Shown here: piece by piece, positions 1 through 64,000 of the stretch
Layout of the letters: the number at the start of each line of letters is the position of its first letter
Numbering within the stretch: the first letter of the stretch is position 1
From: Closterium sp. NIES-65
Taxonomy: Eukaryota > Streptophyta > Zygnematophyceae > Desmidiales > Closteriaceae
Assembly: GCA_948144175.1 (NCBI GenBank)
Contig: CANXME010002006.1
Location: 1-64,000, forward strand
DNA: 64,000 nucleotides
Reading direction: 5' to 3'
The notes under the pieces: generated by a model
The model's input: only the letters and a program-made list of their open reading frames with translations
Databases searched by the model: none
What the model was told of the DNA's origin: nothing
Program-made: the position numbers and the translations under genes

Positions 1-1675
1 GAGTAGCTCCCGCCTCGACGAAGCACCGCCAGAGGCCACACGAGCAGACCCGGGGCTGAAGGTAGAGCTGATGCGCTGCGTACTGAACCGCAAACGGCCA
101 TAGAAAATGGGGAGCAGCCGCATGGATCATGGACGTACGAGCGACGTCCATGACCATGCCAATGCGGCGCTCAGCAATCCCATTTTGCTGTGGAGAGGCC
201 GAAAGCGTGAAGGTCTGGCGAATGCCCTGTGCATGACAGAAGGCTCCCAGACGGGCAGAGGAAAACTCCCCGCCTCTGTCAGAGTGCAGACGCAGAACTG
301 GAAAGTCCGAGCCGAAACTCTCTCTGAGCTGGAGACGAGCTGCGCAGATCCAGTCGATCAACACCTTAGTAACGTTACCCTTGCTGTGTAAGGGAACACC
401 GTGGTATAACGCGAGTAGTCGTCAATCACCAACAGGAAGTAACGCTCGTGACCCTGGCCCTGGACGCGGGCGGGGCCCCACACGTCCATGTGAAGAGTCT
501 GCAGGGGAGCCTCTGTCGGAGGAAACTCGGAGGAGTGAGGGCGGAACGCTGCCGCCCCTCGACGCAGGGAACGGAGGTAGGGGCAGGCCCCGAAGGGAGG
601 GGAGGGAGGACTGGGGGAGACCAGAGACAAGGACACGTGAGGCCATGCCTCGAAGATGAGGCACGGAGGGGTGACCAAGGCGGTGGTGCCAAAGGAGAGA
701 CTGGAGGGACAGGAGACGACACGAGCAGGGAGCAGACTCAGGACCTGACCTGGACGCTGCGGCAAACACCTGACCCGACGCAGCTACCTGACCAGACGCA
801 GCAACCGGAGGAGACTCAGTGGTCAGTGTGTACAGGCTCGACCCCGGCCGACGGGTAAACGTGGCCAAGTGTCGGCCCGTCCGAGCACACGTACAGTGGG
901 TCACCCGCTGACTCGCAGGAGTGAACTGGTCAACCCCCCGATCCTGTAGATCAGCACCACTCACTAAGTTCGTAGAGAGCGAGGGGAGGTAGAGGCCTGA
1001 CAGGGTGCCAGCGGGGGCTGCCGGACAAGGTAAGACAGTGGAGAAGCTAGCAAGGACAGGACCCCCAGAGGGGTCCGCCAGGGAGACCGCAACCGGCCGA
1101 CTAAGCGGCGTAAGCGTGGTGCGGTCTCGAAAGAAGGAGCGGGAAGCACCTGAGTCAAGGATGAAGGTGTTTAAGGCCTGATCCGACGTGGTACCTGAGA
1201 GAGCAGACTCACCAACACTTGGGGCAGCAGATGCACTAGCACTTAGAGCAGCAGCCTCACCAGCACCTAGAGCAGCAGCCTCAATGCCCGGGTCAGGCGG
1301 AACACACAGGTAACAGTCACCCTCATCTCTAGTAGGCAATGCATACATGGCATTGAGGATAGCATCATAGTCTAGAGTATAGATATCTACCGGCAGCCTA
1401 AGCAGCTCCACCCAGTCGGGGAGCTCAGCCGCGTCGCTAAACTCCGTACACCAGGCGTCGCTCAGACGGGCAAAGCAGCGGGACTCTGCATGACCAAACG
1501 TCCCGCAAGGCTGACCAGTCCGAGCACCAGTGCGAATGACGTACGGACAGCGAGCAGTACCCCGTGACCCGTCACGCTGAGCGTACCACTCACGAAGTTG
1601 CTGGGGCGAAAGGACCGCGAACGGACGACGCTGCAGCTCCACCTGGCCACTACAAGCATCTGCCGAGCTACTCAC
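1..1675 (-). pseudogene. Copia C pol remnant (zinc finger, protease, integrase)
   Basis: Minus-strand translation gives, in order, a Cys/His finger-like segment (CPYV...GQPCG...GHAESRC), the retropepsin motif LDSGASRSFF, the GAG-pre-integrase motif LLWHHRLGH, and integrase segments with HMDVWGPA, HSDRGGEF and NGIAERR, so all three DDE positions are present. The frame is lost between about 760 and 640 and again near 390, so integrase is spread over three frames. Reverse transcriptase and RNase H would lie to the left, outside the window. No gag is visible upstream. The fragments match the intact order in copia B at 14714-22157, so this is a dead copy. Confidence 0.85.
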
Positions 1676-1899
1676 TCCTGGACGACTCCCACTACGGCCA
1701 CCCCTATAACCCCAACTAGCGTACCACTCACGAAGCTATTTGGGGGTGAGGGACTCATGCGGACGACGCTGGAGCTGCATCTGGCCACGCCAGGAGCAGC
1801 AGTAGCAGTAGAAAGAGCAGTAGCAGCAAGAGCAGTAGTAACAGCAAGTACGGGCATGGCAATGCTCACTAGTGGCAAGAAGGGCAGGCGTACGACGGC

Positions 1900-2625
1900 G
1901 GCAGTTGTAGGGGCGGCTGCTCCAGGGGCGGCTGCTCCAGGGGCGGCTGCTGCAGGGGCGGCTGCTCCAGGGGCGGCTGCTGCAGTGGCGGCTGCTCCAG
2001 GGGCGGCTGCTGCAGGGGTGGCTGCTCCAGGGGCGACTGTTGCAGAGGCGGCTGCTCCAGGGGCGGCTGCTGCAGGGGCAGCTGCTCCAGGGGCGGCTAC
2101 TGCAGGGGTGGCTGCTCCAGGGGCGGCTGCTGCAGTGGGGGCTGCTCCTGGGGCGGCTGCTTCAGGGGCGGCTGCTCCAGTGGCGGCTGCTGCAAGGGAG
2201 GCTGCTCCAGGGGCGGCTGCTGCAGTGGCGGCTGCTCCAGGGGCGGCTGCTGCAGGGGCGGCTGCTCCAGGGGTGGCTGTTGCAGTGGCGGCTGCTCCAG
2301 GGGCGGCTGCTGAAGTGGCGGCTGCTCCAGGGGCGGCTGCTGCAGTGGCGGCTGCTCCAGGGGCGGCTGCTGCAGGGGCGGCTGCTCCACGGGCGGCTGC
2401 TGCAGGGGCGGCTGCTCCAGGGGCGGCTCCCGCAGTGGCGGCTGCTCCAGGGGCGGCTGCTCTAGGCGCGGCTGCTTAATGGGCGGCTGCTCCAGGGGCG
2501 GCTGCTTCAAAGGCGGCTGCTCCAGGGGTGGCTGCTGCAGGGGAGGCTGCTCCAGGGGCGGCTGCTGCAGTGGCGGCTGCTCCAAGGGCGGTTGTTGCAG
2601 TGGCAGCTGCTCCAGGTTCGGGTTA
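1900..2625 (-). repeat. 15-bp GC-rich minisatellite in copia C leader
   Basis: About 45 tandem copies of a 15-base unit (plus strand GGGGCGGCTGCTSCAG with variants) fill this stretch. Read on the element's sense strand it would give Pro-Pro-Leu-Glu/Gln-Gln repeats, but it lies between the primer-binding site and pol, in the untranslated leader. The long open frames here on both strands follow from the repeat length being a multiple of three and are not genes. Confidence 0.85.
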
Positions 2626-2779
2626 GGGCAGGGCGCCGCGGCGGGCAGGGGAGACGCCACGCGGGTCCCGCAGGGGCGTCGCGACGCACAGGAGCCGCGC
2701 CTCGCGGATCCTGCAGGGGACAAGGCGGGGGCGACGCGGCGAGGCCGCGACTGGCGACGGGGTGAGGTCGCGAAGGGGC

Positions 2780-3235
2780 CGCGAAGGGAGCCGTGAGGGG
2801 GGCCGCGAAGGGGCCGCGAGGGGGGGGCCGCGAGGGGGCCGTGAAGGGGCCGCGAAGGGAGCCGTGAGGGGGGGGCGCGAGGGGGGGCCGTGAAGGGGCC
2901 GCGAAGGGGCTGCGAAGGGGCCACAAAGGGGCCGTGAGGGGGCCGCGAGAGGGCCGCGAAGGGGCCGCGAAGGGGCCGCAAAGGGGCCGCGAAGGGGCCG
3001 TGAAGGGGCCGTGAAGGTGCCGCGAAGGGGCCGTGAAGGGGCCGCGAAGGGGCCGTGAAGGGGCCGTGAAGGGGCCGTGAAGGGGCCGCGAAGGGGCCGT
3101 GAAGGGGCCGTGAAGGGGGCGTGAAGGTGCTGCGAAGGGGCCGTGAAGGGAGGCCGCGAAGGGGCCACGAGGGGCCTGAAGGGGCCGCGAAGGGCCGTGA
3201 GAGGGCCCGTGAGAGGCCGTGAGAGGGGCCGCTAC
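2780..3235 (-). repeat. 12-bp GC-rich minisatellite in copia C leader
   Basis: Tandem GGGGCCGYGAAG units fill this stretch, with some units expanded by runs of G. Together with the 15-bp array it makes up most of the leader between LTR and pol. The unit is unlike the leader repeats of copies A, B and E. Confidence 0.85.
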
Positions 3236-3408
3236 GGGGCCGTAGGGGAGCGCGACGGGCCACTAAGGGCATGGGACGCGACGGGAGGGTAGGCACACGG
3301 GGCGCGACTCAGGCAGGGGCGAAGCGCGCTCCGAGCAGAAAAAAAAAAAAAAATCGATATTCGGTGGGCCCTAGGAAACGTTCCCACTAGGGAACCTGCT
3401 CTATACCA

Positions 3409-3534
3409 TGTGAAAGAACAAGGAATGAATGAACTAGCAAGCAGGTGGGTACAAGTAGGAAAACCTAAAAGTGTTGTACCCCATATTGTCTACCCCACTA
3501 CAGCCTACACAGACTATAGCATCTGAGTTTGACA
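3409..3534 (-). repeat. 5' LTR of copia C
   Basis: This 126-bp sequence begins TG and ends CA, aligns over its length with the reverse complement of the copia B LTR, and is directly followed on the minus strand by the primer-binding site. Its partner LTR is outside the window. Confidence 0.85.
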
Positions 3535-3660
3535 GGATGAACGGAAGAAGTTGCTGTTTTTGTCGACGGGACAGTTGCTGGCAGAGAAGGCAAGGCCCCC
3601 GGGATCCACCGATTATGGGATGTTACAAAAGCACGCCATCGTTCTTCCCCTTCATTCAAG
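3535..3660 (+). pseudogene. Exon fragment of the unidentified gene split by copia C and copia A
   Basis: Read in the phase set by the next exon, these 126 bases are fully open and end at ...CATTCAAG followed by GTGTGT, a good 5' splice site. The next exon (11187) starts with one base that completes the codon. Without copia A the intron would be about 66 bases, close to the other introns of this gene (75 and 86). The exon's 5' part was displaced leftwards by copia C and is not visible. I do not recognise the peptide (it contains LLFLSTGQLLAEKARPPGS). Exon assignment is inferred from phase agreement. Confidence 0.6.
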
Positions 3661-3678
3661 GTGTGTAGAACAACCACC

Positions 3679-3800
3679 TGAGAAAAGTAGAACGAGAATG
3701 AGATGACTATGGAATGGAAGTGATACAAATATGCAACCCTAGAAATGTGTACCCCATATGGGCTACCCCACTATAGCCTACATAACATTATAATTTGACA
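3679..3800 (-). repeat. 3' LTR of copia A
   Basis: 122 bp, TG...CA, preceded by TSD CCACC and followed by the polypurine tract. It differs from the 5' LTR at two positions. Confidence 0.93.
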
Positions 3801-4008
3801 CACCCCCATAGGCAAAGTGGGGGAGAACAAGGGGTCACAAGACCAGTCAAGCAAAGCAAAGCAAAGCTCAGGGTGGATCACAAAGTCACCACACATTCCG
3901 AGCACAAGTTCAAGGCCAGAAGGCCAGTTCACATGCAGGAGCACATATATATATAAGAGGCTAAGCAAGCAAGAGCAAGAGTAAATATATGTGACAGTAC
4001 AAACAAGG

Positions 4009-7000
4009 TCAAGAAGTGAGCAAGTGAGGCAAGACAGCCACAAGACCAAGCTGAGTACAGAAGCGCTGATGATCACAAGGCGCAAGCGCCTTGGTGAAAA
4101 CATCAGCAGTGTTGGCCTCAGAGGCCACGTACGCAAGCCGCAACTGACCACGCTGCTGTAGCTCACGAGCAAGGAAGTAGCGCAGAGCAATGTGCTTTGT
4201 TCTGTGCTCCAGTCGCTGCTCTCGACACAAGGCCAGCATGGCCTTGTTGTCTACGTACAGGACTGGAGGAGAACGAGGCGGCTCTCCAAGGTCAGTCAGC
4301 AGGTAGGTGAGCCAGCGAAGCTCCTGGGCAGCCATGGCCCCGGCGTAGATCTCAGCCTCACAACTGGAGCCGAGAACAGAAGACGAGCGAGTAGCCCGCC
4401 ACGAAACAGAGCCGGAACCAAGGCTGAAGGTGTAACCTTGTGTCGACCGCTGCGTAGCCTGGTCGTCAGCCCAAGAAGCGTCCGCGTGCCCAGTGAGGAC
4501 CACTGGACTGCGCCCTCCAAGCACTAGCCCCATGCCCGACGTACTGCACAAGTAGCGCAACACCCTCTTCGCTGCAGCCATGTGCTCTGGTCGGTGTCTC
4601 CCAGGAGCAACATAGCGTGCGAGAATGCTAAGAGGGTATGCAAGGTCAGGTCGTGTGCAGGTCATCAGGTACATGAGGCAACCAACAAGCTCTGGATACG
4701 GGCCACTTGACTCTACGGACTCATCCGAAGGCACTGCTGAGAGTGAGTGGCGAGTAGGCAGAGGAGTGGCCTGAGGCGAGGAGTACCGTGAAGCCGAAGC
4801 GCTGAAGGACCTGCTGCACCATGTGTGACTGAGTCAGGGTAATGGTGCGGCGTGCTCTGTCCCGGGTGATCTGCAAGCCAAGGTAGCTGCGCAGTTCACC
4901 AAGGTCAGTGCACGTATGTCTTTTCTGCAGCTCAGACTTCACGTAGGCGAGTCCAGCAGTGTCAGCTGTGGCAAAGACCAAGTCGTCGACGTACACGAGG
5001 ATGTAGAACGGCGGCAGAGAGGTGTCGGTGCGCAGAAACAGCGACTGGTCGGCAGTAGAAGGAGCAAACCCAAGAGCCGCAAGTGTAATCCTCAGTGTGT
5101 TGTGCCACTCACGTGGCGCCTGGCGGAGACCGTAGACTGGACGCCGGAGACTCTACTAGGTACCAGGAGAGAAAGACCCAGTGAAGCCAGGTGGGCGGCG
5201 CAGCCAAATCTCCTCGTGCAGGCTGCCCTACAAGAAAGCAGTGCTGAAATCGAGAGAGTGCAGCTCGTAGTCACGGTGAGCAGCAACGTGTAGCAGTACC
5301 CGAAGAGTGGTCATCTTCGGGGTGGGGGAGAAGGTCTGAAAGTAGTCAACTCCCTGCCGCTGACTGAAGCCACGAGCCACGTAACGCGCCTTGAAGACAG
5401 GCGGAGAACCCGGCGGCCGCTTCACCCTGAAGATCCACATGCCATTGACGATGTTCGCCCCAGGAGGGGGGACAGCGTCAACGTAGGTGCCTGTGGACTT
5501 CCAGGAAGCCATCTCTGCATCCATAGCTGCCTGCCACTGAGAGGAGTAGGGACCCTCTATCGCCTCCGCGTAAGAGCGCGGAGTCGGGATGTCAAGTGCA
5601 TCCGGGTCTCCCTTAGGGGCAATCAGCGTGGACACGAGATGAGGCAAAGCAGCAGCAAAACACTGGAACTCCTCCTGCCTGTCCTCAAGGACGTCCGTGC
5701 CAAGGGCACACTCTCCCCCGACGGACGGAAGACAGACAGACGCAGACTTAGCGACAAGACTAGCGGCGTAGTCTAGGCGACAGCGAGCAGCAAAGTCGAC
5801 GAGCTCAGCAACGAGGGCAGACGCAGAAGTAGAATCGAAAGAAGGGTCAGTGACGACAGTAGCAAGGAGACGCGTGACAGTGGCGGCACGAAGAGAATTC
5901 GACTCCGGGTCGGAAAGAGCAGGAAGAGAGGACACAGGAGGAGAAGGCAGAGGGGCACGCAAAGGAGCAGTAGACGGACGCAGAGACATCCGGTGCGTGC
6001 GAGGGACAGGAGGAGGACGCTGACGCGAACCGCGACCACTAGCGCGAGCAGCACGAACAGGCGACGCAGGACGAGACGCAGGCGCACGACGCTCAGCAAG
6101 ACCTCTAGTAGGACCAGCGTAGGGAGAAGAAGCAGGCAAAGGGGAGGCAGGCTGTAGCTGTGGCTGCGACTGGACAGGCTGTGGACCCTCTAAGGGAGGA
6201 GGAGGACCAGTAGAAGGTGGAAGACCAAGAACCTGCTGCAGGAGTGGAACGAAGTACGGTCGAGGCCGCGTGGCGACGCCTGAAGCAGCAGGGACAGCAC
6301 AAGTGCCCCCAGCAGGGGCACCCGCTCCAGCAACACCTCCAGCAGCTCCTACAGCAGCTCCAGAAGCACTCCCAGCAGGACCGCCAGAGGTAGTCTCAGC
6401 GCCAACACCCTCAGCAGCACCAGCTCCAGTCGAACCCGCAGGCCCAGCAGCTCCAGTACTCCCAGTACAAGCACCTCCGGGACCCGCGACAGCAGCACCC
6501 TCAGTAGCCGAAGAACCTCCAGCACCAGAAGCACGGCTCCAGTGCCGGGCAAACCACTCGCGCAGCTCCTGTGGAGAGAGTGGCTCCCGGCGAGACGAAA
6601 CACCCGGAGAACCTCCAGGCAGAGCACCTCCAGGCTCAGCACCCCCAGGCCCAGCATTTCTAGGCAAAGCACCTCCAGGCGTAGCACTTAGGCCCAGCAC
6701 CCCCAGGCTTAGCACCTCCAGGCTCAGCACCCCCAGGCGTAGCACCCCCAGGCTCAGCACCCCCAGGCTCAGCACCCCTAGGCTCCGCACCCCCAGGCCC
6801 AGCACCCCCCGGCTAAGCACCCCCAGGCTCAGCACCCCCAGGCTCAGCACCCCCAGTCTCCGCACCTCTAGGCTTAGCACAAGAGTCACCAGTAACCTCC
6901 ACAGGCTCGACTGCGTCTACCTGGGACAAACCTGAAGGGGCAGGATCCTGAGGGGGGAGGGGGTCTACCGGGGGGGGACCTGGTACAAGGAAGAGCGGGG

Positions 7001-9866
7001 GCGGGGGGGGGACGGAGTGCGGTAGGGGAAGAGGCGGTCGTAGGGGACCGGCTCGTCGAACGTGACGTCCTGGGAGGATAGAACACGGCGAGAGGTGGGG
7101 TGGTAGAACTGCCACCCAGGCGCGTCAGGGGGGAACCCCAGGAAGACGCAAGGAGCAGCGCGAGGGGTCAGTTTGTCCGCAGACAAGTCGCGGACAAACG
7201 CCCGAGATCCCTAGACCCGGAACGCCGACGCATCGCCAACCTTTCCCGTCCACAGCAGGGCTGGGGAGGTCTCCGGCCTGGAGACCCTGGGCTGAAAGTT
7301 GATCTGATGCGCCGCGTACCGAACCGCAAACGGCCACAGAAAATGGGGGGCAGCCGCATGCATCATAGACGTACGAGCGACGTCCATGACCATGCCAATG
7401 CGGCGCTCAGCAATCCCATTTTGCTGCGGAGAGTCCGGAAGCGTGAAGGTCTGACGGATGCCTCGTGCACAACAGTAGGCTCGCAGAAGGCCAGAGGAGA
7501 ACTCTCCGCCTCTGTCCGAGTGCAGACGCAGAACAGGAAAGTCCGAGCCAAAGCTCTGCCTGAGCTGGAGACGAGCTGCGCGGATCCAGTCGATCAGCAC
7601 CTCAGTGACATCACCCTTGCTGCGCAAGGGGAAGACTGTGGTGTAACGCGAGTAGTTGTCAACAACGAGCAGGAAGTAGCGCTCGTGACCCTGTCCACGG
7701 ATGCGGGCTGGGCCCCACACGTCCATGTGAAGCGTCTGCAACGGGGCCTCTGTCGGAGGAAACTGGGAGGAGTGAGGGGCAGCACGTTGGCGCCCCTCGA
7801 CACAGGGGACATACGCAGGGCCAGGGCCCTGAGGAAGGGGAGGGAGGGACCGGGGCAGACCAGACACAAGAGGACGGGAGGCCATGCCTCTGAGCCGAAG
7901 CAGAGAGGGGTGACCAAGGCGGTGGTGCCAGAGGAGAGTCTCGTGAGACAGGAGACGACACGAACAGGGGGCAAACTCAGGACCAGACCTGGACGCTGCA
8001 GTAAACACCTGACTCGACGCAGCTACCCTACCAGGCTCAGCAACGGGAGGAGACGCAGTGGTCAGTGTGTACAGGCTCGACCTCGGCTGATGGGTAAACC
8101 TAGCCAGGTGTCAGCCTGTGCTAGCCTCGGTGCAGTGCGTAGAGAACGAGGGGAGGTAGAGACCAGACAGGGTGCCAGAGGGAGCCGCCGGACACGGGAG
8201 GACTGTGGAGAAGTGAGACAGGACAGGACCCCCAGAGGTGTCAGCCAGAGACACCGCAACCGGCCGACTAAGCGGCGTGAGTGTGGTGCGGTCCCGAAAG
8301 AAGGAGCGAGAAGCCTTAGAGTCAAGGGTGAAGGTGAGGGAGGCCGAAGCCGACGTAGTACCTGAGAGCGAAGACTCACCAGTACCTGAGGGCACAAACG
8401 CACTGGAACCTAGAGCAGCAGCCTCACCAGCACCTAGAGCAGCAGTACCAATGCCCGGGTCGGGCGTGAAACACCAGTAACAGTCACCCTCATCACTAAT
8501 AGTCACAGCATACATGGCAGCAAGGATAGCATCAAAGTCAAGATCATAGATAGCTACGCCTGCCCTAGACAGCTCTCCCCAGCGGGGGATCTCACTGGCC
8601 TCCGGGAACTGCTGACGCCAAGCGTCCGTCAGGCGGCCAAAGCAGCGCTAGGTGGGGTGGGCACCCCCACACTGCTTACCCGCGCGATCGCCGCTGCGAA
8701 GGACGTAGGTGCATGGACCAAAGCCCCCACCACGCTGACGCTGCGTGTACCAGTCATGGAGCTGCTAAGGGGGGGGGATGTCCCGAGAACGCTGGTGCTG
8801 CTGCTGCTGCTGCTGCTGGCGCTGACCACCACCAGTGCTGCTCCGCTGCGAAGCGCCACCCCGACCACCTCCACCTCCTCCACCACCGCCTCCTCCACCA
8901 CCGCCACCACCGCCGCCTCCGCTAGGACCGCCGCCGCCTCCGCCGCCTCCGCCGCCTCCGCCTCCACTGCTGCCACCGACACCTCCACCCCCGCCACCAC
9001 TCCCACCGCCACCCCCACTCCCTCCGCCGCCTCCACCGCCACCTCCACCGCCCCCGCTAGCTCCACCCGCGCCCCTGCCCCCCTTGCCCTTGCCAGAGCG
9101 GCGTCTCCCGCTAGGGGCAGACGCCGCACCGACCGACTCAAGACCAACGAGGTCGGCCGCAGTGGCAGAGGCGACAGAGGGCAAAAGGGGGGAAGGAGAA
9201 CACCCCTCAAAGATGGGGGTGCGAGGGTCACCACGAGAGGCTCCTACAGCGACGATGCTCTTCTCTGCTGCTAGGAGGGCCTTCTCTAAGAGGTCAACAG
9301 TGAGAGTGGTGGGACAGACCGAGAGGAAGTGGTCCCTGACTACACGAAGGGAGTCAGGGAGGCGGGTGACTATAAAATAGAGAGTGATGTACATGGGGGG
9401 GGGGGTTCTTGGCGCAGAACTCAGCAGGAAGCGCGGCGCGGTAGCGAGTGTCACTAGTGCGGAGGTGCGTAATGAGGTCAGCGACTGTGGGAAGGGTAGC
9501 AAGGTCAGGGAAGAGGAAGGGTAGCATGAGGCGACTCAGTGCATCAGTGGGAGGGGAAGAGTAGCGCGCAACTACAGCGTCGTACAAGGTGTGAGCACTC
9601 TTGTACTGACTAAAGTGCGCGCGCTCAGCGGTAGGCAGGTGGCGACGCACAGCAAGACGTGCAGCAGCATCGCGCGTGGCCCACTGGGAGCGAACAGTGG
9701 GGTCAGCATCAGCAACAGGGGCAGGAGAGGCGCCAGAGGTGAGGTCAAAGAGAGAGAGACCGTCTGCCCTATCGCACTGTAAGAACAGCTGCAGGTCGTC
9801 GACCCAGACCTCAAAGTCAATGGTGCGACCCTCAGTGTCAAAAGCGAGGACACTAGGGGTAGCCAT
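4009..9866 (-). pseudogene. Copia A gag-pol, multiply disrupted
   Basis: Gag begins with ATG at 9866 (MATPSVL...), matching the copia B start. The frame shifts at an expanded G run near 9395-9405 and again at the G run near 8770. Protease has DSKAS instead of DSGAS, removing the conserved glycine after the catalytic Asp-Ser. About 80 bases after it are missing, and a stop follows near 8111. Integrase is well preserved, with catalytic D, D and E (NGIAERR), until TGG became TAG at 7211. The IN-RT linker carries imperfect PGGAE-type repeats. RT runs to 5228, where CAG became TAG just before the conserved GSLHEEIW segment. RT then resumes with YVDDLVFA (about 4985), and RNase H with VDNKAMLAL ends at 4009. 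It cannot make a functional polyprotein. Confidence 0.9.
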
Positions 9867-10019
9867 GACAACAGTAGACTAGCAGTACCAACTGTAGGAC
9901 AGGGGCAGTGCAGTGACACAAGCACTGTTCTCACCAGACAGGGCGTTTCGGGCAGCTCAGCAGCACCGCAACACGGCAACACTGCTGCTCGGATGGCTCA
10001 GCAGCAACTGCGGCTCCGC

Positions 10020-10870
10020 GGTACCAGCGGCTCGACTCCTTAGGCGGCTCGGGCGGCTCGGCTCCTCAGTGGCTCGGGCAGCTCGGGCGGCTCGAGCGGC
10101 TCGGCTCCTCAGTGGCTCGGGCGGCTCGGGCGGCTCGGCTCCTCAGCGGGTCAGGCGGCTCGGGCGGCTCGGGCGGGTCGGGCAGCTCGGGCGGCTCAGG
10201 CAGCTCGCGCGGCTCGGCTCCTCAGCTGCTCAGGCGGCTCGGGCGGCTCGGGCAGGTCGGGCGGCGCGGGCGGCTCGGGCGGAGCGGGCGGGGAAGGGCG
10301 GCGGGGCCGCAAGGTAGGTGGCGGGGCCGCAGTGGGAGAGGCGGCGGGGCCGCAGAGAAGGGCGGCGGGGCCGCTGAGAAGGGCGGCGGGGCCGCTGAGA
10401 AGGGCGGCGGGGCCGCCGAGAAGGGCGGCGGGGCCGCAGCGAGAGAGGCGGCGGGGCCGCGACGAAGGGCGGCGGGGCCTTAGGGTGAGGCGGCGGGGCC
10501 GCAGTGAAGGGCGGCGGGGCCGCTGAGAAGGGCGGCGGGGCCGCAGCGAGAGAGGCGGCGGGGCCGCGACGAAGGGCGGCGGGGCCTCAGTGTGAGGCGG
10601 CGGGGCCGCAGCGAAGGGTGGCAGGGCCGCTGAGAAGGGCGGCGGGGCCGCAGCGAGAGAGTCGGCAGGGCCGCGACGAAGGGCGGCGGGGCGGCTGAGA
10701 GGGGCGGCTGGGCCGCTGAGAAGGGCGGCGGGGCCGAATCGATGGGCGGCGGGGCAGTTAGGGCGGCGGGGCCTAATCGACGGGCGGCGGGGCCGAAAGG
10801 GCGGCGTGGCCGTTAGGGCGGCTGGGCCTAATCGACAGGCGGCGGGGCCACTAGGGCGATGGGGCCGCTA
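10020..10870 (-). repeat. GC-rich minisatellites in copia A leader
   Basis: Two abutting arrays lie between primer-binding site and gag: GGCTCGGGCGG-type units (about 10030-10290) and GGCGGGGCCGC...AAGGGC-type units of about 20 bases (10300-10870). Open frames in this stretch are by-products of the repeat. The leader positions match those of the arrays in copies B and C, but the units differ. Confidence 0.85.
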
Positions 10871-11011
10871 GGGCGTTGGGGCCGCTGGGGCGGCTCGACG
10901 AAGTGAGAGCACGGAGCGCGACTCAGGCTGAGCGCGCTTCGGGCAGGAAATAAAAGGCTCGATGTGGTGGGCCCTAGGCACAGTTCCCACGGGGTAACCT
11001 GCTCGATACCA

Positions 11012-11133
11012 TGAGAAAATTAGAACGAGAATGAGATGACTATGGAATGGAAGTGATACAAATATGCAACCCTAGAAATGTGTACCCCATATGGGCTACC
11101 CCACTATAGCCTACACAACATTATAATTTGACA
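11012..11133 (-). repeat. 5' LTR of copia A
   Basis: 122 bp, TG...CA, followed on the plus strand by TSD CCACC (11134-11138). On the minus strand the primer-binding site begins directly at its end. Confidence 0.93.
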
Positions 11134-11186
11134 CCACCGGCCATAATGACTTCCGTAATCCGATCACTAACACTGTTTCTTTGCAG

Positions 11187-14100
11187 CCTTGACCACGCAC
11201 CAGGATACCATCATAGCCTCAGGGTACTTTTAAGGCCAGACGACATCGGGAGGGACGGGCCAGTCAACAACTACCGAACACGCATCTTTCATTTCGACAA
11301 TCGAGGAGATTTGAGTGACTTGAACCACGCCGTTATGGCCGCGGAGGATGTGGAGTGAGTAACAAATGGATTGATCATTTATCGGATGTCACGAAGCCAT
11401 TTAAATTGCTCACTGTGCTGACTTTGCAGATGGCTTACAAAACAACTTAGAGCGGAATACGGCAATGATCACCGGCAGGCTATAGTCGATGATCGAATTG
11501 GCCTGCTTAACTTGGAGACTCTGGTGAGCCACTGGTCCTTCTGGTTTGTGCACATAGTAGCCTGCTCTATTGTAACGGAACCTATTGAGGTGTGCAAGCA
11601 AAGAATCAGACCTCAACTGAAACGGTGAGCTCTGGCCTACACGCGGTGCACCGGTTCTTTAAGCTGGCGTGCAACTGGTCTGCAGTAACCTGCATTGGTC
11701 CCAACGAATCGATCAAGGACGTTTGCAGACTGATCAAAGGACCTAATATGTTGCGGCGAGACCTTCTGGAAGTTCTTCCGAGGGCGTTTAACACAGTGGG
11801 AGCTGTGGAGGAAGCAGTAGCTACCACGCTGCAGGGGGTGAGTACACGGGATGGCATAAACAAGGGTGACCGGGCGCTGGGAGGCACCATTCCAGGGGAC
11901 GAATTATATTCGGGGGTTGTTCAGGGAATGCGCTCGGCAGACGTGATTCGGCTGCCTGAAGGGGCGAGTGGTGCTGTAGAGAATCGACCTGCGGACGCAA
12001 CAGTTGACGTGCGTCTTATGCAGCATCCAAGACTGCAAGCTGTAGAAATTGTTCCAAGTTCTGGTGATTTCGTTGACGAGCTTCCTCACGACGACCACGA
12101 CCATGGAATGGATGGGGGCTTCGGCGTCGAGTGGGAAAAAGACACTGAAGAGAGAAGCTGGTCACCGTCGGATCATCGGCGATGGCGACGATCTAAGAAG
12201 GACGTGATTATTGAATTGCTGTTTAAGTTGGGACGAGAAGTTTGTGACGGGAGGGCTGAAGTGGGGGAAAAAATGGTCGCCATGCAGGGCTCAATAGAGG
12301 AAGTTAAGACTTCAACCGCGACATCACTGCAACAACTATCACAGTCAGTTTCTGGTGTTGCAGTAGATGAACGCTTGTCCTCCTCTATGGCCAACGCTGT
12401 GAAAGCTGCGACAACGCATTTGGACCGGAACACTAACGCCGCACCGATTTTCACCGAGAAGCAATTTGTTGATCTGGTAGCAACGGTAACGAAGGCAGCC
12501 GCAGATGTTCTCGAGTCTGCGGCACGGGAAGGGATGTGGACGCTGGCGGTTCCCACTGCTCTACTTCGGTCGGTCGATGAGTCTGTCCAACGGCCCATCA
12601 CGCGCGGTGGCCTCTCTACCGATGACGCTGGTCTGACATCGAACCTCAGACACGCTATTGTAGACGCCACCTTCAAACCAACCCCCAGCCTCGCGAATCA
12701 AGGGGCAGCTAATACTGGGATTGTCTCGGTGGGCGCTAAGACGGAGGATGCGCGAAATGTTCACAGGGTGTATACTGTACCCGTAACACAGGGAGATGTA
12801 GCTGACATGTCGAGGAAAGGAGGCGCTGTGAATTTCGTACAGCCTGTCGCCAACAGCGGCGCTGTGGAGCAGTGCATTACTTTCCCGGTGGCAGCGGGGG
12901 AGGGTATGGGCGCTGAGGGCGTATTCCTGCACTTTGGGTCATCAGCAATTCGGGCCATCCGAAATTGTGGGATCCAATCGGAAATTCGGAATCAAGAGAT
13001 TGGGGTGCATTCCGATTTTCCTATTGGATCCCACAATCTCGGATGACCCGAAGTGCTGATGACCCGAAGTGCAGGAATACTCCCTGAGTCAAATACTTTC
13101 GGAATGCCTATCAATAGTAGTGCAGGTGTGGCTCTGCAAGTTCCGGTGGGCCACCGCCCTACGTCGAAGGTTTCCGCTCCCAAAACTTCAAGCCAAAAGC
13201 AACTGAGCCGGGTGAAGAGGCAGAAGATGACCACCACGGGGACCGGCGTTACCGAGGAAGGCAAGACATTGGGTGCGGAGGGACCGTGTGGGGGGGCTGG
13301 GCTGTTCGACCTTCCTGCTCCGAAAGGTGGCTCCCGAACGTGGACCTCGGATCAAACCGTTGGCGGCCGCAGGCGGTCTCTGGGAACGTTCGACAGCCAG
13401 GAAGAACAGCATTTCTGTGCGGCCGTCTGCTTGTGTGTCTATTTTCCAGACTGCAACTTGCAGAAGTTCAAGATACTCCCCGAGGAGGAGCGCAAATAGA
13501 AGGAGCTTCTCGATTTTGCGCGCAAATGGCCGACAGGTTTATGGAGCGTGGTAGAAGAGTATAATGTTTGCCGTCGAAAAAGGTGGGTACAGTTTTTGTT
13601 CGATATTCTTGATACGCATTACGAGAAACTGACTAGCTATCATCGGCTCTGCAGTTTCGAAGTGGCGAAAACCAAGACACGCGAACTCGAGAGTGCGGGA
13701 CGGAGCTGGGAGATATCCCTTTGCGCTGGGACAGCAGTTGCCGCTGGAGAACGGTTTAAAGGGCCATTGTAGAATCCTCCGTACGGAGTGAACACTCCAA
13801 CATTTCTGGCCACTCTCGCGGGTACCCTCTCGAGCCTTTGGGCAACATGCAGAGGGCTAGTTGAGCGAGAGGTCACGGAGGAGGCTCTAGCCGCAGCATC
13901 TGCAGCTGGTGGTGGGCCTATTCTCTCAAAACTAGTTGTTGCTGCAGCGGGTGCCGTCCTAGTCGTCATGGGCCAGCAGAAGGAGCCATTGCCGTTCAAG
14001 AGAGCTGTTGAAAATGTGAAGGCAACTGCTCTTTCTGGAGTTAAGCTCGACCACGTTGCATGGTCGAGTGTAGTCGAGCTGGCTGCAGATGTGGCAGTCC

Positions 14101-14234
14101 GTTGGTGCTTGTGTGGGCCCGCTGTCAAGTGGCTGCGATCGAGGCGTTGTGGAGCGGTAGACGTTGCAACAGAGCCACGATCCCGTGGGAAAAAAATCGG
14201 GAGGGGTGAGGGGGGGGGTGGAGCGGAGCCGTAG
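11187..14234 (+). pseudogene. Unidentified multi-exon gene, 3' part, with three in-frame stops
   Basis: I do not recognise this protein. Exons inferred: 11187-11354 (acceptor TTTGCAG, donor GTGAGT), 11430-11523 (acceptor TTTGCAG, donor GTGAGC) and 11610-14234. Phases agree with each other and with the fragment at 3535-3660. From 11610 to the TAG at 14232 a single frame (about 870 codons) is interrupted only by stops at 13044 (TGA, inside a palindromic insertion), 13497 (TAG) and 13770 (TAG). No frameshift is visible, and the peptide stays non-repetitive on both sides of each stop. Visible features are an acidic/His patch (HDDHDHG), a basic patch (RRWRRSKK), a Cys-containing segment (CAAVCLCVYFPDC) and a hydrophobic stretch near the C-terminus (VVAAAGAVLVVMG). 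It may be a young pseudogene of a host gene or of a low-copy mobile gene. Copia C, copia A and the palindrome interrupt it; copia B lies 480 bp beyond its end. Confidence 0.5.
12921..13080. mobile_element. 160-bp near-perfect palindrome, likely TA-flanked MITE
   Basis: The two halves are inverted copies: arms of about 72 bases (12921-12992 and 13009-13080) match with about 6 mismatches around a short centre, starting GTATTCCTGC and ending GCAGGAATAC. If the TA at 12922-12923 and 13078-13079 is the target duplication, the insert is 154 bp plus TA (156 bp, a multiple of three), and the flanking reading frame joins without a shift. TA duplication with a hairpin body is the pattern of Tc1/mariner-type MITEs. 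The insertion brings the TGA at 13044. Family membership is inferred. Confidence 0.6.
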
Positions 14235-14713
14235 AAGCTGTTGACGAACTGGTGTTCAGTCTTCACTAATAATTGCGCTTTTTTGGTGTGTTTTAGTTCT
14301 TCTAGACAGTCTAAGAAATTGGATTTCCAATTACGTTAACCTTGCAGATTATGATAGGGGATCATTCTTTCCTCGACTGTAAAAGTGCGCGTAAGCAATA
14401 AAAACGGCAACGTGCTAGCAAACGCATTTCTGCATGTGACCAAGCTTGAGCACCCATGGAAAGATCAATATGTCGGGGAATAAACTCGAGGAAGTTGGTT
14501 ATGTGTACCCGTAACTTGAATACGACATTGATTCTGGGCACGTTAAGCAATCTACAAATTTACTCGAGCGTCTGTTCTGGGAGACAAGCCAGCCTTTCAA
14601 AAGAAGAGATCGCGCACGAGCCATCGAAGCGATCAACCAGATCTCAACTATGCGTACACGGCGATCTGTAAATTTTGCGCGACATCGCCATTACCCGTTG
14701 TGAACATTGCGGG
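14235..14713. other. Gap without recognisable gene
   Basis: This is sequence between the unidentified gene and copia B. I see only short unsupported open frames and no repeat or RNA gene. The last five bases (GCGGG, 14709-14713) are the left target duplication of copia B. Confidence 0.6.
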
Positions 14714-14845
14714 TGTCAGAACATATAGCTTACTTATTTGTGTAGGCTATAGTGGGGTATCCCATAGGGGGTACAACCCAATTAGGGTTTCCTATTTGTA
14801 CTCACTTCGTTCATACTCATTTCACTTCTCGTTCAATTCTTCTCA
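14714..14845 (+). repeat. 5' LTR of copia B
   Basis: 132 bp, TGTCAGAAC...TTCTTCTCA, identical to 22026-22157 and followed at once by the primer-binding site (14846-14860). Confidence 0.96.
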
Positions 14846-14949
14846 TGGAATCAGAGCAGGTCCCCTCTTAGGGACTGTTCCTAGGGCCCACCGAAGCGCG
14901 CCCCGAGGCGCGCGTTCTTTTTTTTTAGCGACCCTGCGTGTCGCCCCTA

Positions 14950-15765
14950 CCGTCGCGCTCCCGCCGCTCACTCCTCTTACGGCCGCCCGCCCTAGCGCCC
15001 TGACGGCCGCCCGCCCTAGCGCCTTGACGGCCGCCCGCCCTAGCGCCCTGACGGCCGCCCGCCCTAGCGCCCTGACGGCCGCCCGCCCCAGCGCCCGAGC
15101 GCCGCCCGCCCTAGCGCCCGAGCGCCGCCCGCCCTAGCGCCCGAGCGCCGCCCGCCCTAGCGCCCGAGCGCCGCCCGCCCTAGAGCCCTGACGGCCGCCC
15201 GCCCTAGCGCCCGAGCGCCGCTCGCCCTAGCGCCCTGACGGCCGCCCGCCCTAGCGCCCGTGCGCCACTCGCCCTAGCGCCCTGACGGCCGCCCGCCCTA
15301 GCGCCCGAACGCAGCCCGCCCTAGCGCCCTGACGGCCGCCCGCCCTAGCGCCCTGACGGCCGGCCGCCCGCCCTAGCGCCCGAGCGCCGACCGCCCCTTC
15401 GCCCTTACGGCCGCCCGCCCGAACGCCTGAGCGCCGCCCGTCGTCGCCCCAACGCCCTAGCGCCCGACGCCCGCGAGCCGCCCGTCGCAGCCGCCCGTGA
15501 GCTCCCTGAGCCGCCCGCGCCGCCGTCCCTGAGCCGCCTGTGCAGCCGCCCGCGAGCCGCCAGCGAGCCGCCCGTCGCGACACCAGCGCCGCACGAGCCG
15601 CCCGTACAGCCCAGCAGCCCGAGCCGCCCGAGCCGCCCGCGCCGCCCCAGCAACCCGAGCCGCCCGAGCCGCCCGAGCCGCCCGAGCCGCCCGAGCCGCC
15701 CGAGCCGCCCGCGCCGCCCCAGCAACCCGAGCCGCCCGAGCCGTGCCGCTGTTCCTGAGCTGTGT
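14950..15765 (+). repeat. GC-rich minisatellites in copia B leader
   Basis: The 5' array (about 14950-15420) repeats a unit of about 22 bases containing ACGGCCGCCCGCCCTAGCGC. The 3' array (about 15480-15760) repeats CCCGAGCCG. Both precede the gag ATG at 15823 and are presumably untranslated. The units are unlike those of copies A and C. Confidence 0.88.
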
Positions 15766-15822
15766 TCCTCTGCTGCTGACCTACCCGACTCTCCCAGCCC
15801 GGTGAGACTTTCAGCTGCTGCC

Positions 15823-18800
15823 ATGGCCACCCCCAATGTTCTTACTTTTGACGCTGAGGGGAGGGCCATTGACTTTGCCGTCTGGATTGAAGACCTGCAG
15901 CTGTACTTACTGTGTGATGCGATAGATGAGGTCTCTCTCTTTGACTTTGTCTCTGGCGCTGTCCCTGCCCCACCTGCTGATGCTGACTGTGCCGTTCGCT
16001 CCAAGTGGGCGCCCCGCGATGCTGCTGCACGTCTTGCTGTGCGTCGCCACCTCCCTTCCTCTGAGCGTGCCCACTTTAGTCAGTGCAAGACCGCTCAGGC
16101 CTTGTACGACGCTGTAGTTGCACGCTACTCCTCCCCTTCCTCCGCTACCCTTAGCCGCCTCATGCTACCGTTTCTCTTCCCTGACCTCGCCTCCTTTCCC
16201 ACTGTTGCTGACCTCGTTACCCACCTCCGTGCTAGTGACACCCGCTACCGCGCTGCCCTTCCTGCTGAGTTCCGCGCTGCGAACCCTCCTCCCATGTACA
16301 TCACTCTCTACTTTCTCGTCACCCGTCTCCCTGAGTCCCTTCGTGTCGTTAGGGACCAGTTTCTCTCTGTCTGTCCCACCACTCTCACTGTCGACCTCCT
16401 TGAGGAGTCCCTGCTAGCGGCTGAGAAGAGTATTGTCGCTGTAGGGGCCTCTCGGGGTGACCCTCGCACCCCCATCTTTGAGGGGTGTGGTCCTTCCCCC
16501 CTGCTGCCCTCTGTCGCCTCTGCCGCTGCGGCCGACCTCACTGGTTTTGAGTCGGTCGGCGCGGCGTCTGCCCCCAGCGGCAGACGCCGCTCTGGCAAGG
16601 GCAAGGGGGGCAAGGGAGCGGGTGGAGCTAGAGGGGGCGGTGGAGGAGGCGGTGGGGGTGGCGGGGGGAGTGGGGGTGGCGGTGGGGGTGGTGGCGGGAG
16701 TGGAGGTACTGGTGGCGGCGGTGGAGGCGGAGGTGGCGGCGGCGGTGGTAGCGGAGGAGGCGGTGGGAGCGGTGGGAGCGACGGTCCTGGTGGGGGAGGT
16801 GGCGGTGGAGACGGGGGTGGCGGTGGAGGCGGGGGTGGCGGTGGAGGCGGGGGTCGGAGTGGCTCGTCCCAGCGGAGCAGCTCTGGGGGTGGTCAGCGCC
16901 AGCAGCAGCAGCAGCAGCAGCAGCCGCAGCAGCAGCCACAGCAGCAGCAGCGCTCTCGCACCGTCCCCGCCCCTCAGCAGCTCCGTGAGTGGTACTTGCA
17001 GCGTCAGCGTGGTGGTGCGCTTGGTCCCTGCCCCTACGTTCTTCGCATCGGTGACCGTGCAGGGGAGAGGTGTGGAGGCGCCCACACAGCCCGCCGCTGC
17101 TTTGGCCGCCTGACCGACGCCTGGCGTCAGCAGTTTCCGGAGGCCGCTGAGATCCCCCGCTGGGGAGAGCTGTCTAGGGCTGGTGTAGCTATTTATGATC
17201 TTGATTTTGATGCTCTTCTCGCTGCTATGTATGCTGTGACTGGTAGTGATGAGGATGGCTGTTACCGGTGTTTCCCGCCCGACCCGGGCATTGGTACTGC
17301 CGCGTCAGGTACTAGTGAGGCTGCTGCTCTACGTGCCAGTGCGTCTGTGCTCTCAGGTGCTGGTGAGTCTGCCCTCTCAGGTACTGTGTCGACTTCGGCC
17401 TCTCACACCTTCACCCTTGATTCTGGAGCGTCTCGCTCCTTCTTTAGGGACCGCACCACTCTCACGCCGCTGAGTCGGCCGGTTGCGGTGTCCCTGGCTG
17501 ACCCCTCTGGGGGGCCTGTCCTGTCTCGCTTCTCCACTGTCCTCCCGTGTCCGGCGGCCCCCTCTGGCACCCTGACTGGTCTCTACCTCCCCTCGTTCTC
17601 GACAAACTTGGTGAGTGGTGCTGACCTCCAGGATGCGGGTGTCCACCAGTTCACCCCTGCTCGTCAGCGGGTGACTCACTGCACGGAGGCGGATACAGGT
17701 CGCCACCTGGCTACGTTTACACGTCGGCCAGGGTCGAGCCTGTACACACTGACCACTGCTTCTCCTCCAGGTGCTGAGTCTGGTAGGGTCCCTTCGTCTG
17801 GTCAGGTGTTTGCTGCAGCGTCCAGGTCTGGTCCTGAGTCTGCCCCCTGCTCGTGTCGTCGTCTGTCTCACGAGACCCTCCTCTGGCACCACCGCCTTGG
17901 CCACCCCTCTCTGCTTCGGCTCAGAGGCATGGCCTCGCGAGTCCTTGTGTCTGGTCTTCCCCGGTCTCTCCCTCCCCTTCCTCCGGGCCCTGGCCCTACC
18001 TGTGTCCCCTGTGTTGAGGGACGCCAGCGTGCTGCCCCTCACTCCTCCCAGTTTCCTCCGACAGAGGCCCCGTTGCAGACGCTTCACATGGACGTGTGGG
18101 GCCCAGCCCGCGTCCGTGGACAGGGTCACGAGCGCTACTTCCTGCTGGTGGTTGACGACTACTCGCGTTACACCACAGTCTTCCCCTTGCGCAGCAAGGG
18201 TGAGGTCACTGAGGTGTTGATCGACTGGATCCGCGCAGCTCGTCTCCAGCTTCGGAGGAGCTTTGGCTCTGACTTCCCTGTTTTGCGTCTGCACTCGGAC
18301 AGAGGCGGAGAGTTCTCCTCTGGCCTCCTGAGTGCCTACTGTCGTGCGCGAGGCATCCGTCAGACCTTCACGCTTCCGGACTCACCACAGCAGAATGGGA
18401 TTGCTGACCGCCGCATTGGCATGGTCATGGACGTCGCTCGTACGTCCATGATGCATGCGGCTGCTCCCCATTTTCTGTGGCCGTTTGCGGTCAGGTACGC
18501 TGCGCACCAGATCAACCTCCACCCCAGGGTCTCTCGACCGGAGACCTCCCCAGCCCTGCTATGGACGGGGAAGGTTGGCGATGCGTCGGCGTTCCGGGTC
18601 TGGGGATCTCGGACGTTTGTTCGCGACCTGTCTGCGGACAAGCTGTCCCCTCGTGCTTCTCCCTGCGTCTTCCTGGGGTTCCCCCCCGACGCCCCTGGGT
18701 GGCAGTTTTACCACCCCACCTCTCGACGTGTTCTGTCCTCCCAGGACGTCACGTTCGACGAGTCGGTACCCTACTACCGCCTCTTCCCCTACCGCACTCC

Positions 18801-21800
18801 GTCCCTCCCCCCACCCCCGCTCTTCTTGGTACCAGGTCCCCCCCCGGTAGTCCCCCTCCCCCCTCAGGGTCCTGCCCCTTCAGGTGTGTCCCAGGTAGAC
18901 GCGGTCGAGCCTGTCGAGGTCACTGGTGACTCTGGTGCTGCTGCGGGAGCTGAGCCTGGGGGTGCGGAGTCTGGGGGTGCTGAGCCTGGGGGTGCTGTGC
19001 CTGGGGGAGCTGAGCCTGGGGGTGCGGAGTCTGGGGGTGCTGAGCGTGGGGGTGCTGTGCCTGGGGGTGCTGAGCCTGGAGGTGCCGAGCCTGGGGGTGC
19101 TGTGCCTGGGGGTGCCGAGCCTGGGGGTGCTGTGCCTGGGGGTGCTGTGCCTAGGGGTGCTGAGCCTGAGTGTGCTGAGCCTGGGGGTGCTGTGCCTGGG
19201 GGTGCTTCGTCTCGCCGGGAGCCACTCTCCCCACAGGAGCTGCGTGAGTGGTTTGCCAGGCGCTGGAGGCGTGCTGCTGGTGCTGGTGGTTCTTCGGCTG
19301 CAGAGGGTACTGCTGCCGCGCGTCCCGCCGGTGCTCGTACTGTGGGTGCTGGAGCCGCTGGGTCTGAGAGTTCTCCTGGAGCTGGTACTGCTGAGGGTGT
19401 TGGCGCTGAGCCTACCGTTGGCGGTCCGACTGACAGTGCTCCTGGTGCTGCTGCTGGAGGTTCTGGAGCTTCTGGTGGTGCTGCAGGAGGTGCTGCTGGA
19501 GTGGGTGCTCCTACCGGGGCTGCTGGTGCTGTTCCTGCTGTTTCTAGCGTCGCCGCGCGGCCCCGACCGTACTTCGTTCCGCTCCTGCAGCAGGTTCTTG
19601 GTCTTACACCTCCTCCTCCTCCCTTGGAGGGTCCGCAGCCTGTCCGGTCACAGCCACAGCTACAGCTTGCCTCCCCTTTGCCTGCTCCTTCTCCCTAAGC
19701 TGGTCCGACTGGAGGTCTTACTGAGCGTCGTGAGCCTGCGTCTCGTCCCGTGTCGCCTGTTCGTACTGAGCGCACTAGTGGTCGCGGGTCGCGTCAGCGT
19801 CCTCCTCCTGTCCCTGGCACACACCGGATGTCTCTGCGTCCGTCTACTGCTCCTCTGCGTGCCCCTTTGCCTTCTCCTCCTGCTTCCTCTCTTCCTGCTC
19901 TTGCCGACCCGGAGTCGGACTCTCTTCGTGCTGCCAGTCCTACTGTCACGCGTCTCCTTGCTACTGCTGTCACTGACCCTTCCTTCGAGTCGTCTGCTGC
20001 GTCTGCCCTTGTCACTGAGCTTGTCGACTTTGCTGCGCGCTGTCGTCTAGACTACGCTGCTCGTCTTGTCACTGCGTCTGAGTCCGCCTGTCCTCCGTCC
20101 GTCGGGGGTGAGTGTGCCCTTGGCACGGACATCCTTGAGGACAGGCAGGAGGAGTTCCAGTGTCTCGCCGCCGCTTCACCTTGTCTCGCGTCTGTACTGC
20201 TAGCCCCTGAGGGAGACCCGGATGCACCAGACATCCCGACTCCGCGCTCTTACGCGGAGGCGATAGAGGGTCCCTACTCCTCTCAGTGGCAGGCAGCTAT
20301 GGATGCAGAGATGGCTTCCTGGAAGTCCACAAGCACCTACGTTGACGCTGTTCCCCCTCCTGGGGCGAACATCGTCAGTGGCATGTGGATTTTCAGGGTG
20401 AAGCGGCCGCCGGGCTCTCCGCCTGTCTTCAAGGCGCGTTACGTGGCTCGAGGCTTCAGTCAGCGGCAGGGGGTTGACTACTTTCAGACCTTCTCCCCCA
20501 CCCCGAAGATGACCACTCTTCGGGTTGTGCTGCACGTTGCTGCTCACCGTGACTACGAGCTGCTTTCTCTCGACTTCAGCACAGCTTTCTTGCAGGGCAG
20601 CCTGCACGAGGAGATCTGGCTGCGTCGCCCACCTGGCTTCACTGGGTCTTTCCCTCCTGGTACCCAGTGGAGTCTCCGGCGTCCAGTCTACGGTCTCCGC
20701 CAGGCGCCACGTGAGTGGCACGACACACTGAGGACTACGCTCGCGGCACTTGGGTTTGCTCCTTCTACTGCCGACCCGTCGCTGTTTCTGCGCACCGACA
20801 CCTCTCTGCCGCCGTTCTACATCCTCGTGTACGTCGACGACTTGGTCTTTGCCACAGCTGACACTGCTGGACTCGCCTACGTGAAGTCTGAGCTGCAGAA
20901 AAGACATACGTGCACTGACCTTGGTGAACTGCGCAGCTACCTTGGCTTGCAGATCACCCGGGACAGAGCACGCCGCACCATTACCCTGACTCAGTCACAC
21001 ATGGTGCAGCAGGTCCTTCAGCGCTTCGGCTTCACGTACTCCTCGCCTCAGGCCACTCCTCTGCCTACTCGCCACTCGCTCTCAGCTCTGCCTTCGGATG
21101 AGTCCGTAGAGTCGAGTGGCCCGTACCCAGAGCTTGTTGGCTGCCTCATGTACCTGATGACCTGCACACGACCTGACCTCGCATACCCTCTTAGCATTCT
21201 CGCACGCTTTGTTGCTCCTGGGAGACACCGACCAGAGCACATGGCTGCAGCGAAGAGGGTGTTGCGCTACTTGTGCAGTACGTCGGGCATGGGGCTAGTG
21301 CTTGGAGGGCGCATTCCAGTGGTCCTCACTGGGCACGCAGACGCTTCTTGGGCTGACGACCAGGCTACACAGCGGTCGTCACAGGGTTACACCTTCAGCC
21401 TTGGTTCCGGCTCTGTCTCGTGGCGGGCTACCCGCTCGTCTTCTGTTCTCGGCTCCAGTTGTGAGGCTGAGATCTACGCTTGGGCTATGGCTGCACAGGA
21501 GTTACGCTGGCTCACCTACCTGCTGACCGACCTTGGAGAGCAGCCTCGTTCTCCTCCAGTCCTGTACGTAGACAACAAGGCCATGCTGGCCTTGTGTCGA
21601 GAGCAGCGACTGGAGCACAGAACGAAGCACATTGCTCTCCGCTACTTTCTTGCTCGTGAGCTACAGCAGCGTGGACAGTTGCGACTTGCGTACGTGGCCT
21701 CTGAGGCCAACACTGCTGATGTCTTCACCAAGGCACTTGCGCCTTGTGATCATCAGCGTTGCTGCACGCAGTTGGGTCTTGTGCCTGTCTTGCCTCACTT

Positions 21801-21813
21801 GCTCTCCTCTTGA
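15823..21813 (+). pseudogene. Copia B gag-pol polyprotein with one nonsense codon
   Basis: A single frame of 1997 codons runs from ATG 15823 (CTGCCATGG context; the same start as copia A) to TGA 21813, broken only by TAA at 19696-19698 (codon 1292), where copia A has TAC. Approximate residue positions: gag 1-215; Gly-rich tract 265-350; Gln-rich tract 358-378; Cys/His finger-like region 403-428; protease DSGAS near 533; LLWHHRLGH near 688; integrase from HMDVWG (755) and HSDRGGEF (825) to the third catalytic position (862); PGGAE repeats 1042-1130; RT with VYVDDLVFA near 1669; RNase H with GHADASW near 1838 and YVDNKAMLA. The integrase residue expected to be the DD35E glutamate is Asp (GAC, 18406-18408, within NGIADRR), while copies A and C have Glu. 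It probably cannot transpose alone but could be copied in trans. Confidence 0.9.
18950..19215 (+). repeat. 15-bp coding repeat ([10 protein letters not shown]) in IN-RT linker
   Basis: About 17 units of GGTGCTGAGCCTGGG-type sequence encode [10 protein letters not shown] or SGGAE. Copia A has the same repeat at the same place (about 6640-6870, minus). It lengthens the linker between integrase and RT. Its function is unknown. Confidence 0.85.
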
Positions 21814-22025
21814 CCTTGCTTGTACCTTCGCATATATATACCCTTGCTCTTGCTTACTTGACTCTTGTATACCTCTATATATGATCTTGCATGTGAACTG
21901 GCCTTCTGGCCTTTGAACTTGTGCTCGGAATGCGTGGTGACTTTGTGATCCACCCTGAGCTTTGCTTTGCTTTGCTTGACTGGTCTTGTGACCCCTTGTT
22001 CTCCCCCACTTTGCCTATGGGGGTG

Positions 22026-22157
22026 TGTCAGAACATATAGCTTACTTATTTGTGTAGGCTATAGTGGGGTATCCCATAGGGGGTACAACCCAATTAGGGT
22101 TTCCTATTTGTACTCACTTCGTTCATACTCATTTCACTTCTCGTTCAATTCTTCTCA
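22026..22157 (+). repeat. 3' LTR of copia B
   Basis: 132 bp, identical to the 5' LTR, followed by TSD GCGGG (22158-22162). Confidence 0.96.
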
Positions 22158-22977
22158 GCGGGTATTTTTGGGTGAACTCATTTGCATCCTTGCCTGCGAA
22201 AAGGCGAAAGTTCGACGCAGAGAACCTGCAAAACAAGGCTCTGACAGCAGCAGCGAGTGTCCGCCTTGAAATGACTTAGCCTTGGGAAAAACACACATAG
22301 ATAGGTTACCTAGTAGGTCCTACATATCAAAGCATGCTGGAAACGTAGTGAGAAGGTCTTGGATTAATCTGAACTTTTGAAGGGAAGCTACAAGTGGTGC
22401 AAAGAGGGTGTCACCAAACAATCAGGTCAAATGAATAAGAGGATTGTTAAAAACCACATGATTACGCAATCAGGTAGATTTGTGGTCTACATATTGAAGA
22501 ATGGTTTGATATTTTGCAAGGTGGATGTAGGTAGTTGAGAGATGCTTCCACGTCAAATTCAAGGGATTTGTACCCTATTTTATTGATTTACGACATAATC
22601 ACTAAAACACAAAGAAACGGGTGAGAATGAGATGTAGATATTGTAGAATGAATTGATCATTTGCAGAGATAATACATCATGTGGAATAAGAGTGACACCC
22701 AAGTTTCAAAGCAATGTTAAAGGTGCGAGAGAGCGATGTTGTGCAGATTGACAGTGACATACAAACTTCAGGGCAATTGATGTACAGGTTAGTGAGTGAT
22801 GAAAACAAATGCAAACAAATGCAAGTTGTTGGAGAGTTGAGGAGGGGATATTACAAAGCCCTGGTTTCTTGCAAGGTTCCAATATCTGGCTTAAGGGTAC
22901 TACTGACCAACAATTGGGCCCTTCAAATCTCTGGAGCTTGAGTTATTGTCAAAAGTGGTATGTGCACAAGCTACAAT
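22158..22977. other. Gap between copia B and hAT 1
   Basis: AT-richer sequence without a supportable gene; only short open frames are visible. Confidence 0.5.
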
Positions 22978-25900
22978 CAGGCCCTCAGATTCACTTTGAG
23001 GCACGTAAGGGTATCAGGGTCCCTCTGGCCCTAGACCCTGATCGACAGGGTCGCCTAGGAAAAAAGCCTGAAAGTTCAGTGTTACTTTAAAAAAAAGTTT
23101 GATGCATCAGTGTCACCTATAGAAAAAGGCTGATAGTAGTGAAGCTGATTTTTTTAACTTAAAACTCTATGAAGGTCGCAAACAGCCTTCAATCTATCTA
23201 TTCTAAACCAAAGCCTATCTTGCTTGCTAGCTAGCTATGCATTGCATCCAGCATGACTCTGGGTCTGGGTGAGTTCAGTAATCATCATCTGATGAGGCCT
23301 GCTTGTCATCATCATCTTCTCTTCCCTTAGCCTGTCGTTGTGCCCACTCTTCCTCCTCTAGGGCCTCCTTTCCCGTGCTATCCCTGCCCTCTCCCTCTCT
23401 TTCGGGTGGTGCCGCCACATTGCCGAATGGGCGGCGCTTCTTGTAGCTGCGCCAGATCTGCACCACCTCATCAAAGTTGGGCTCGTACTCGAGTAGAGAC
23501 ATGGTGACGAGGTCTTCGAGGCGGGCGTCCTTCAAGCTTGCCACGATTTGATAACGTTTTGGCGTGAGAAGCCGCGCTCACACTCCACTGTGCTCAGCGG
23601 CAGCACGGCGACAGCCACCCAGAGACGCACCAGATTGGGGTAGCCAGTCGCCCAGTCGCTTGTCTTCAGCATTGCTGTTAGGCATGCGTGGAAGCTCCGC
23701 TCGTTCTTCGGGGCACCTGCGAGGATGGGGCAGAAGGCCCGCAGCTCCTTGATCGCACGCCGCTTGTCGACCCCTGCCACATAATGCGGAAGGGAGAGAG
23801 AGGGGGTTTTTGAAAGGCTGGCAAGTGCGTACACCATACGTTGATGAAATGCAATGACACAATAAGACGGACAGCAACAGTGCGAGAGCGGGAATACCTG
23901 GAACGATGTAGTCCGTGTCTTGTGCCCTGAACAGCCTCACGAGAGACTCGAGCCACTCGAGACACTGCTTGTGGCGCTCCGCTCTCCCCAGCTCCCACTT
24001 GTCAGGCATGAACAGCCGCACTCCCACCAGGGAGTCCAGGTCCTGGAACCGTGTGCTGAGGTTTTGCACGAGCGTCTCGGCGAAGGTGGTGCAGAGATCG
24101 ACGCAGGCGTCGTGGGAGCCGAGGGTCGGGTAGTCTTCGCTCGGCTTCTCGTGCAGCTCGAAGGTGTGTGTCGTGGGCCGCCCGTCCGAGTCGACTCCCT
24201 GCACCTTCACCTCGGGATTGCCCCCGTCAGGCCCGTGCTTCTTGATGAACGGGGAGAGGCGCGCGCTCACCCCGCCTTTAAAGTCGTCACCACAGTCGAC
24301 GTAGCGGGACACTAGGAATGAAATTGACCGGCGGATCTGCCCGTGGACACTTGCAATGTCCAGCTGTTAGGGGTCAACAGGGCGAACAGAGGATGGAGAG
24401 AAGGCCAAATCAGTGCAAAGCAGATTCTGCTTAAGCAGTACATCAAACAGTGACTCTCAAGCCGAAACAAGGCACACAATCCAGCAACGATAGTAACCAG
24501 GCTCACCTCACGCTGCTGGAATGCCCTGTTCAGCACATTGAGCTGCTCGAGGACGTCTGCAAGGAAGTATAGCAGAAAGTGAAACCTGTAGCTCGTGGCG
24601 AGCTCGTAGAGGGTGCTGTCCCACTCATACAGCATCACGATCAGCGCGGGGAAGACCTCTACCGCGCGCAGAATGGCGTCACCGTGGGAGAGCCAGCGGA
24701 CGTCGTGGATCCCTTGTAGCTCCAGGTTTGTTTTCGTGAACACCTCCTGCACGCCAATGAAGCGTTGATGCCACGGGCCAGAACGCCCCAAATGCTCTGC
24801 CACTTGGCGGAGCAGGGAGTCCACCATGCCGAACTCGGGGAGTTGTTCAGCGGCGTCCTTTGCTGCGAGGGCCTCCCTGCATGCACACCAGCATTAAAAC
24901 GGCTCAAGGAGGGGTTAGCAGAGGATGCAGCAGGGACTGTATGGAAGCAGTAAACAGAAGATGAAAACAGACCTGTGGGCGATGCAGTGGCTCGAAACAA
25001 GATGCGGGATGCGGAGGCGAAGTTGAGCGACAAGGCCGTTGTGTTTCCCCATCATCACACTCGCTCCGTCAGTGCTTATGCCGGATATCCTCGCCAGTTC
25101 AATGCCTAGGGCCTGCAGGTGGGACAAGAGCACTGAGAGGAGAGAGGCTGCATCGCCCTTCTCCACGGTCAGCAGGGCAAGGAACTCAGTCACGGGATGA
25201 TTTTCACGGATGAATGTCGCGAAAACAATCATATGATTTCCCCGACACCTATCCGTGCTTTCGTCGCATGTGACGCCAATGTATGGGCTGCTGAGGATGT
25301 GCTGCAGTTGCGTTGTGTGCAACCATGTGGCCATCGACTGTGTCAGCTGTCCGAAGCCGTAGCTGCAGCGCATGTCAAACAACACAACGTCAGATAATTC
25401 GGTTGATTTTCACAAACACGGTTGCAGTTAGATTAATTCAACACTCACGTAGTATAATAGGTTCCGTAGCCTTTTGCTGGGAACCCGGGCACATTGAGTC
25501 GCGCAAGGTAGCGCACAAGATTCACCCATAATTCTATGGGTGCATCTTGCTTGGTCACGAAGAGCAGGGAGTCGAGGAGCTTGACGACCCGCTCCTTCTC
25601 CGTGTCGCGAGCGAGATTGTCGTCGTTGATCCGTGGCTGCGTAGCGGCATCGTGGAGAAGCTTCTGCTGGTGTTTCAACGCCTCCTTGTGCTTGGTAGTT
25701 GCCGCATGCCGTTTGAACGCCTGCGTCTGAACGTCTGTGGAGCCCTTTCCGCCTCTCCCACACGGTCCAGCGTAGCCTGCGTGCATCGTACAGATGCTGC
25801 ACTTGAAAGCGGGGAAACCGTCAGTTTTTTTTAGCAGAATAAGCCAAGAAAATCGCTCGAGCCACTCGCTTTTGTACTTATACAGAGCCTCCGCATAGGT

Positions 25901-26900
25901 TGCGTCTGGCCCAGCCGGTTTAGAAGGCCCAGGTGTTGAGGGCGACGCCTGCGTGCCTGCGGTCGCGGGCGTCGACAGTTGGTTGGCTGGCGAAGCCGGT
26001 ATTGCACCAGCAGGACCTCCCGTCTTGGGCCACGGGAGCGTTGACTGCGTGTACCTGGCGGCCTTCTTAGCCACTGGCACCGCTTTCTTCACCTGAAGGG
26101 TTGGAGCTGTCTTGCTCCAACACGGGCGCAGTAGGGGAGGGACATAGAGGCTCGTCGATGGGTTCAAATGGAATATCGACGGTCGGCGCGACTGCAGGCG
26201 CCTTTCCATGGTTATCTACAGCCGCTAAGTTGGAGAATAGCAGATCCAGCCCGGTAACGGCCGCGGACAGATCAATTGGCGAACGACGAGCGGGTTCATC
26301 GCCGGGGTCATCAGGTCGTTCAATAACGTCCGGGTGGTCCGCCATTGATTGCGCTGTGAACAAGCAACATCTAACGGGACTCCCTAGCTAGCTGAACGAT
26401 GGAGGTTTGCCAGGAAGAGAGGACACACGGCTGACTGCCTCTTGGTACACCAGGCAGCAACGCGATGAAACCTTACCCTTGCTAGATGGAAGGAAAGCAT
26501 GGAGCAGACTGGGGTGGGAGACTGGATGGCTGGCAGCACGACTGGGCGGCGTGGATGCATCCGTGCTTGCCAGCTTGACTTAGACAAAACGGGCCAGAGG
26601 ACCACAGGTGCTTCACATGGGCCTGAATCCCTCGTTGCGCTGCCTGCCAGCATCGCTGTGCTGCAACCTTGTAATTGGCCGAATCAGGAAATGCTGTCAA
26701 AGTGGCCAATCACCGCACCACGCGCGCCAACAACGCATCCCTCTACGAGGCAAATTTGTCTGCTACTCACCGCCACGCCCTGCTAACACCGCGGGAATCT
26801 GATATTCCCTGTACAGCCGGGCAACTACACACGAACCGTGTAGGAATCGCTTTCAGGGTCGGATGCGTTACAACGTAGTGGAATCAGTGTCACTAGAAAA
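22978..26900 (-). mobile_element. hAT DNA transposon 1 (right end not defined)
   Basis: The left (3') end is proposed at 22978, where CAGGCCCTCAGATTC starts. It resembles the terminal inverted repeat of hAT 2 (CAGGGCCTCAGAT) and is followed by a similar subterminal stretch. The 8 bases before it are GCTACAAT. No matching right end with that duplication was found. A/T-rich motifs of the type TCAGTGTCAC...AGAAAAA recur at about 23108 and 26885, suggesting subterminal repeats on both sides of the gene. The end at 26900 is therefore approximate. It contains a broken five-exon transposase gene. Confidence 0.6.
23275..26345 (-). pseudogene. hAT transposase 1, five exons, two frameshifts
   Basis: Exons on the minus strand: 26345-25449, 25362-24973, 24876-24507, 24363-23898, 23773-23275, all with GT/AG borders. 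Exons 2, 3 and 4 (390, 370 and 466 bases) match hAT 2 exactly in length and phase. Features in order: Pro/Ser/Thr-rich N-terminus, BED-like zinc finger (FKCSICTMHAG...HAATTKHKEA), transposase core with VTCDESTD and ISTDGASVMMG, the region with RWLSHGDAILRA, and the hAT C-terminal dimerisation region (YPNLVRLWVAVAVLPLSTVECERGFSRQ). It ends in an Asp/Glu-rich tail. The frame changes within exon 1 (26067-26209 overlap of two frames). In exon 5, seven bases are missing relative to hAT 2 near 23540, just after VIKSW, so the C-terminal half of the dimerisation region is out of frame. Confidence 0.85.
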
Positions 26901-27565
26901 AAATTGCTGAAAGTTCAGAGTCATGTGCTAGGTGAAGGCTGAAAAATCAGCCCCACAAAAAGCTGAACACTGGAAAATCAGTGTAGGTTAAAAAAAACAC
27001 AGTGTTTAGGCAAGTATTACAATGAACCAGCATGTATCACATCAGTTGTGCCAGTCAGCTAGCTGAAACAATACCTATCACTACTATGCTAAAACCTAAA
27101 CACTGTGTTTCAAGCCAACTAACCGTGTTGTAAACAAGAAACAGACTATGCATATAATACCTTGTTCATGTGCTGTAGGCAGAAATTAGTCAACGAGTCA
27201 ACGTTGGACAAACTAACCAAACCTGCCCAATATGTTCAGCATACCATGAGGGACCAGTAAACACACCCACATTTCCAAAACTCAGGCAGTTTACATCCTT
27301 GGAAGCTATGAAAGAGGTAGTGAAGTCAGTGTTCCTTCAAGAAAGTAACCAACATTAAGTGTCTGAAGTCCTATCTTTTGCTTATATAAGGCCATACTAT
27401 GTTATTTGGAGCCGTTTCAGTTAAGAAAACATCAAGTGATGATCGCCCCTAATCTGCAGGCATTTGTTGGGGCTCTTTATTCACATCTTTGAAAGATGAA
27501 GTGACTAGTTTTACATCAATGTAATACATGTATACATTACGTTGTACATCTCCAATTCTCGAGTT

Positions 27566-27614
27566 CGACGGTAACGCAGCCGAGTTCTCGAGTTCGACGG
27601 CTGCGTTACCGTCG
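27566..27614. repeat. Perfect 17-bp hairpin
   Basis: Arms CGACGGTAACGCAGCCG (27566-27582) and its exact complement (27598-27614) are separated by 15 bases. The 5' flank and loop also share a direct repeat TCTCGAGTTCGACGG. No run of T follows, and its function is unknown. Confidence 0.8.
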
Positions 27615-27819
27615 CTTAGGGCGCGAACCGTCTGCGATTCGCTCGTGAGCCGATCTAACGGCTAAGGCGATGTAACACCATTTATTAACATTTTAATGAA
27701 TTTCGCGAGTCATATAACTAAAAGATATATGAAAGCTCGTCCTGGCTCGTCGGGCAGAGCTAGTTCGCCGATAATTTTGGCTGTAAAAAATCAAAACCTC
27801 GTCCTGGCTCGTCCTGGAG

Positions 27820-27822
<3 letters not shown>

Positions 27823-27851
<29 letters not shown>
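27823..27851 (+). repeat. 29-base poly-G run
   Basis: An uninterrupted run of 29 G, preceded by GGAGGGA, lies 33 bp outside the left terminal repeat of hAT 2. It could form G-quadruplex structures. Its exact length in an assembly is uncertain. Confidence 0.85.
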
Positions 27852-27852
<1 letters not shown>

Positions 27853-27883
27853 GGCATCCGCGGGAGCGTTCATATATCCATGG

Positions 27884-27896
27884 CAGGGCCTCAGAT
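27884..27896 (+). repeat. Left terminal inverted repeat of hAT 2
   Basis: CAGGGCCTCAGAT, 13 of 13 complementary to 37941-37953. Confidence 0.9.
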
Positions 27897-28500
27897 ATCA
27901 GGATAATTTATCCTGATTCTCCTGAATTCAGTATAGCTGTGGGGTCCCAGTCCTGGAAAAACAACATAAGTGAAAAAGTTGTCCTGGAATTTCAGTATAG
28001 GTGTTAAGTTGCGTGCTGGAATTTCAGTATAGACATGTAGGTTCAGCCCTGGTGGTTCTGTGTAGTGTTGAGAGTCGTCCTGAATCTAGTACTGCGCCAA
28101 TTTCGCCCGGGGCCGAGTGTACCCAACCACCGACCAGGTACTGCGTTACTTTTTTCGCCGTAATTGACGCCCTGACTTTGATGCCTCTGCTGGAAACCAC
28201 GCTGCGCCAACCGTGGCAACCTGCATCGCTGTAATATCGACCAATGAGAGTGCGCCGCGCTCACTTTACACGATGAGGCCATCTTTACACAAACCAACTG
28301 TAGGTTCACGCGGGGTTGGTTTGGATGGCAAGGTTCAGGCAGGAATCTTTCTGATTCCCTCGAGCGCTCCTTCCTCTCCATCTTGCTGTTGAGTGCCTAC
28401 CAAACCCCTGGCTCACTCCCAAGAATCTTTGTTTCCCCCGTGATTTTGCTAGCTCGTCGTAGGTTTGTCTCAGAGCACAATCGACCACTGCTGTTCGCCC

Positions 28501-31500
28501 ATGGCTGACCCATCGCCGGCGGGCGATGGTGAAGCACCCGCCATGCCTGACCCAACGGTCGGCCCAGTAGGGTTGACAGGCCTCGATTTCTTGCGCACCA
28601 GGCCCGTTCAGCCGCCGCCACCACCCACGGTAGATGTTGCCGCTGTCGCCGCTGCAACCATCCCTTCGCCGTCTCAGCCGCCCGTGCCTTCTCCCTCGAC
28701 AGCAGCACCGGTCGTGGTTGATAACGAGCCTTTGCCTCCGCCGATTCGTACGCAGTGGGAGTGCTCGAAGGCCGCTGGGACAACCCGGAAGGGACCTCCG
28801 AGCAAGAAGGTCTCCGCGCAGCGATACCACCAGACAAAGTTGTCCTTCGTCCGTGCATCAGACAACACGACGGTGCTGTCCGTCTCCACGCAAGATCCGG
28901 AACCCACTGTTCTTATTGAAACCGCCCCCACTGCTTCCTCTGACACCGAAATACCCGACATCGCTGAGGAGAAGTACCAGGAAGCTCTGCTCATGTTCAA
29001 GAGGAGGTGGAACGAAGACTTCCCGTGGCTTATCATTTGTCAAACCAACTATGGTTTCCCTTCTATGAAGTGCACCGTGTGTATGGAGTATGCAGGCACA
29101 GGAACGAACTTCGGGAAAGGCGAGGGGGCACTGGATGTGCAGACGCAAGCCATGCAGCAACATCAGCGAACAACGAAGCACAAGGACGCTATTCGCAACC
29201 AGGAGCTGGCGTTGGCGAACGCAACCGGGCAGCATCGCATCCCCGACTGCCCGACGGCGCGTGACCTCGAGCATGATGCTGTGCAGTCGCTGCTGGACAC
29301 GCTGTTGTTCATTACAAGGACCGACGCACCCATCGAGATGTGGGTGCAACTCGTACGGCACCTTGCTTCCCGCGGTACGCCAGGATTCCCAAAGAACGGC
29401 TACGGCGCTTATTATACAACGTAAGTGATGCCTCTGATTTTTAAAGTGACAACTTGGTTGCCGTAACGTACGGGTTTCCTAACTGTGTCTGCGCAGGTAC
29501 GGGTTCCAGGAACTGGTATCGGCTACAGCGACTTATCTTCGTGCGAAGCAACGCGAGTTCATAGACTCAAGCCCCTTCATTGGCTTGAGCTGTGATGAGA
29601 GCACCGACCGCGTGCGGGGGAAGCACATGATTGTCTTCGTCACGTTTTTGAGAGAACACGAGGTGACCACGGAATTTCTGACGCTCTTGACCGTGGAGAA
29701 ATGTGACGCAGGATCACTGTATGCAGTGCTCGTCGGCTACCTCGACAGCATCAACGTGCCCCTAGGCAAGATCGCAGGGATCAGCACCGACGGCGCTCCA
29801 GTCATGCTCGGCGGCACCAACGGTCTCACTGGGCGGCTTCGACTCTGCATCCCGCACCTGGTTTCGTGCCACTGTATCGCACACAGGTGGGAATTTTACA
29901 TAGCCTGTTTTATTTATGCGTTCGGACTGTCTCACGCCCTTGTTGCTTTGTGCCTGGCAGGGAGGCACTTGCCGCAAAGGACTCTGCTGAGGCCCTCCCG
30001 GAGCTCCAGATGGTTGACGTCCTCATCCGTGCTTTGGCGGAGCATCTCGGACGCAGCTCGACCTCACGTGCAACATTCAAGGAGATCCAGTCAGTCTTCA
30101 CCCGGACAAACCTGGAGCTGCAAGGCATCCACGCCGTCCGCTGGTTAACCCGTGGTGACGCGATTGCGCGGTTCGTAAAGGTGCTTCCGGCGGTGGTGGT
30201 CCTCCTTGAGCAGCTGGATAAAACCTGTTACCAAATGGTCACCAGCCTGAAGTTTCACGTTTACGTGTACTTCCTGGCGGATGTACACGTCGAGCTGAAC
30301 ATGCTCAACCTTCTCTTCCAACGGCGCGAGGTATTTGCCACACATTTTGCAAAAGCGAGGTCTCAAACGAACTGATACTTACCATTCTTTTATGTCGTCT
30401 GTCCTCCCTGCCCCTCAACTCAATCACAGGTGGACTTGACGGCGGTTCACTCCCAGATGAGGCGCCTCGAGGTTTTCATTAGGGAGCGGTACATTGACTG
30501 TGGGCAGCAGTTCGGTGCTGGGTCGAGCGCACTGCTATCGCCGTTCCTTGCTCGGCACGGTGCTGCATGCAGCAGGAGCATGAAAGTGCAGGGAGTGGAC
30601 ACCGACGGTGTGCCAAGGGAGCATGAGTTCACCCTGCACGAGGAGCCGATTCCTGGCTACGCGGAGGGCGTCGGTGACCTGCCGTCTTGCATTCGGACGT
30701 GCCGCTCGTTTGCGACAGAGCTGCTGTACAACCTCGACTTTCGGCTTGGCGACCTGTCGAACCTCAACGCCGCCAAGCTCTTCATGCCAAGGTCATGGCC
30801 GCGAGGAAAAGAGGCGAGGGACGCGGAGTGCAAGGGACACATGGAGAAGCTGGCGGTGATGTTCCATGCGCGCGACAGGGACGAGATCCTTCCTGGTGAG
30901 TTTCCGTGTCTGTTTACACACTTCACGTTGCAGTGTAAATTGCACCCTTGTGTGAATTGTAAATTGCAGTGTAGACTCCGCCACGTAACCGCCAGAGATG
31001 ACCCAAAACCCTCGTGTATGGTTTTTTCTAACACCCCACCAAGCAGGTGTCAACAAGCGCGAAGTGCGGAAGGAGATGCGCACTTTCCTATCTGTGCTGT
31101 CCGGGGCGCCAAAGGAGGAGCAGTCGTTCCATGCTGGCTTGCGGGCGATATTGTCAACATTGGACTGGCAGCGGACCTATCCGAACCTGGTGCGGCTGTG
31201 GGCGGCCGTCGCGGTGTTGCCTCTCAGCACGGTGGAGTGCAAGCGCGGATTTTCGCGCCAAAACGTGATCAAGAGCTGGATCCGGACCAGCTTGCATGAC
31301 GCGAAGCTGGCCGACCTCATGACGCTCAGCTTGTTAGACTACGACATGGTGTGGAGCGAAGTCGTGGCATTGTGGCGCAGCACCAGGAAGAGGCGACCCA
31401 CCAAGCGAAAGGCAGCAACTGTGGATGTATCGAGGAGGAGTGGCACAGGGTTCCGGGGGTCACTAGCAGAGAAGCGTGACCATCATCACGCTGCTGAGGA

Positions 31501-31600
31501 GGGTGATGATGATGCTGTAGACAGTGGAAGGGACAATGCTGAAGACGATGCCTCTGAAGATGATCAGGTGGAGGCAGAGGATGATGATGAGGGGTACTGA
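28501..31600 (+). CDS. hAT transposase 2, five exons, intact (899 aa)
   Basis: Exons 28501-29420, 29497-29886, 29961-30330, 30430-30895 and 31047-31600 have GT/AG borders and consistent phases (2,2,0,1), giving 2700 coding bases. The start is the first ATG in frame (28501); upstream frame extension uses only non-ATG codons. Order: Pro/Ala-rich N-terminus, BED-like zinc finger (residues about 195-240, MKCTVCMEYAG...HQRTTKHKDA), transposase core with LSCDESTD and GISTDGAPVMLGG (catalytic Asp candidates), the RWLTRGDAIA region, and the hAT C-terminal dimerisation domain (YPNLVRLWAAVAVLPLSTVEC...FSRQNVIKSW). A basic stretch (RKRRPTKRK) and a strongly acidic tail ending DDDEGY follow. It would act in the nucleus, cutting and pasting the element through the terminal repeats. 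Exon lengths of the middle exons are identical in hAT 1 (and exon 2 also in hAT 3). No stop or frameshift is visible. Confidence 0.88.
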
Positions 31601-31664
31601 AGTGCATGTTCAATATTTACCATAACAATGAGAACTTTCATAAGGGCTCTTAAGTCATTATTAC

Positions 31665-32066
31665 TGTCACAGGATCGAATTCTCAATCGAAACTTGTCAC
31701 TAAAACTGAATACAAGGCCTATTTATACTCGGAAAGTGCAAGGATAAACGAGATAAAACGAACCTTCGGGAACACACCCTTCCCGATACTACAATCACAA
31801 GTGCGCATAAGCACGCAAGTCTATTGGCACTTGGGATTACGCCCAGATTACACCGTATACACCACTGTCGGCGCTGTCGGTGCCGTATAATAGGTATGTC
31901 GGTGGGAAAAGTAGGAAATAAGAGAAATAAATAGAAGGCTCTAGAGAATAGAATAGTAGGCCGATTGAGATGAGATAAAGACCAAAATAAAGAGGAGAAA
32001 AGGGAGAATGGAATAACGGAAAAATATAATAGTGAGAAAATGTTATAACGGGGACGTCCTCTCACA
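31665..32066 (-). repeat. 3' LTR of gypsy element
   Basis: 402 bp, TG...CA on both strands, flanked by TSD ATTAC and the polypurine tract. Confidence 0.95.
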
Positions 32067-32076
32067 CTTCCCCCCC

Positions 32077-35000
32077 TCAAAGCTGGGTGGTAGAAGTAAC
32101 ACCCTGCTTGAAAAGGTAGTCCTGCATAGGACGGCGGGCGTTATCCATGTCGTGTTCAGGTACCCAGGTATCCTCGGAAGGATCATAGCCTTTCCAACGA
32201 ATCAAGAGCTCCAAGGTGCCGCTACGTCGTCGTCGGTGCGCCAGAACGGCTTCGACTTCGTACTCGGGTTCCCCATTAACGATCACTGGCAGTGGCGGCG
32301 GCGGCTGGCGACCTTTGAAGACCGTGTTTGGGTCCCGATAGGGCTTGAGAAGTTGAACATGGAAGGCATTGTGAATTCTCCAGGTAGCTGGTAAACGCAA
32401 GCGGAAGGTTACTGGAGTGACCTGCGCCTCGACGAGAAAAGGTCCGTAGAAGCGAGGTCGGAGCTTAGACGGAAGATGGCTAATGTCGAGATTGCGTGTA
32501 TCCAGAAGCACCTGATCGCCAATCTGGATGGAATGATCATTGCGACTCCGATCAGCGAGCTTCTTTTGTTGCTGCTGGATAATCAGAAGACGTTTATGCG
32601 TGCGCTCCCACAATTGGTGCATAGTGGAAATGAAGTCATGTGCGGGTTGCACCGTGGCGGGTACTGTTGGTTTCGGAGGCGTGAGTGGGTTGCGACCGTA
32701 ACAGAGGAAGAAATGAGTTTGCCCTGTTGCGGCGTGCGTGGCGTTGTTATACGCAAACTCGAGAACCGGCAGATGTGCATCCCATTTAGAGATATCGTCC
32801 TTACACGCTGCTCGCAGAAGCTGTTCGACAATCTGGTTGAGGCGCTCTGTCTGACCATCCGTTTGGGGATGATAGGCTGATGACATGGCGAGTTTGGTCC
32901 CCATGAGCGACATGAGCTCCTTCCAGAATTTACTCGTGAATTTCGGGTCTCTGTCGGAGATCAGCGTGGTTGGAATGCCATGTTGCGAGATGACGTAGCG
33001 GAAGAATATTTGCACTGTCTCCTTGATGCGAGCCGTTGTGTGTGTCGGAATGAAGTGTCTCATTTTGGAGAATTTGTCGATGACGACTAGAATGGCGTCG
33101 TAACCAGCTTTGGTAGGTGGTAACCCGGTGATGAAGTCGAGGCTAACCACTTGCCAAGGCTGTTCAGGGACTGGAAGAGGCTGTAGTAATCCTGCTTTCT
33201 TCTGTTTGCTGCTCTTCATCCGTTGGCATGTGTCGCACGAGGTGACGAATTTTTGTACGTCATCCGCCATGTGGGGCCAATAATAATGCTTCGCAATACC
33301 GGCAAGCGTCTTGTTACTACCGAAGTGGCCCGCGTAGAGAACATCATGATATTCTTCGAGTAGTAACTGGCGTAAGGGAGGGTAATTAGGTACCCATATT
33401 TTTGTGGAGCCCTTGCGGTATGCGATGTCTTGATTCCAATGTAGAAGATGGCGCTTTTCTGCTACAGAGACTTCGGGGTCGATGGTGTATCCATGCGTGA
33501 AGAGTCCCTTCAAAAGTGGGTTCATGCCATCGATTTGTAAGGCGGCAACATGTGCAGGGCGACTCAGTGCGTCTGCCTTGTTCTTGTGCCCCGGCTTATA
33601 CACGATGTCGTAATGGAAGTGGGTTTCGAGAAAGTCAATCCACCGGACCTGCCGCCTGGAGAGTGTTGGTTGGGTCTTCAGGTACTTGAGGCTGCAGTGG
33701 TCGGTGTAGACAATCGTTTTTCTTCCTTCGAGATAACACCTCCATGCCTTAAATGCGTTGACGATGGCGAGGGCCTCTTTGTCATGGATGGGGTGATTGA
33801 GTTCTGCCCCGTGAAGTTTTTTACTGAGGTATGCAATGGGTTGCAGTCCCTTCCCTTGATCCTGCATGAGTACTGCGCCCACTGCTTGATCGCTAGCATC
33901 GGCCTCGATGACATAGTCAAGTTCAGTGTCTGGCAGGATAAGAACAGGTGCGGAAGTGAGTGCGGTTTTAAGTTGTTCCACGGCTTCCTGGTGCTTCGCC
34001 TCCCATTGATATGGTGTATTCTTCTTCAACAGGTTCGTTAATGGTGCGGCAATCTTGGCGTAGTTCGGTACGAACCGGTTGTAGTAGTTGACGAATCCAA
34101 GGAACTGTTGTAACTCCTTCACGTTCTCAGGGGTCTTCCACGTTCGCACTGCTTCGATCTTCTTAGGATCCACGTGAACTCCTTGAGCGCTCACCATATG
34201 TCCAAGGAACTGGACTTTTTTCAACGCAAACTCGCGCTTGGATAGTTTCACGTAGAAGCGTTCTCGTCGAAGAATTTCAAACACCCGTCGTAGATGCTCA
34301 ACGTGCTGCTTCATATCTTTCGAGTAGATCAGGATATCGTCCAAATATACCACCACGCACTCGTCCAGAAGGGGCCGAAGGATGTGGTTCATTTCCGCCT
34401 GAAATGTGGCTGGTGCGTTAGTGAGTCCGAATGGCATCACGAGATACTCGTATGACCCGTACCGAGTTCGAAAAGCGGTTTTGTGGATAGAGTTGTCCGC
34501 CATACGAATTTGCCAGTATCCCGATCTGAGGTCGAGCTTGGAGAATACCGTAGCACCGCGAAGTTGATCGAATAAGTCGTCGATCCGTGGTATCGGGTAT
34601 TTATTTTTTACAGTCTGCTTGTTTAAGGCTCGGTAGTCGATGCACATTCGCAGACTTCCGTCTGGCTTCGGAGTGAAGAGAACTGGAGCTCCGTACGGCG
34701 AAGTCGAAGGTCGAATCAGCCCTTTCTCCAGGAGATACTCTATTTGTTTTTTCATATCGGCAAGCTCTGTCGGGCTCAGCCGGTATGGTGCTCGAAATGT
34801 TGGCTTGGACCCCGGCTCTTCTACGATCTCGTGTTGATGTGTCCGGTATGGCGGTAGTTGATCAGGTAAATCGTCGGGGAGAACGTCCTGGAACTCTTCA
34901 AGAATTTTCTTGACTGCTGGAGGAAGTTCCTGGGTCTGCTTCTCTCCGTTGTCTGCCTCGTTGACTATCGCCATGAATCCCGCCGTGGTCCGTTTGACGT

Positions 35001-36306
35001 CCTTTTCAAAGCGTGCGAGTGTCTCGACTGGAATATTTCCCGTGTTGTCCCATTTGGGAAGGCTGATTTTCCTCCCGTTGTTGTTGATGTTGGCCGTCTG
35101 GTTAACCCAGTTGATCTCGGGGTTGAACTTTTTAAGAAAGTCTCTCCCGAAGATTACGTCGAGTCCTTTGATATTTGTGATGGGGAGAGCAGGCTTCCAT
35201 CGAAGGGGTCCAATCTGGAGTAGCAACCGTGTTTTTCCGTAGATAGGTAGCTTACTGCCATCCACCATCGTTGCAGAGAAGCTTGAGGACTTGATGTCAC
35301 CTCCGAGTCGATCGATTGCCTTTTTGTCATAGACGCTGTGCAACGCCCCGCTGTCCACGAGTGCTTGGAGGCGCTGTCCGTTGCAGATCACCTCGAGCAG
35401 GAGTGGTGAGCGTTGCTCAGAGTACCCAAAAATAGTCTCATTAATAGGATCATAGGGTACATCCCAATATTCAGTACACACCGTGGTTCCACTGCTTTCT
35501 TCTGGACAACTAGCTGGCCTGGGCTGCGTGGAGAAAGGCTCTTCTCCAATGCCAGGAGTAGAGGTAGTAACCGTACAAGTTGACCCTGAGGGGGTGGATC
35601 TGGTCGACGCCTGCGATCCACTGGATGCATCCTTGAGGGGTTTTCGGAGTTTCTGCAGCTTCTTTTGAACTCCCAGCTGCCTCTTCAGCTGCTTCAGCTC
35701 CATAGACTTCTTCCCTGGGGAGTGGAGAGTCGTCTTGGGCTGGTTCCGGGAGAGGACGTTGACGCTGTGAAAAGGTCTACTCCTTTCCACACTCCTTAAT
35801 TTTTTCCCCAGCTCCGTAGGCACCGGTACCACTTCTTTAATTGTCTGCTTCCTCTGGAGTTCTTCCCGGAATTTGTTTATGGCTCCGGACCCGCGAAAAA
35901 CGCCAGTCTTCATTAAAGCATCTTTGAAAGATAACTTTAACGAATTCTGTTTTTTCCCGGGGTCGAATTGGAGAGTTCCCGTCTTGGTCGAGTCTGTTTT
36001 CGCGGAGGTTTTCTTTTCCTCGGCGAATTCCTCTGACAAATTTCGGTCAAGGGGCTTGGGATTTCGCCCTTGATTCTCCAAATCTCGCGCCCAATGCTGT
36101 CCTTCAATTTCGATTCGGTCCAGATTGCGCTGACGCTTTCGGATCTGTTTTTTCTCGCCAGCACGATCCGCAATCACTGGCGAGATCCGTTTTTTGACAT
36201 TTTGTTTTTTGTTTCGCCACTCCCACGAGCTCGGAATGTCGCACGTGCAGATTTCATGTGAAAACAGTCGACAATCCGATGTCCGTTTCCGCCGCAAAAT
36301 TCGCAA
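32077..36306 (-). CDS. pol: Gypsy Pol: protease, RT, RNase H, integrase, chromodomain
   Basis: An open frame of 1409 codons lies in the -1 frame relative to gag, overlapping it by 133 bases; its first listed codon is not ATG, so it is expected to be made as a Gag-Pol fusion. Motifs with rough residue numbers: protease [10 protein letters not shown] (320), RT with DLRSGYWQI (590) and [11 protein letters not shown] (652), RNase H with [13 protein letters not shown] and TDHCSLKYL, integrase HHCC ([11 protein letters not shown]...CDTCQRMK, about 990-1030), DDE residues in [17 protein letters not shown] and GQTERLNQ, and chromodomain ([18 protein letters not shown]) in the last 65 residues, thought to guide integration to modified histones. 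All catalytic residues are present. The stop TGA (32077-32079) is the first three bases of the polypurine tract. Confidence 0.95.
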
Positions 36307-37136
36307 ACTGTTTTGTTTTTTGCAGGTCGTGAATTCGCGTCGAATTTGTTGACTTCCATGGGGTCGGCGAACGTGGTTGAAGCCGAGCGATCCCCTTGTC
36401 GTGATCCGACGACGTGGGGCCGTCGTGTTCCGGAGTTGACCAAGTCAAAACGCTTCGCGGCCGATACGATTTCGCTGTAGCTGCTGCAATTCGCTGCTGC
36501 AACCTGGCGCCGAATGTCGGTTTTCAGCCCCGCGATGTAGGACTGAATTTTTTCGCCCTCGGTAATGTCGGGAATGCGATTATAAAATTCCTCCATCTGC
36601 TGCGTGTATTGCGTGACAATCCCGTATTGCCTATGGTGATGTAATTTTTCGCGCGCAATATAAGTGGAATTAATCGGCTCAAAACGTTTGAGAAGGTCTG
36701 CCCGGAACTGCTGCCACGTGGCTTCGCCCTGGAAAATGCTACTGTTGCTTCCGAGCCACTCGAGAGCTGGACCGCGCATCAACGTTGTCGCGAGACGAAT
36801 TTTCTCGCCGTCGTACTCCGTTGTCGTCCATCCGATCGCCGCGAAATAAATTTCCATCGTCGCGAGCCACCGCCTGACGTCGGATTTTCGATCGCTAGGG
36901 TCGAACGATTCCGGCGAGCGAAGTTTCGGAACCTCGAACTGACGCTGCGACTGCTGCGAAGTCTTCGAAGCAGGAATGTTCATGGTCGAGAGGAGCCGCG
37001 TAACGCGCTGTAGTTCGTTTCGCAACTGCTCGTTCTCCAATCGCGACCGTTCAGTCGTCGCTCGCATCTCCGCTTCCATCTTGGCGATTTGCGCGAAGAG
37101 CTGTTGCGTAACGTCGTTGGTCGCCGGCGAACCCAT
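36174..37136 (-). CDS. gag: Gypsy Gag with CCHC zinc knuckle (320 aa)
   Basis: Starts at ATG 37136; the listed frame extends a few non-ATG codons further. It holds an N-terminal coiled-coil-like heptad region ([21 protein letters not shown]), the retrotransposon gag domain ([36 protein letters not shown]) and one CCHC knuckle, [14 protein letters not shown] (C-x2-C-x4-H-x4-C), near the C-terminus. It forms the particle and binds RNA. It ends at TGA 36174, inside the pol overlap. Confidence 0.93.
36189..36321 (-). promoter_or_regulatory. Candidate -1 frameshift region of gypsy gag-pol
   Basis: Three A AAA AAC heptamers lie in the gag frame with the canonical codon register (NNA AAA AAC) at 36315-36321, 36204-36210 and 36189-36195, all within the gag-pol overlap. 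The pol frame is open after each. The last two lie within 40 bases of the gag stop and would retain the zinc knuckle. A AAA AAC is a well-known retroviral slippery sequence. Confidence 0.65.
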
Positions 37137-37300
37137 CCTGTTCAAAAACCACGCGAGGGGGTTAATTCGAAAAGTGCGGAACTGGTACTTACCAGAAATC
37201 GGCGTCGAATTGGTCGCCCCCGGCGGTTTTTCGAGGCGATTTTTTCCGCGACCGCTGCTTAGCCGAGAGTTGTCGAGTGAGAACGGCTCTGATTACCAAG

Positions 37301-37702
37301 TGTCACAGGATCGAATTCTCAATCGAAACTTGTCACTAAAACTGAATACAAGGCCTATTTATACTCGGAAAGTACAAGGATAAACGAGATAAAACGAACC
37401 TTCGGGAACACACCCTTCCCGATACTACAATCACAAGTGCGCATAAGCACGCAAGTCTATTGACACTTGGGATTACGCCCAGATTACACCGTATACACCA
37501 CTGTCGGCGCTGTCGGTGCCGTATAATAGGTATGTCGGTGGGAAAAGTAGGAAATAAGAGAAATAAATAGAAGGCTCTAGAGAATAGAATAGTAGGCCGA
37601 TTGAGATGAGATAAAGACCAAAATAAAGAGGAGAAAAGGGAGAATGGAATAACGGAAAAATATAATAGTGAGAAAATATTATAACGGGGACGTCCTCTCA
37701 CA
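37301..37702 (-). repeat. 5' LTR of gypsy element
   Basis: 402 bp, about 3 differences from the 3' LTR. A TATA-like TATAAATA lies on the minus strand at 37356-37363. Confidence 0.95.
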
Positions 37703-37940
37703 ATTACTGTGCCCTGCTCTGCCTGACTGATTGGTCTGTGTGTGTGTGATGTGATTACAAGGGAAACTAAGCTTCTAACAAAGTGCACAGGATAAAGTGA
37801 AAAGTAGCACTGACTTGGCAGGATAATGTCACTTGTAGCACTGACCCTACAGCATACCCACCCTTGCTCTATCCTGACAGTTCAGGACAAAATAGGAATT
37901 CTTAAAACCTGCCCTGAGTCCACAGGGTACCCTCAAACGA

Positions 37941-37953
37941 ATCTGAGGCCCTG
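37941..37953 (+). repeat. Right terminal inverted repeat of hAT 2
   Basis: ATCTGAGGCCCTG, the exact inverse of 27884-27896, followed by ATCCATGC as the 8-bp duplication. Confidence 0.9.
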
Positions 37954-38615
37954 ATCCATGCTGTGGCGAACTTTCTCCACCGTGTCAGATTGTGCTTTGA
38001 AATGCTGAAAAGTGTACTAAGCGGCTTGACTGGAACTAGGAACCAATCGTATGAACAGAAGTGAATTGACCTCGAGTGCGAACACGAGCTACCGACGCAG
38101 GACTAGCATTCCACCTGCCGGTCGAAGGGAGGTGTAGATAAACTGTTGAATTTCCCGCAGGAGTACCACCCTCCGCAATAGTGTGATTGACATCAGAATC
38201 ACCTTGCGTGATTTGCCAGCGATAGTCACGGCGTGATGTCAGGTCAAAGCGCAGATGCGCATGCGCCGGTACCGTACTAGGTCACCTTCATAGCACTCAA
38301 AATATGTTGCCACACCTTCTTACAAAGAAAAACTTCTTCCAACATAAAGCCCACTTGAAAAAGTTGTGGTGTGTTTGGAATCCAGTGTCGTGTGTTGGGA
38401 CAGTTTGGGACGTTACTTGTGTTGCAAGGCTCTGGGCCGAAATACGCTGGAGAACGAGGATTCCACTCAACAGTTATTGACGAGGAGCAGGGCTTACAAG
38501 ATACGTATCTGAGGTAAGCCTCTCTCAAGATTGTAAGCACTAAATTCCAAGGTGTACTCTTCTTCACAGTTGTCTACTCCAGGAAAACAAAAAAAAACAA
38601 AGCAAGCAAGCAAAC
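37954..38615. other. Gap downstream of the PsbP-domain gene
   Basis: No supportable gene. It presumably contains the 3' untranslated region and terminator of the PsbP-domain gene, read from the right. Confidence 0.5.
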
Positions 38616-41600
38616 CTAATCGGCAACACTGAACACGCGGAACGAGTCCATGACTTGCCGCAGCACAGGCCTCTCAGAATCCAACAGCCTCTCGGGCACC
38701 TGCAGGCGCAGCTGGTAGAGGCGTCTGTTGGCCACTGCGAGCACTGTGAGGTAGCGGCGGTTCCACTCGAGCACCTGCACTCGCTCGTCTGGCATGATGG
38801 CCAGCTGGTTGTTGTTGGCAAACGACTTCACGTTCAACTGCAGGTGAGCGAGGGATGGGGAGGAGCGGAGGATGCAGGGAGGGAAAGGGTGGGAGAGGGT
38901 GGAGAGAGGGCGGGGACAGGGTGGTAAGCATTTGGTGAAACAATTGACTGGGAAGAGAGAGTGTAATGTGGTGTTTGGGGAAAATTTGATTGGGATTTGG
39001 TGACTCTCCTCAATAGTTCTCACCACCATCACTTTCCCCCCAGCAGCCCTTCACACCATCTCTCCACCATACCTTCCCCCCAACCCCCTCTGCTTCCCCA
39101 TCCCGCAGGCCCCTTACCTCCATATCATTGTACCCCTCATTACTCTCCTCCTCCCCTCGCAAGCTCCCCCTCCTCACTCTCACCCCTCCCCCTCCCCACG
39201 TTCCTCCGCTCCGCCCTCCCTCAGCCCCCTTCTCCCCTCACCTCCATGCCATAGTACTTAGCATCCTCCCCAACAATTCCCGCCCCCATCCTCCAGAATC
39301 CCCCTCCCCTCCTCAATCCGCACTCCCCTCACCTCCACGTCATCGTTCTCGTGTCCTCCCCAACAATCTCCACTCTCCTCCACCCCTCCCCTGCCCTCTC
39401 CTCCGCACCCCCTCATCCCCACTCGCCCCACCCAACCCCATTCGGACCCCCCTCCCTCTTTACGCCCCCTCACCCCCACGTCATAGTACTAAGCGCAGCG
39501 ACCTGCTACTGCTCCTTCCAGTGAGAAAGATGGAGGCGCCTAAAAAAAGTCGTCATAGCGCTCCACGTCCTCTACCCTACCGCACCCCACCCCACCGCAT
39601 CCCACCGCTGCCGCACTCCCTATCCTCCATCCCCGCACCCACACTCCCCACCATCACCCTCACTCCCCCCCACTCCCCTCCAACCCCTCCCCCTTTCCCC
39701 CACGCCCCCTCACCTCCACGTCATAGTACTCAGCGTCCTCCTCCTGCTCCCCGGCGCCTCTCCTCCCGGTGCCAGCTGGCACGATGCGGTTGGCGGAGGA
39801 GATGAGGGAGGCCTCACGCCGCACGCCCAGGCGTGTGGACATGAACTCCGTTAGAAGCTGCTTCTCTACTCGCTCCCCTGCCGCCTGGGGGGCTCCCAGG
39901 TCCCGCACAGACTGTACAGCCACATGCATTAACCAGGGAATAACAGGGCGTTAACAGGGAGTACAGAGGAGTACGGTGGGGCACAGGAACTCCGTTAGAA
40001 GCTGCTTCTCCACTCGTTGACCTGCCGCCTGGGGGGCTCCCAGGTCGCGTACAGGCTGTACAGGGGTTCGACACGGAGAATGGGGGAGTGCAGAGGGGTA
40101 CAGGAAGGTGCGTGGACATTAACTCCGTTAGAAGCTGCTTCTCTACTCGCTTCCCTGCTGCCTGCGGGCCTCCCAGGCTGTCCCAGATCATATGCGCTAT
40201 AGGATCCGCAGTCTCTGTACCTTTCTTCTCACTGCAGGGTGGGTACTGTTTTTTTAGCGATTGCCTTTGGACTTTACGCGGGTTGGCTGTGTCAAAGATT
40301 GGAATATGTGCCTCGCGGCACAGCACATGGCACACTACACAACGCATAGCACACACACATACAGCGCATACCACACACACAGCGCATACCACACACACAG
40401 CGCATACCACACGCACAGCGCATACCACACACACAGCGCATACCACACACACAGCGTATACTATACACACAGTGCATACCACACACACAGCGCATACCAC
40501 ACACACAGCGCATACTACACACACAGTGCATACCACACACACAGCGCATACCACACACACAGCGCATACCACACACATAGCGTATACTACACACACAGTG
40601 CATACCACACGCACAGCGCATACTACACACACAATGCATACCACACAAACAGCGCATACCACACACACAGCGCATACCCCACACACAACGCACAGCACAC
40701 ACACAGCGCATAGCACACACACAGCGCACTACATACCGCGAATCGGGACGACGAGGGCGACGACACCTCGACGCTCACGTTCTCGTCGAGGTTGAACGAG
40801 CTGCGGAAGAAACAGTCCTGCCCGGATCCCCGCACCTGACGGCGGGAACGACGGGAGGAATGGCGGTGAGAATGGCGGAGAAACAGCGGCGGAGGGCGAG
40901 TGAAGAGGGCTCGGGAAATGCGCAACTTGGAAGCTCAGAATCACACGAGCGCGGATGACTCAGATGATTCAGGAACGAGCACAGCAGCTCCGAAGCTCAA
41001 AAAGGACGAGCGAGCCAATGACGAAAACACGCCGATCCGAGAGCCGATCAGGCTCATCACATGTGATCTGAATAGAGCGGAAAAAGGCCGAAACCCAGGC
41101 GGCCTTGAGAGCGTGAGTGCGTTTTCAGAACCAGCCTTTGATGACGCGACCTTCTAGTGAGTATCGTACGGCTGCTGTCTTGGTAGGAAAACTTTTGGAC
41201 GTCTCTAAAGCTGTATGTGCCGTTTGAGGCGTCAAAACGCGCGACCTAGTGAGTCACTCATCTCACCACGCTGATAGCGCAAACTAGCCAGTCTGGCAGC
41301 TCAGCAGGTCGATGACGTGAACTAGCGAGTGTTCTGTGAGAATTATCAAACGCTGATCCAATCTGTGTCGCGAATAACGAGCAGCCGTTAACGCGACCAC
41401 GGCTTTAGTCGACTCAAAAGTCTCCTCTTTCAGAATTCTCAAAAGCAACTCTTCCCGGACTCACCTCGACCCACGAGTCGGGGTAGAAGAACGAGTAGCC
41501 GTCGAGCCGATCCACGTACAGACGGAAGCCGGCAGGCGGGAGCAAAAACGGCAGCGCTTGCGCCGCGGGGAGAGCAGACCAATCCGCGAGCAGCGCGCCG

Positions 41601-41920
41601 GCAGATGCGGCGAGAAGAAGGGAAGCTCTGCGAGAAAATGCTCCCTTAGAGGAGGCTCCGTTATTATCCTGCAATTCACTCGTAGAACACTCTGAACCGG
41701 AGGATGCTGAAAATCTATCTGGTTCTTGGCTAGCCCGCACTCGGAACGCTCTGCGACTCGAGCCTACTCGTGCGGTTTGTCTGGGAGCAAGGACGCTCCA
41801 GGAGCCTCCTAAGCAGCGAACTGCGGATGTGTCGGCTCGCTCCGCTGCACACAGCTGAAGCGGAGCGCATGCTAAGGTGGCAGCCGCCGCTCCGGTGCTG
41901 GCCGACATGATTAGAGACAT
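38616..41920 (-). CDS. PsbP-domain protein, thylakoid lumen (PPD-like, 324 aa)
   Basis: Exons on the minus strand: 41920-41465, 40835-40737, 39911-39714, 38837-38616, all phase 0 with GT/AG borders (975 coding bases). The first 75 or so residues are Ser/Arg/Ala-rich, like a chloroplast transit peptide. A twin-arginine segment (FSRRASLLLAASAGALLADW, residues about 93-112) and AQA follow, as in lumen proteins exported by the Tat route. The mature part has PsbP-family motifs: YSFFYPDSWVEV, GSGQDCFFRSSFNLDENVSV, LTEFMSTRLGVRREAS, YYDVE, NNNQLAIMPDERVQVLEWNR and VMDSFRV at the C-terminus. It resembles the PsbP-domain (PPD) group rather than the oxygen-evolving PsbP itself; PPD1, a photosystem I assembly factor in land plants, is the nearest in memory, with moderate confidence. 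ATG 41920 is the first start, with a second in frame at 41908. Introns 2 and 3 contain partial copies of the exon ends. Confidence 0.85.
39110..39505 (-). repeat. Copies of the PsbP-gene exon 3 3' end with donor site
   Basis: The exon 3/intron 3 junction (39711-39745, plus-strand CACCTCCACGTCATAGTACT) recurs in intron 3 at about 39471, 39338, 39238 and 39115. On the sense strand each copy keeps the exon end and a GTGAGG or GTAAGG donor. Adjacent C/T-rich intron sequence is copied with it. Confidence 0.75.
39975..40200 (-). repeat. Two copies of the PsbP-gene exon 3 5' half
   Basis: The segment encoding LGAPQAAGERVEKQLLTEFM (39835-39911) recurs upstream in intron 2 at 39977-40060 and 40117-40196. 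The copies still read as LGAPQAAGQRVEKQLLTEF and LGGPQAAGKRVEKQLLTEL. They have lost a clear downstream continuation and look like exon shadows. Confidence 0.8.
40325..40736 (-). repeat. 18-bp minisatellite starting at the PsbP-gene exon 2 donor
   Basis: About 22 units (sense strand GTATGCGCTGTGTGTGTG) begin immediately at the exon 2 5' splice site (GCG|GTATGTAGTGCGCTG). Most units repeat a GGTATG or AGTATG donor-like motif. The His/Thr/Cys/Val-rich open frames across it are repeat artefacts. Confidence 0.8.
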
Positions 41921-42359
41921 AATTACGGTCGACCAGTTGCTTAGGCCAGACTAGACTAGTGAGCAGATATGGGAACTGTCGATAAATGGCAAAAGTGAGG
42001 GGGGATGGAGATGGAACAAATGGAGTTATCTAGGGTGGATAGGCTTCGTCTTCTGGTTCCACGTGGCTTGATGCGACCTCCAGTTCGATGAGCCTCGAGT
42101 TTCGCGAAAAGAGATGCCTGGGTCGCGAGGACACGAAAGCAATTACTTAGTAACTGCTTGTCGCACTGGCGCCGCGAAACATCAGCATGACTCATGCGGA
42201 CCACTGTTTGTGTTATTGTGCCAGCAAGAAATAAATCATTTCAATAAGAATGAGACAATAATGATAATACATTCCCCCTCCCTGCAAACTAGTTCTCAAA
42301 ATTGCTTCTCAGGTCATAGTGATATGTTCCCCAGCACGACCTCTTATATTAAGAGCAGC
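41921..42359. other. Intergenic region between RopGEF and the PsbP-domain gene
   Basis: About 440 bases between the RopGEF stop and the PsbP-gene start, both genes on the minus strand. It must hold the RopGEF 3' end and the PsbP-gene promoter. I see no further gene or clear motif. Confidence 0.6.
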
Positions 42360-45300
42360 TCAACTCCAGTCCGCACTCGCCGATCGTGTCCTCGCCGGAG
42401 GCTGGGGCGGCAACCCCGCACCCGGCGAGAATTGCACCGGCCCACGAGAAGGCGAAACCTGGTAACCAGGAGACCCCACTCCACGCCCTCCTCCTACCCC
42501 ACCACCGCCACCACCACCACCAGCACCACCACCACCGCCATTACCACCATTACCACCACCGCCGCCCATTCCCATCCCACACATCACTTCATCTGCCATC
42601 CCTCCGCTCTGACTCCTCCCCAACGCCCGGTTTCCCCGCTTTCCCCTAGGCTGCAGCGACCCAGTGCGCCTGAGAAACCTGTCCCCTAGCATGGCTCGGC
42701 TGGGACTGGCGGAGGGTGAGCTTCCCCCAGATCCACCTCCCCCTGACCCAGAAGGGGGATACACCATCCCACCCCCACCCCCACCTGCTCCCCCACCCAT
42801 TCCACCACCATTACCACCACCACCACCGGGACCACCGACACCAGCGCCTGAGCCGGCACCTGAAGTGTTCCGCCCATGAAGAGGACTCCGCATGTATCTC
42901 CCGCTTCCGCTGCTGCCACCGCCGCCACCCCCGCCACCAGGCACAGCACCGCCACCGACAGACAGCCGGCCCATGGCGCCTGAAATCAAGGGGCTACGCA
43001 GCTCAGGGCTGCGCGGGGGCCGCATATCCCACTTGGCCGACGCCTTCCCCAGCACCCCCGAACCCGGATACCCCGGCCCTGCCGGCGCCATCCCCACTCC
43101 CACCGCTGCACCCAGCCCGCCTCCTCCATCCCCTCCTCCTCCCGGCCCCCCACCCCCTCCGCCCCGCGCGCCTTTCCCCGACCGCGCGCTCCCGCCGCTG
43201 CGACTAGAGTCGAAGGACCGGACGCTGCCATTGGTGGATTCGCTATTATCACTGGACATGGAGACGGCGTCGAAGACGGTTTCGGGCATGAGCACGCTGA
43301 AGGTGGGGTGGCGCAGGCCTTGAGGGTGCGGGTCGCAGGGCAGGTCCACGAACTGCTGCGGGTTGAGGAAGAGGTAGTTGGCGTGCAGCACATCCCGGAT
43401 TCGTGACCGGATGTTGGATGCTGCTCCTTCCAGCACCCGCGAGTAGCTTTCAAGGACTGCTTTGCCGATGTCCTGCAGGCAGCATGGGGGAGGTGGTGGG
43501 GGGGGGGGAGGGGAGGGAGGCATGGGATGCATGGGGAAAGGGGTTGAGGAAGAGGTTTCGGGCATGAGCAGGCTGAAGGTGGGGTGGCGCAGGCCTTGAG
43601 GGTGCGGGTCGCAGGGCAGGTCCACGAACTGCTGCGGGTTGAGGAAGAGGTAGTTGGCGTGCAGCACATCCCGGATTCGTGACCGGATGTTGGATGCTGC
43701 TCCTTCCAGCTTTCAAGGAACGTGGGAGATACGGGGGGTGGGGTAGGGAGGTGAGGGTATGAGCAAGAGAGAGGGGGAGGGTTAGCAGGAGGGAGTTGAA
43801 GGTATGCATGGGATGTGCAGAGCTTGGCATGACCTTTGCGATTTCGAGGGTGGGTCGAGTTAGGTGGAGTGTGGGCGGAGTGCGGAGTTGGCTTCTCCTG
43901 CAGGTCAGCCCATCTATGGCAAGGCAAAAGGCACCTCTGGTGCAGGATAGGACCTGCTAAAGCCTCTACTTTCCTCCTTTCTGGTCGCATTCTAGTGCAA
44001 TCCGTTCTGATGCTGTTCCTTACCAGCACAACACATGGAGCTGCAAGAACGTACCCCATTGAATGCGATGTTGGCTAGGTCAAGAGTGGTGCGGGGCAGG
44101 TCGGGCCATCTGCGGCAGATGGCAGCAAGGCACGAGGACACGCGCTGCAGGCTCTCCTGACTTCCCCTCTGATATCTCTGAACTGAGGTAGCGTAGCTTA
44201 CCCCATTGAACGCGATTTTGGCAAGATCCAGAGTAGTTTGGGGCAGGTCGGGCCATCTGCGGCGGATGGCAGCAAGGCACGAGGAGACGCGCTGCAGGCT
44301 CTCCTCCAACCGCACCACGTCCCGGCTGCTAGTGGACAAATAACTGCCGCCCAGCGTGTGGCTCAGCTGGGGCTCCCTGGTCATGCCAAGTCAACGCCAG
44401 TCAAAGCATTGCAAGAGTGGTCAACACAAGTCAAAGAGGAACCAAAACGGAGTGAACGTGAGTGAACATGGGACTGATGATGTGAGGTGAAGTGCAAAGC
44501 TGTACGCGCATGTCGAACAAACAGTGTCACCACAAAAAGGGCGAGAGACACTTTGTCAAGCTCGCAAAGAATTGCACCTCTACGAACCGCACAGAACTGC
44601 ATTGCACCGCGCCATACTGCACAGGACCGGTACCTTGCGATCGCGAGCTGGCGCATCCAGATCTGCTCGGCAGCCTCGAGCTTGCAGGCGAGCTTGAGAG
44701 CCGCCTTCTGATTGGACAGGTCCACGGTGGAGAGCAGCTTGTCGTCCGTGAAGGGGTTGGCGTGCAGGGCCGCATACACCCTGTCTCCCACCACCGCCCT
44801 CACGTTCTGAAGAGCATGAGCAGGTGGAAGGCAAGGAAATAGGTGGTTCGGAAGAGGAAAGTTAAGTGAAGGGAAGCAACTGGGCAGCTGTGACTGGGAT
44901 GGCGTGCAGGGCCGCATACACCCTGTCTCCCACCACCGCCCTCACGTTCTGAAGTGGGGAACAGTGTAGGTGTGGAGAAGTCGGGCGGTAATGGTTGGCA
45001 TGAAGGTTGGTGAGCAAAGTGGGGAGTGGCTTGTCGTCCGTGAACGGGTTGGCGTGCAGCGCTGCATACAGCCTGTCTCCCACCACCGCCCTCGCGTTCT
45101 GATGGGAGTAGGTGGGGGGAAGGGACGGGTGGGAAGGAAACAGGTGGAGAGGCACAGTTTGAAAGCCGCTTCTCATTGGACAGGTCCACCATGGAGAGCA
45201 GCTTGTCGTCCGTGAACGGGTTGGCGTGCAGTGCTGCATACACCCTGTCTCCCACCACCACCCTCACGTTCTAGAAGTGGGGAAGAGTGGAGGGGTGGAG

Positions 45301-48300
45301 AGGTGGGGTGGTACTGGTTGGCTTGAAGGTTGGGAGCCAAGTGGGGAGTGGCTTGTCAATTTGAAGCGGCTGGCGTGCAGCGCTGCATACACCATGCCCC
45401 CACCACCGCCCTCACGTTCTGACGAGAGAGGGGAGGGGTGAGGGTTGAGGGGTGGAGAGGCGGGGGGTTGGGGGGTGGAGGGTTGGGGGGGTGGATGGGT
45501 GGGCGTACGTGCAGGGGTGGAAGGAAGGATGTGGATCAGAGAGAAGAGCAGTTTGACATGTGTGGAGGGGTTGACGTGAAGGCAACCCACCACCATCGCG
45601 CACTGCCATGCATGGGCAGGGAGGCCCTACGTTTCGGGGGCCCTACCTTGGGAGGCCCTACCTTGGGAGGCCCTACCTTGGGGAGGCTCTACCTTGGGAG
45701 GCCCTACCTTGGGGAGGCTCTACCTTGGGAGGCCCTACCTTGGGGAGGCCCTACCTTGGGAGACCCTAACATGCGAAGGCCGTACCTTGGGGAGACTATA
45801 CCTCAGGCAGGCCATACCTCAGGCAGGCCATACCTCAGGCAGGCCATACCTCAGGCAGGCCGTACCTCAGGCAGGCCGTACCTCAGGCAGGCCGTACCTC
45901 AGGCAGGCCATACCTCAGGCAGGCCGTACCTCAGGCAGGCCGCACCTCAGGCAGGCCGTACCTCAGGCAGGCCATACCTCAGCCAGGCCGTACCTCAGGC
46001 AGGCAGTACCTCAGGCAAGTCGTACCTCAGGCAGGTCATACCTCAGGCAGGTCGTACCTCAGGCAGGTCGTACCTCAGGCAGGTCGTACCTCAGGCAGGC
46101 CGTACCTCAGGCAGGCAGTACATTGGGGAGGGAGGTCTTACCTTGGGGAGGCGCTGCACAAAGGCGTCGGGGACTTGCATGTCCTGAAGGACCTGCTGGT
46201 TGATGGTCATGGCGAGCTTCATGATCTGACTCGTCTTCTCCATCTGCTGCTCCAACCACCGCACCAGCGCCTCCCCCAGCGGCCCCCGCACTCGCGGCTT
46301 CATCTTCCACCGCCACACCTGCCGGCCCCCTCCTGCCCCCTCTCCTCCTCCCACTCCTGCTCCTCCCATTCCCCCCATTCCTCCTCCCATTCCTCCCATG
46401 GCTCCCCCGCCCATGCCTTCTGGGATGAACCTCTTGTCCCTCACATCAGTCACGCTGCGTTTGAGTCCCCGCATGATACCGCTGCCACCGGGAGGGATCC
46501 CCCCTCCTGCCCCTGTCCCTCCCCCTGACGCTCCCCCTGCTGCGCCAGCAGCAGCAACAGATCCGCCGCCGCCGCCGCGGCTCCTTCCACCCCCTAGAAG
46601 CGCCGAAAAGTCGTAGCTGAAGCTCGAGGAGCGTGACGACACCCGCCGCTTGCCCCCCGACCCTGGAGAAGCACCTGAAGGAACACCTGAGGAAGAGGCA
46701 GGAGCAGCAGGAGCAGCTGTGCTGCTGGACCGCTGATGAAAACCCCAGGATGACCCGGGGTTTGGACTCGACCCCTCCCTGCTCCCCGTGTTACTCCCTG
46801 CGTTGCTCCCCGTGTTACTCCCACTGCTACACGCATCCTCGCCCTCCCCTCCTCCCCCTCCTCCGCCCCGCTGCTGCATCAGGTCCTCTTCACTACCGTG
46901 CCTCTCTGCCTCAAACCCAGGGGAGGAGAGCCGTCTGTAGTGCCCTGAGCCCCCGTCCCCTCCGTGTCCTGATCCCCGCTCTCCCGCGTCTCCTGTGTCT
47001 CTGGTGTTCCCTGTGTGCAACGTGCCTCTGTCGTCAAACTCCCCTCCCTGGCTGTACTGCCCCTCATCATCAGCAAAATCCTCCTCCTCGTCTGCTGAAG
47101 ACCCTCGTGGGGACGACCCGTGAACCGACGAACCTTGCCCCGAACCATGCGCCGAACCATGCGCCGAACCATGCGCCGAACTATGTGCAGACCCGTGGCT
47201 CACTCCCCGTCGCCCCCCACCTCCCCTCTCCCCACCATCCCCACCCACTCCTCCCAACCGCCCGCTCATCCCTCCAGTCCCATACGGCCCGGCGTGAGTG
47301 GCAGGCCGCTCCGAGGGGGCTGTGGCGCTGCGCCTGATGAGACGATCCGGTGCACCGTACAGATCCCCAGCCGACCCTCCCATGCCGCCCATGCCGCCGC
47401 CCATACCGCTGCTGCTGCCGCCCGTGCTGCCGGCTCCGAAGCTCTCCCTGTCGTCATCGTCGTCGTCGTCGCCACGCAATGTCTCCTCAACCTCCTCTTC
47501 GTCCTCCCCCTCCTCGTCCTCCTCCCCGTCCTCCTGTGTTAGGTCGCCACCTGGCAGCTCGTCCTCGTAGTAGTACTCGTCTGATTGGCTGTGCTGCAGG
47601 ATGGTCTGATTGGGGGAAAGTGAGAAGTAAGGTGAGGGAAAAGAGATGCGGGGAGGGGGTGGGAAACAGGGGAGGGTGGGGAGGGGAGGCGGGGTGGGGG
47701 GGTTGGTTTTGCAGGAGGGATAAGTACAAGCGCAAAAAAAATCACAAGCACACATACAGTAAAACTCGTCCGCTTGGCTATGCTGCAGGAGCAGGTGGAT
47801 TGAAGATGAACCAAAACTTGTGCATGCCGGGGGAAAGGGAGTGAGTGAGGAGAACACCAGAATGGGGGCATTACGAGCAGCACAAGTTGCCAGCAGCTGG
47901 CTGAGCGCCGGCAGCTGAAACCGAACTTGTGCATGCGGGGGGAAACGGAGTGAGGAGAACACCAGAAGGCGGGGCATTACCAGCAGCATGGTATCAAGCT
48001 GGCTGAGCGCCGGCAGCTGAATCCGAAGGTCAGCTCGGACACTCCGACGCATCACCTGCCAGCACAGCACAGCACCGCACAGTACCGCACAGCACATATG
48101 GCACCACGTGAAAAAGCATCACCAAATGATGCCCATCTCCCTCCCATTGCCTTCCACCATCGGCCATTCCACCCTCACTTCGCCACCATCGCTGCCTATC
48201 CCGGTGCCTGCTCCTTCTCCTGCCCATACCCCTTCCTCGCCCCTGCCCCTGTCTCTGCCCCTGTCTCTGCCCCTGTCTCTGCCCCTGTCTCTGCCCCTGT

Positions 48301-49865
48301 CTCTGCCCCTGTCTCTGCTCCTGTCTCTGCCCCTGTCTCTGCCCCTGTCTCTGCCCCTGTCTCTGCCCCTGCACTGCCCCTGACCCTCAACCATGTCCCC
48401 CCTCCACACACCTCGAATCTGCTGCCATCGGGGCGAGTGGTCCAAGCAGGCGCCAGCTCCACGATGTGTCGACACACCGACACCATGATGCCCATCTCCC
48501 TCCCGTCCCCTTCCCCCATCGCCCCTGCCACCCTTCCCCATCACATCTGCCCGCCCCTGTCCCTGCCCCTGTCCCCCCCCCTCACCTCGAATCTGCTGCC
48601 ATCAGGGCGAGTGGTCCATGCGGGTGCCAGCTCCACGATGTGCCGGCACACCGACACCATGATGCCCATCTCCCTCCCCTTCCCGTTTCCACATCGCCCC
48701 TGCCACGGTCCACCCCCTTCCCCACCACATCTGCCTGCCCTTCAGCCTGTCCCTGCCCCTGCCCCCGTCACTGCGCCTGCCACTGCCCCTGCCCCTCTCC
48801 CCAACCCCCATACCTCAAATCTGCTCCCGTCAGGGCGAGTGGTCCATGCAGGTGCCAGCTCCACGATGTGGCGGCACACCGACACCATGATGCCCATCTC
48901 CCTCCTCCACTTGCGCTCGTCCTCCTCTGGCAGCGGCCGCAGCCGCAGCCCATCCCCGAAGATGGATGCTGGGGAAGGGGGGAGTGGGGAGGTGGCGTAA
49001 GGGGAAGGGTGGAAGAGTCAATGAGGGGTTGTGGCAAGAGAGGCTGGTCCTTCTTTGGCAGCGGCCGCAGCCGCAGCCCCTCCCCAAAGATGGATGCTAG
49101 GGAAATGAGGGGGGAGAGGCGGGTGGGGGGGGGGGAGGAGTGGCGGGGAAGGAGAAAGAAGAGGTGACGAAACGATGTTGGAAATGTAACGGTCGGGACA
49201 AGACAACGTACCTGAGATCCTAACAGCGTACCTGAAACCCTAACAGCGTACCTGAAACCCTTACAGCGTACCTGAAACCCTAACAGCGTACCTGAAACCC
49301 TTACAGCGTACCTGAAACCCTAACAGAGTTCTTGAATATCTCACAGGTCACCTGAAACCCTGACGGCGTATCTGAAACCTTAACAGCGAACCTGGAACCC
49401 TAACAAAGTACCTGGATCTTTAACAGACCCCCTGAAACCCTAACGGCGTACCTGAGACGCTAGTGATAGCATTGGCCATGGCTAGCGCAGGGCCGCACCC
49501 CTTAGCCCCTCCGGATGGGTCGTCTCCCAGCAGCAGCTTGGACCATCGCTCGCGCATCAGCTGCATGTCTGCATGAGGAGAGGGGGAGGGGGAGGGGGGG
49601 GCGTTAGGATCATAATTTGCCACGAAGCTCCATGTGAAATGGATTTGAGCTTAGAACCTGTCTCCCAGCTGCCGCCTGTCCGGGGAGAGGGGGAGGGGGT
49701 AGGGACGGTCCTTTACAGTCACGAAAACCCACAGGAAGGAATAGATCGGAAGTAGATAGAAAGTCATTGGGAGAGAACTGCCAAGAATGAATCGAACGCA
49801 CCATCCTTGTCCTTGGGAATGTAGTCCTCCACCGCTAAATCCGGGTCGTCAAACGACCCCGCCAT
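42360..49865 (-). CDS. ROPGEF: ROP guanine-nucleotide exchange factor, PRONE domain (1111 aa)
   Basis: Eight exons on the minus strand: 49865-49802, 49568-49452, 48968-48814, 48055-47981, 47605-46142, 44806-44634, 44376-44202, 43472-42360. All phases fit (3336 coding bases). PRONE motifs in order: RERWSKLLLGDDPSGGAKG (about 27-45), ALAMANAITSVSASIFG, LRPLPEEDERKWRREMGIMV, RHIVELAPAWTTRPDG, RRSVRADLRIQLPALSQLD, LAMTINQQVLQDMQVPDAFV, VYAALHANPFTDD, AEQIWMRQLAIAR, LEESLQRVSSCL, and LESYSRVLEGAASNIRSRI. PRONE proteins activate ROP/RAC small GTPases by GDP-GTP exchange at the plasma membrane. Oddities: about 410 acidic, Ser- and Gly-rich residues (roughly 156-565) interrupt PRONE, and a tail of about 300 Gly/Pro/Ser-rich residues follows it. 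Nearly every intron holds copies of exon ends. Alternative splicing through those copies cannot be excluded. Confidence 0.85.
43555..43712 (-). repeat. Partial copy of RopGEF exon 8
   Basis: About 155 bases nearly identical to exon 8 (43275-43435 region), encoding EGAASNIRSRIRDVLHANYL onward, lie upstream in intron 7. The first 40 or so bases of the exon and the acceptor are missing. Confidence 0.85.
44054..44178 (-). repeat. Second copy of RopGEF exon 7 3' half (possible alternative exon)
   Basis: This segment repeats the end of exon 7 (ESLQRVSSCLAAICRRWPDL...NIAFNG) and keeps a donor (GGG|GTACG at 44053). An upstream AG (ATATCAG near 44179) gives the same phase as exon 7's end, so it could be spliced in after exon 7 or instead of its end. 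Differences from exon 7 are few. Confidence 0.7.
44899..45424 (-). repeat. Four extra copies of RopGEF exon 6 5' half
   Basis: The start of exon 6 (NVRAVVGDRVYAALHANPFT, 44739-44806) recurs in intron 5 at about 44899-44951, 45031-45102, 45172-45271 and 45369-45418, with the intron-side AG retained in most. The copy at 45172-45271 extends furthest, to the segment for VDLSN. Units differ in length and flanks. Confidence 0.85.
45630..46135 (-). repeat. Minisatellite derived from the RopGEF exon 5 donor
   Basis: Two sub-arrays abut the exon 5/intron 5 border (donor at 46141). Units of TACCTTGGGAGGCCC (about 45640-45800) copy the border itself (TTACCTTGGGGAGGC). 16-bp units of GTACCTCAGGCAGGCC (about 45800-46125) are a variant. 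On the sense strand each unit reads AAG|GTA or GAG|GTACGG, about 30 potential donors in a row. Confidence 0.8.
47750..47940 (-). repeat. Copies of RopGEF exon 5 start and exon 4 end
   Basis: In intron 4, 47764-47805 resembles the start of exon 5 (LLLQHSQADEFY versus TILQHSQSDEYY), and 47870-47935 copies the 3' half of exon 4 (QLPALSQLLATCAA with a following GTAATGCCCC donor). Flanking intron sequence ending in GGGGGCATTAC is copied too. Confidence 0.75.
48128..48680 (-). repeat. Copies of RopGEF exon 3 3' half
   Basis: The segment encoding REMGIMVSVCRHIVELAPAW through the exon 3 donor (48814-48905) recurs in intron 3 with donors at 48586 (GAG|GTGAGG) and 48412 (GAG|GTGTGT). A short remnant (GGGAGGGAGATGGGCATCAT) remains at about 48128-48150. 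The two full copies stay in frame and nearly identical. They could act as alternative exon ends only if an upstream acceptor exists. Confidence 0.85.
48241..48372 (-). repeat. 12-bp minisatellite in RopGEF intron 3
   Basis: Eleven or so copies of CTGCCCCTGTCT stand between two exon 3 shadow copies. A pyrimidine-rich tract on the plus strand means purine-rich on the gene's sense strand. Confidence 0.85.
49040..49098 (-). repeat. Copy of RopGEF exon 3 5' end with acceptor
   Basis: Upstream of the real exon 3 start (48968), this copy repeats CTAG|CATCCATCTTTGG and the codons for SIFGEGLRLRPLP, then diverges. Its acceptor is as good as that of the real exon, so it competes for splicing on paper. 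Confidence 0.8.
49205..49460 (-). repeat. 20-bp minisatellite derived from the RopGEF exon 2 donor
   Basis: About 12 units of CAGCGTACCTGAAACCCTAA follow the exon 2 border. The border itself (GTCTCAG|GTACGCC, donor at 49451) is the last unit. On the sense strand most units read TTTCAG|GTACGC, so the array is a row of 5' splice-site look-alikes. Confidence 0.85.
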
Positions 49866-51508
49866 GGTTCCGACTGAACGGATCGATATGTTCTTCGCTA
49901 GTTTATCTTCGGCGATGGATCAACGAGCGGAATGATACCCTATGAAATGCCGTCACTCTCCGCGCGCAAATGCCGAATCACCCCCCCCCCCCCCTTTTCT
50001 CCTCCCCCCCCTCCTCCCGCCTCTATCCGATTCACGGGCGCGTTGCTGGCTGGCTATCGAAACTATGGTGGTGTATACTGGGTGTCCTGGAGAGAGGGGT
50101 GTGGATCTTAAAACACTGAGATCAGTATCCGTCAGTAATCAGCGAACCATTTTTTAGACGACTACGAAAACGTTTCCGTCAGTGATCAACGAACGACCCG
50201 CCACGGTTCCTGGCTAACTGAGCTCGGGTGACGGTTTCAACGCCGGCTTAATGAGCGTTGGTGACGGGCCGACGGCCGGACTTATTCGAAAAAAGTCCGT
50301 CAGTTTCCGTTAGTAATCGGCGAGCGACTCCGACATGGGCTTTGCAAACGTCAGCTGGCTGAGGGTTGGTGATGGAACGACGGACGCACTTCAGGCAGTC
50401 TTAGGCTGAGGGTTGGATTGGATATGGGGATGGGCCTGGAGGTAGTATCTCAAGACAACCTCGTCAGTTTCCTTGGGTGTTTTTTTTAAATGACGGCCAA
50501 TAGTTCTGTTTCACGCTGAGTAGCTAGGCTTCGCTCTTGGACAGACGCACAAACGTTGTAAAGAGGTTTGATACCCGCCAATTATTATTCGGAAGTGGTA
50601 AAGGAGGGTGAGCGTCGTCATTGCGAATGGACGGGTCTGGGACCTGTCATTGTCATCGAGTCTTGAGTGATGGGCGCGCTCATTGTTAACGGGTGTCGGA
50701 CATTATCTGACCTAACGAGCCGTCGAGCCTCGCCATTGCTAAGCGATGGCGAAAAACGCGTTAGGACGTCGTCAGAGTTAGCGAGTACACACTGAAGCAA
50801 CAACTGCTTGGCACATCAACGGTTGTACAGTCACCCTAAACTGCCATGGACCTTTGAACATGATTGCACAGTAACAATCCGACGTGGTGCAGGTGCAGGT
50901 GGAGGGCAACGAAATCGCCCTTGGGAACAACGGCAGTGTCCCCTTGAGAATAGCGGGGCTGGGTTGGGAATGATGTCCTCACTACGAGGTCGGGTTGAAA
51001 GACCACCCTGAAGCAAATGTATGCGACTGAATTTGAGATCCATTCAGTTCATCTGGTTTTTCCAGAAGGGACTCTTTCAGCGAGTCCACAAAAGTAAAAA
51101 GCTGGAATCGAACTCATGCGACTATACCTTTTCGGCAGAGTTTGAGAAATAGGGAAGTTTTCGCACGATAGCCCACCATCCAAATCGCAGGTGTCAGGTG
51201 ACGGAATGGATTGTAATCACCTTTAAGAGTTCCTTAAATAAAGACCAGTGACAAAGTACACCTTCAAATCACACTCTTCTCAAACTTTTTCACACATGTG
51301 CTATAAAATTAACCTCAGACTTCTGATTGCTCCACATTATCCTCACGAGGGTCCTGATATGGAAAATCTCACTGTATTTATCAAACATCCATGCAGCTAT
51401 ACAGATAAAATTTTGACGTATTTATTAATCCCCAAAAATGTTACGCATAGACCCACCACCACCACCACCACCTTCTATGGAGCTCCTAAGGGTCCACGAA
51501 GCTCAGGG
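49866..51508. other. Region upstream of RopGEF
   Basis: The RopGEF promoter should lie here, reading leftwards. A run of 14 C (49981-49994) and C-rich blocks to 50020 form G runs on the RopGEF sense strand about 115-155 bases before the ATG. Between about 50125 and 50330, degenerate copies of TCCGTCAGTRATCARCGAAC recur. No gene is supportable. Confidence 0.5.
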
Positions 51509-51684
51509 TGTCAGAATGTTATTATCTAGCCTATAGTGGGGTGCTCTATAGCGAGTACAACCCTGTTAGGGTTTGCTATATGTATCCCAACTGCTGCTAG
51601 TGAACCCCCTCCTTTGATCATTTCTCTCTTGCCTAGCTAGCTAAACCCTAGCTATGGCTCCTCACTGTGCTCACTATTCTCACA
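51509..51684 (+). repeat. 5' LTR of copia E
   Basis: 176 bp, starts TGTCAG, ends CA, followed directly by a tRNA-iMet-like primer-binding site. CAGGG (51504-51508) would be the left target duplication. Confidence 0.75.
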
Positions 51685-52580
51685 GGCTATCAGAGCATCT
51701 ACGCTCCTGGCTTGTGGGCCCACCTAACTGCTTCCGCTGCTACTCTGTCAGTTGCACGCCCCGTAGCGTGCGACTCCTTCTTCCTGCCGCGCGCAGAGCT
51801 CGCGACGAATTTTTTTTATTTTTTTTTGGGTTTTCTTTCCGCCGTGCGCTCGGGGGGCGCGGCGGTTTTCTGCCCGCCGTGCGCCCCGAGGCGCGCGGCG
51901 GTTTCCTACCTTGGGAACCCGCGCGCGGCCCCCGCCCTGCTCGTCGCAGCGCCCTGAGGAGCACGCGCGACCCCCGCCCGTCACGTCGCGGCGCCCTTAA
52001 GAGCCGCGCGCGGCCCCTCGCTGCCCCATGGTGGCGCCCTGGGGGTCGCGCGTCACCCCTGGAGCCGCGCGCCACCCCTGGCGCCGCGCGCGGCCCCCCT
52101 TTCGCTGCCCCGTGGTGGCGCCCTGGGGGCCGCGCGCCGTCCCCCTCGCCGTCCCCCTGGGGGTGCCGGTTGTGGGGGTGCCGGTGGTGTGCGCCGTCCC
52201 CTGCTCCTCCTCCTCCTCCGTCTCCCGCTGCTGCAGCTGCCGCTGAGGGGGATGGGTGTGTGGGAGCCGAAGGAGTGGTGCTAGGGGGGTGACGTGGGAG
52301 TGGAGTTAGGAGTTCAGCAGGGGGTGTGTGTCAAGGGTGTGGGTCAGTTGGAGGAGGTTATGTGGAGGTAGCTGTCGTGTCGCCTGCAGCGCCTGTAGTC
52401 CGTCGCCCTTGCTTCGGTAGCCAGTGAGCCTGTTGCACCAGTCGCCAGTGGGTCCGTTGCTCCTGCCGCTCGTCTTAGCCGCAGAGCCAGTCACTCCAGT
52501 AGTCCGTCGCCCTTGCTTCGGTAGCCACTGAGTCAGCCGCTCCTGTGCCCGTGCCTCTGCAGCTTCAGTCATTGCCTCCC
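51509..52580 (+). mobile_element. Ty1/copia copy E, 5' stub (LTR and leader)
   Basis: LTR at 51509-51684 (176 bp, TGTCAGAATG...CACA), related to the copia B LTR over its first 80 bases. The primer-binding site GGCTATCAGAGC starts at once (51685). A T-rich run and a GC-rich leader with GCCGCGCGCGGCCCC-type repeats follow. The leader is interrupted at 52580 by copia D, and no coding part of this copy is seen. Confidence 0.8.
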
Positions 52581-53130
52581 TGTTGGAGGGAAACGGTGGT
52601 GGGGCGGTGGTATGCCCCCAACCCACCGAAGGCACTTCGGTGCCTTCAATCCCTTTGACTAGGGATCGGTGGGGTGGCACCGATTGACTTCGGGAGACTC
52701 ACCCTTCGGTGCCACGTGGCGGCACCACATTCCAACCTTCAAGTGCAAGGCGAATTCGGTGTGTTCGGTGTGAAATTCGGTGGCCGAATTTCACCCCAAC
52801 CGAAATGTTACACGCGGCGCATTCGCGATGCGAGTGTAGCGATGCGATGTTACATGTGCGGTTCGATGTAATGCATTTGCTATAAATCGACTTGCCTTGT
52901 ATGCATGTTTTATAGTGAAACTCAGAGTTCTTTGTACACGGTACATTCGAACCAAAATTCCAGAGAGCTCCTATCCTTCAATCTAAGAGCACTACCTAGC
53001 ACATAAACGACGATATCTCGCTCGATACTTAGGCGAACGAGGTGATCTACGGCTCGCTGGAAAGCTAGCAGAGTGCTCTACTGCTTAGAACAATTCCTAG
53101 TTTCTGCAAAGCAGAGGAGAGTCCTCTACA
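52581..53130 (+). repeat. 5' LTR of copia D
   Basis: 550 bp with TG...CA ends and a TATA box (TATAAAT, 52881-52887). The left border rests on the typical TGTTGGA start and has no partner LTR to confirm it. Confidence 0.65.
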
Positions 53131-56100
53131 TCAGTGGTATCAGAGCTGGTCGGTAAAGCCTACGTGCGCGACTTGTAGCAAGCATGATGACGTCAAGCGA
53201 AACCTCTGGCACTTCCTTAGGTGGTGTCGTCTCGAATCCCGGCGAACCCTGGACAAACACGACAGTGTTCGACACGTCGACGGTTCCGATTTTCACGGGA
53301 CAAAACTACTCCGCGTGGAAATTTAAGTTTCAAGTGCTCATGATGGAGCGGGGACTTTGGGGTCTCTTCGACGGAACGGAGAAAAAGCCGGTCAACGAGG
53401 ACGAGATCGCGGCATGGAAGAAGAAGGACCAAAAGGCGTTCGCAACGTTGATTTCGCGCATCGGCATCAACCTCGTGAGTTCGGTGCGCACGTGCATCAA
53501 GCTCGAAGCGTCGGCGCGTGAAGCATGGAAGCGGCTCGAGACGATGCACGTGAACAAGACTCTCCACGGCAAGATCCTAGCCCGAAATGCGTTCTACACG
53601 GTGAAGTTACGCGCGGGCGAATCGATGCACGAGTATGCGACTCGTGTGGAGGAACTTGGGGAAACGTTCATGGACCTCGGTGGAACGGTCACGGAGGAGG
53701 ATTGGATTCTCACCTTGCTTTGCGGCCTTCCGGAAGAGTGGTTGACGGTGATTACGACACTCGATAGCGTGCAAAACACTTGGACGAAGGAAATGGTGGT
53801 CGGTCGGCTTCTCCATGAAGAATCGCGACGCCGACAATTCGCTAACAAGAGCGTGGAGACCGCCATGTTCTCCGGAGGGAGCTCCGGAAAGAAGTCCAAG
53901 TGGAGCAAGGGTGAGGCGAAGAAGTAGTCCGGTGGAAACGAGCGCGGCAAAGGCAACACATCGAACGGTTCGAGCAAGTGCCACTATTGTCGCAAAGCGG
54001 GACATTTTTGGCGTGAATGTCGGAAGCGGCCGAGCGATTGGACTCCATCGAAGGCGCGGAACCAAGAGAGCAACGCGCACACGGCATCCGGCGAGGCGGA
54101 TGATTCAACGGAGTCGCTCGTTTTGTTGGCCGGTGACGGGATCAACACTTCAAACGACGCGTGGTTCCTCGACACCGGTGCAACACAACACATGACGCAC
54201 TCGGCGTCGCTCCTCAACAACATCGGTGCTCCGGGAGACGTTAAGCGCGTCGTCTTCGAGAACGACAAATCGCTACCGGTGGTTGGAGTTGGGAGTACGC
54301 GTCTCATCGTCGATAGCGGGCCGGTGGACATCACGAACGTTCTTCACGTCCCGGGATTGAAGGTGAATCTACTCTCCGTCACTCAACTCGCAAAGAAGGA
54401 CGTGAAGGTCACCATCGATGGCGCGAAGATGAACCTCTTTTGGAAGGGGAAGCAATTCGCGCAAGGCGTTCTCAACGGACAACTCTACCAACTCAAGACG
54501 CATCCGAATACGGCCTCATCCAACATGGCGCAAGGCTCCAAGGCGACTCTCAAGATGTGGCATAATCGGCTTGCGCACGCCAACTACGACTCGGTCAAGG
54601 AGTTGGCCAACAAAGGACTTGCAAGGGATTTGACGTGATCACCGGCAACGACGAGAAGGGCGTGTGCGCGGCGTGTGTCGAAGGAAAAATGGCTCGCAAG
54701 CTATTTGGTAGCCGTACCTCACCCCTCGCTAAGGACCCGCTTGCGCTTGTTCACTAAGAGAGGAGCGCGGTTCCTCTTAGTGATGCGGCATGCATCTAAG
54801 GGAGGAGCGCGGTTCCTCTTAGTGATGCTCGACGACGCAACGCGGATGTGTTGGACCCGGCTCTTGAAGGCTAAAGGAGATGCGGCCAAGGCGATTCAAG
54901 AGTGGGCGCTCGACGTTTGCGACAACGGCAAGAAGCGGATCAAGTGCATTCGCACCGATGGTGGCGGCGAATTCGTGAACAACGAGCTTGAAAAATGGAT
55001 GAAAAGCAAGGGGATTAAGCACGACGTCACGACACCCTACACACCCCAACAAAATGGAGCGGCGGAGCGGCTCAACCGCACATTGGTGGAGGCCATCCGT
55101 TCACTTCTTCAACACTCCAAGCTTGGGAAGGAGTGGTGGGGAGAGGCGAGTGCGCTAGCGGCATGGATTCGTAATCGTGTGCCAACAAAGGTGCTACCGG
55201 GAACGACTCCGTTCGAAGCATGGACCGGAACGAAGCCGAACCTATACAGCCTACGCACCTTTGGGTGCCTTTGCTACTACCATGTACCGGATCCATTTCG
55301 CCACAAGTTGCAACCGAAAGCTCGTGCGGCGATCTACTTGGGAATTGCGGCAAACGAGCGTGCATGGCGAGTGTGGGATTCGGATGAAAAACGCGTTGTC
55401 ACGTCTTGGGATGTGATATTCGACGAAGCCAAGTTCCCGACAACGGAGAAACAAACGCCGCAACTCACCGTCGTCCTTCCCGCACGAGAGGAGGATGAAG
55501 CGGTGGAGGTTCCACCGCACGTGGAGAAGGGAGCCGAAAGTGGAGGGGGAGAGAACGAGGAGTGCGATGATGATGTCAAGGAGGTGCCACCAACCGAGGA
55601 GGCCACTTCCTCCGCACCTTCTTCCCTACCATTGGCGTTAACTCGCGGGCATCGTACACCTCGCCCCAACACGAGGTTAACCGACTATGCTACGGTTGCC
55701 GTTGGGGAGTTCGATGAGGAGAGTGCGGCACTTTACCTAGCGACCATCGACGACGATAACCCACGCACCCACAAGGAGGCTTTGGCTTCACCGGATGCAC
55801 CGCTATGGAAGCAAGCAATGGAGAGGGAGTTAGCATCCATCAAGGAGAACGATGTTTTCGAGCTCGTCGACCCGCCGAAGGGTGCCTACTTGGTGGGATG
55901 CAAGTGGGTGCTTAGGAAGAAATTGGGAGCCGATGGAAGTGTCGAACGCTACAAGGCACGGCTTGTGGCGCAAGGGTACACTCAACGGGAGGGGGAGCAC
56001 TATACTGAAACCTTCGCTCCCGTTTCGAAGGCCTCCACTCTTTGGGTGTTGCTCGCGCTAGCGGCATCTCTCAACCTTGAGGTGGAACAATTGGACGTTT

Positions 56101-57115
56101 GCACCGCCTTCCTCTACGGGCTTCTCATGGAAGAAGTCTACATGCGGCAACCCCCGGGGTACGATGATGGTAGCGGACGGGTATGGAAGCTCAAGCGTAC
56201 CCTCTATGGCTTGAAGCAAAGCCCACGCGGATGGTACAAGCGCATCGACGACTTTCTTCTTCAACACGGCTTCGTGCGTAGCGTCTGTGATAGCGCTTTG
56301 TACGTGTTGAAGGAGGGGGAGAAGCAATTGGTGCTTTTGCTCTACGTCGATGACCTCCTTCTTTTCTCCGACTCCAAAGACCTCATTCGTGAGGTCAAGC
56401 AACGGCTAGGGGCGGAGTTCGCCATGAGGGACTTGGGACCAGTGACGTACTACCTCGGGATGCACGTCGACCGCGACCGCGCGAACGGGACCATTCACCT
56501 CCACCAAGAAAAATATGTGAAAGGGGTTGTGGAGCGCTTCGGCATGGGTAATAGCAACCCGGTGGGGACGCCACTAGACACGGGATTTTCTTGCCTCCCG
56601 GGAGAGGAAGAATCCGCCCTCGACAAAGCCGAAGGGAAGCGGTTTCATTCGCTAGCCGGCTCACTCATGTATGCCGCCGTTTCCACCCGTCCCGACCTCT
56701 CATACGCCGCCGGGGTACTTGGACGAGCCGTAAGCAACCCTCATACCAAGCATGTGTGTGCGGGAGGACGTGTTCTACGCTACCTCCAAGGCACACCCAA
56801 CTTGGGAATCGTATATGAAACCGGTCCAATCGTGCTTAAGGGCTACACCGATTCGGATTATGCCGGTGATCAAAGCAAGCGCAAGAGTACCGGTGGGTAC
56901 GTCTTCACCTTGCTTGGGGGAGCCGTGAGTTGGCAAAGCAAGTTGCAACCAACCGTGGCTCTAAGCACAACGGAAGCGGAGTATATGGCACTCACTCAAG
57001 GAGCCATGGAGGCAATATGGCTACGGCGCCTTCTAGCGGAGCTTGGGCATCCTCAAGCCGACCCAACTCCTCTCTTTTGTGACAACCAAGCGGCCATAAA
57101 CCCCACTCACAATGA
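52581..57115 (+). mobile_element. Ty1/copia copy D, second family, 3' truncated
   Basis: The 5' LTR is proposed at 52581-53130 (TGTTGGAGGG...CCTCTACA), followed after TCAG by a perfect tRNA-iMet primer-binding site TGGTATCAGAGC (53135-53146). Gag-pol follows from 53184. RNase H ends abruptly after CDNQAAI...NEA at about 57115, where intron sequence of hAT 3 begins, so the 3' end and the second LTR are missing. It inserted into the leader of copia E. Confidence 0.85.
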
Positions 57116-57125
57116 AGCAGCGTGA
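53184..57125 (+). pseudogene. Copia D gag-pol, damaged
   Basis: Gag starts at ATG 53184 (residues WKFKFQVLMMERGLWGLFDG) and is followed by TAG at 53925, a CCHC knuckle (CHYCRKAGHFWREC), protease DTGATQHMTH and MWHNRLAHANY. A TGA at 54636 and a frameshift follow. At 54735-54830 a segment containing GARFLLVM is present twice, and the segment that should hold the first integrase Asp (HSD-type motif) is lost. Integrase continues with RTDGGGEF and NGAAERLNR, RT with LYVDDLLLFSDS, and RNase H with TDSDYAGDQSKRKSTGGYVF and STTEAEYMAL, ending at DNQAAI. It is inactive through stops, shift and truncation. Confidence 0.88.
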
Positions 57126-59099
57126 GAACGATGGTGGATAACAGAAACAAACATTACTAGATTTACGTCAGGTAAGAACCTACCGATGTGCGACGCAGTG
57201 CGTTGAGGCAAGATGAGGAATCCGCATGAGCAGACGGGCGACAACACCAGTGTGCTTCCCCATCATGACATTCGCACCGTCCGTAGATACGGACGACATC
57301 TTCTGAAGATCCAGTCCAGTCCCTGTCTGGTACTGCACCACAGGAGAAGTCAAAGACGTGGCGTCAGCACGGTCAACAGTTATCAACGTCAAAAACTCGG
57401 TCACCACTGCGGTCCCTCGGAAAAAAGTGGTGTAGAGGATGAGGTGTTTCCCGTTGACGCGATCACTGCTTTCGTCGAGGGAAAGACCAATCCAGGGCGA
57501 CTCCAGTAGATGCAACCGCTGCAATTCCTAGAGGTAAGCTGAGATTGCCCTGAGGTTTTCTTTGAAGCCGTATCTGCAGACCACATGAACAAAACACAGC
57601 CGTGAGAACGCGATTGGCGCACAACGCGAGCCACACTTCTAACAAACACGGGCTTACTCTGTGTAGTAGGCGCCGTAACCACCACTGTTGGGGAGGTCGG
57701 GAAGACCTTCCTTCGCCAAGAACCAGCAGAGCGGGATGAACATCGCGATTGGCGCATCCGCCTTGCAGACGAAGACAGCGATGTGCAGAACTCGAATGAT
57801 GTGCCTCGTCGACGCGCCGGTTGCCTGCCAGCGGGTGATGCTCACTTGTTTCGCCTTGTCCGCTTCCGCTTCTGCTTGGGCTTTCAACGCGTTCTTGTGG
57901 GCTCTCGTCGCAGAATGGGCCCAGACGCTACCAATCTGGAGGTCGCGCCCACCCTCGCCCTTCGCACCGTAGCTAGTGTGAGCGGTGGGGTCTCCATGCT
58001 GCACGCAGATGTCGCACTTCAACTTGGCAAGACCGTTAGGCAACCGAATGAGATGTAACCACTTAAATTTATTTCGCCACTCAGACTCATAGCGATGCTT
58101 TATCGTGTCATACATAACATCACCGGTTGTTTTTGGCGGCGCTTCATCTTCAGGATCAGCATCACGTTGCGGAGAGGCAACCCTCCCAGGAGGAGGAGCT
58201 CCCCAGAGGCGCTGCTGCTTGTACTTCACATCGACCCGCGGGCGTTTGACCGGCGTGCTGTTCACAGTAGACGGTGAATCCGCAGGTGGCCTTGACGACC
58301 CTTCCCCACCGCCAGGCACAAGAACGACTGATGGGTGCGGCTCCCAGTCAGCCGACATGGATGGCGGCTCGAACGGGAAGACGGTGCCTACACTGCGCAC
58401 TGGAGAAGCGGGACGTGGCAGTGGTGAAATCGACACGTTGTAGGACTCAAGCAGGCGGGGAAGAACACCCAGCATAGATAGGCCATTGCGCACTACAGCA
58501 GGCGGTTCTTGAGAATGCTCGGCAGGCATGACTGAGGCATGGGCTGGAACCTCGATGGTGTTCCCTCACGGTAAGAATGAGTAGGAGGAACAAGATGGGG
58601 TGTCCTTGGGAGCACACAAAGCCCCACCACCACCTGTGATGGCTTGGAAGACCCCGGAGCGCAGCTCATGCGTGGCTCACGGTGCTTCCTCTTGCCTGCC
58701 ATGATGTGCCCTGGACAGCACGAAACACATGATGCGCTGTCAGCATGGCTGCCACTTCCACCAATGTGGTGGTTACGCGGCACGTCGCGGGAAAAGTCCT
58801 CGGGACTGCACTTGTGGTTGATGTCATCTTATGTGGGTGTTGGTCCTGCTGTCCTTTACGCAACGTGTTCATAGTCGGATATCCTCGGTTCCGAGAAACT
58901 CAGTATCAGCGTAACTGAAACCGTACCCTGAACACTCGGGGTAAAAAATCCATCACACTGTTTTACTAAGGGGGGAAAAAAACTTCACTTTCTGGCCTAG
59001 GGTGAAAATCCTAATACCCTGTCTAGGAAAGGGTAACTAAAAAAAAGCGGCCGCCAGTCAGTGCAAAAAGGGTATTTTACCCTGATAATGAGAGCCCTG
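57116..59099 (-). mobile_element. hAT DNA transposon 3, 5' half
   Basis: Proposed right (5') end at 59099: read inwards on the minus strand it starts CAGGGCTCTCATTATCAGGG, close to the left end of hAT 2 (CAGGGCCTCAGATATCAGGA), and GGGTA-type motifs recur just inside. The left part ends at the junction with copia D (about 57115), so exons 3-5 and the other terminal repeat are missing. Confidence 0.65.
57184..58529 (-). pseudogene. hAT transposase 3, exons 1-2 only
   Basis: Exon 1 58529-57658 and exon 2 57573-57184 (390 bases, the same length and phase as in hAT 1 and 2). Contains the BED-like finger (LKCDICVQHGD...HSATRAHKNA), the transposase core LSLDESSDRV and VSTDGANVMMG. A TAG lies in exon 2 just after ISAYL. 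An upstream open segment beginning MAGKRKHREPR (58702, minus) may be an additional 5' exon. Later exons are replaced by copia D. Non-functional. Confidence 0.82.
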
Positions 59100-59781
59100 G
59101 CCCCCATCATAAATTACCAATCAGAATTGTTCACATATAATTGTCGCCCTGGTCGTGCAGGGTCGCAATACATTGGTCGATTGGGACATGAGGTCCCGAG
59201 ACATTTGAGGGCGACTCGGGCCAAAAGTGATTGGGACACTTTCTCTGAGAAAATGTCCAGCGCGGAATGCACCCTCAGAGTATACTCTACAGATGTAACT
59301 ACCGTATAGTATAAGTGCACTGCTCTTGCAACTATGGTACTACCGTATTACACGAACTCCTGTTGAGTTGCGCATTGCCCTCTCCCTACCGCACAAAGAT
59401 CACAGCACTCATACGCTATAACAAACCCGCTTACAACAGACGGAAGCAGCCCTTCCCTCATCTTCTCGCTACGCCACTATCGCACCCCTCTTACTCTTGT
59501 CCATTCGGACATCCTTATTACTTTTGTGGCTGTGCCACTCTCTCCCAGGCCCCCATCCCATTCCCACGCCCCGCCAGTGAGCGTTATTCTCCCACCCATG
59601 GATTAGCATTGCCAAGAAGGAACCAGAGGGCCTGATACTTGGCTTAACCTTTTTCCATAAGGATGATGCCTAACATCAAAGACATTAAATCAATCTTCCC
59701 CAATCTACGGTCCGGTATCGTTTTGCTACGCAACAGACGCCTTCTGGCTGCATAAGCTACCGGCAGACTCAGATTCCCAGG
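59100..59781. other. Gap between hAT 3 and COQ2
   Basis: No supportable gene; it likely includes the COQ2 3' untranslated region next to 59782. Confidence 0.5.
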
Positions 59782-62700
59782 CTACACACCGAGCTTGCCA
59801 GCCACAATACCAGCAAAGACCAGAGCACCGAAAGTCCAGTTAGAAGCAAACCTGGAAGGGAAGGTGGGACCAAGGGAGGGATATGGGCAAAAGAAAGGAG
59901 AGAAAGGAGCATACCATATCAAAGGAGAGGCAGGGAGTTTTTCTTGATCAGCGCACGCCTAGCAAATATCTACTTTCGATTAGGGAACATTCCTGTGTGG
60001 ACGCAAGCGTCTCAATGCCCTTTTTCCCGAGTCGCGTCGAAACATTGTCAACCTTGCGTCACAAAAATTGAATGTATCGCGGCACTAGGCAACCAGGCGA
60101 AATGTACAGTTGTGCGCATTTGATTGGGTGACACAAACGACTGTACACTCGTTTCTTCAACTGCCGGGTAGGGGTGTGGTTTCGATGCATGGGAGTTTTT
60201 CCCTTGCGAATTTGGCATTGTTGGGTGTCAGGTGCATGTGGTCGTGTCGGGCATTTTGAGTCGCGTGCGATTTTTTAACAATGACGGGTCGATTTGCAAT
60301 TCGTCAGCAACGTCAGCGCGTTTCACGCTGGCCAATGAAAAATGCAGTAACGGTCGCTGAAAGGCGACTCACATTTGGGACACAACACAGTCTATGTTGT
60401 TTTTGGGTGTCACAAAGTGATTGAGACACTTGTGTCCACACAGCAATGTTCCTTTACTAGCATACAACCTTGGTTGGTTGCACAGTTGGCTCAACCATAT
60501 GTGTGCATGCTCTACCAACAAGGATGGACAAGCTGGTACACCTACCTGTGGAGTTGACTCAACAGTGCTGATGACTCACTTGGAGTAGCAGCCCTTGTTT
60601 TGAGGCGCCTCAGAAACGACTTTTGAGGCGCCTAAAAAAATTGTGAGGTTGACTCAACTCAATGGTAGAGGCAGCTCACTTGGAGCAGCAGCCCTCCGGG
60701 CTGTTGTAAGTCAAGGAAGCAACTTGCCATGCCATGTGTGCTGATGCGACCAGTTTTCAAGTCTCTTTGTTTTTTTAGGTTCTTTGCATTCGCTTTTTGT
60801 CTCTCTCCCCCCCTCCCCCCCCCCCCCTCTAGATTCGGGTGCGTGGGAGGGTGGGGTGGGGAAGGGTCGGTTAAGACGTGAAGTTAGTGTTGACTCAAAG
60901 GTGGAGACGACTCACTTGGAGTAGCAGTCTTCCCGGCTGTCATAATTCGTGGTGGCTATCTGCCATGCCATGTGTGCTGCTGCCGCTGCTAGCGAGGCAT
61001 AGAATGGGGAACCTGCAACACGAAAGAAAACAGGAGGGGGACGTGACAAAGTGGATTGTGAGGGGCGGCATGGCAATGCAAGGAGTTCTACCAACCGCAG
61101 AAAATGAGAGCAAAGGGAAGGCAGCAGCAGAGGAAGGAAGGTCGCAGGGGAAGGCAACGTCAAGGGCAGTCGGTAACAGAAAGGTTCGAATGCTGGAGCA
61201 AAGTGGGAGGTTAGAGAGGACGAGCAGTGCAAAAAACAGAGATAGGAGTGTTCCAGACAGTCAGGAACGGATCATTCAAGACAGTCAGGACTACCAGGGC
61301 TAGTGAGTGAGTGAGAGCGTGAGTGAGTGAGTGAGTGAGTGAGTACCGAGGTTGACAGCAGAGCCGGCAGCAGCAAGGCTGGTGATGGCTGCAGCGCTGA
61401 AGAGTGAGAGGTAGAGAGGGGTGCGATGGGCGAAGAGCAGCGCTGTGGACTTGACCCCTGCTGTGATGTCATCCGCCTTGTCCTGGCGAGAGAATGCATG
61501 GGAGTGGATGGGATGGGATAAATGGAGCAGACAGGTGGGTTGAAGCACAAAGGGCATGCCCTGCACCAGCTGAAGAGGGAGAGGTAGAGAGGCTTGCGAT
61601 GGGCGATGGGAGAGGGAGAGAGCAGCGCTGACTTGATGCCCGCTGTGATGTCGCCAGCCTTGCCCTGGATAGAGGATGCCCGGGATAGAGGATGCCCTGG
61701 ATAGAGGATGCATGGAGTGGATGGAACAAATGGACAACACAGGTGGGTTGGAGCACAAGGGCATAGATACTGTCATACACACTCGGTCCGACCACCGAGA
61801 GAGGTCTGCTCCGTCTTACCTGGTGCGCATAGATAGTGTCGTACACTAGTGTCCAACAGATGCCGCCCATGTACAGTGGCAGCACAGCTGGCAGGTGCAG
61901 AGAGCCGTGCACTGCCGCCCAGCCCAGAAGAGCCCCCCAGTTGAAGACAAGACCGAGATAGGCCTGAGGCTGGGTGTGGGGGGAACAGAACAGAGAGGAG
62001 GGGACGACGAGAGATTTGACTTGACTTTTAACATTCCCACTTGAAGACAAGGCGACAGAGCGTTGCGATACACGCATGACTGATTTTGTGTGGGATGAAA
62101 ACGGAGAGCAGGGGGACAGGGCACGAGAAGTGGTGTGTGGGGATGAGTTGGCATGAAAGGTATTCGAGGGCATGAGAGGAAATGAAAGCAGTAAAACCTA
62201 AAGGCAGACGAGGAGATGAGACACTTCCAAGGGTACTCTGATGTTCACCATCTCAAGCTTACCATCTCAAGCTTGTCTTGCAAGGCTTTTCAGCAATCCC
62301 ATGGAGGCTCAGCTGCAAACCCTTACCCAGTGAGTGAAGCGCTTCATGAGGGGGTAGGAGAAGACAAGGGGCAGTGACGCCGCTCCCAGCACTTGACTGC
62401 ATGAGGGTGGATGGAAGGCGCAGGGCACAGGGGACACAGGAGACGATGTGTTTGAAGAAGTGTTTTGAGACGTCTCAGGGGACACAGGAGGGCGATGTGT
62501 TTGAAGAAGTGTTTTGAGACGTCTCAGGGGACACAGGAGGGCGATGTGTTTGAAGAAGTGTTTTGAGACGTCTCAGGGGACACAGGAGGGCGATGTGTTT
62601 GAAGAAGTGTTTTGAGACGTCTCAGGGGACACAGGAGGGCGATGTGTTTGAAGAAGTGTTTTGAGACGTCTCAGGGGACACAGGAGGGCGATGTGTTTGA

Positions 62701-63899
62701 AGAAGTGTTTTGAGACGTCTCAGGGGACACAGGAGGGCGATGTGTTTGAAGAAGTGTTTTGAGACGTCTCAGGGGACACAGGAGGGCGATGTGTTTGAAG
62801 AAGTGTTTTGAGACGTCTCAGGGGACACAGGAGGGCGATGTGTTTGAAGAAGTGTTTTGAGACGTCTCAGGGGACACAGGAGGGCGATGTGTTTGAAGAA
62901 GTGTTTTGAGACGTCTCAGGGGACACAGGAGGGCGATGTGTTTGAAGAAGTGTTTTGAGACGTCTCAGGGGACACAGGAGGGCGATGTGTTTGAAGAAGT
63001 GTTTGAACACTTCTTCAAAGGGCGATGGAGGGAGTGGAATGGGCACGAGGCAGGTCACAGGGGACACAGGAGGGCGATGGAGGGAGTGGAATGGGCACGA
63101 GGCAGGTCACAGGGGACACAGGAGGGCGATGGAGGGAGTGGAATGGGCACGAGGCAGGTCACAGGGGACACAGGAGGGCGATGGAGGGAGTGGAATGGGC
63201 ACGAGGCAGGTCACAGGGGACACAGGAGGGCGATGGAGGGAGTGGAATGGGCACGAGGCAGGTCACAGGGGACACAGGAGGGCGATGGAGGGAGTGGAAT
63301 GGGCACGAGGCAGGTCACAGGGGACACAGGAGGGCGATGGAGGGAGTGGAATGGGCACGAGGCAGGTCACAGGGGACACAGGAGGGCGATGGAGGGAGTG
63401 GAATGGGCACGAGGCAGGTCACAGGGGACACAGGAGGGCGATGGAGGGAGTGGAATGGGCACGAGGCAGGTCACAGGGGACACAGGAGGGCGATGGAGGG
63501 AGTGGAATGGGCACGAGGCAGGTCACAGGGGACACGGACCAGCATTGAAGCACAAGGGGGTGACAGCACCCGCTGGCAGAGGGTGGGGTCAGGTAGCAGC
63601 CAGCTTTGATGCCAAGCCAAGCACCTCAGTGACTTTTGAGGCGCCTCAAAAATACTGCAGCCCTTGGAATCATGAGTCAGGGTGACCCCTGGGGTCAGGT
63701 TAGCAGCCAGCTTTGATGCCAAGCCAAGCACCTCAGTGACTCATCCGCTCAACGACGGCTGGAAAAACAACACAGCGACCCCCCCACTCACCTGAACGTG
63801 TTCAGCTGCACGAGAATCCCCAGCCCCAGCAGTAGCTGCAGCCCGAGGAAGGAGGTGGCACCCAAGGGGGTGACGGCACCGGAGGGCAGCGGGCGGGAC
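59782..63899 (-). CDS. COQ2: 4-hydroxybenzoate polyprenyltransferase, C-terminal part
   Basis: Six exons on the minus strand: 63899-63792, 62396-62327, 61969-61820, 61482-61347, 61012-60916, 59851-59782 (TAG). All phases agree. UbiA-family motifs: [66 protein letters not shown] (second Asp-rich motif that binds the Mg-diphosphate), [12 protein letters not shown] and [13 protein letters not shown]. The enzyme joins the polyprenyl tail to 4-hydroxybenzoate in the inner mitochondrial membrane, an early step of ubiquinone synthesis. The targeting peptide and first Asp motif (NDxxD) lie beyond the window. A second copy of the first exon seen here starts at 63946 and runs out of the window, so which copy is spliced is unknown. 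Introns contain partial exon copies and two large minisatellites. Confidence 0.9.
60569..60746 (-). repeat. Copies of COQ2 penultimate exon 3' end
   Basis: The end of exon 61012-60916 with its GTGAG donor recurs in the next intron at 60671-60746 and 60569-60594. The longer copy still reads [19 protein letters not shown] against [19 protein letters not shown] and keeps AA|GTGAGC. The shorter keeps GGCTGCTACTCCAA|GTGAGT. GTTGACTCAA precedes all three on the plus strand. Confidence 0.8.
61570..61800 (-). repeat. Copies of COQ2 exon borders in the intron before exon 61482
   Basis: 61570-61675 repeats the 5' part of exon 61482-61347 plus intron ([12 protein letters not shown] against [13 protein letters not shown]). 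61761-61782 repeats the end of exon 61969-61820 (YDSIYA against YDTIYA). Flanking intron text (GTGGGTTG.AGCACAA) is also doubled. Confidence 0.8.
62430..63002 (-). repeat. 49-bp minisatellite in COQ2 intron
   Basis: Eleven tandem units of 49 bases, almost without variation, each containing CACAGGAGGGCGATG and the palindrome GAGACGTCTC. No spacers of varying sequence, so not a CRISPR array. Confidence 0.95.
62990..63019. repeat. 14-bp hairpin at the junction of two minisatellites
   Basis: TTTGAAGAAGTGTT and its exact complement are separated by two bases. The right arm is an inverted piece of the 49-bp unit. Confidence 0.9.
63020..63537 (-). repeat. 52-bp minisatellite in COQ2 intron
   Basis: Ten nearly identical units of 52 bases, each with CACAGGAGGGCGATG followed by GAGGGAGTGGAATGGGCACG. 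It shares the core GGGGACACAGGAGGGCGATG with the neighbouring 49-bp array. The long open frames across it are repeat artefacts. Confidence 0.95.
63545..63745 (-). repeat. Duplicated intron segment and degenerate exon copy in COQ2
   Basis: 63545-63580 resembles the middle of exon 63899-63792 (AAGGGGGTGACRGCACC). A segment of about 45 bases (GGTCAGGT...CACCTCAGTGACT) occurs at 63588-63632 and 63693-63741. The palindrome TTTTGAGGCGCCTCAAAA lies at 63634-63651. Confidence 0.65.
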
Positions 63900-63945
63900 C
63901 TAGTATAAGCCACTCCCGCTTCCTGCCACAACACCTCTCACTCAC

Positions 63946-64000
63946 CTGAACGTGTTCAGCTGCACGAGAATCCCCAGCCCCAGCAGTAGCTGCAGCCCGA
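63946..64000 (-). repeat. Second copy of the COQ2 exon at 63792-63899 (cut by window)
   Basis: The last 55 or so bases of the window match 63792-63846 exactly, including the GTGAGTG donor just to the left, with an offset of 154 bases. It encodes [14 protein letters not shown] again. Confidence 0.85.

What the first reader, a model, noticed from the sequence alone, without database searches (positions are those of the whole stretch)
38616..64000. Splice-junction amplification: partial tandem copies of exon ends in the introns of three unrelated genes
In RopGEF (exons 2, 3, 4, 5, 6, 7, 8), the PsbP-domain gene (exons 2, 3) and COQ2 (first visible exon and exons starting 61969, 61482, 61012) the adjacent intron holds one to five extra copies of the exon's end. 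The copies include the splice junction, often with an intact GT or AG and a still-readable peptide. Transposons do not explain it: the copies are local, in the same orientation, and anchored on junctions. Three genes out of three suggests a genome-wide process, such as intron growth by local duplication or a reservoir of alternative exons. I know of no named feature type for it.
Basis: partly seen in the sequence, partly recalled or inferred. Interest (0 to 1): 0.87.

Follow-up and report, generated by a model that had tools for sequence, protein, structure and literature searches.

The report
Intronic exon-end copies in Closterium genes
In this green alga related to land plants, introns of the genes examined often hold decaying extra copies of the ends of their own exons, left by frequent small local DNA duplications, and an 18-base palindrome present tens of thousands of times in the genome often sits between the copies.

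Summary
The DNA is from a Closterium alga or close kin. In five modelled genes (three in the window, two fetched), 26 of 37 introns and 26 of 42 exons have exon-derived copies: 57 copies at E<=1e-3. In a stricter search all 32 exon-intron pairs lay in the adjacent intron, same strand; none on the other strand or in other genes' introns. 27% of exonic bases have an intronic relative of >=80% identity, against about 2% published for human and 0.08% for fly by another method. Donor copies lie downstream, acceptor copies upstream, as tandem duplication requires. Differences fall 93/80/214 over codon positions, with 7 stops: mostly decaying relics, not reserve exons. Junction-spanning duplications exceed a uniform null (28 of 37 against 8 expected), also after two age corrections, but the genes were not chosen at random. 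Likely mechanism (inferred): repair of staggered breaks, sometimes with palindromic filler.

The parts
42380..49865 (-). RopGEF (PRONE) gene: exons 49865-49802, 49568-49452, 48968-48814, 48055-47981, 47605-46142, 44806-44634, 44376-44202, 43472-42380
   Evidence: spliced; PRONE E 1.1e-100; PDB 2ntx; NIES-67 proteins 93-94%
38616..41920 (-). PsbP-domain gene: exons 41920-41465, 40835-40737, 39911-39714, 38837-38616
   Evidence: PsbP E 5.6e-34; Closterium sp. NIES-67 CLOP_g21910, 87% over 96% of the query
59782..64000 (-). COQ2/UbiA gene, 5' end beyond the window: exons 64000-63946, 62396-62327, 61969-61820, 61482-61347, 61012-60916, 59851-59782
   Evidence: exon 2 start moved to 62396; UbiA E 1.2e-31
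48558..48677 (-). RopGEF exon 3 end + donor, relic copy (exon part 5 differences in 92, all synonymous)
48375..48503 (-). RopGEF exon 3 end + donor, relic copy (8 differences in 92, all synonymous)
49043..49126 (-). RopGEF acceptor + exon 3 start, upstream relic copy
47846..47925 (-). RopGEF exon 4 end + donor relic copy
47758..47790 (-). RopGEF exon 5 start, short upstream relic
45156..45277 (-). RopGEF acceptor + exon 6 start, relic copy (91%)
45019..45102 (-). RopGEF acceptor + exon 6 start, relic copy (90%)
44890..44954 (-). RopGEF acceptor + exon 6 start, relic copy (95%)
45362..45426 (-). RopGEF acceptor + exon 6 start, relic copy (88%)
45545..45582 (-). RopGEF exon 6 fragment (79%)
44052..44158 (-). 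RopGEF exon 7 end + donor relic copy (91%)
43549..43710 (-). copy of the inside of RopGEF exon 8 in intron 7 (99%); does not include the junction
39983..40063 (-). PsbP acceptor + exon 3 start relic copy (90%)
40106..40177 (-). PsbP exon 3 start relic copy (90%), begins inside the exon
39449..39515 (-). PsbP exon 3 end + donor relic copy (79%)
39325..39359 (-). PsbP exon 3 end + donor relic copy (89%)
39234..39269 (-). PsbP exon 3 end + donor relic copy (89%)
39101..39156 (-). PsbP exon 3 end + donor relic copy (72%, E 0.003)
63785..63846 (-). COQ2 first visible exon end + donor, identical copy
61561..61685 (-). COQ2 acceptor + exon 4 start relic copy (75%)
60657..60747 (-). COQ2 exon 5 end + donor relic copy (78%)
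60553..60591 (-). COQ2 exon 5 end + donor fragment (87%)
49203..49455 (-). 20-bp tandem array starting at the RopGEF exon 2 donor (12.6 units)
45639..46121 (-). 16-bp tandem array starting 20 nt after the RopGEF exon 5 donor (about 30 units)
40319..40728 (-). 18-bp tandem array starting 8 nt after the PsbP exon 2 donor (22.5 units)
63634..63651 (.). exact palindrome TTTTGAGGCGCCTCAAAA beside one copy of the 63584-63634 / 63690-63741 direct duplication (one-sided match only)
60598..60638 (.). two palindromes of the same family (one mismatch each) in COQ2 intron 5, between repeated stretches; neither passes the two-sided test

Best explanation
The extra exon ends are relics of many small local duplications. 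Shown: a segment T of about 20 to 370 bases is present twice or more, head to tail, often with a short filler between the copies. When T spans a donor, the upstream copy stays the working exon end and the downstream copy is left in the intron; when T spans an acceptor, the downstream copy works and the upstream one is left behind. Inferred from the spread of identities: the relic then decays, and repeated rounds give families, arrays and longer introns. Shown: in a subset the filler is an 18-24 base palindrome, TTTTGAG-N4-CTCAAAA, with T directly on both sides. Inferred: the duplications arise when staggered breaks (nicks on opposite strands tens of bases apart) are filled in and rejoined, with the palindrome captured as filler or itself provoking the break. 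Guess: junctions are over-represented because breaks fall more often in exons than in introns; duplications lying wholly in an exon are removed by selection and those with one end in an exon survive.
For: Geometry: of 57 copies at E<=1e-3, 25 lie downstream and 32 upstream of their exon; in the table every downstream copy whose match reaches an intron does so on the donor side and every upstream one on the acceptor side, except one whole-exon copy that has both. Locality and orientation: 32 of 32 pairs adjacent and same strand, 0 minus, 0 other genes. Decay: codon positions 93/80/214, 204 synonymous, 183 nonsynonymous, 7 stops over 56 copies, near the 1:1:2 expected for a free copy against a constrained exon. 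Intron parts diverge more (0.182 against 0.103 per site) with about five times the gap openings. Palindrome: 24,964 exact NCGN and 30,327 N4 copies against 0 and 4 for the reversed control; T on both sides in 10 of 21 against 40 of 500 random positions; all 12 of the complexity-filtered 11-mers shared by at least 4 of 7 loci belong to it; 22 of 50 listed sites have another within 200 bp against 1.4% expected. Nicks on opposite strands give tandem duplications in mouse and human cells, and human and plant insertions are cited as a hint of the same (PMC8355091, passages).
Against: Several high-identity pairs have a spacer that is neither T nor palindrome, and the RopGEF exon 8 copy (99%) is exon-internal and 114 nt away, which simple tandem duplication does not give. 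11 of 21 palindromes do not pass the two-sided test, among them all three in the window. RopGEF exon 3 copies differ only at synonymous sites (0/0/5 and 0/0/8), which neutral decay does not predict. Third positions are slightly over the 1:1:2 expectation overall (0.55) and more so in younger copies (0.60-0.62). No break was observed and no enzyme identified.
Confidence: 0.68

Rival explanations
1. Survivorship alone: small duplications fall uniformly over genes, those inside exons are purged, and those that span a junction are the ones still recognisable.
For: Relics decay and intron parts fade faster; simulated detection of intron-only duplicates at the ages seen is 0.51.
Against: With the detection correction the expected junction share is about 0.35 and 28 of 37 were seen (p about 5e-7). 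Among the youngest pairs 7 of 11 and 13 of 18 contain exon sequence (p 0.003 and 6e-6 against 0.215, where exon-internal pairs are included).
Confidence: 0.3
2. The copies are used: mutually exclusive or alternative exons, or decoy splice sites that are kept by selection.
For: Many copies keep GT or AG; RopGEF exon 3 copies are synonymous-only; arrays starting at donors are in excess (7 of 22 against 1.7 expected, p 0.0007).
Against: Codon-position pattern and stops fit relics for most copies; most copies are partial and carry one junction; I saw no repeated exons in the annotated Closterium proteins read.
Confidence: 0.08
3. A palindromic mini-element moves and each insertion makes a long target duplication of variable length; this, not general break repair, is the main source of the exon relics.
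For: About 30,000 copies; T directly on both sides in 10 of 21; 19 of 21 lie in gene zones that I defined and that make up 38 of 354 kb.
Against: No palindrome with at most one mismatch was found in RopGEF or PsbP, where many relics lie; T length varies from 21 to 78 in the two-sided cases, unlike the fixed target duplications of ordinary transposases (recalled).
Confidence: 0.2
4. Assembly artefact or haplotype mixing.
For: The assembly holds near-identical second contigs for parts of the window and of P5CDH.
Against: Copies range from about 70% to 100% identity, which mixing of one locus does not give; two contigs each carry the same stretches with copies.
Confidence: 0.03

Closest known systems
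Small tandem duplications from repair of staggered double-strand breaks (PMC8355091, passages seen; its reference 14, Vaughn and Bennetzen 2014 on rice, is not held, and known to me by title and recall)
   Same: Local, same-orientation, tens of bases, attributed to nicks on opposite strands
   Different: Here exon-derived copies mark 26 of 37 introns, exceed chance at splice junctions, and in a subset have a palindromic filler
Tandem exon duplication and unannotated or degenerate exons (PMC9013439 passages; PMC12343006 passages and one section)
   Same: Exon homology in neighbouring introns
   Different: Mostly partial copies carrying one junction, relic-like; 27% of exonic bases against about 2% in human and 0.06-0.08% in worm and fly by another method
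Minisatellites by slippage (recalled)
   Same: Short-unit arrays in introns
   Different: 7 of 22 start within 22 nt of a donor against 1.7 expected
MITEs and introners (recalled)
   Same: Very many short, dispersed, inverted-repeat copies associated with introns
   Different: 18-24 bp palindrome without room for a spacer; long, variable duplications beside it; lies inside larger introns

Membership tests
Small tandem duplication by staggered-break repair | Copies local and in the same orientation | tested here: met
   32 of 32 exon-intron pairs same strand and adjacent intron
Small tandem duplication by staggered-break repair | Second copy follows the first directly or after a short filler | tested here: inconclusive
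   Exact on both sides of the palindrome in several cases; other high-identity pairs have 24-114 nt spacers of other sequence
Small tandem duplication by staggered-break repair | Made by fill-in of a staggered break | not testable with these tools
   needs mutation-accumulation lines or repair mutants
Tandem (mutually exclusive) exon duplication | Whole exon duplicated with both splice sites | tested here: not met
   1 whole-exon case among 37 classified duplications
Tandem (mutually exclusive) exon duplication | Copies under coding constraint | tested here: not met
   codon positions 93/80/214 with 7 stops over 56 copies; RopGEF exon 3 copies are an exception
MITE / TIR DNA transposon | Terminal inverted repeats around an internal region | tested here: inconclusive
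   the unit is itself a palindrome; longer arms appear; no internal region seen in the fetched copies
MITE / TIR DNA transposon | Short target duplication of fixed length | tested here: not met
   T lengths 21-78 in the ten two-sided cases
Introner | The insertion itself forms the intron | tested here: not met
   11 of 11 palindromes (at most one mismatch) of the five modelled genes lie inside larger introns (coordinates)

The most novel reading that the evidence does not exclude
Closterium carries a palindromic micro-element of about 18-50 bases, in tens of thousands of copies, that enters gene introns together with a long, variable duplication of the target. This couples a non-coding palindrome to continuous duplication of exon borders, so that introns grow out of their own exons and splice donors become seeds of minisatellites.
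Probability: 0.3. Interest if true: 0.87.

Novelty: new variant of a known kind. Interest (0 to 1): 0.74.

Why it matters
Where intron sequence comes from and how introns lengthen is an old question. Here an unusually large share of exon sequence is mirrored in neighbouring introns at a range of divergences, so duplication rate, breakpoint bias, decay and the fate of duplicated splice sites can be measured directly. The palindrome gives a genome-wide marker for the joints of some of these events. It also suggests that gene annotation in this group may be disturbed: two annotated proteins join RopGEF and PsbP, and one appears to begin with translated intron sequence.

Tried and rejected
Inverted repeats as the driver: one search counted 194 local direct and 24 local inverted BLAST hits in 21 fetched loci, and 49 and 3 in the window (arrays inflate the direct counts; L009, L011, L020 and L021 had more inverted than direct), and no exon-intron pair was inverted. 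Copies ending exactly at the junction: rejected, the intronic part runs 0 to at least 80 nt. Coding constraint on most copies: the window count (31/30/65) and the five-gene count both fit relics. A longer transposon with these palindromes as ends: the k-mer scan showed no other shared 11-mer, but of the 31 shared 9-mers some do not belong to the palindrome. Palindrome as a virus sequence: 11 stretches in the viral collection, taken as chance; those loci were not read. Literature: ten searches, four of which found no paper; none of the listings named this phenomenon in Closterium. This is not proof that it is unpublished; only openly licensed papers are held. PMC10407611 was seen as passages only: it gives mean introns of 485-554 bp and attributes genome size to copy number, and the passages seen do not mention exon copies.

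Limits: 25 of the 30 fetched 10-kb loci were picked by contig number without knowledge of content (L001-L021, L026-L029) and 5 as neighbours of earlier ones (L022-L025, L030); the two extra modelled genes were taken from loci rich in repeats. Only 20 ORFs of these loci were scanned with Pfam, so I cannot give the share of genes without copies; a cyclin frame in L022 and an F-box/LRR frame in L023 had no local direct repeat inside them, apparently being open over most of their length. Codon counts left out copies with under 25 exonic bases; P5CDH exon 1 was framed separately because its end is out of frame in the assembly. The 22-nt limit and the gene zones were chosen after seeing the data. 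Near-identical second contigs mean that genome counts of the palindrome may be inflated, perhaps up to twofold. Counts of the separate palindrome centres were asked for and not answered.
Full report
What the DNA is. The PsbP protein is 87% identical over 96% of the query to Closterium sp. NIES-67 CLOP_g21910. The best four RopGEF matches are Closterium proteins at 93-99% over 84-93% of the query region; further Closterium matches lie at 52-80%. A fetched P5CDH gene is 100% identical over 421 aa to a NIES-64 protein. The window is contig C1708 of an 874-Mb assembly of 2400 contigs; a second contig, C1721, carries the one 401-base piece I searched at 100%. The left part of the window holds retrotransposon domains.

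Checking the observation. Exon models were made by splicing and checked by Pfam and PDB and by related proteins. With two further genes, a RecQ-like gene in L013 and P5CDH in L016, 57 copies at E<=1e-3 touch 26 of 42 exons and 26 of 37 introns. The control search (hits of at least 25 nt, low-complexity filter on) gave 32 exon-intron pairs, all adjacent and same strand, none on the other strand and none in other genes. In all, 2027 of 7512 exonic bases (27.0%) have an intronic relative of at least 80% identity; by gene this runs from 9.5% (COQ2) to 48.8% (P5CDH). A published survey by another method gives about 2% for human, 0.08% for fly and 0.06% for worm (PMC9013439, passage).

Beyond the window. 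In one search, 13 of 21 fetched loci had more local direct than inverted repeats, 4 had none of either and 4 had more inverted. By reading, L017, L019 and C700 also hold exon-end copies; these were not counted in the statistics.

What the copies are. Donor copies lie downstream and acceptor copies upstream, as a tandem duplication across the junction must leave them. The intronic part of the match ranges from 0 to at least 80 nt, so the copies are not cut at the junction. Differences between exon and copy fall 93, 80 and 214 on codon positions 1, 2 and 3, with 204 synonymous, 183 nonsynonymous and, among the latter, 7 stop changes in 56 copies. A freely decaying copy against a constrained exon predicts about 1:1:2. 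The third-position share (0.55) is a little above 0.5 and is 0.60-0.62 in younger copies, so some constraint or conversion in some copies is possible; RopGEF exon 3 is the clearest case.

Is the junction special? Among 37 non-array duplications in the five genes, 28 span a junction or an exon and 9 are intron-only; uniform placement predicts 8 and 29 (4 exon-internal pairs set aside). Intron parts fade faster. A simulation gives intron-only pairs a detection chance of 0.51 at the ages seen, which raises the expected junction share to about 0.35, still far below 28 of 37 (p about 5e-7). Young pairs alone give 7 of 11 and 13 of 18 with exon sequence (here exon-internal pairs are included). Tandem arrays also start at donors more than expected (7 of 22 against 1.7, p 0.0007) but do not end at acceptors more than expected (1 against 1.7) (the 22-nt limit was chosen after seeing the data). 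The genes were not random, so I take this as likely, not proved.

The palindrome. After a complexity filter, twelve 11-mers are shared by introns or gene stretches of at least 4 of 7 loci, and all twelve belong to one family, TTTTGAG-N4-CTCAAAA with its flanks. The genome has 24,964 exact copies with an NCGN centre and 30,327 with any centre; the reversed control has 0 and 4. In the sample 19 of 21 centres are self-complementary (TCGA, ACGT, GCGC or AATT). A stretch with a GAAGAAGTG arm matches dozens of places, at several of them in both directions. Of 21 sampled copies with at most one mismatch, 19 lie in gene zones and 10 have the same segment T directly on both sides, against 40 of 500 random positions in the same zones; the three copies in the window are not among the ten. 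A looser one-sided test gave 13 of 17 against 25.5% of 600 random positions. Clear examples are L016 5218-5235, with 29 identical bases on both sides, and L028 7907-7967, with T-P-T-P-T. One palindrome with T on both sides and none outside suggests that the palindrome came in together with the duplication.

Mechanism and standing. The simplest account is repair of staggered breaks: fill-in gives two copies of the stretch between the nicks, and a filler may be joined between them. Such duplications are reported in mouse and human cells (PMC8355091, passages). What drives the density here, why the palindrome is the filler, and why junctions are favoured remain inferred. I file the finding as a new variant of small tandem duplication, with the palindrome as its most novel element.

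Noticed in passing
L016 22-89 and 291-336: P5CDH exon 1 is out of frame near its end relative to the NIES-64 protein P0133, while an intronic copy downstream encodes the NIES-64 peptide; assembly error or a change of the used copy.
   Followed up: partly
window 43549-43710 and 43272-43434: A 99% identical copy of the inside of RopGEF exon 8 lies in intron 7 without the junction and, by reading, with a small deletion nearby; looks like template switching.
   Followed up: partly
window 62428-63535: Two near-perfect satellites (49 and 52 bp) in COQ2 intron 1; the 49-bp unit contains most of the palindrome.
   Followed up: partly
window 32077-37292 and 54639-57125: Ty3/gypsy domains with a chromodomain on the minus strand, and Ty1/copia domains on the plus strand (only these ORFs scanned).
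   Followed up: no
L030 3464-3481: Exact palindrome flanked by inverted rather than direct arms of about 15 nt, a longer hairpin.
   Followed up: no
proteins P0123, P0124: Annotated proteins of Closterium Yama58-4 and NIES-53 fuse RopGEF and PsbP; P0124 appears to start with translated intron sequence.
   Followed up: no
L009, L010, L011, L015, L029: Loci that look bacterial or organellar by GC content or dense open frames; the assembly may include culture contaminants. Not tested.
   Followed up: no
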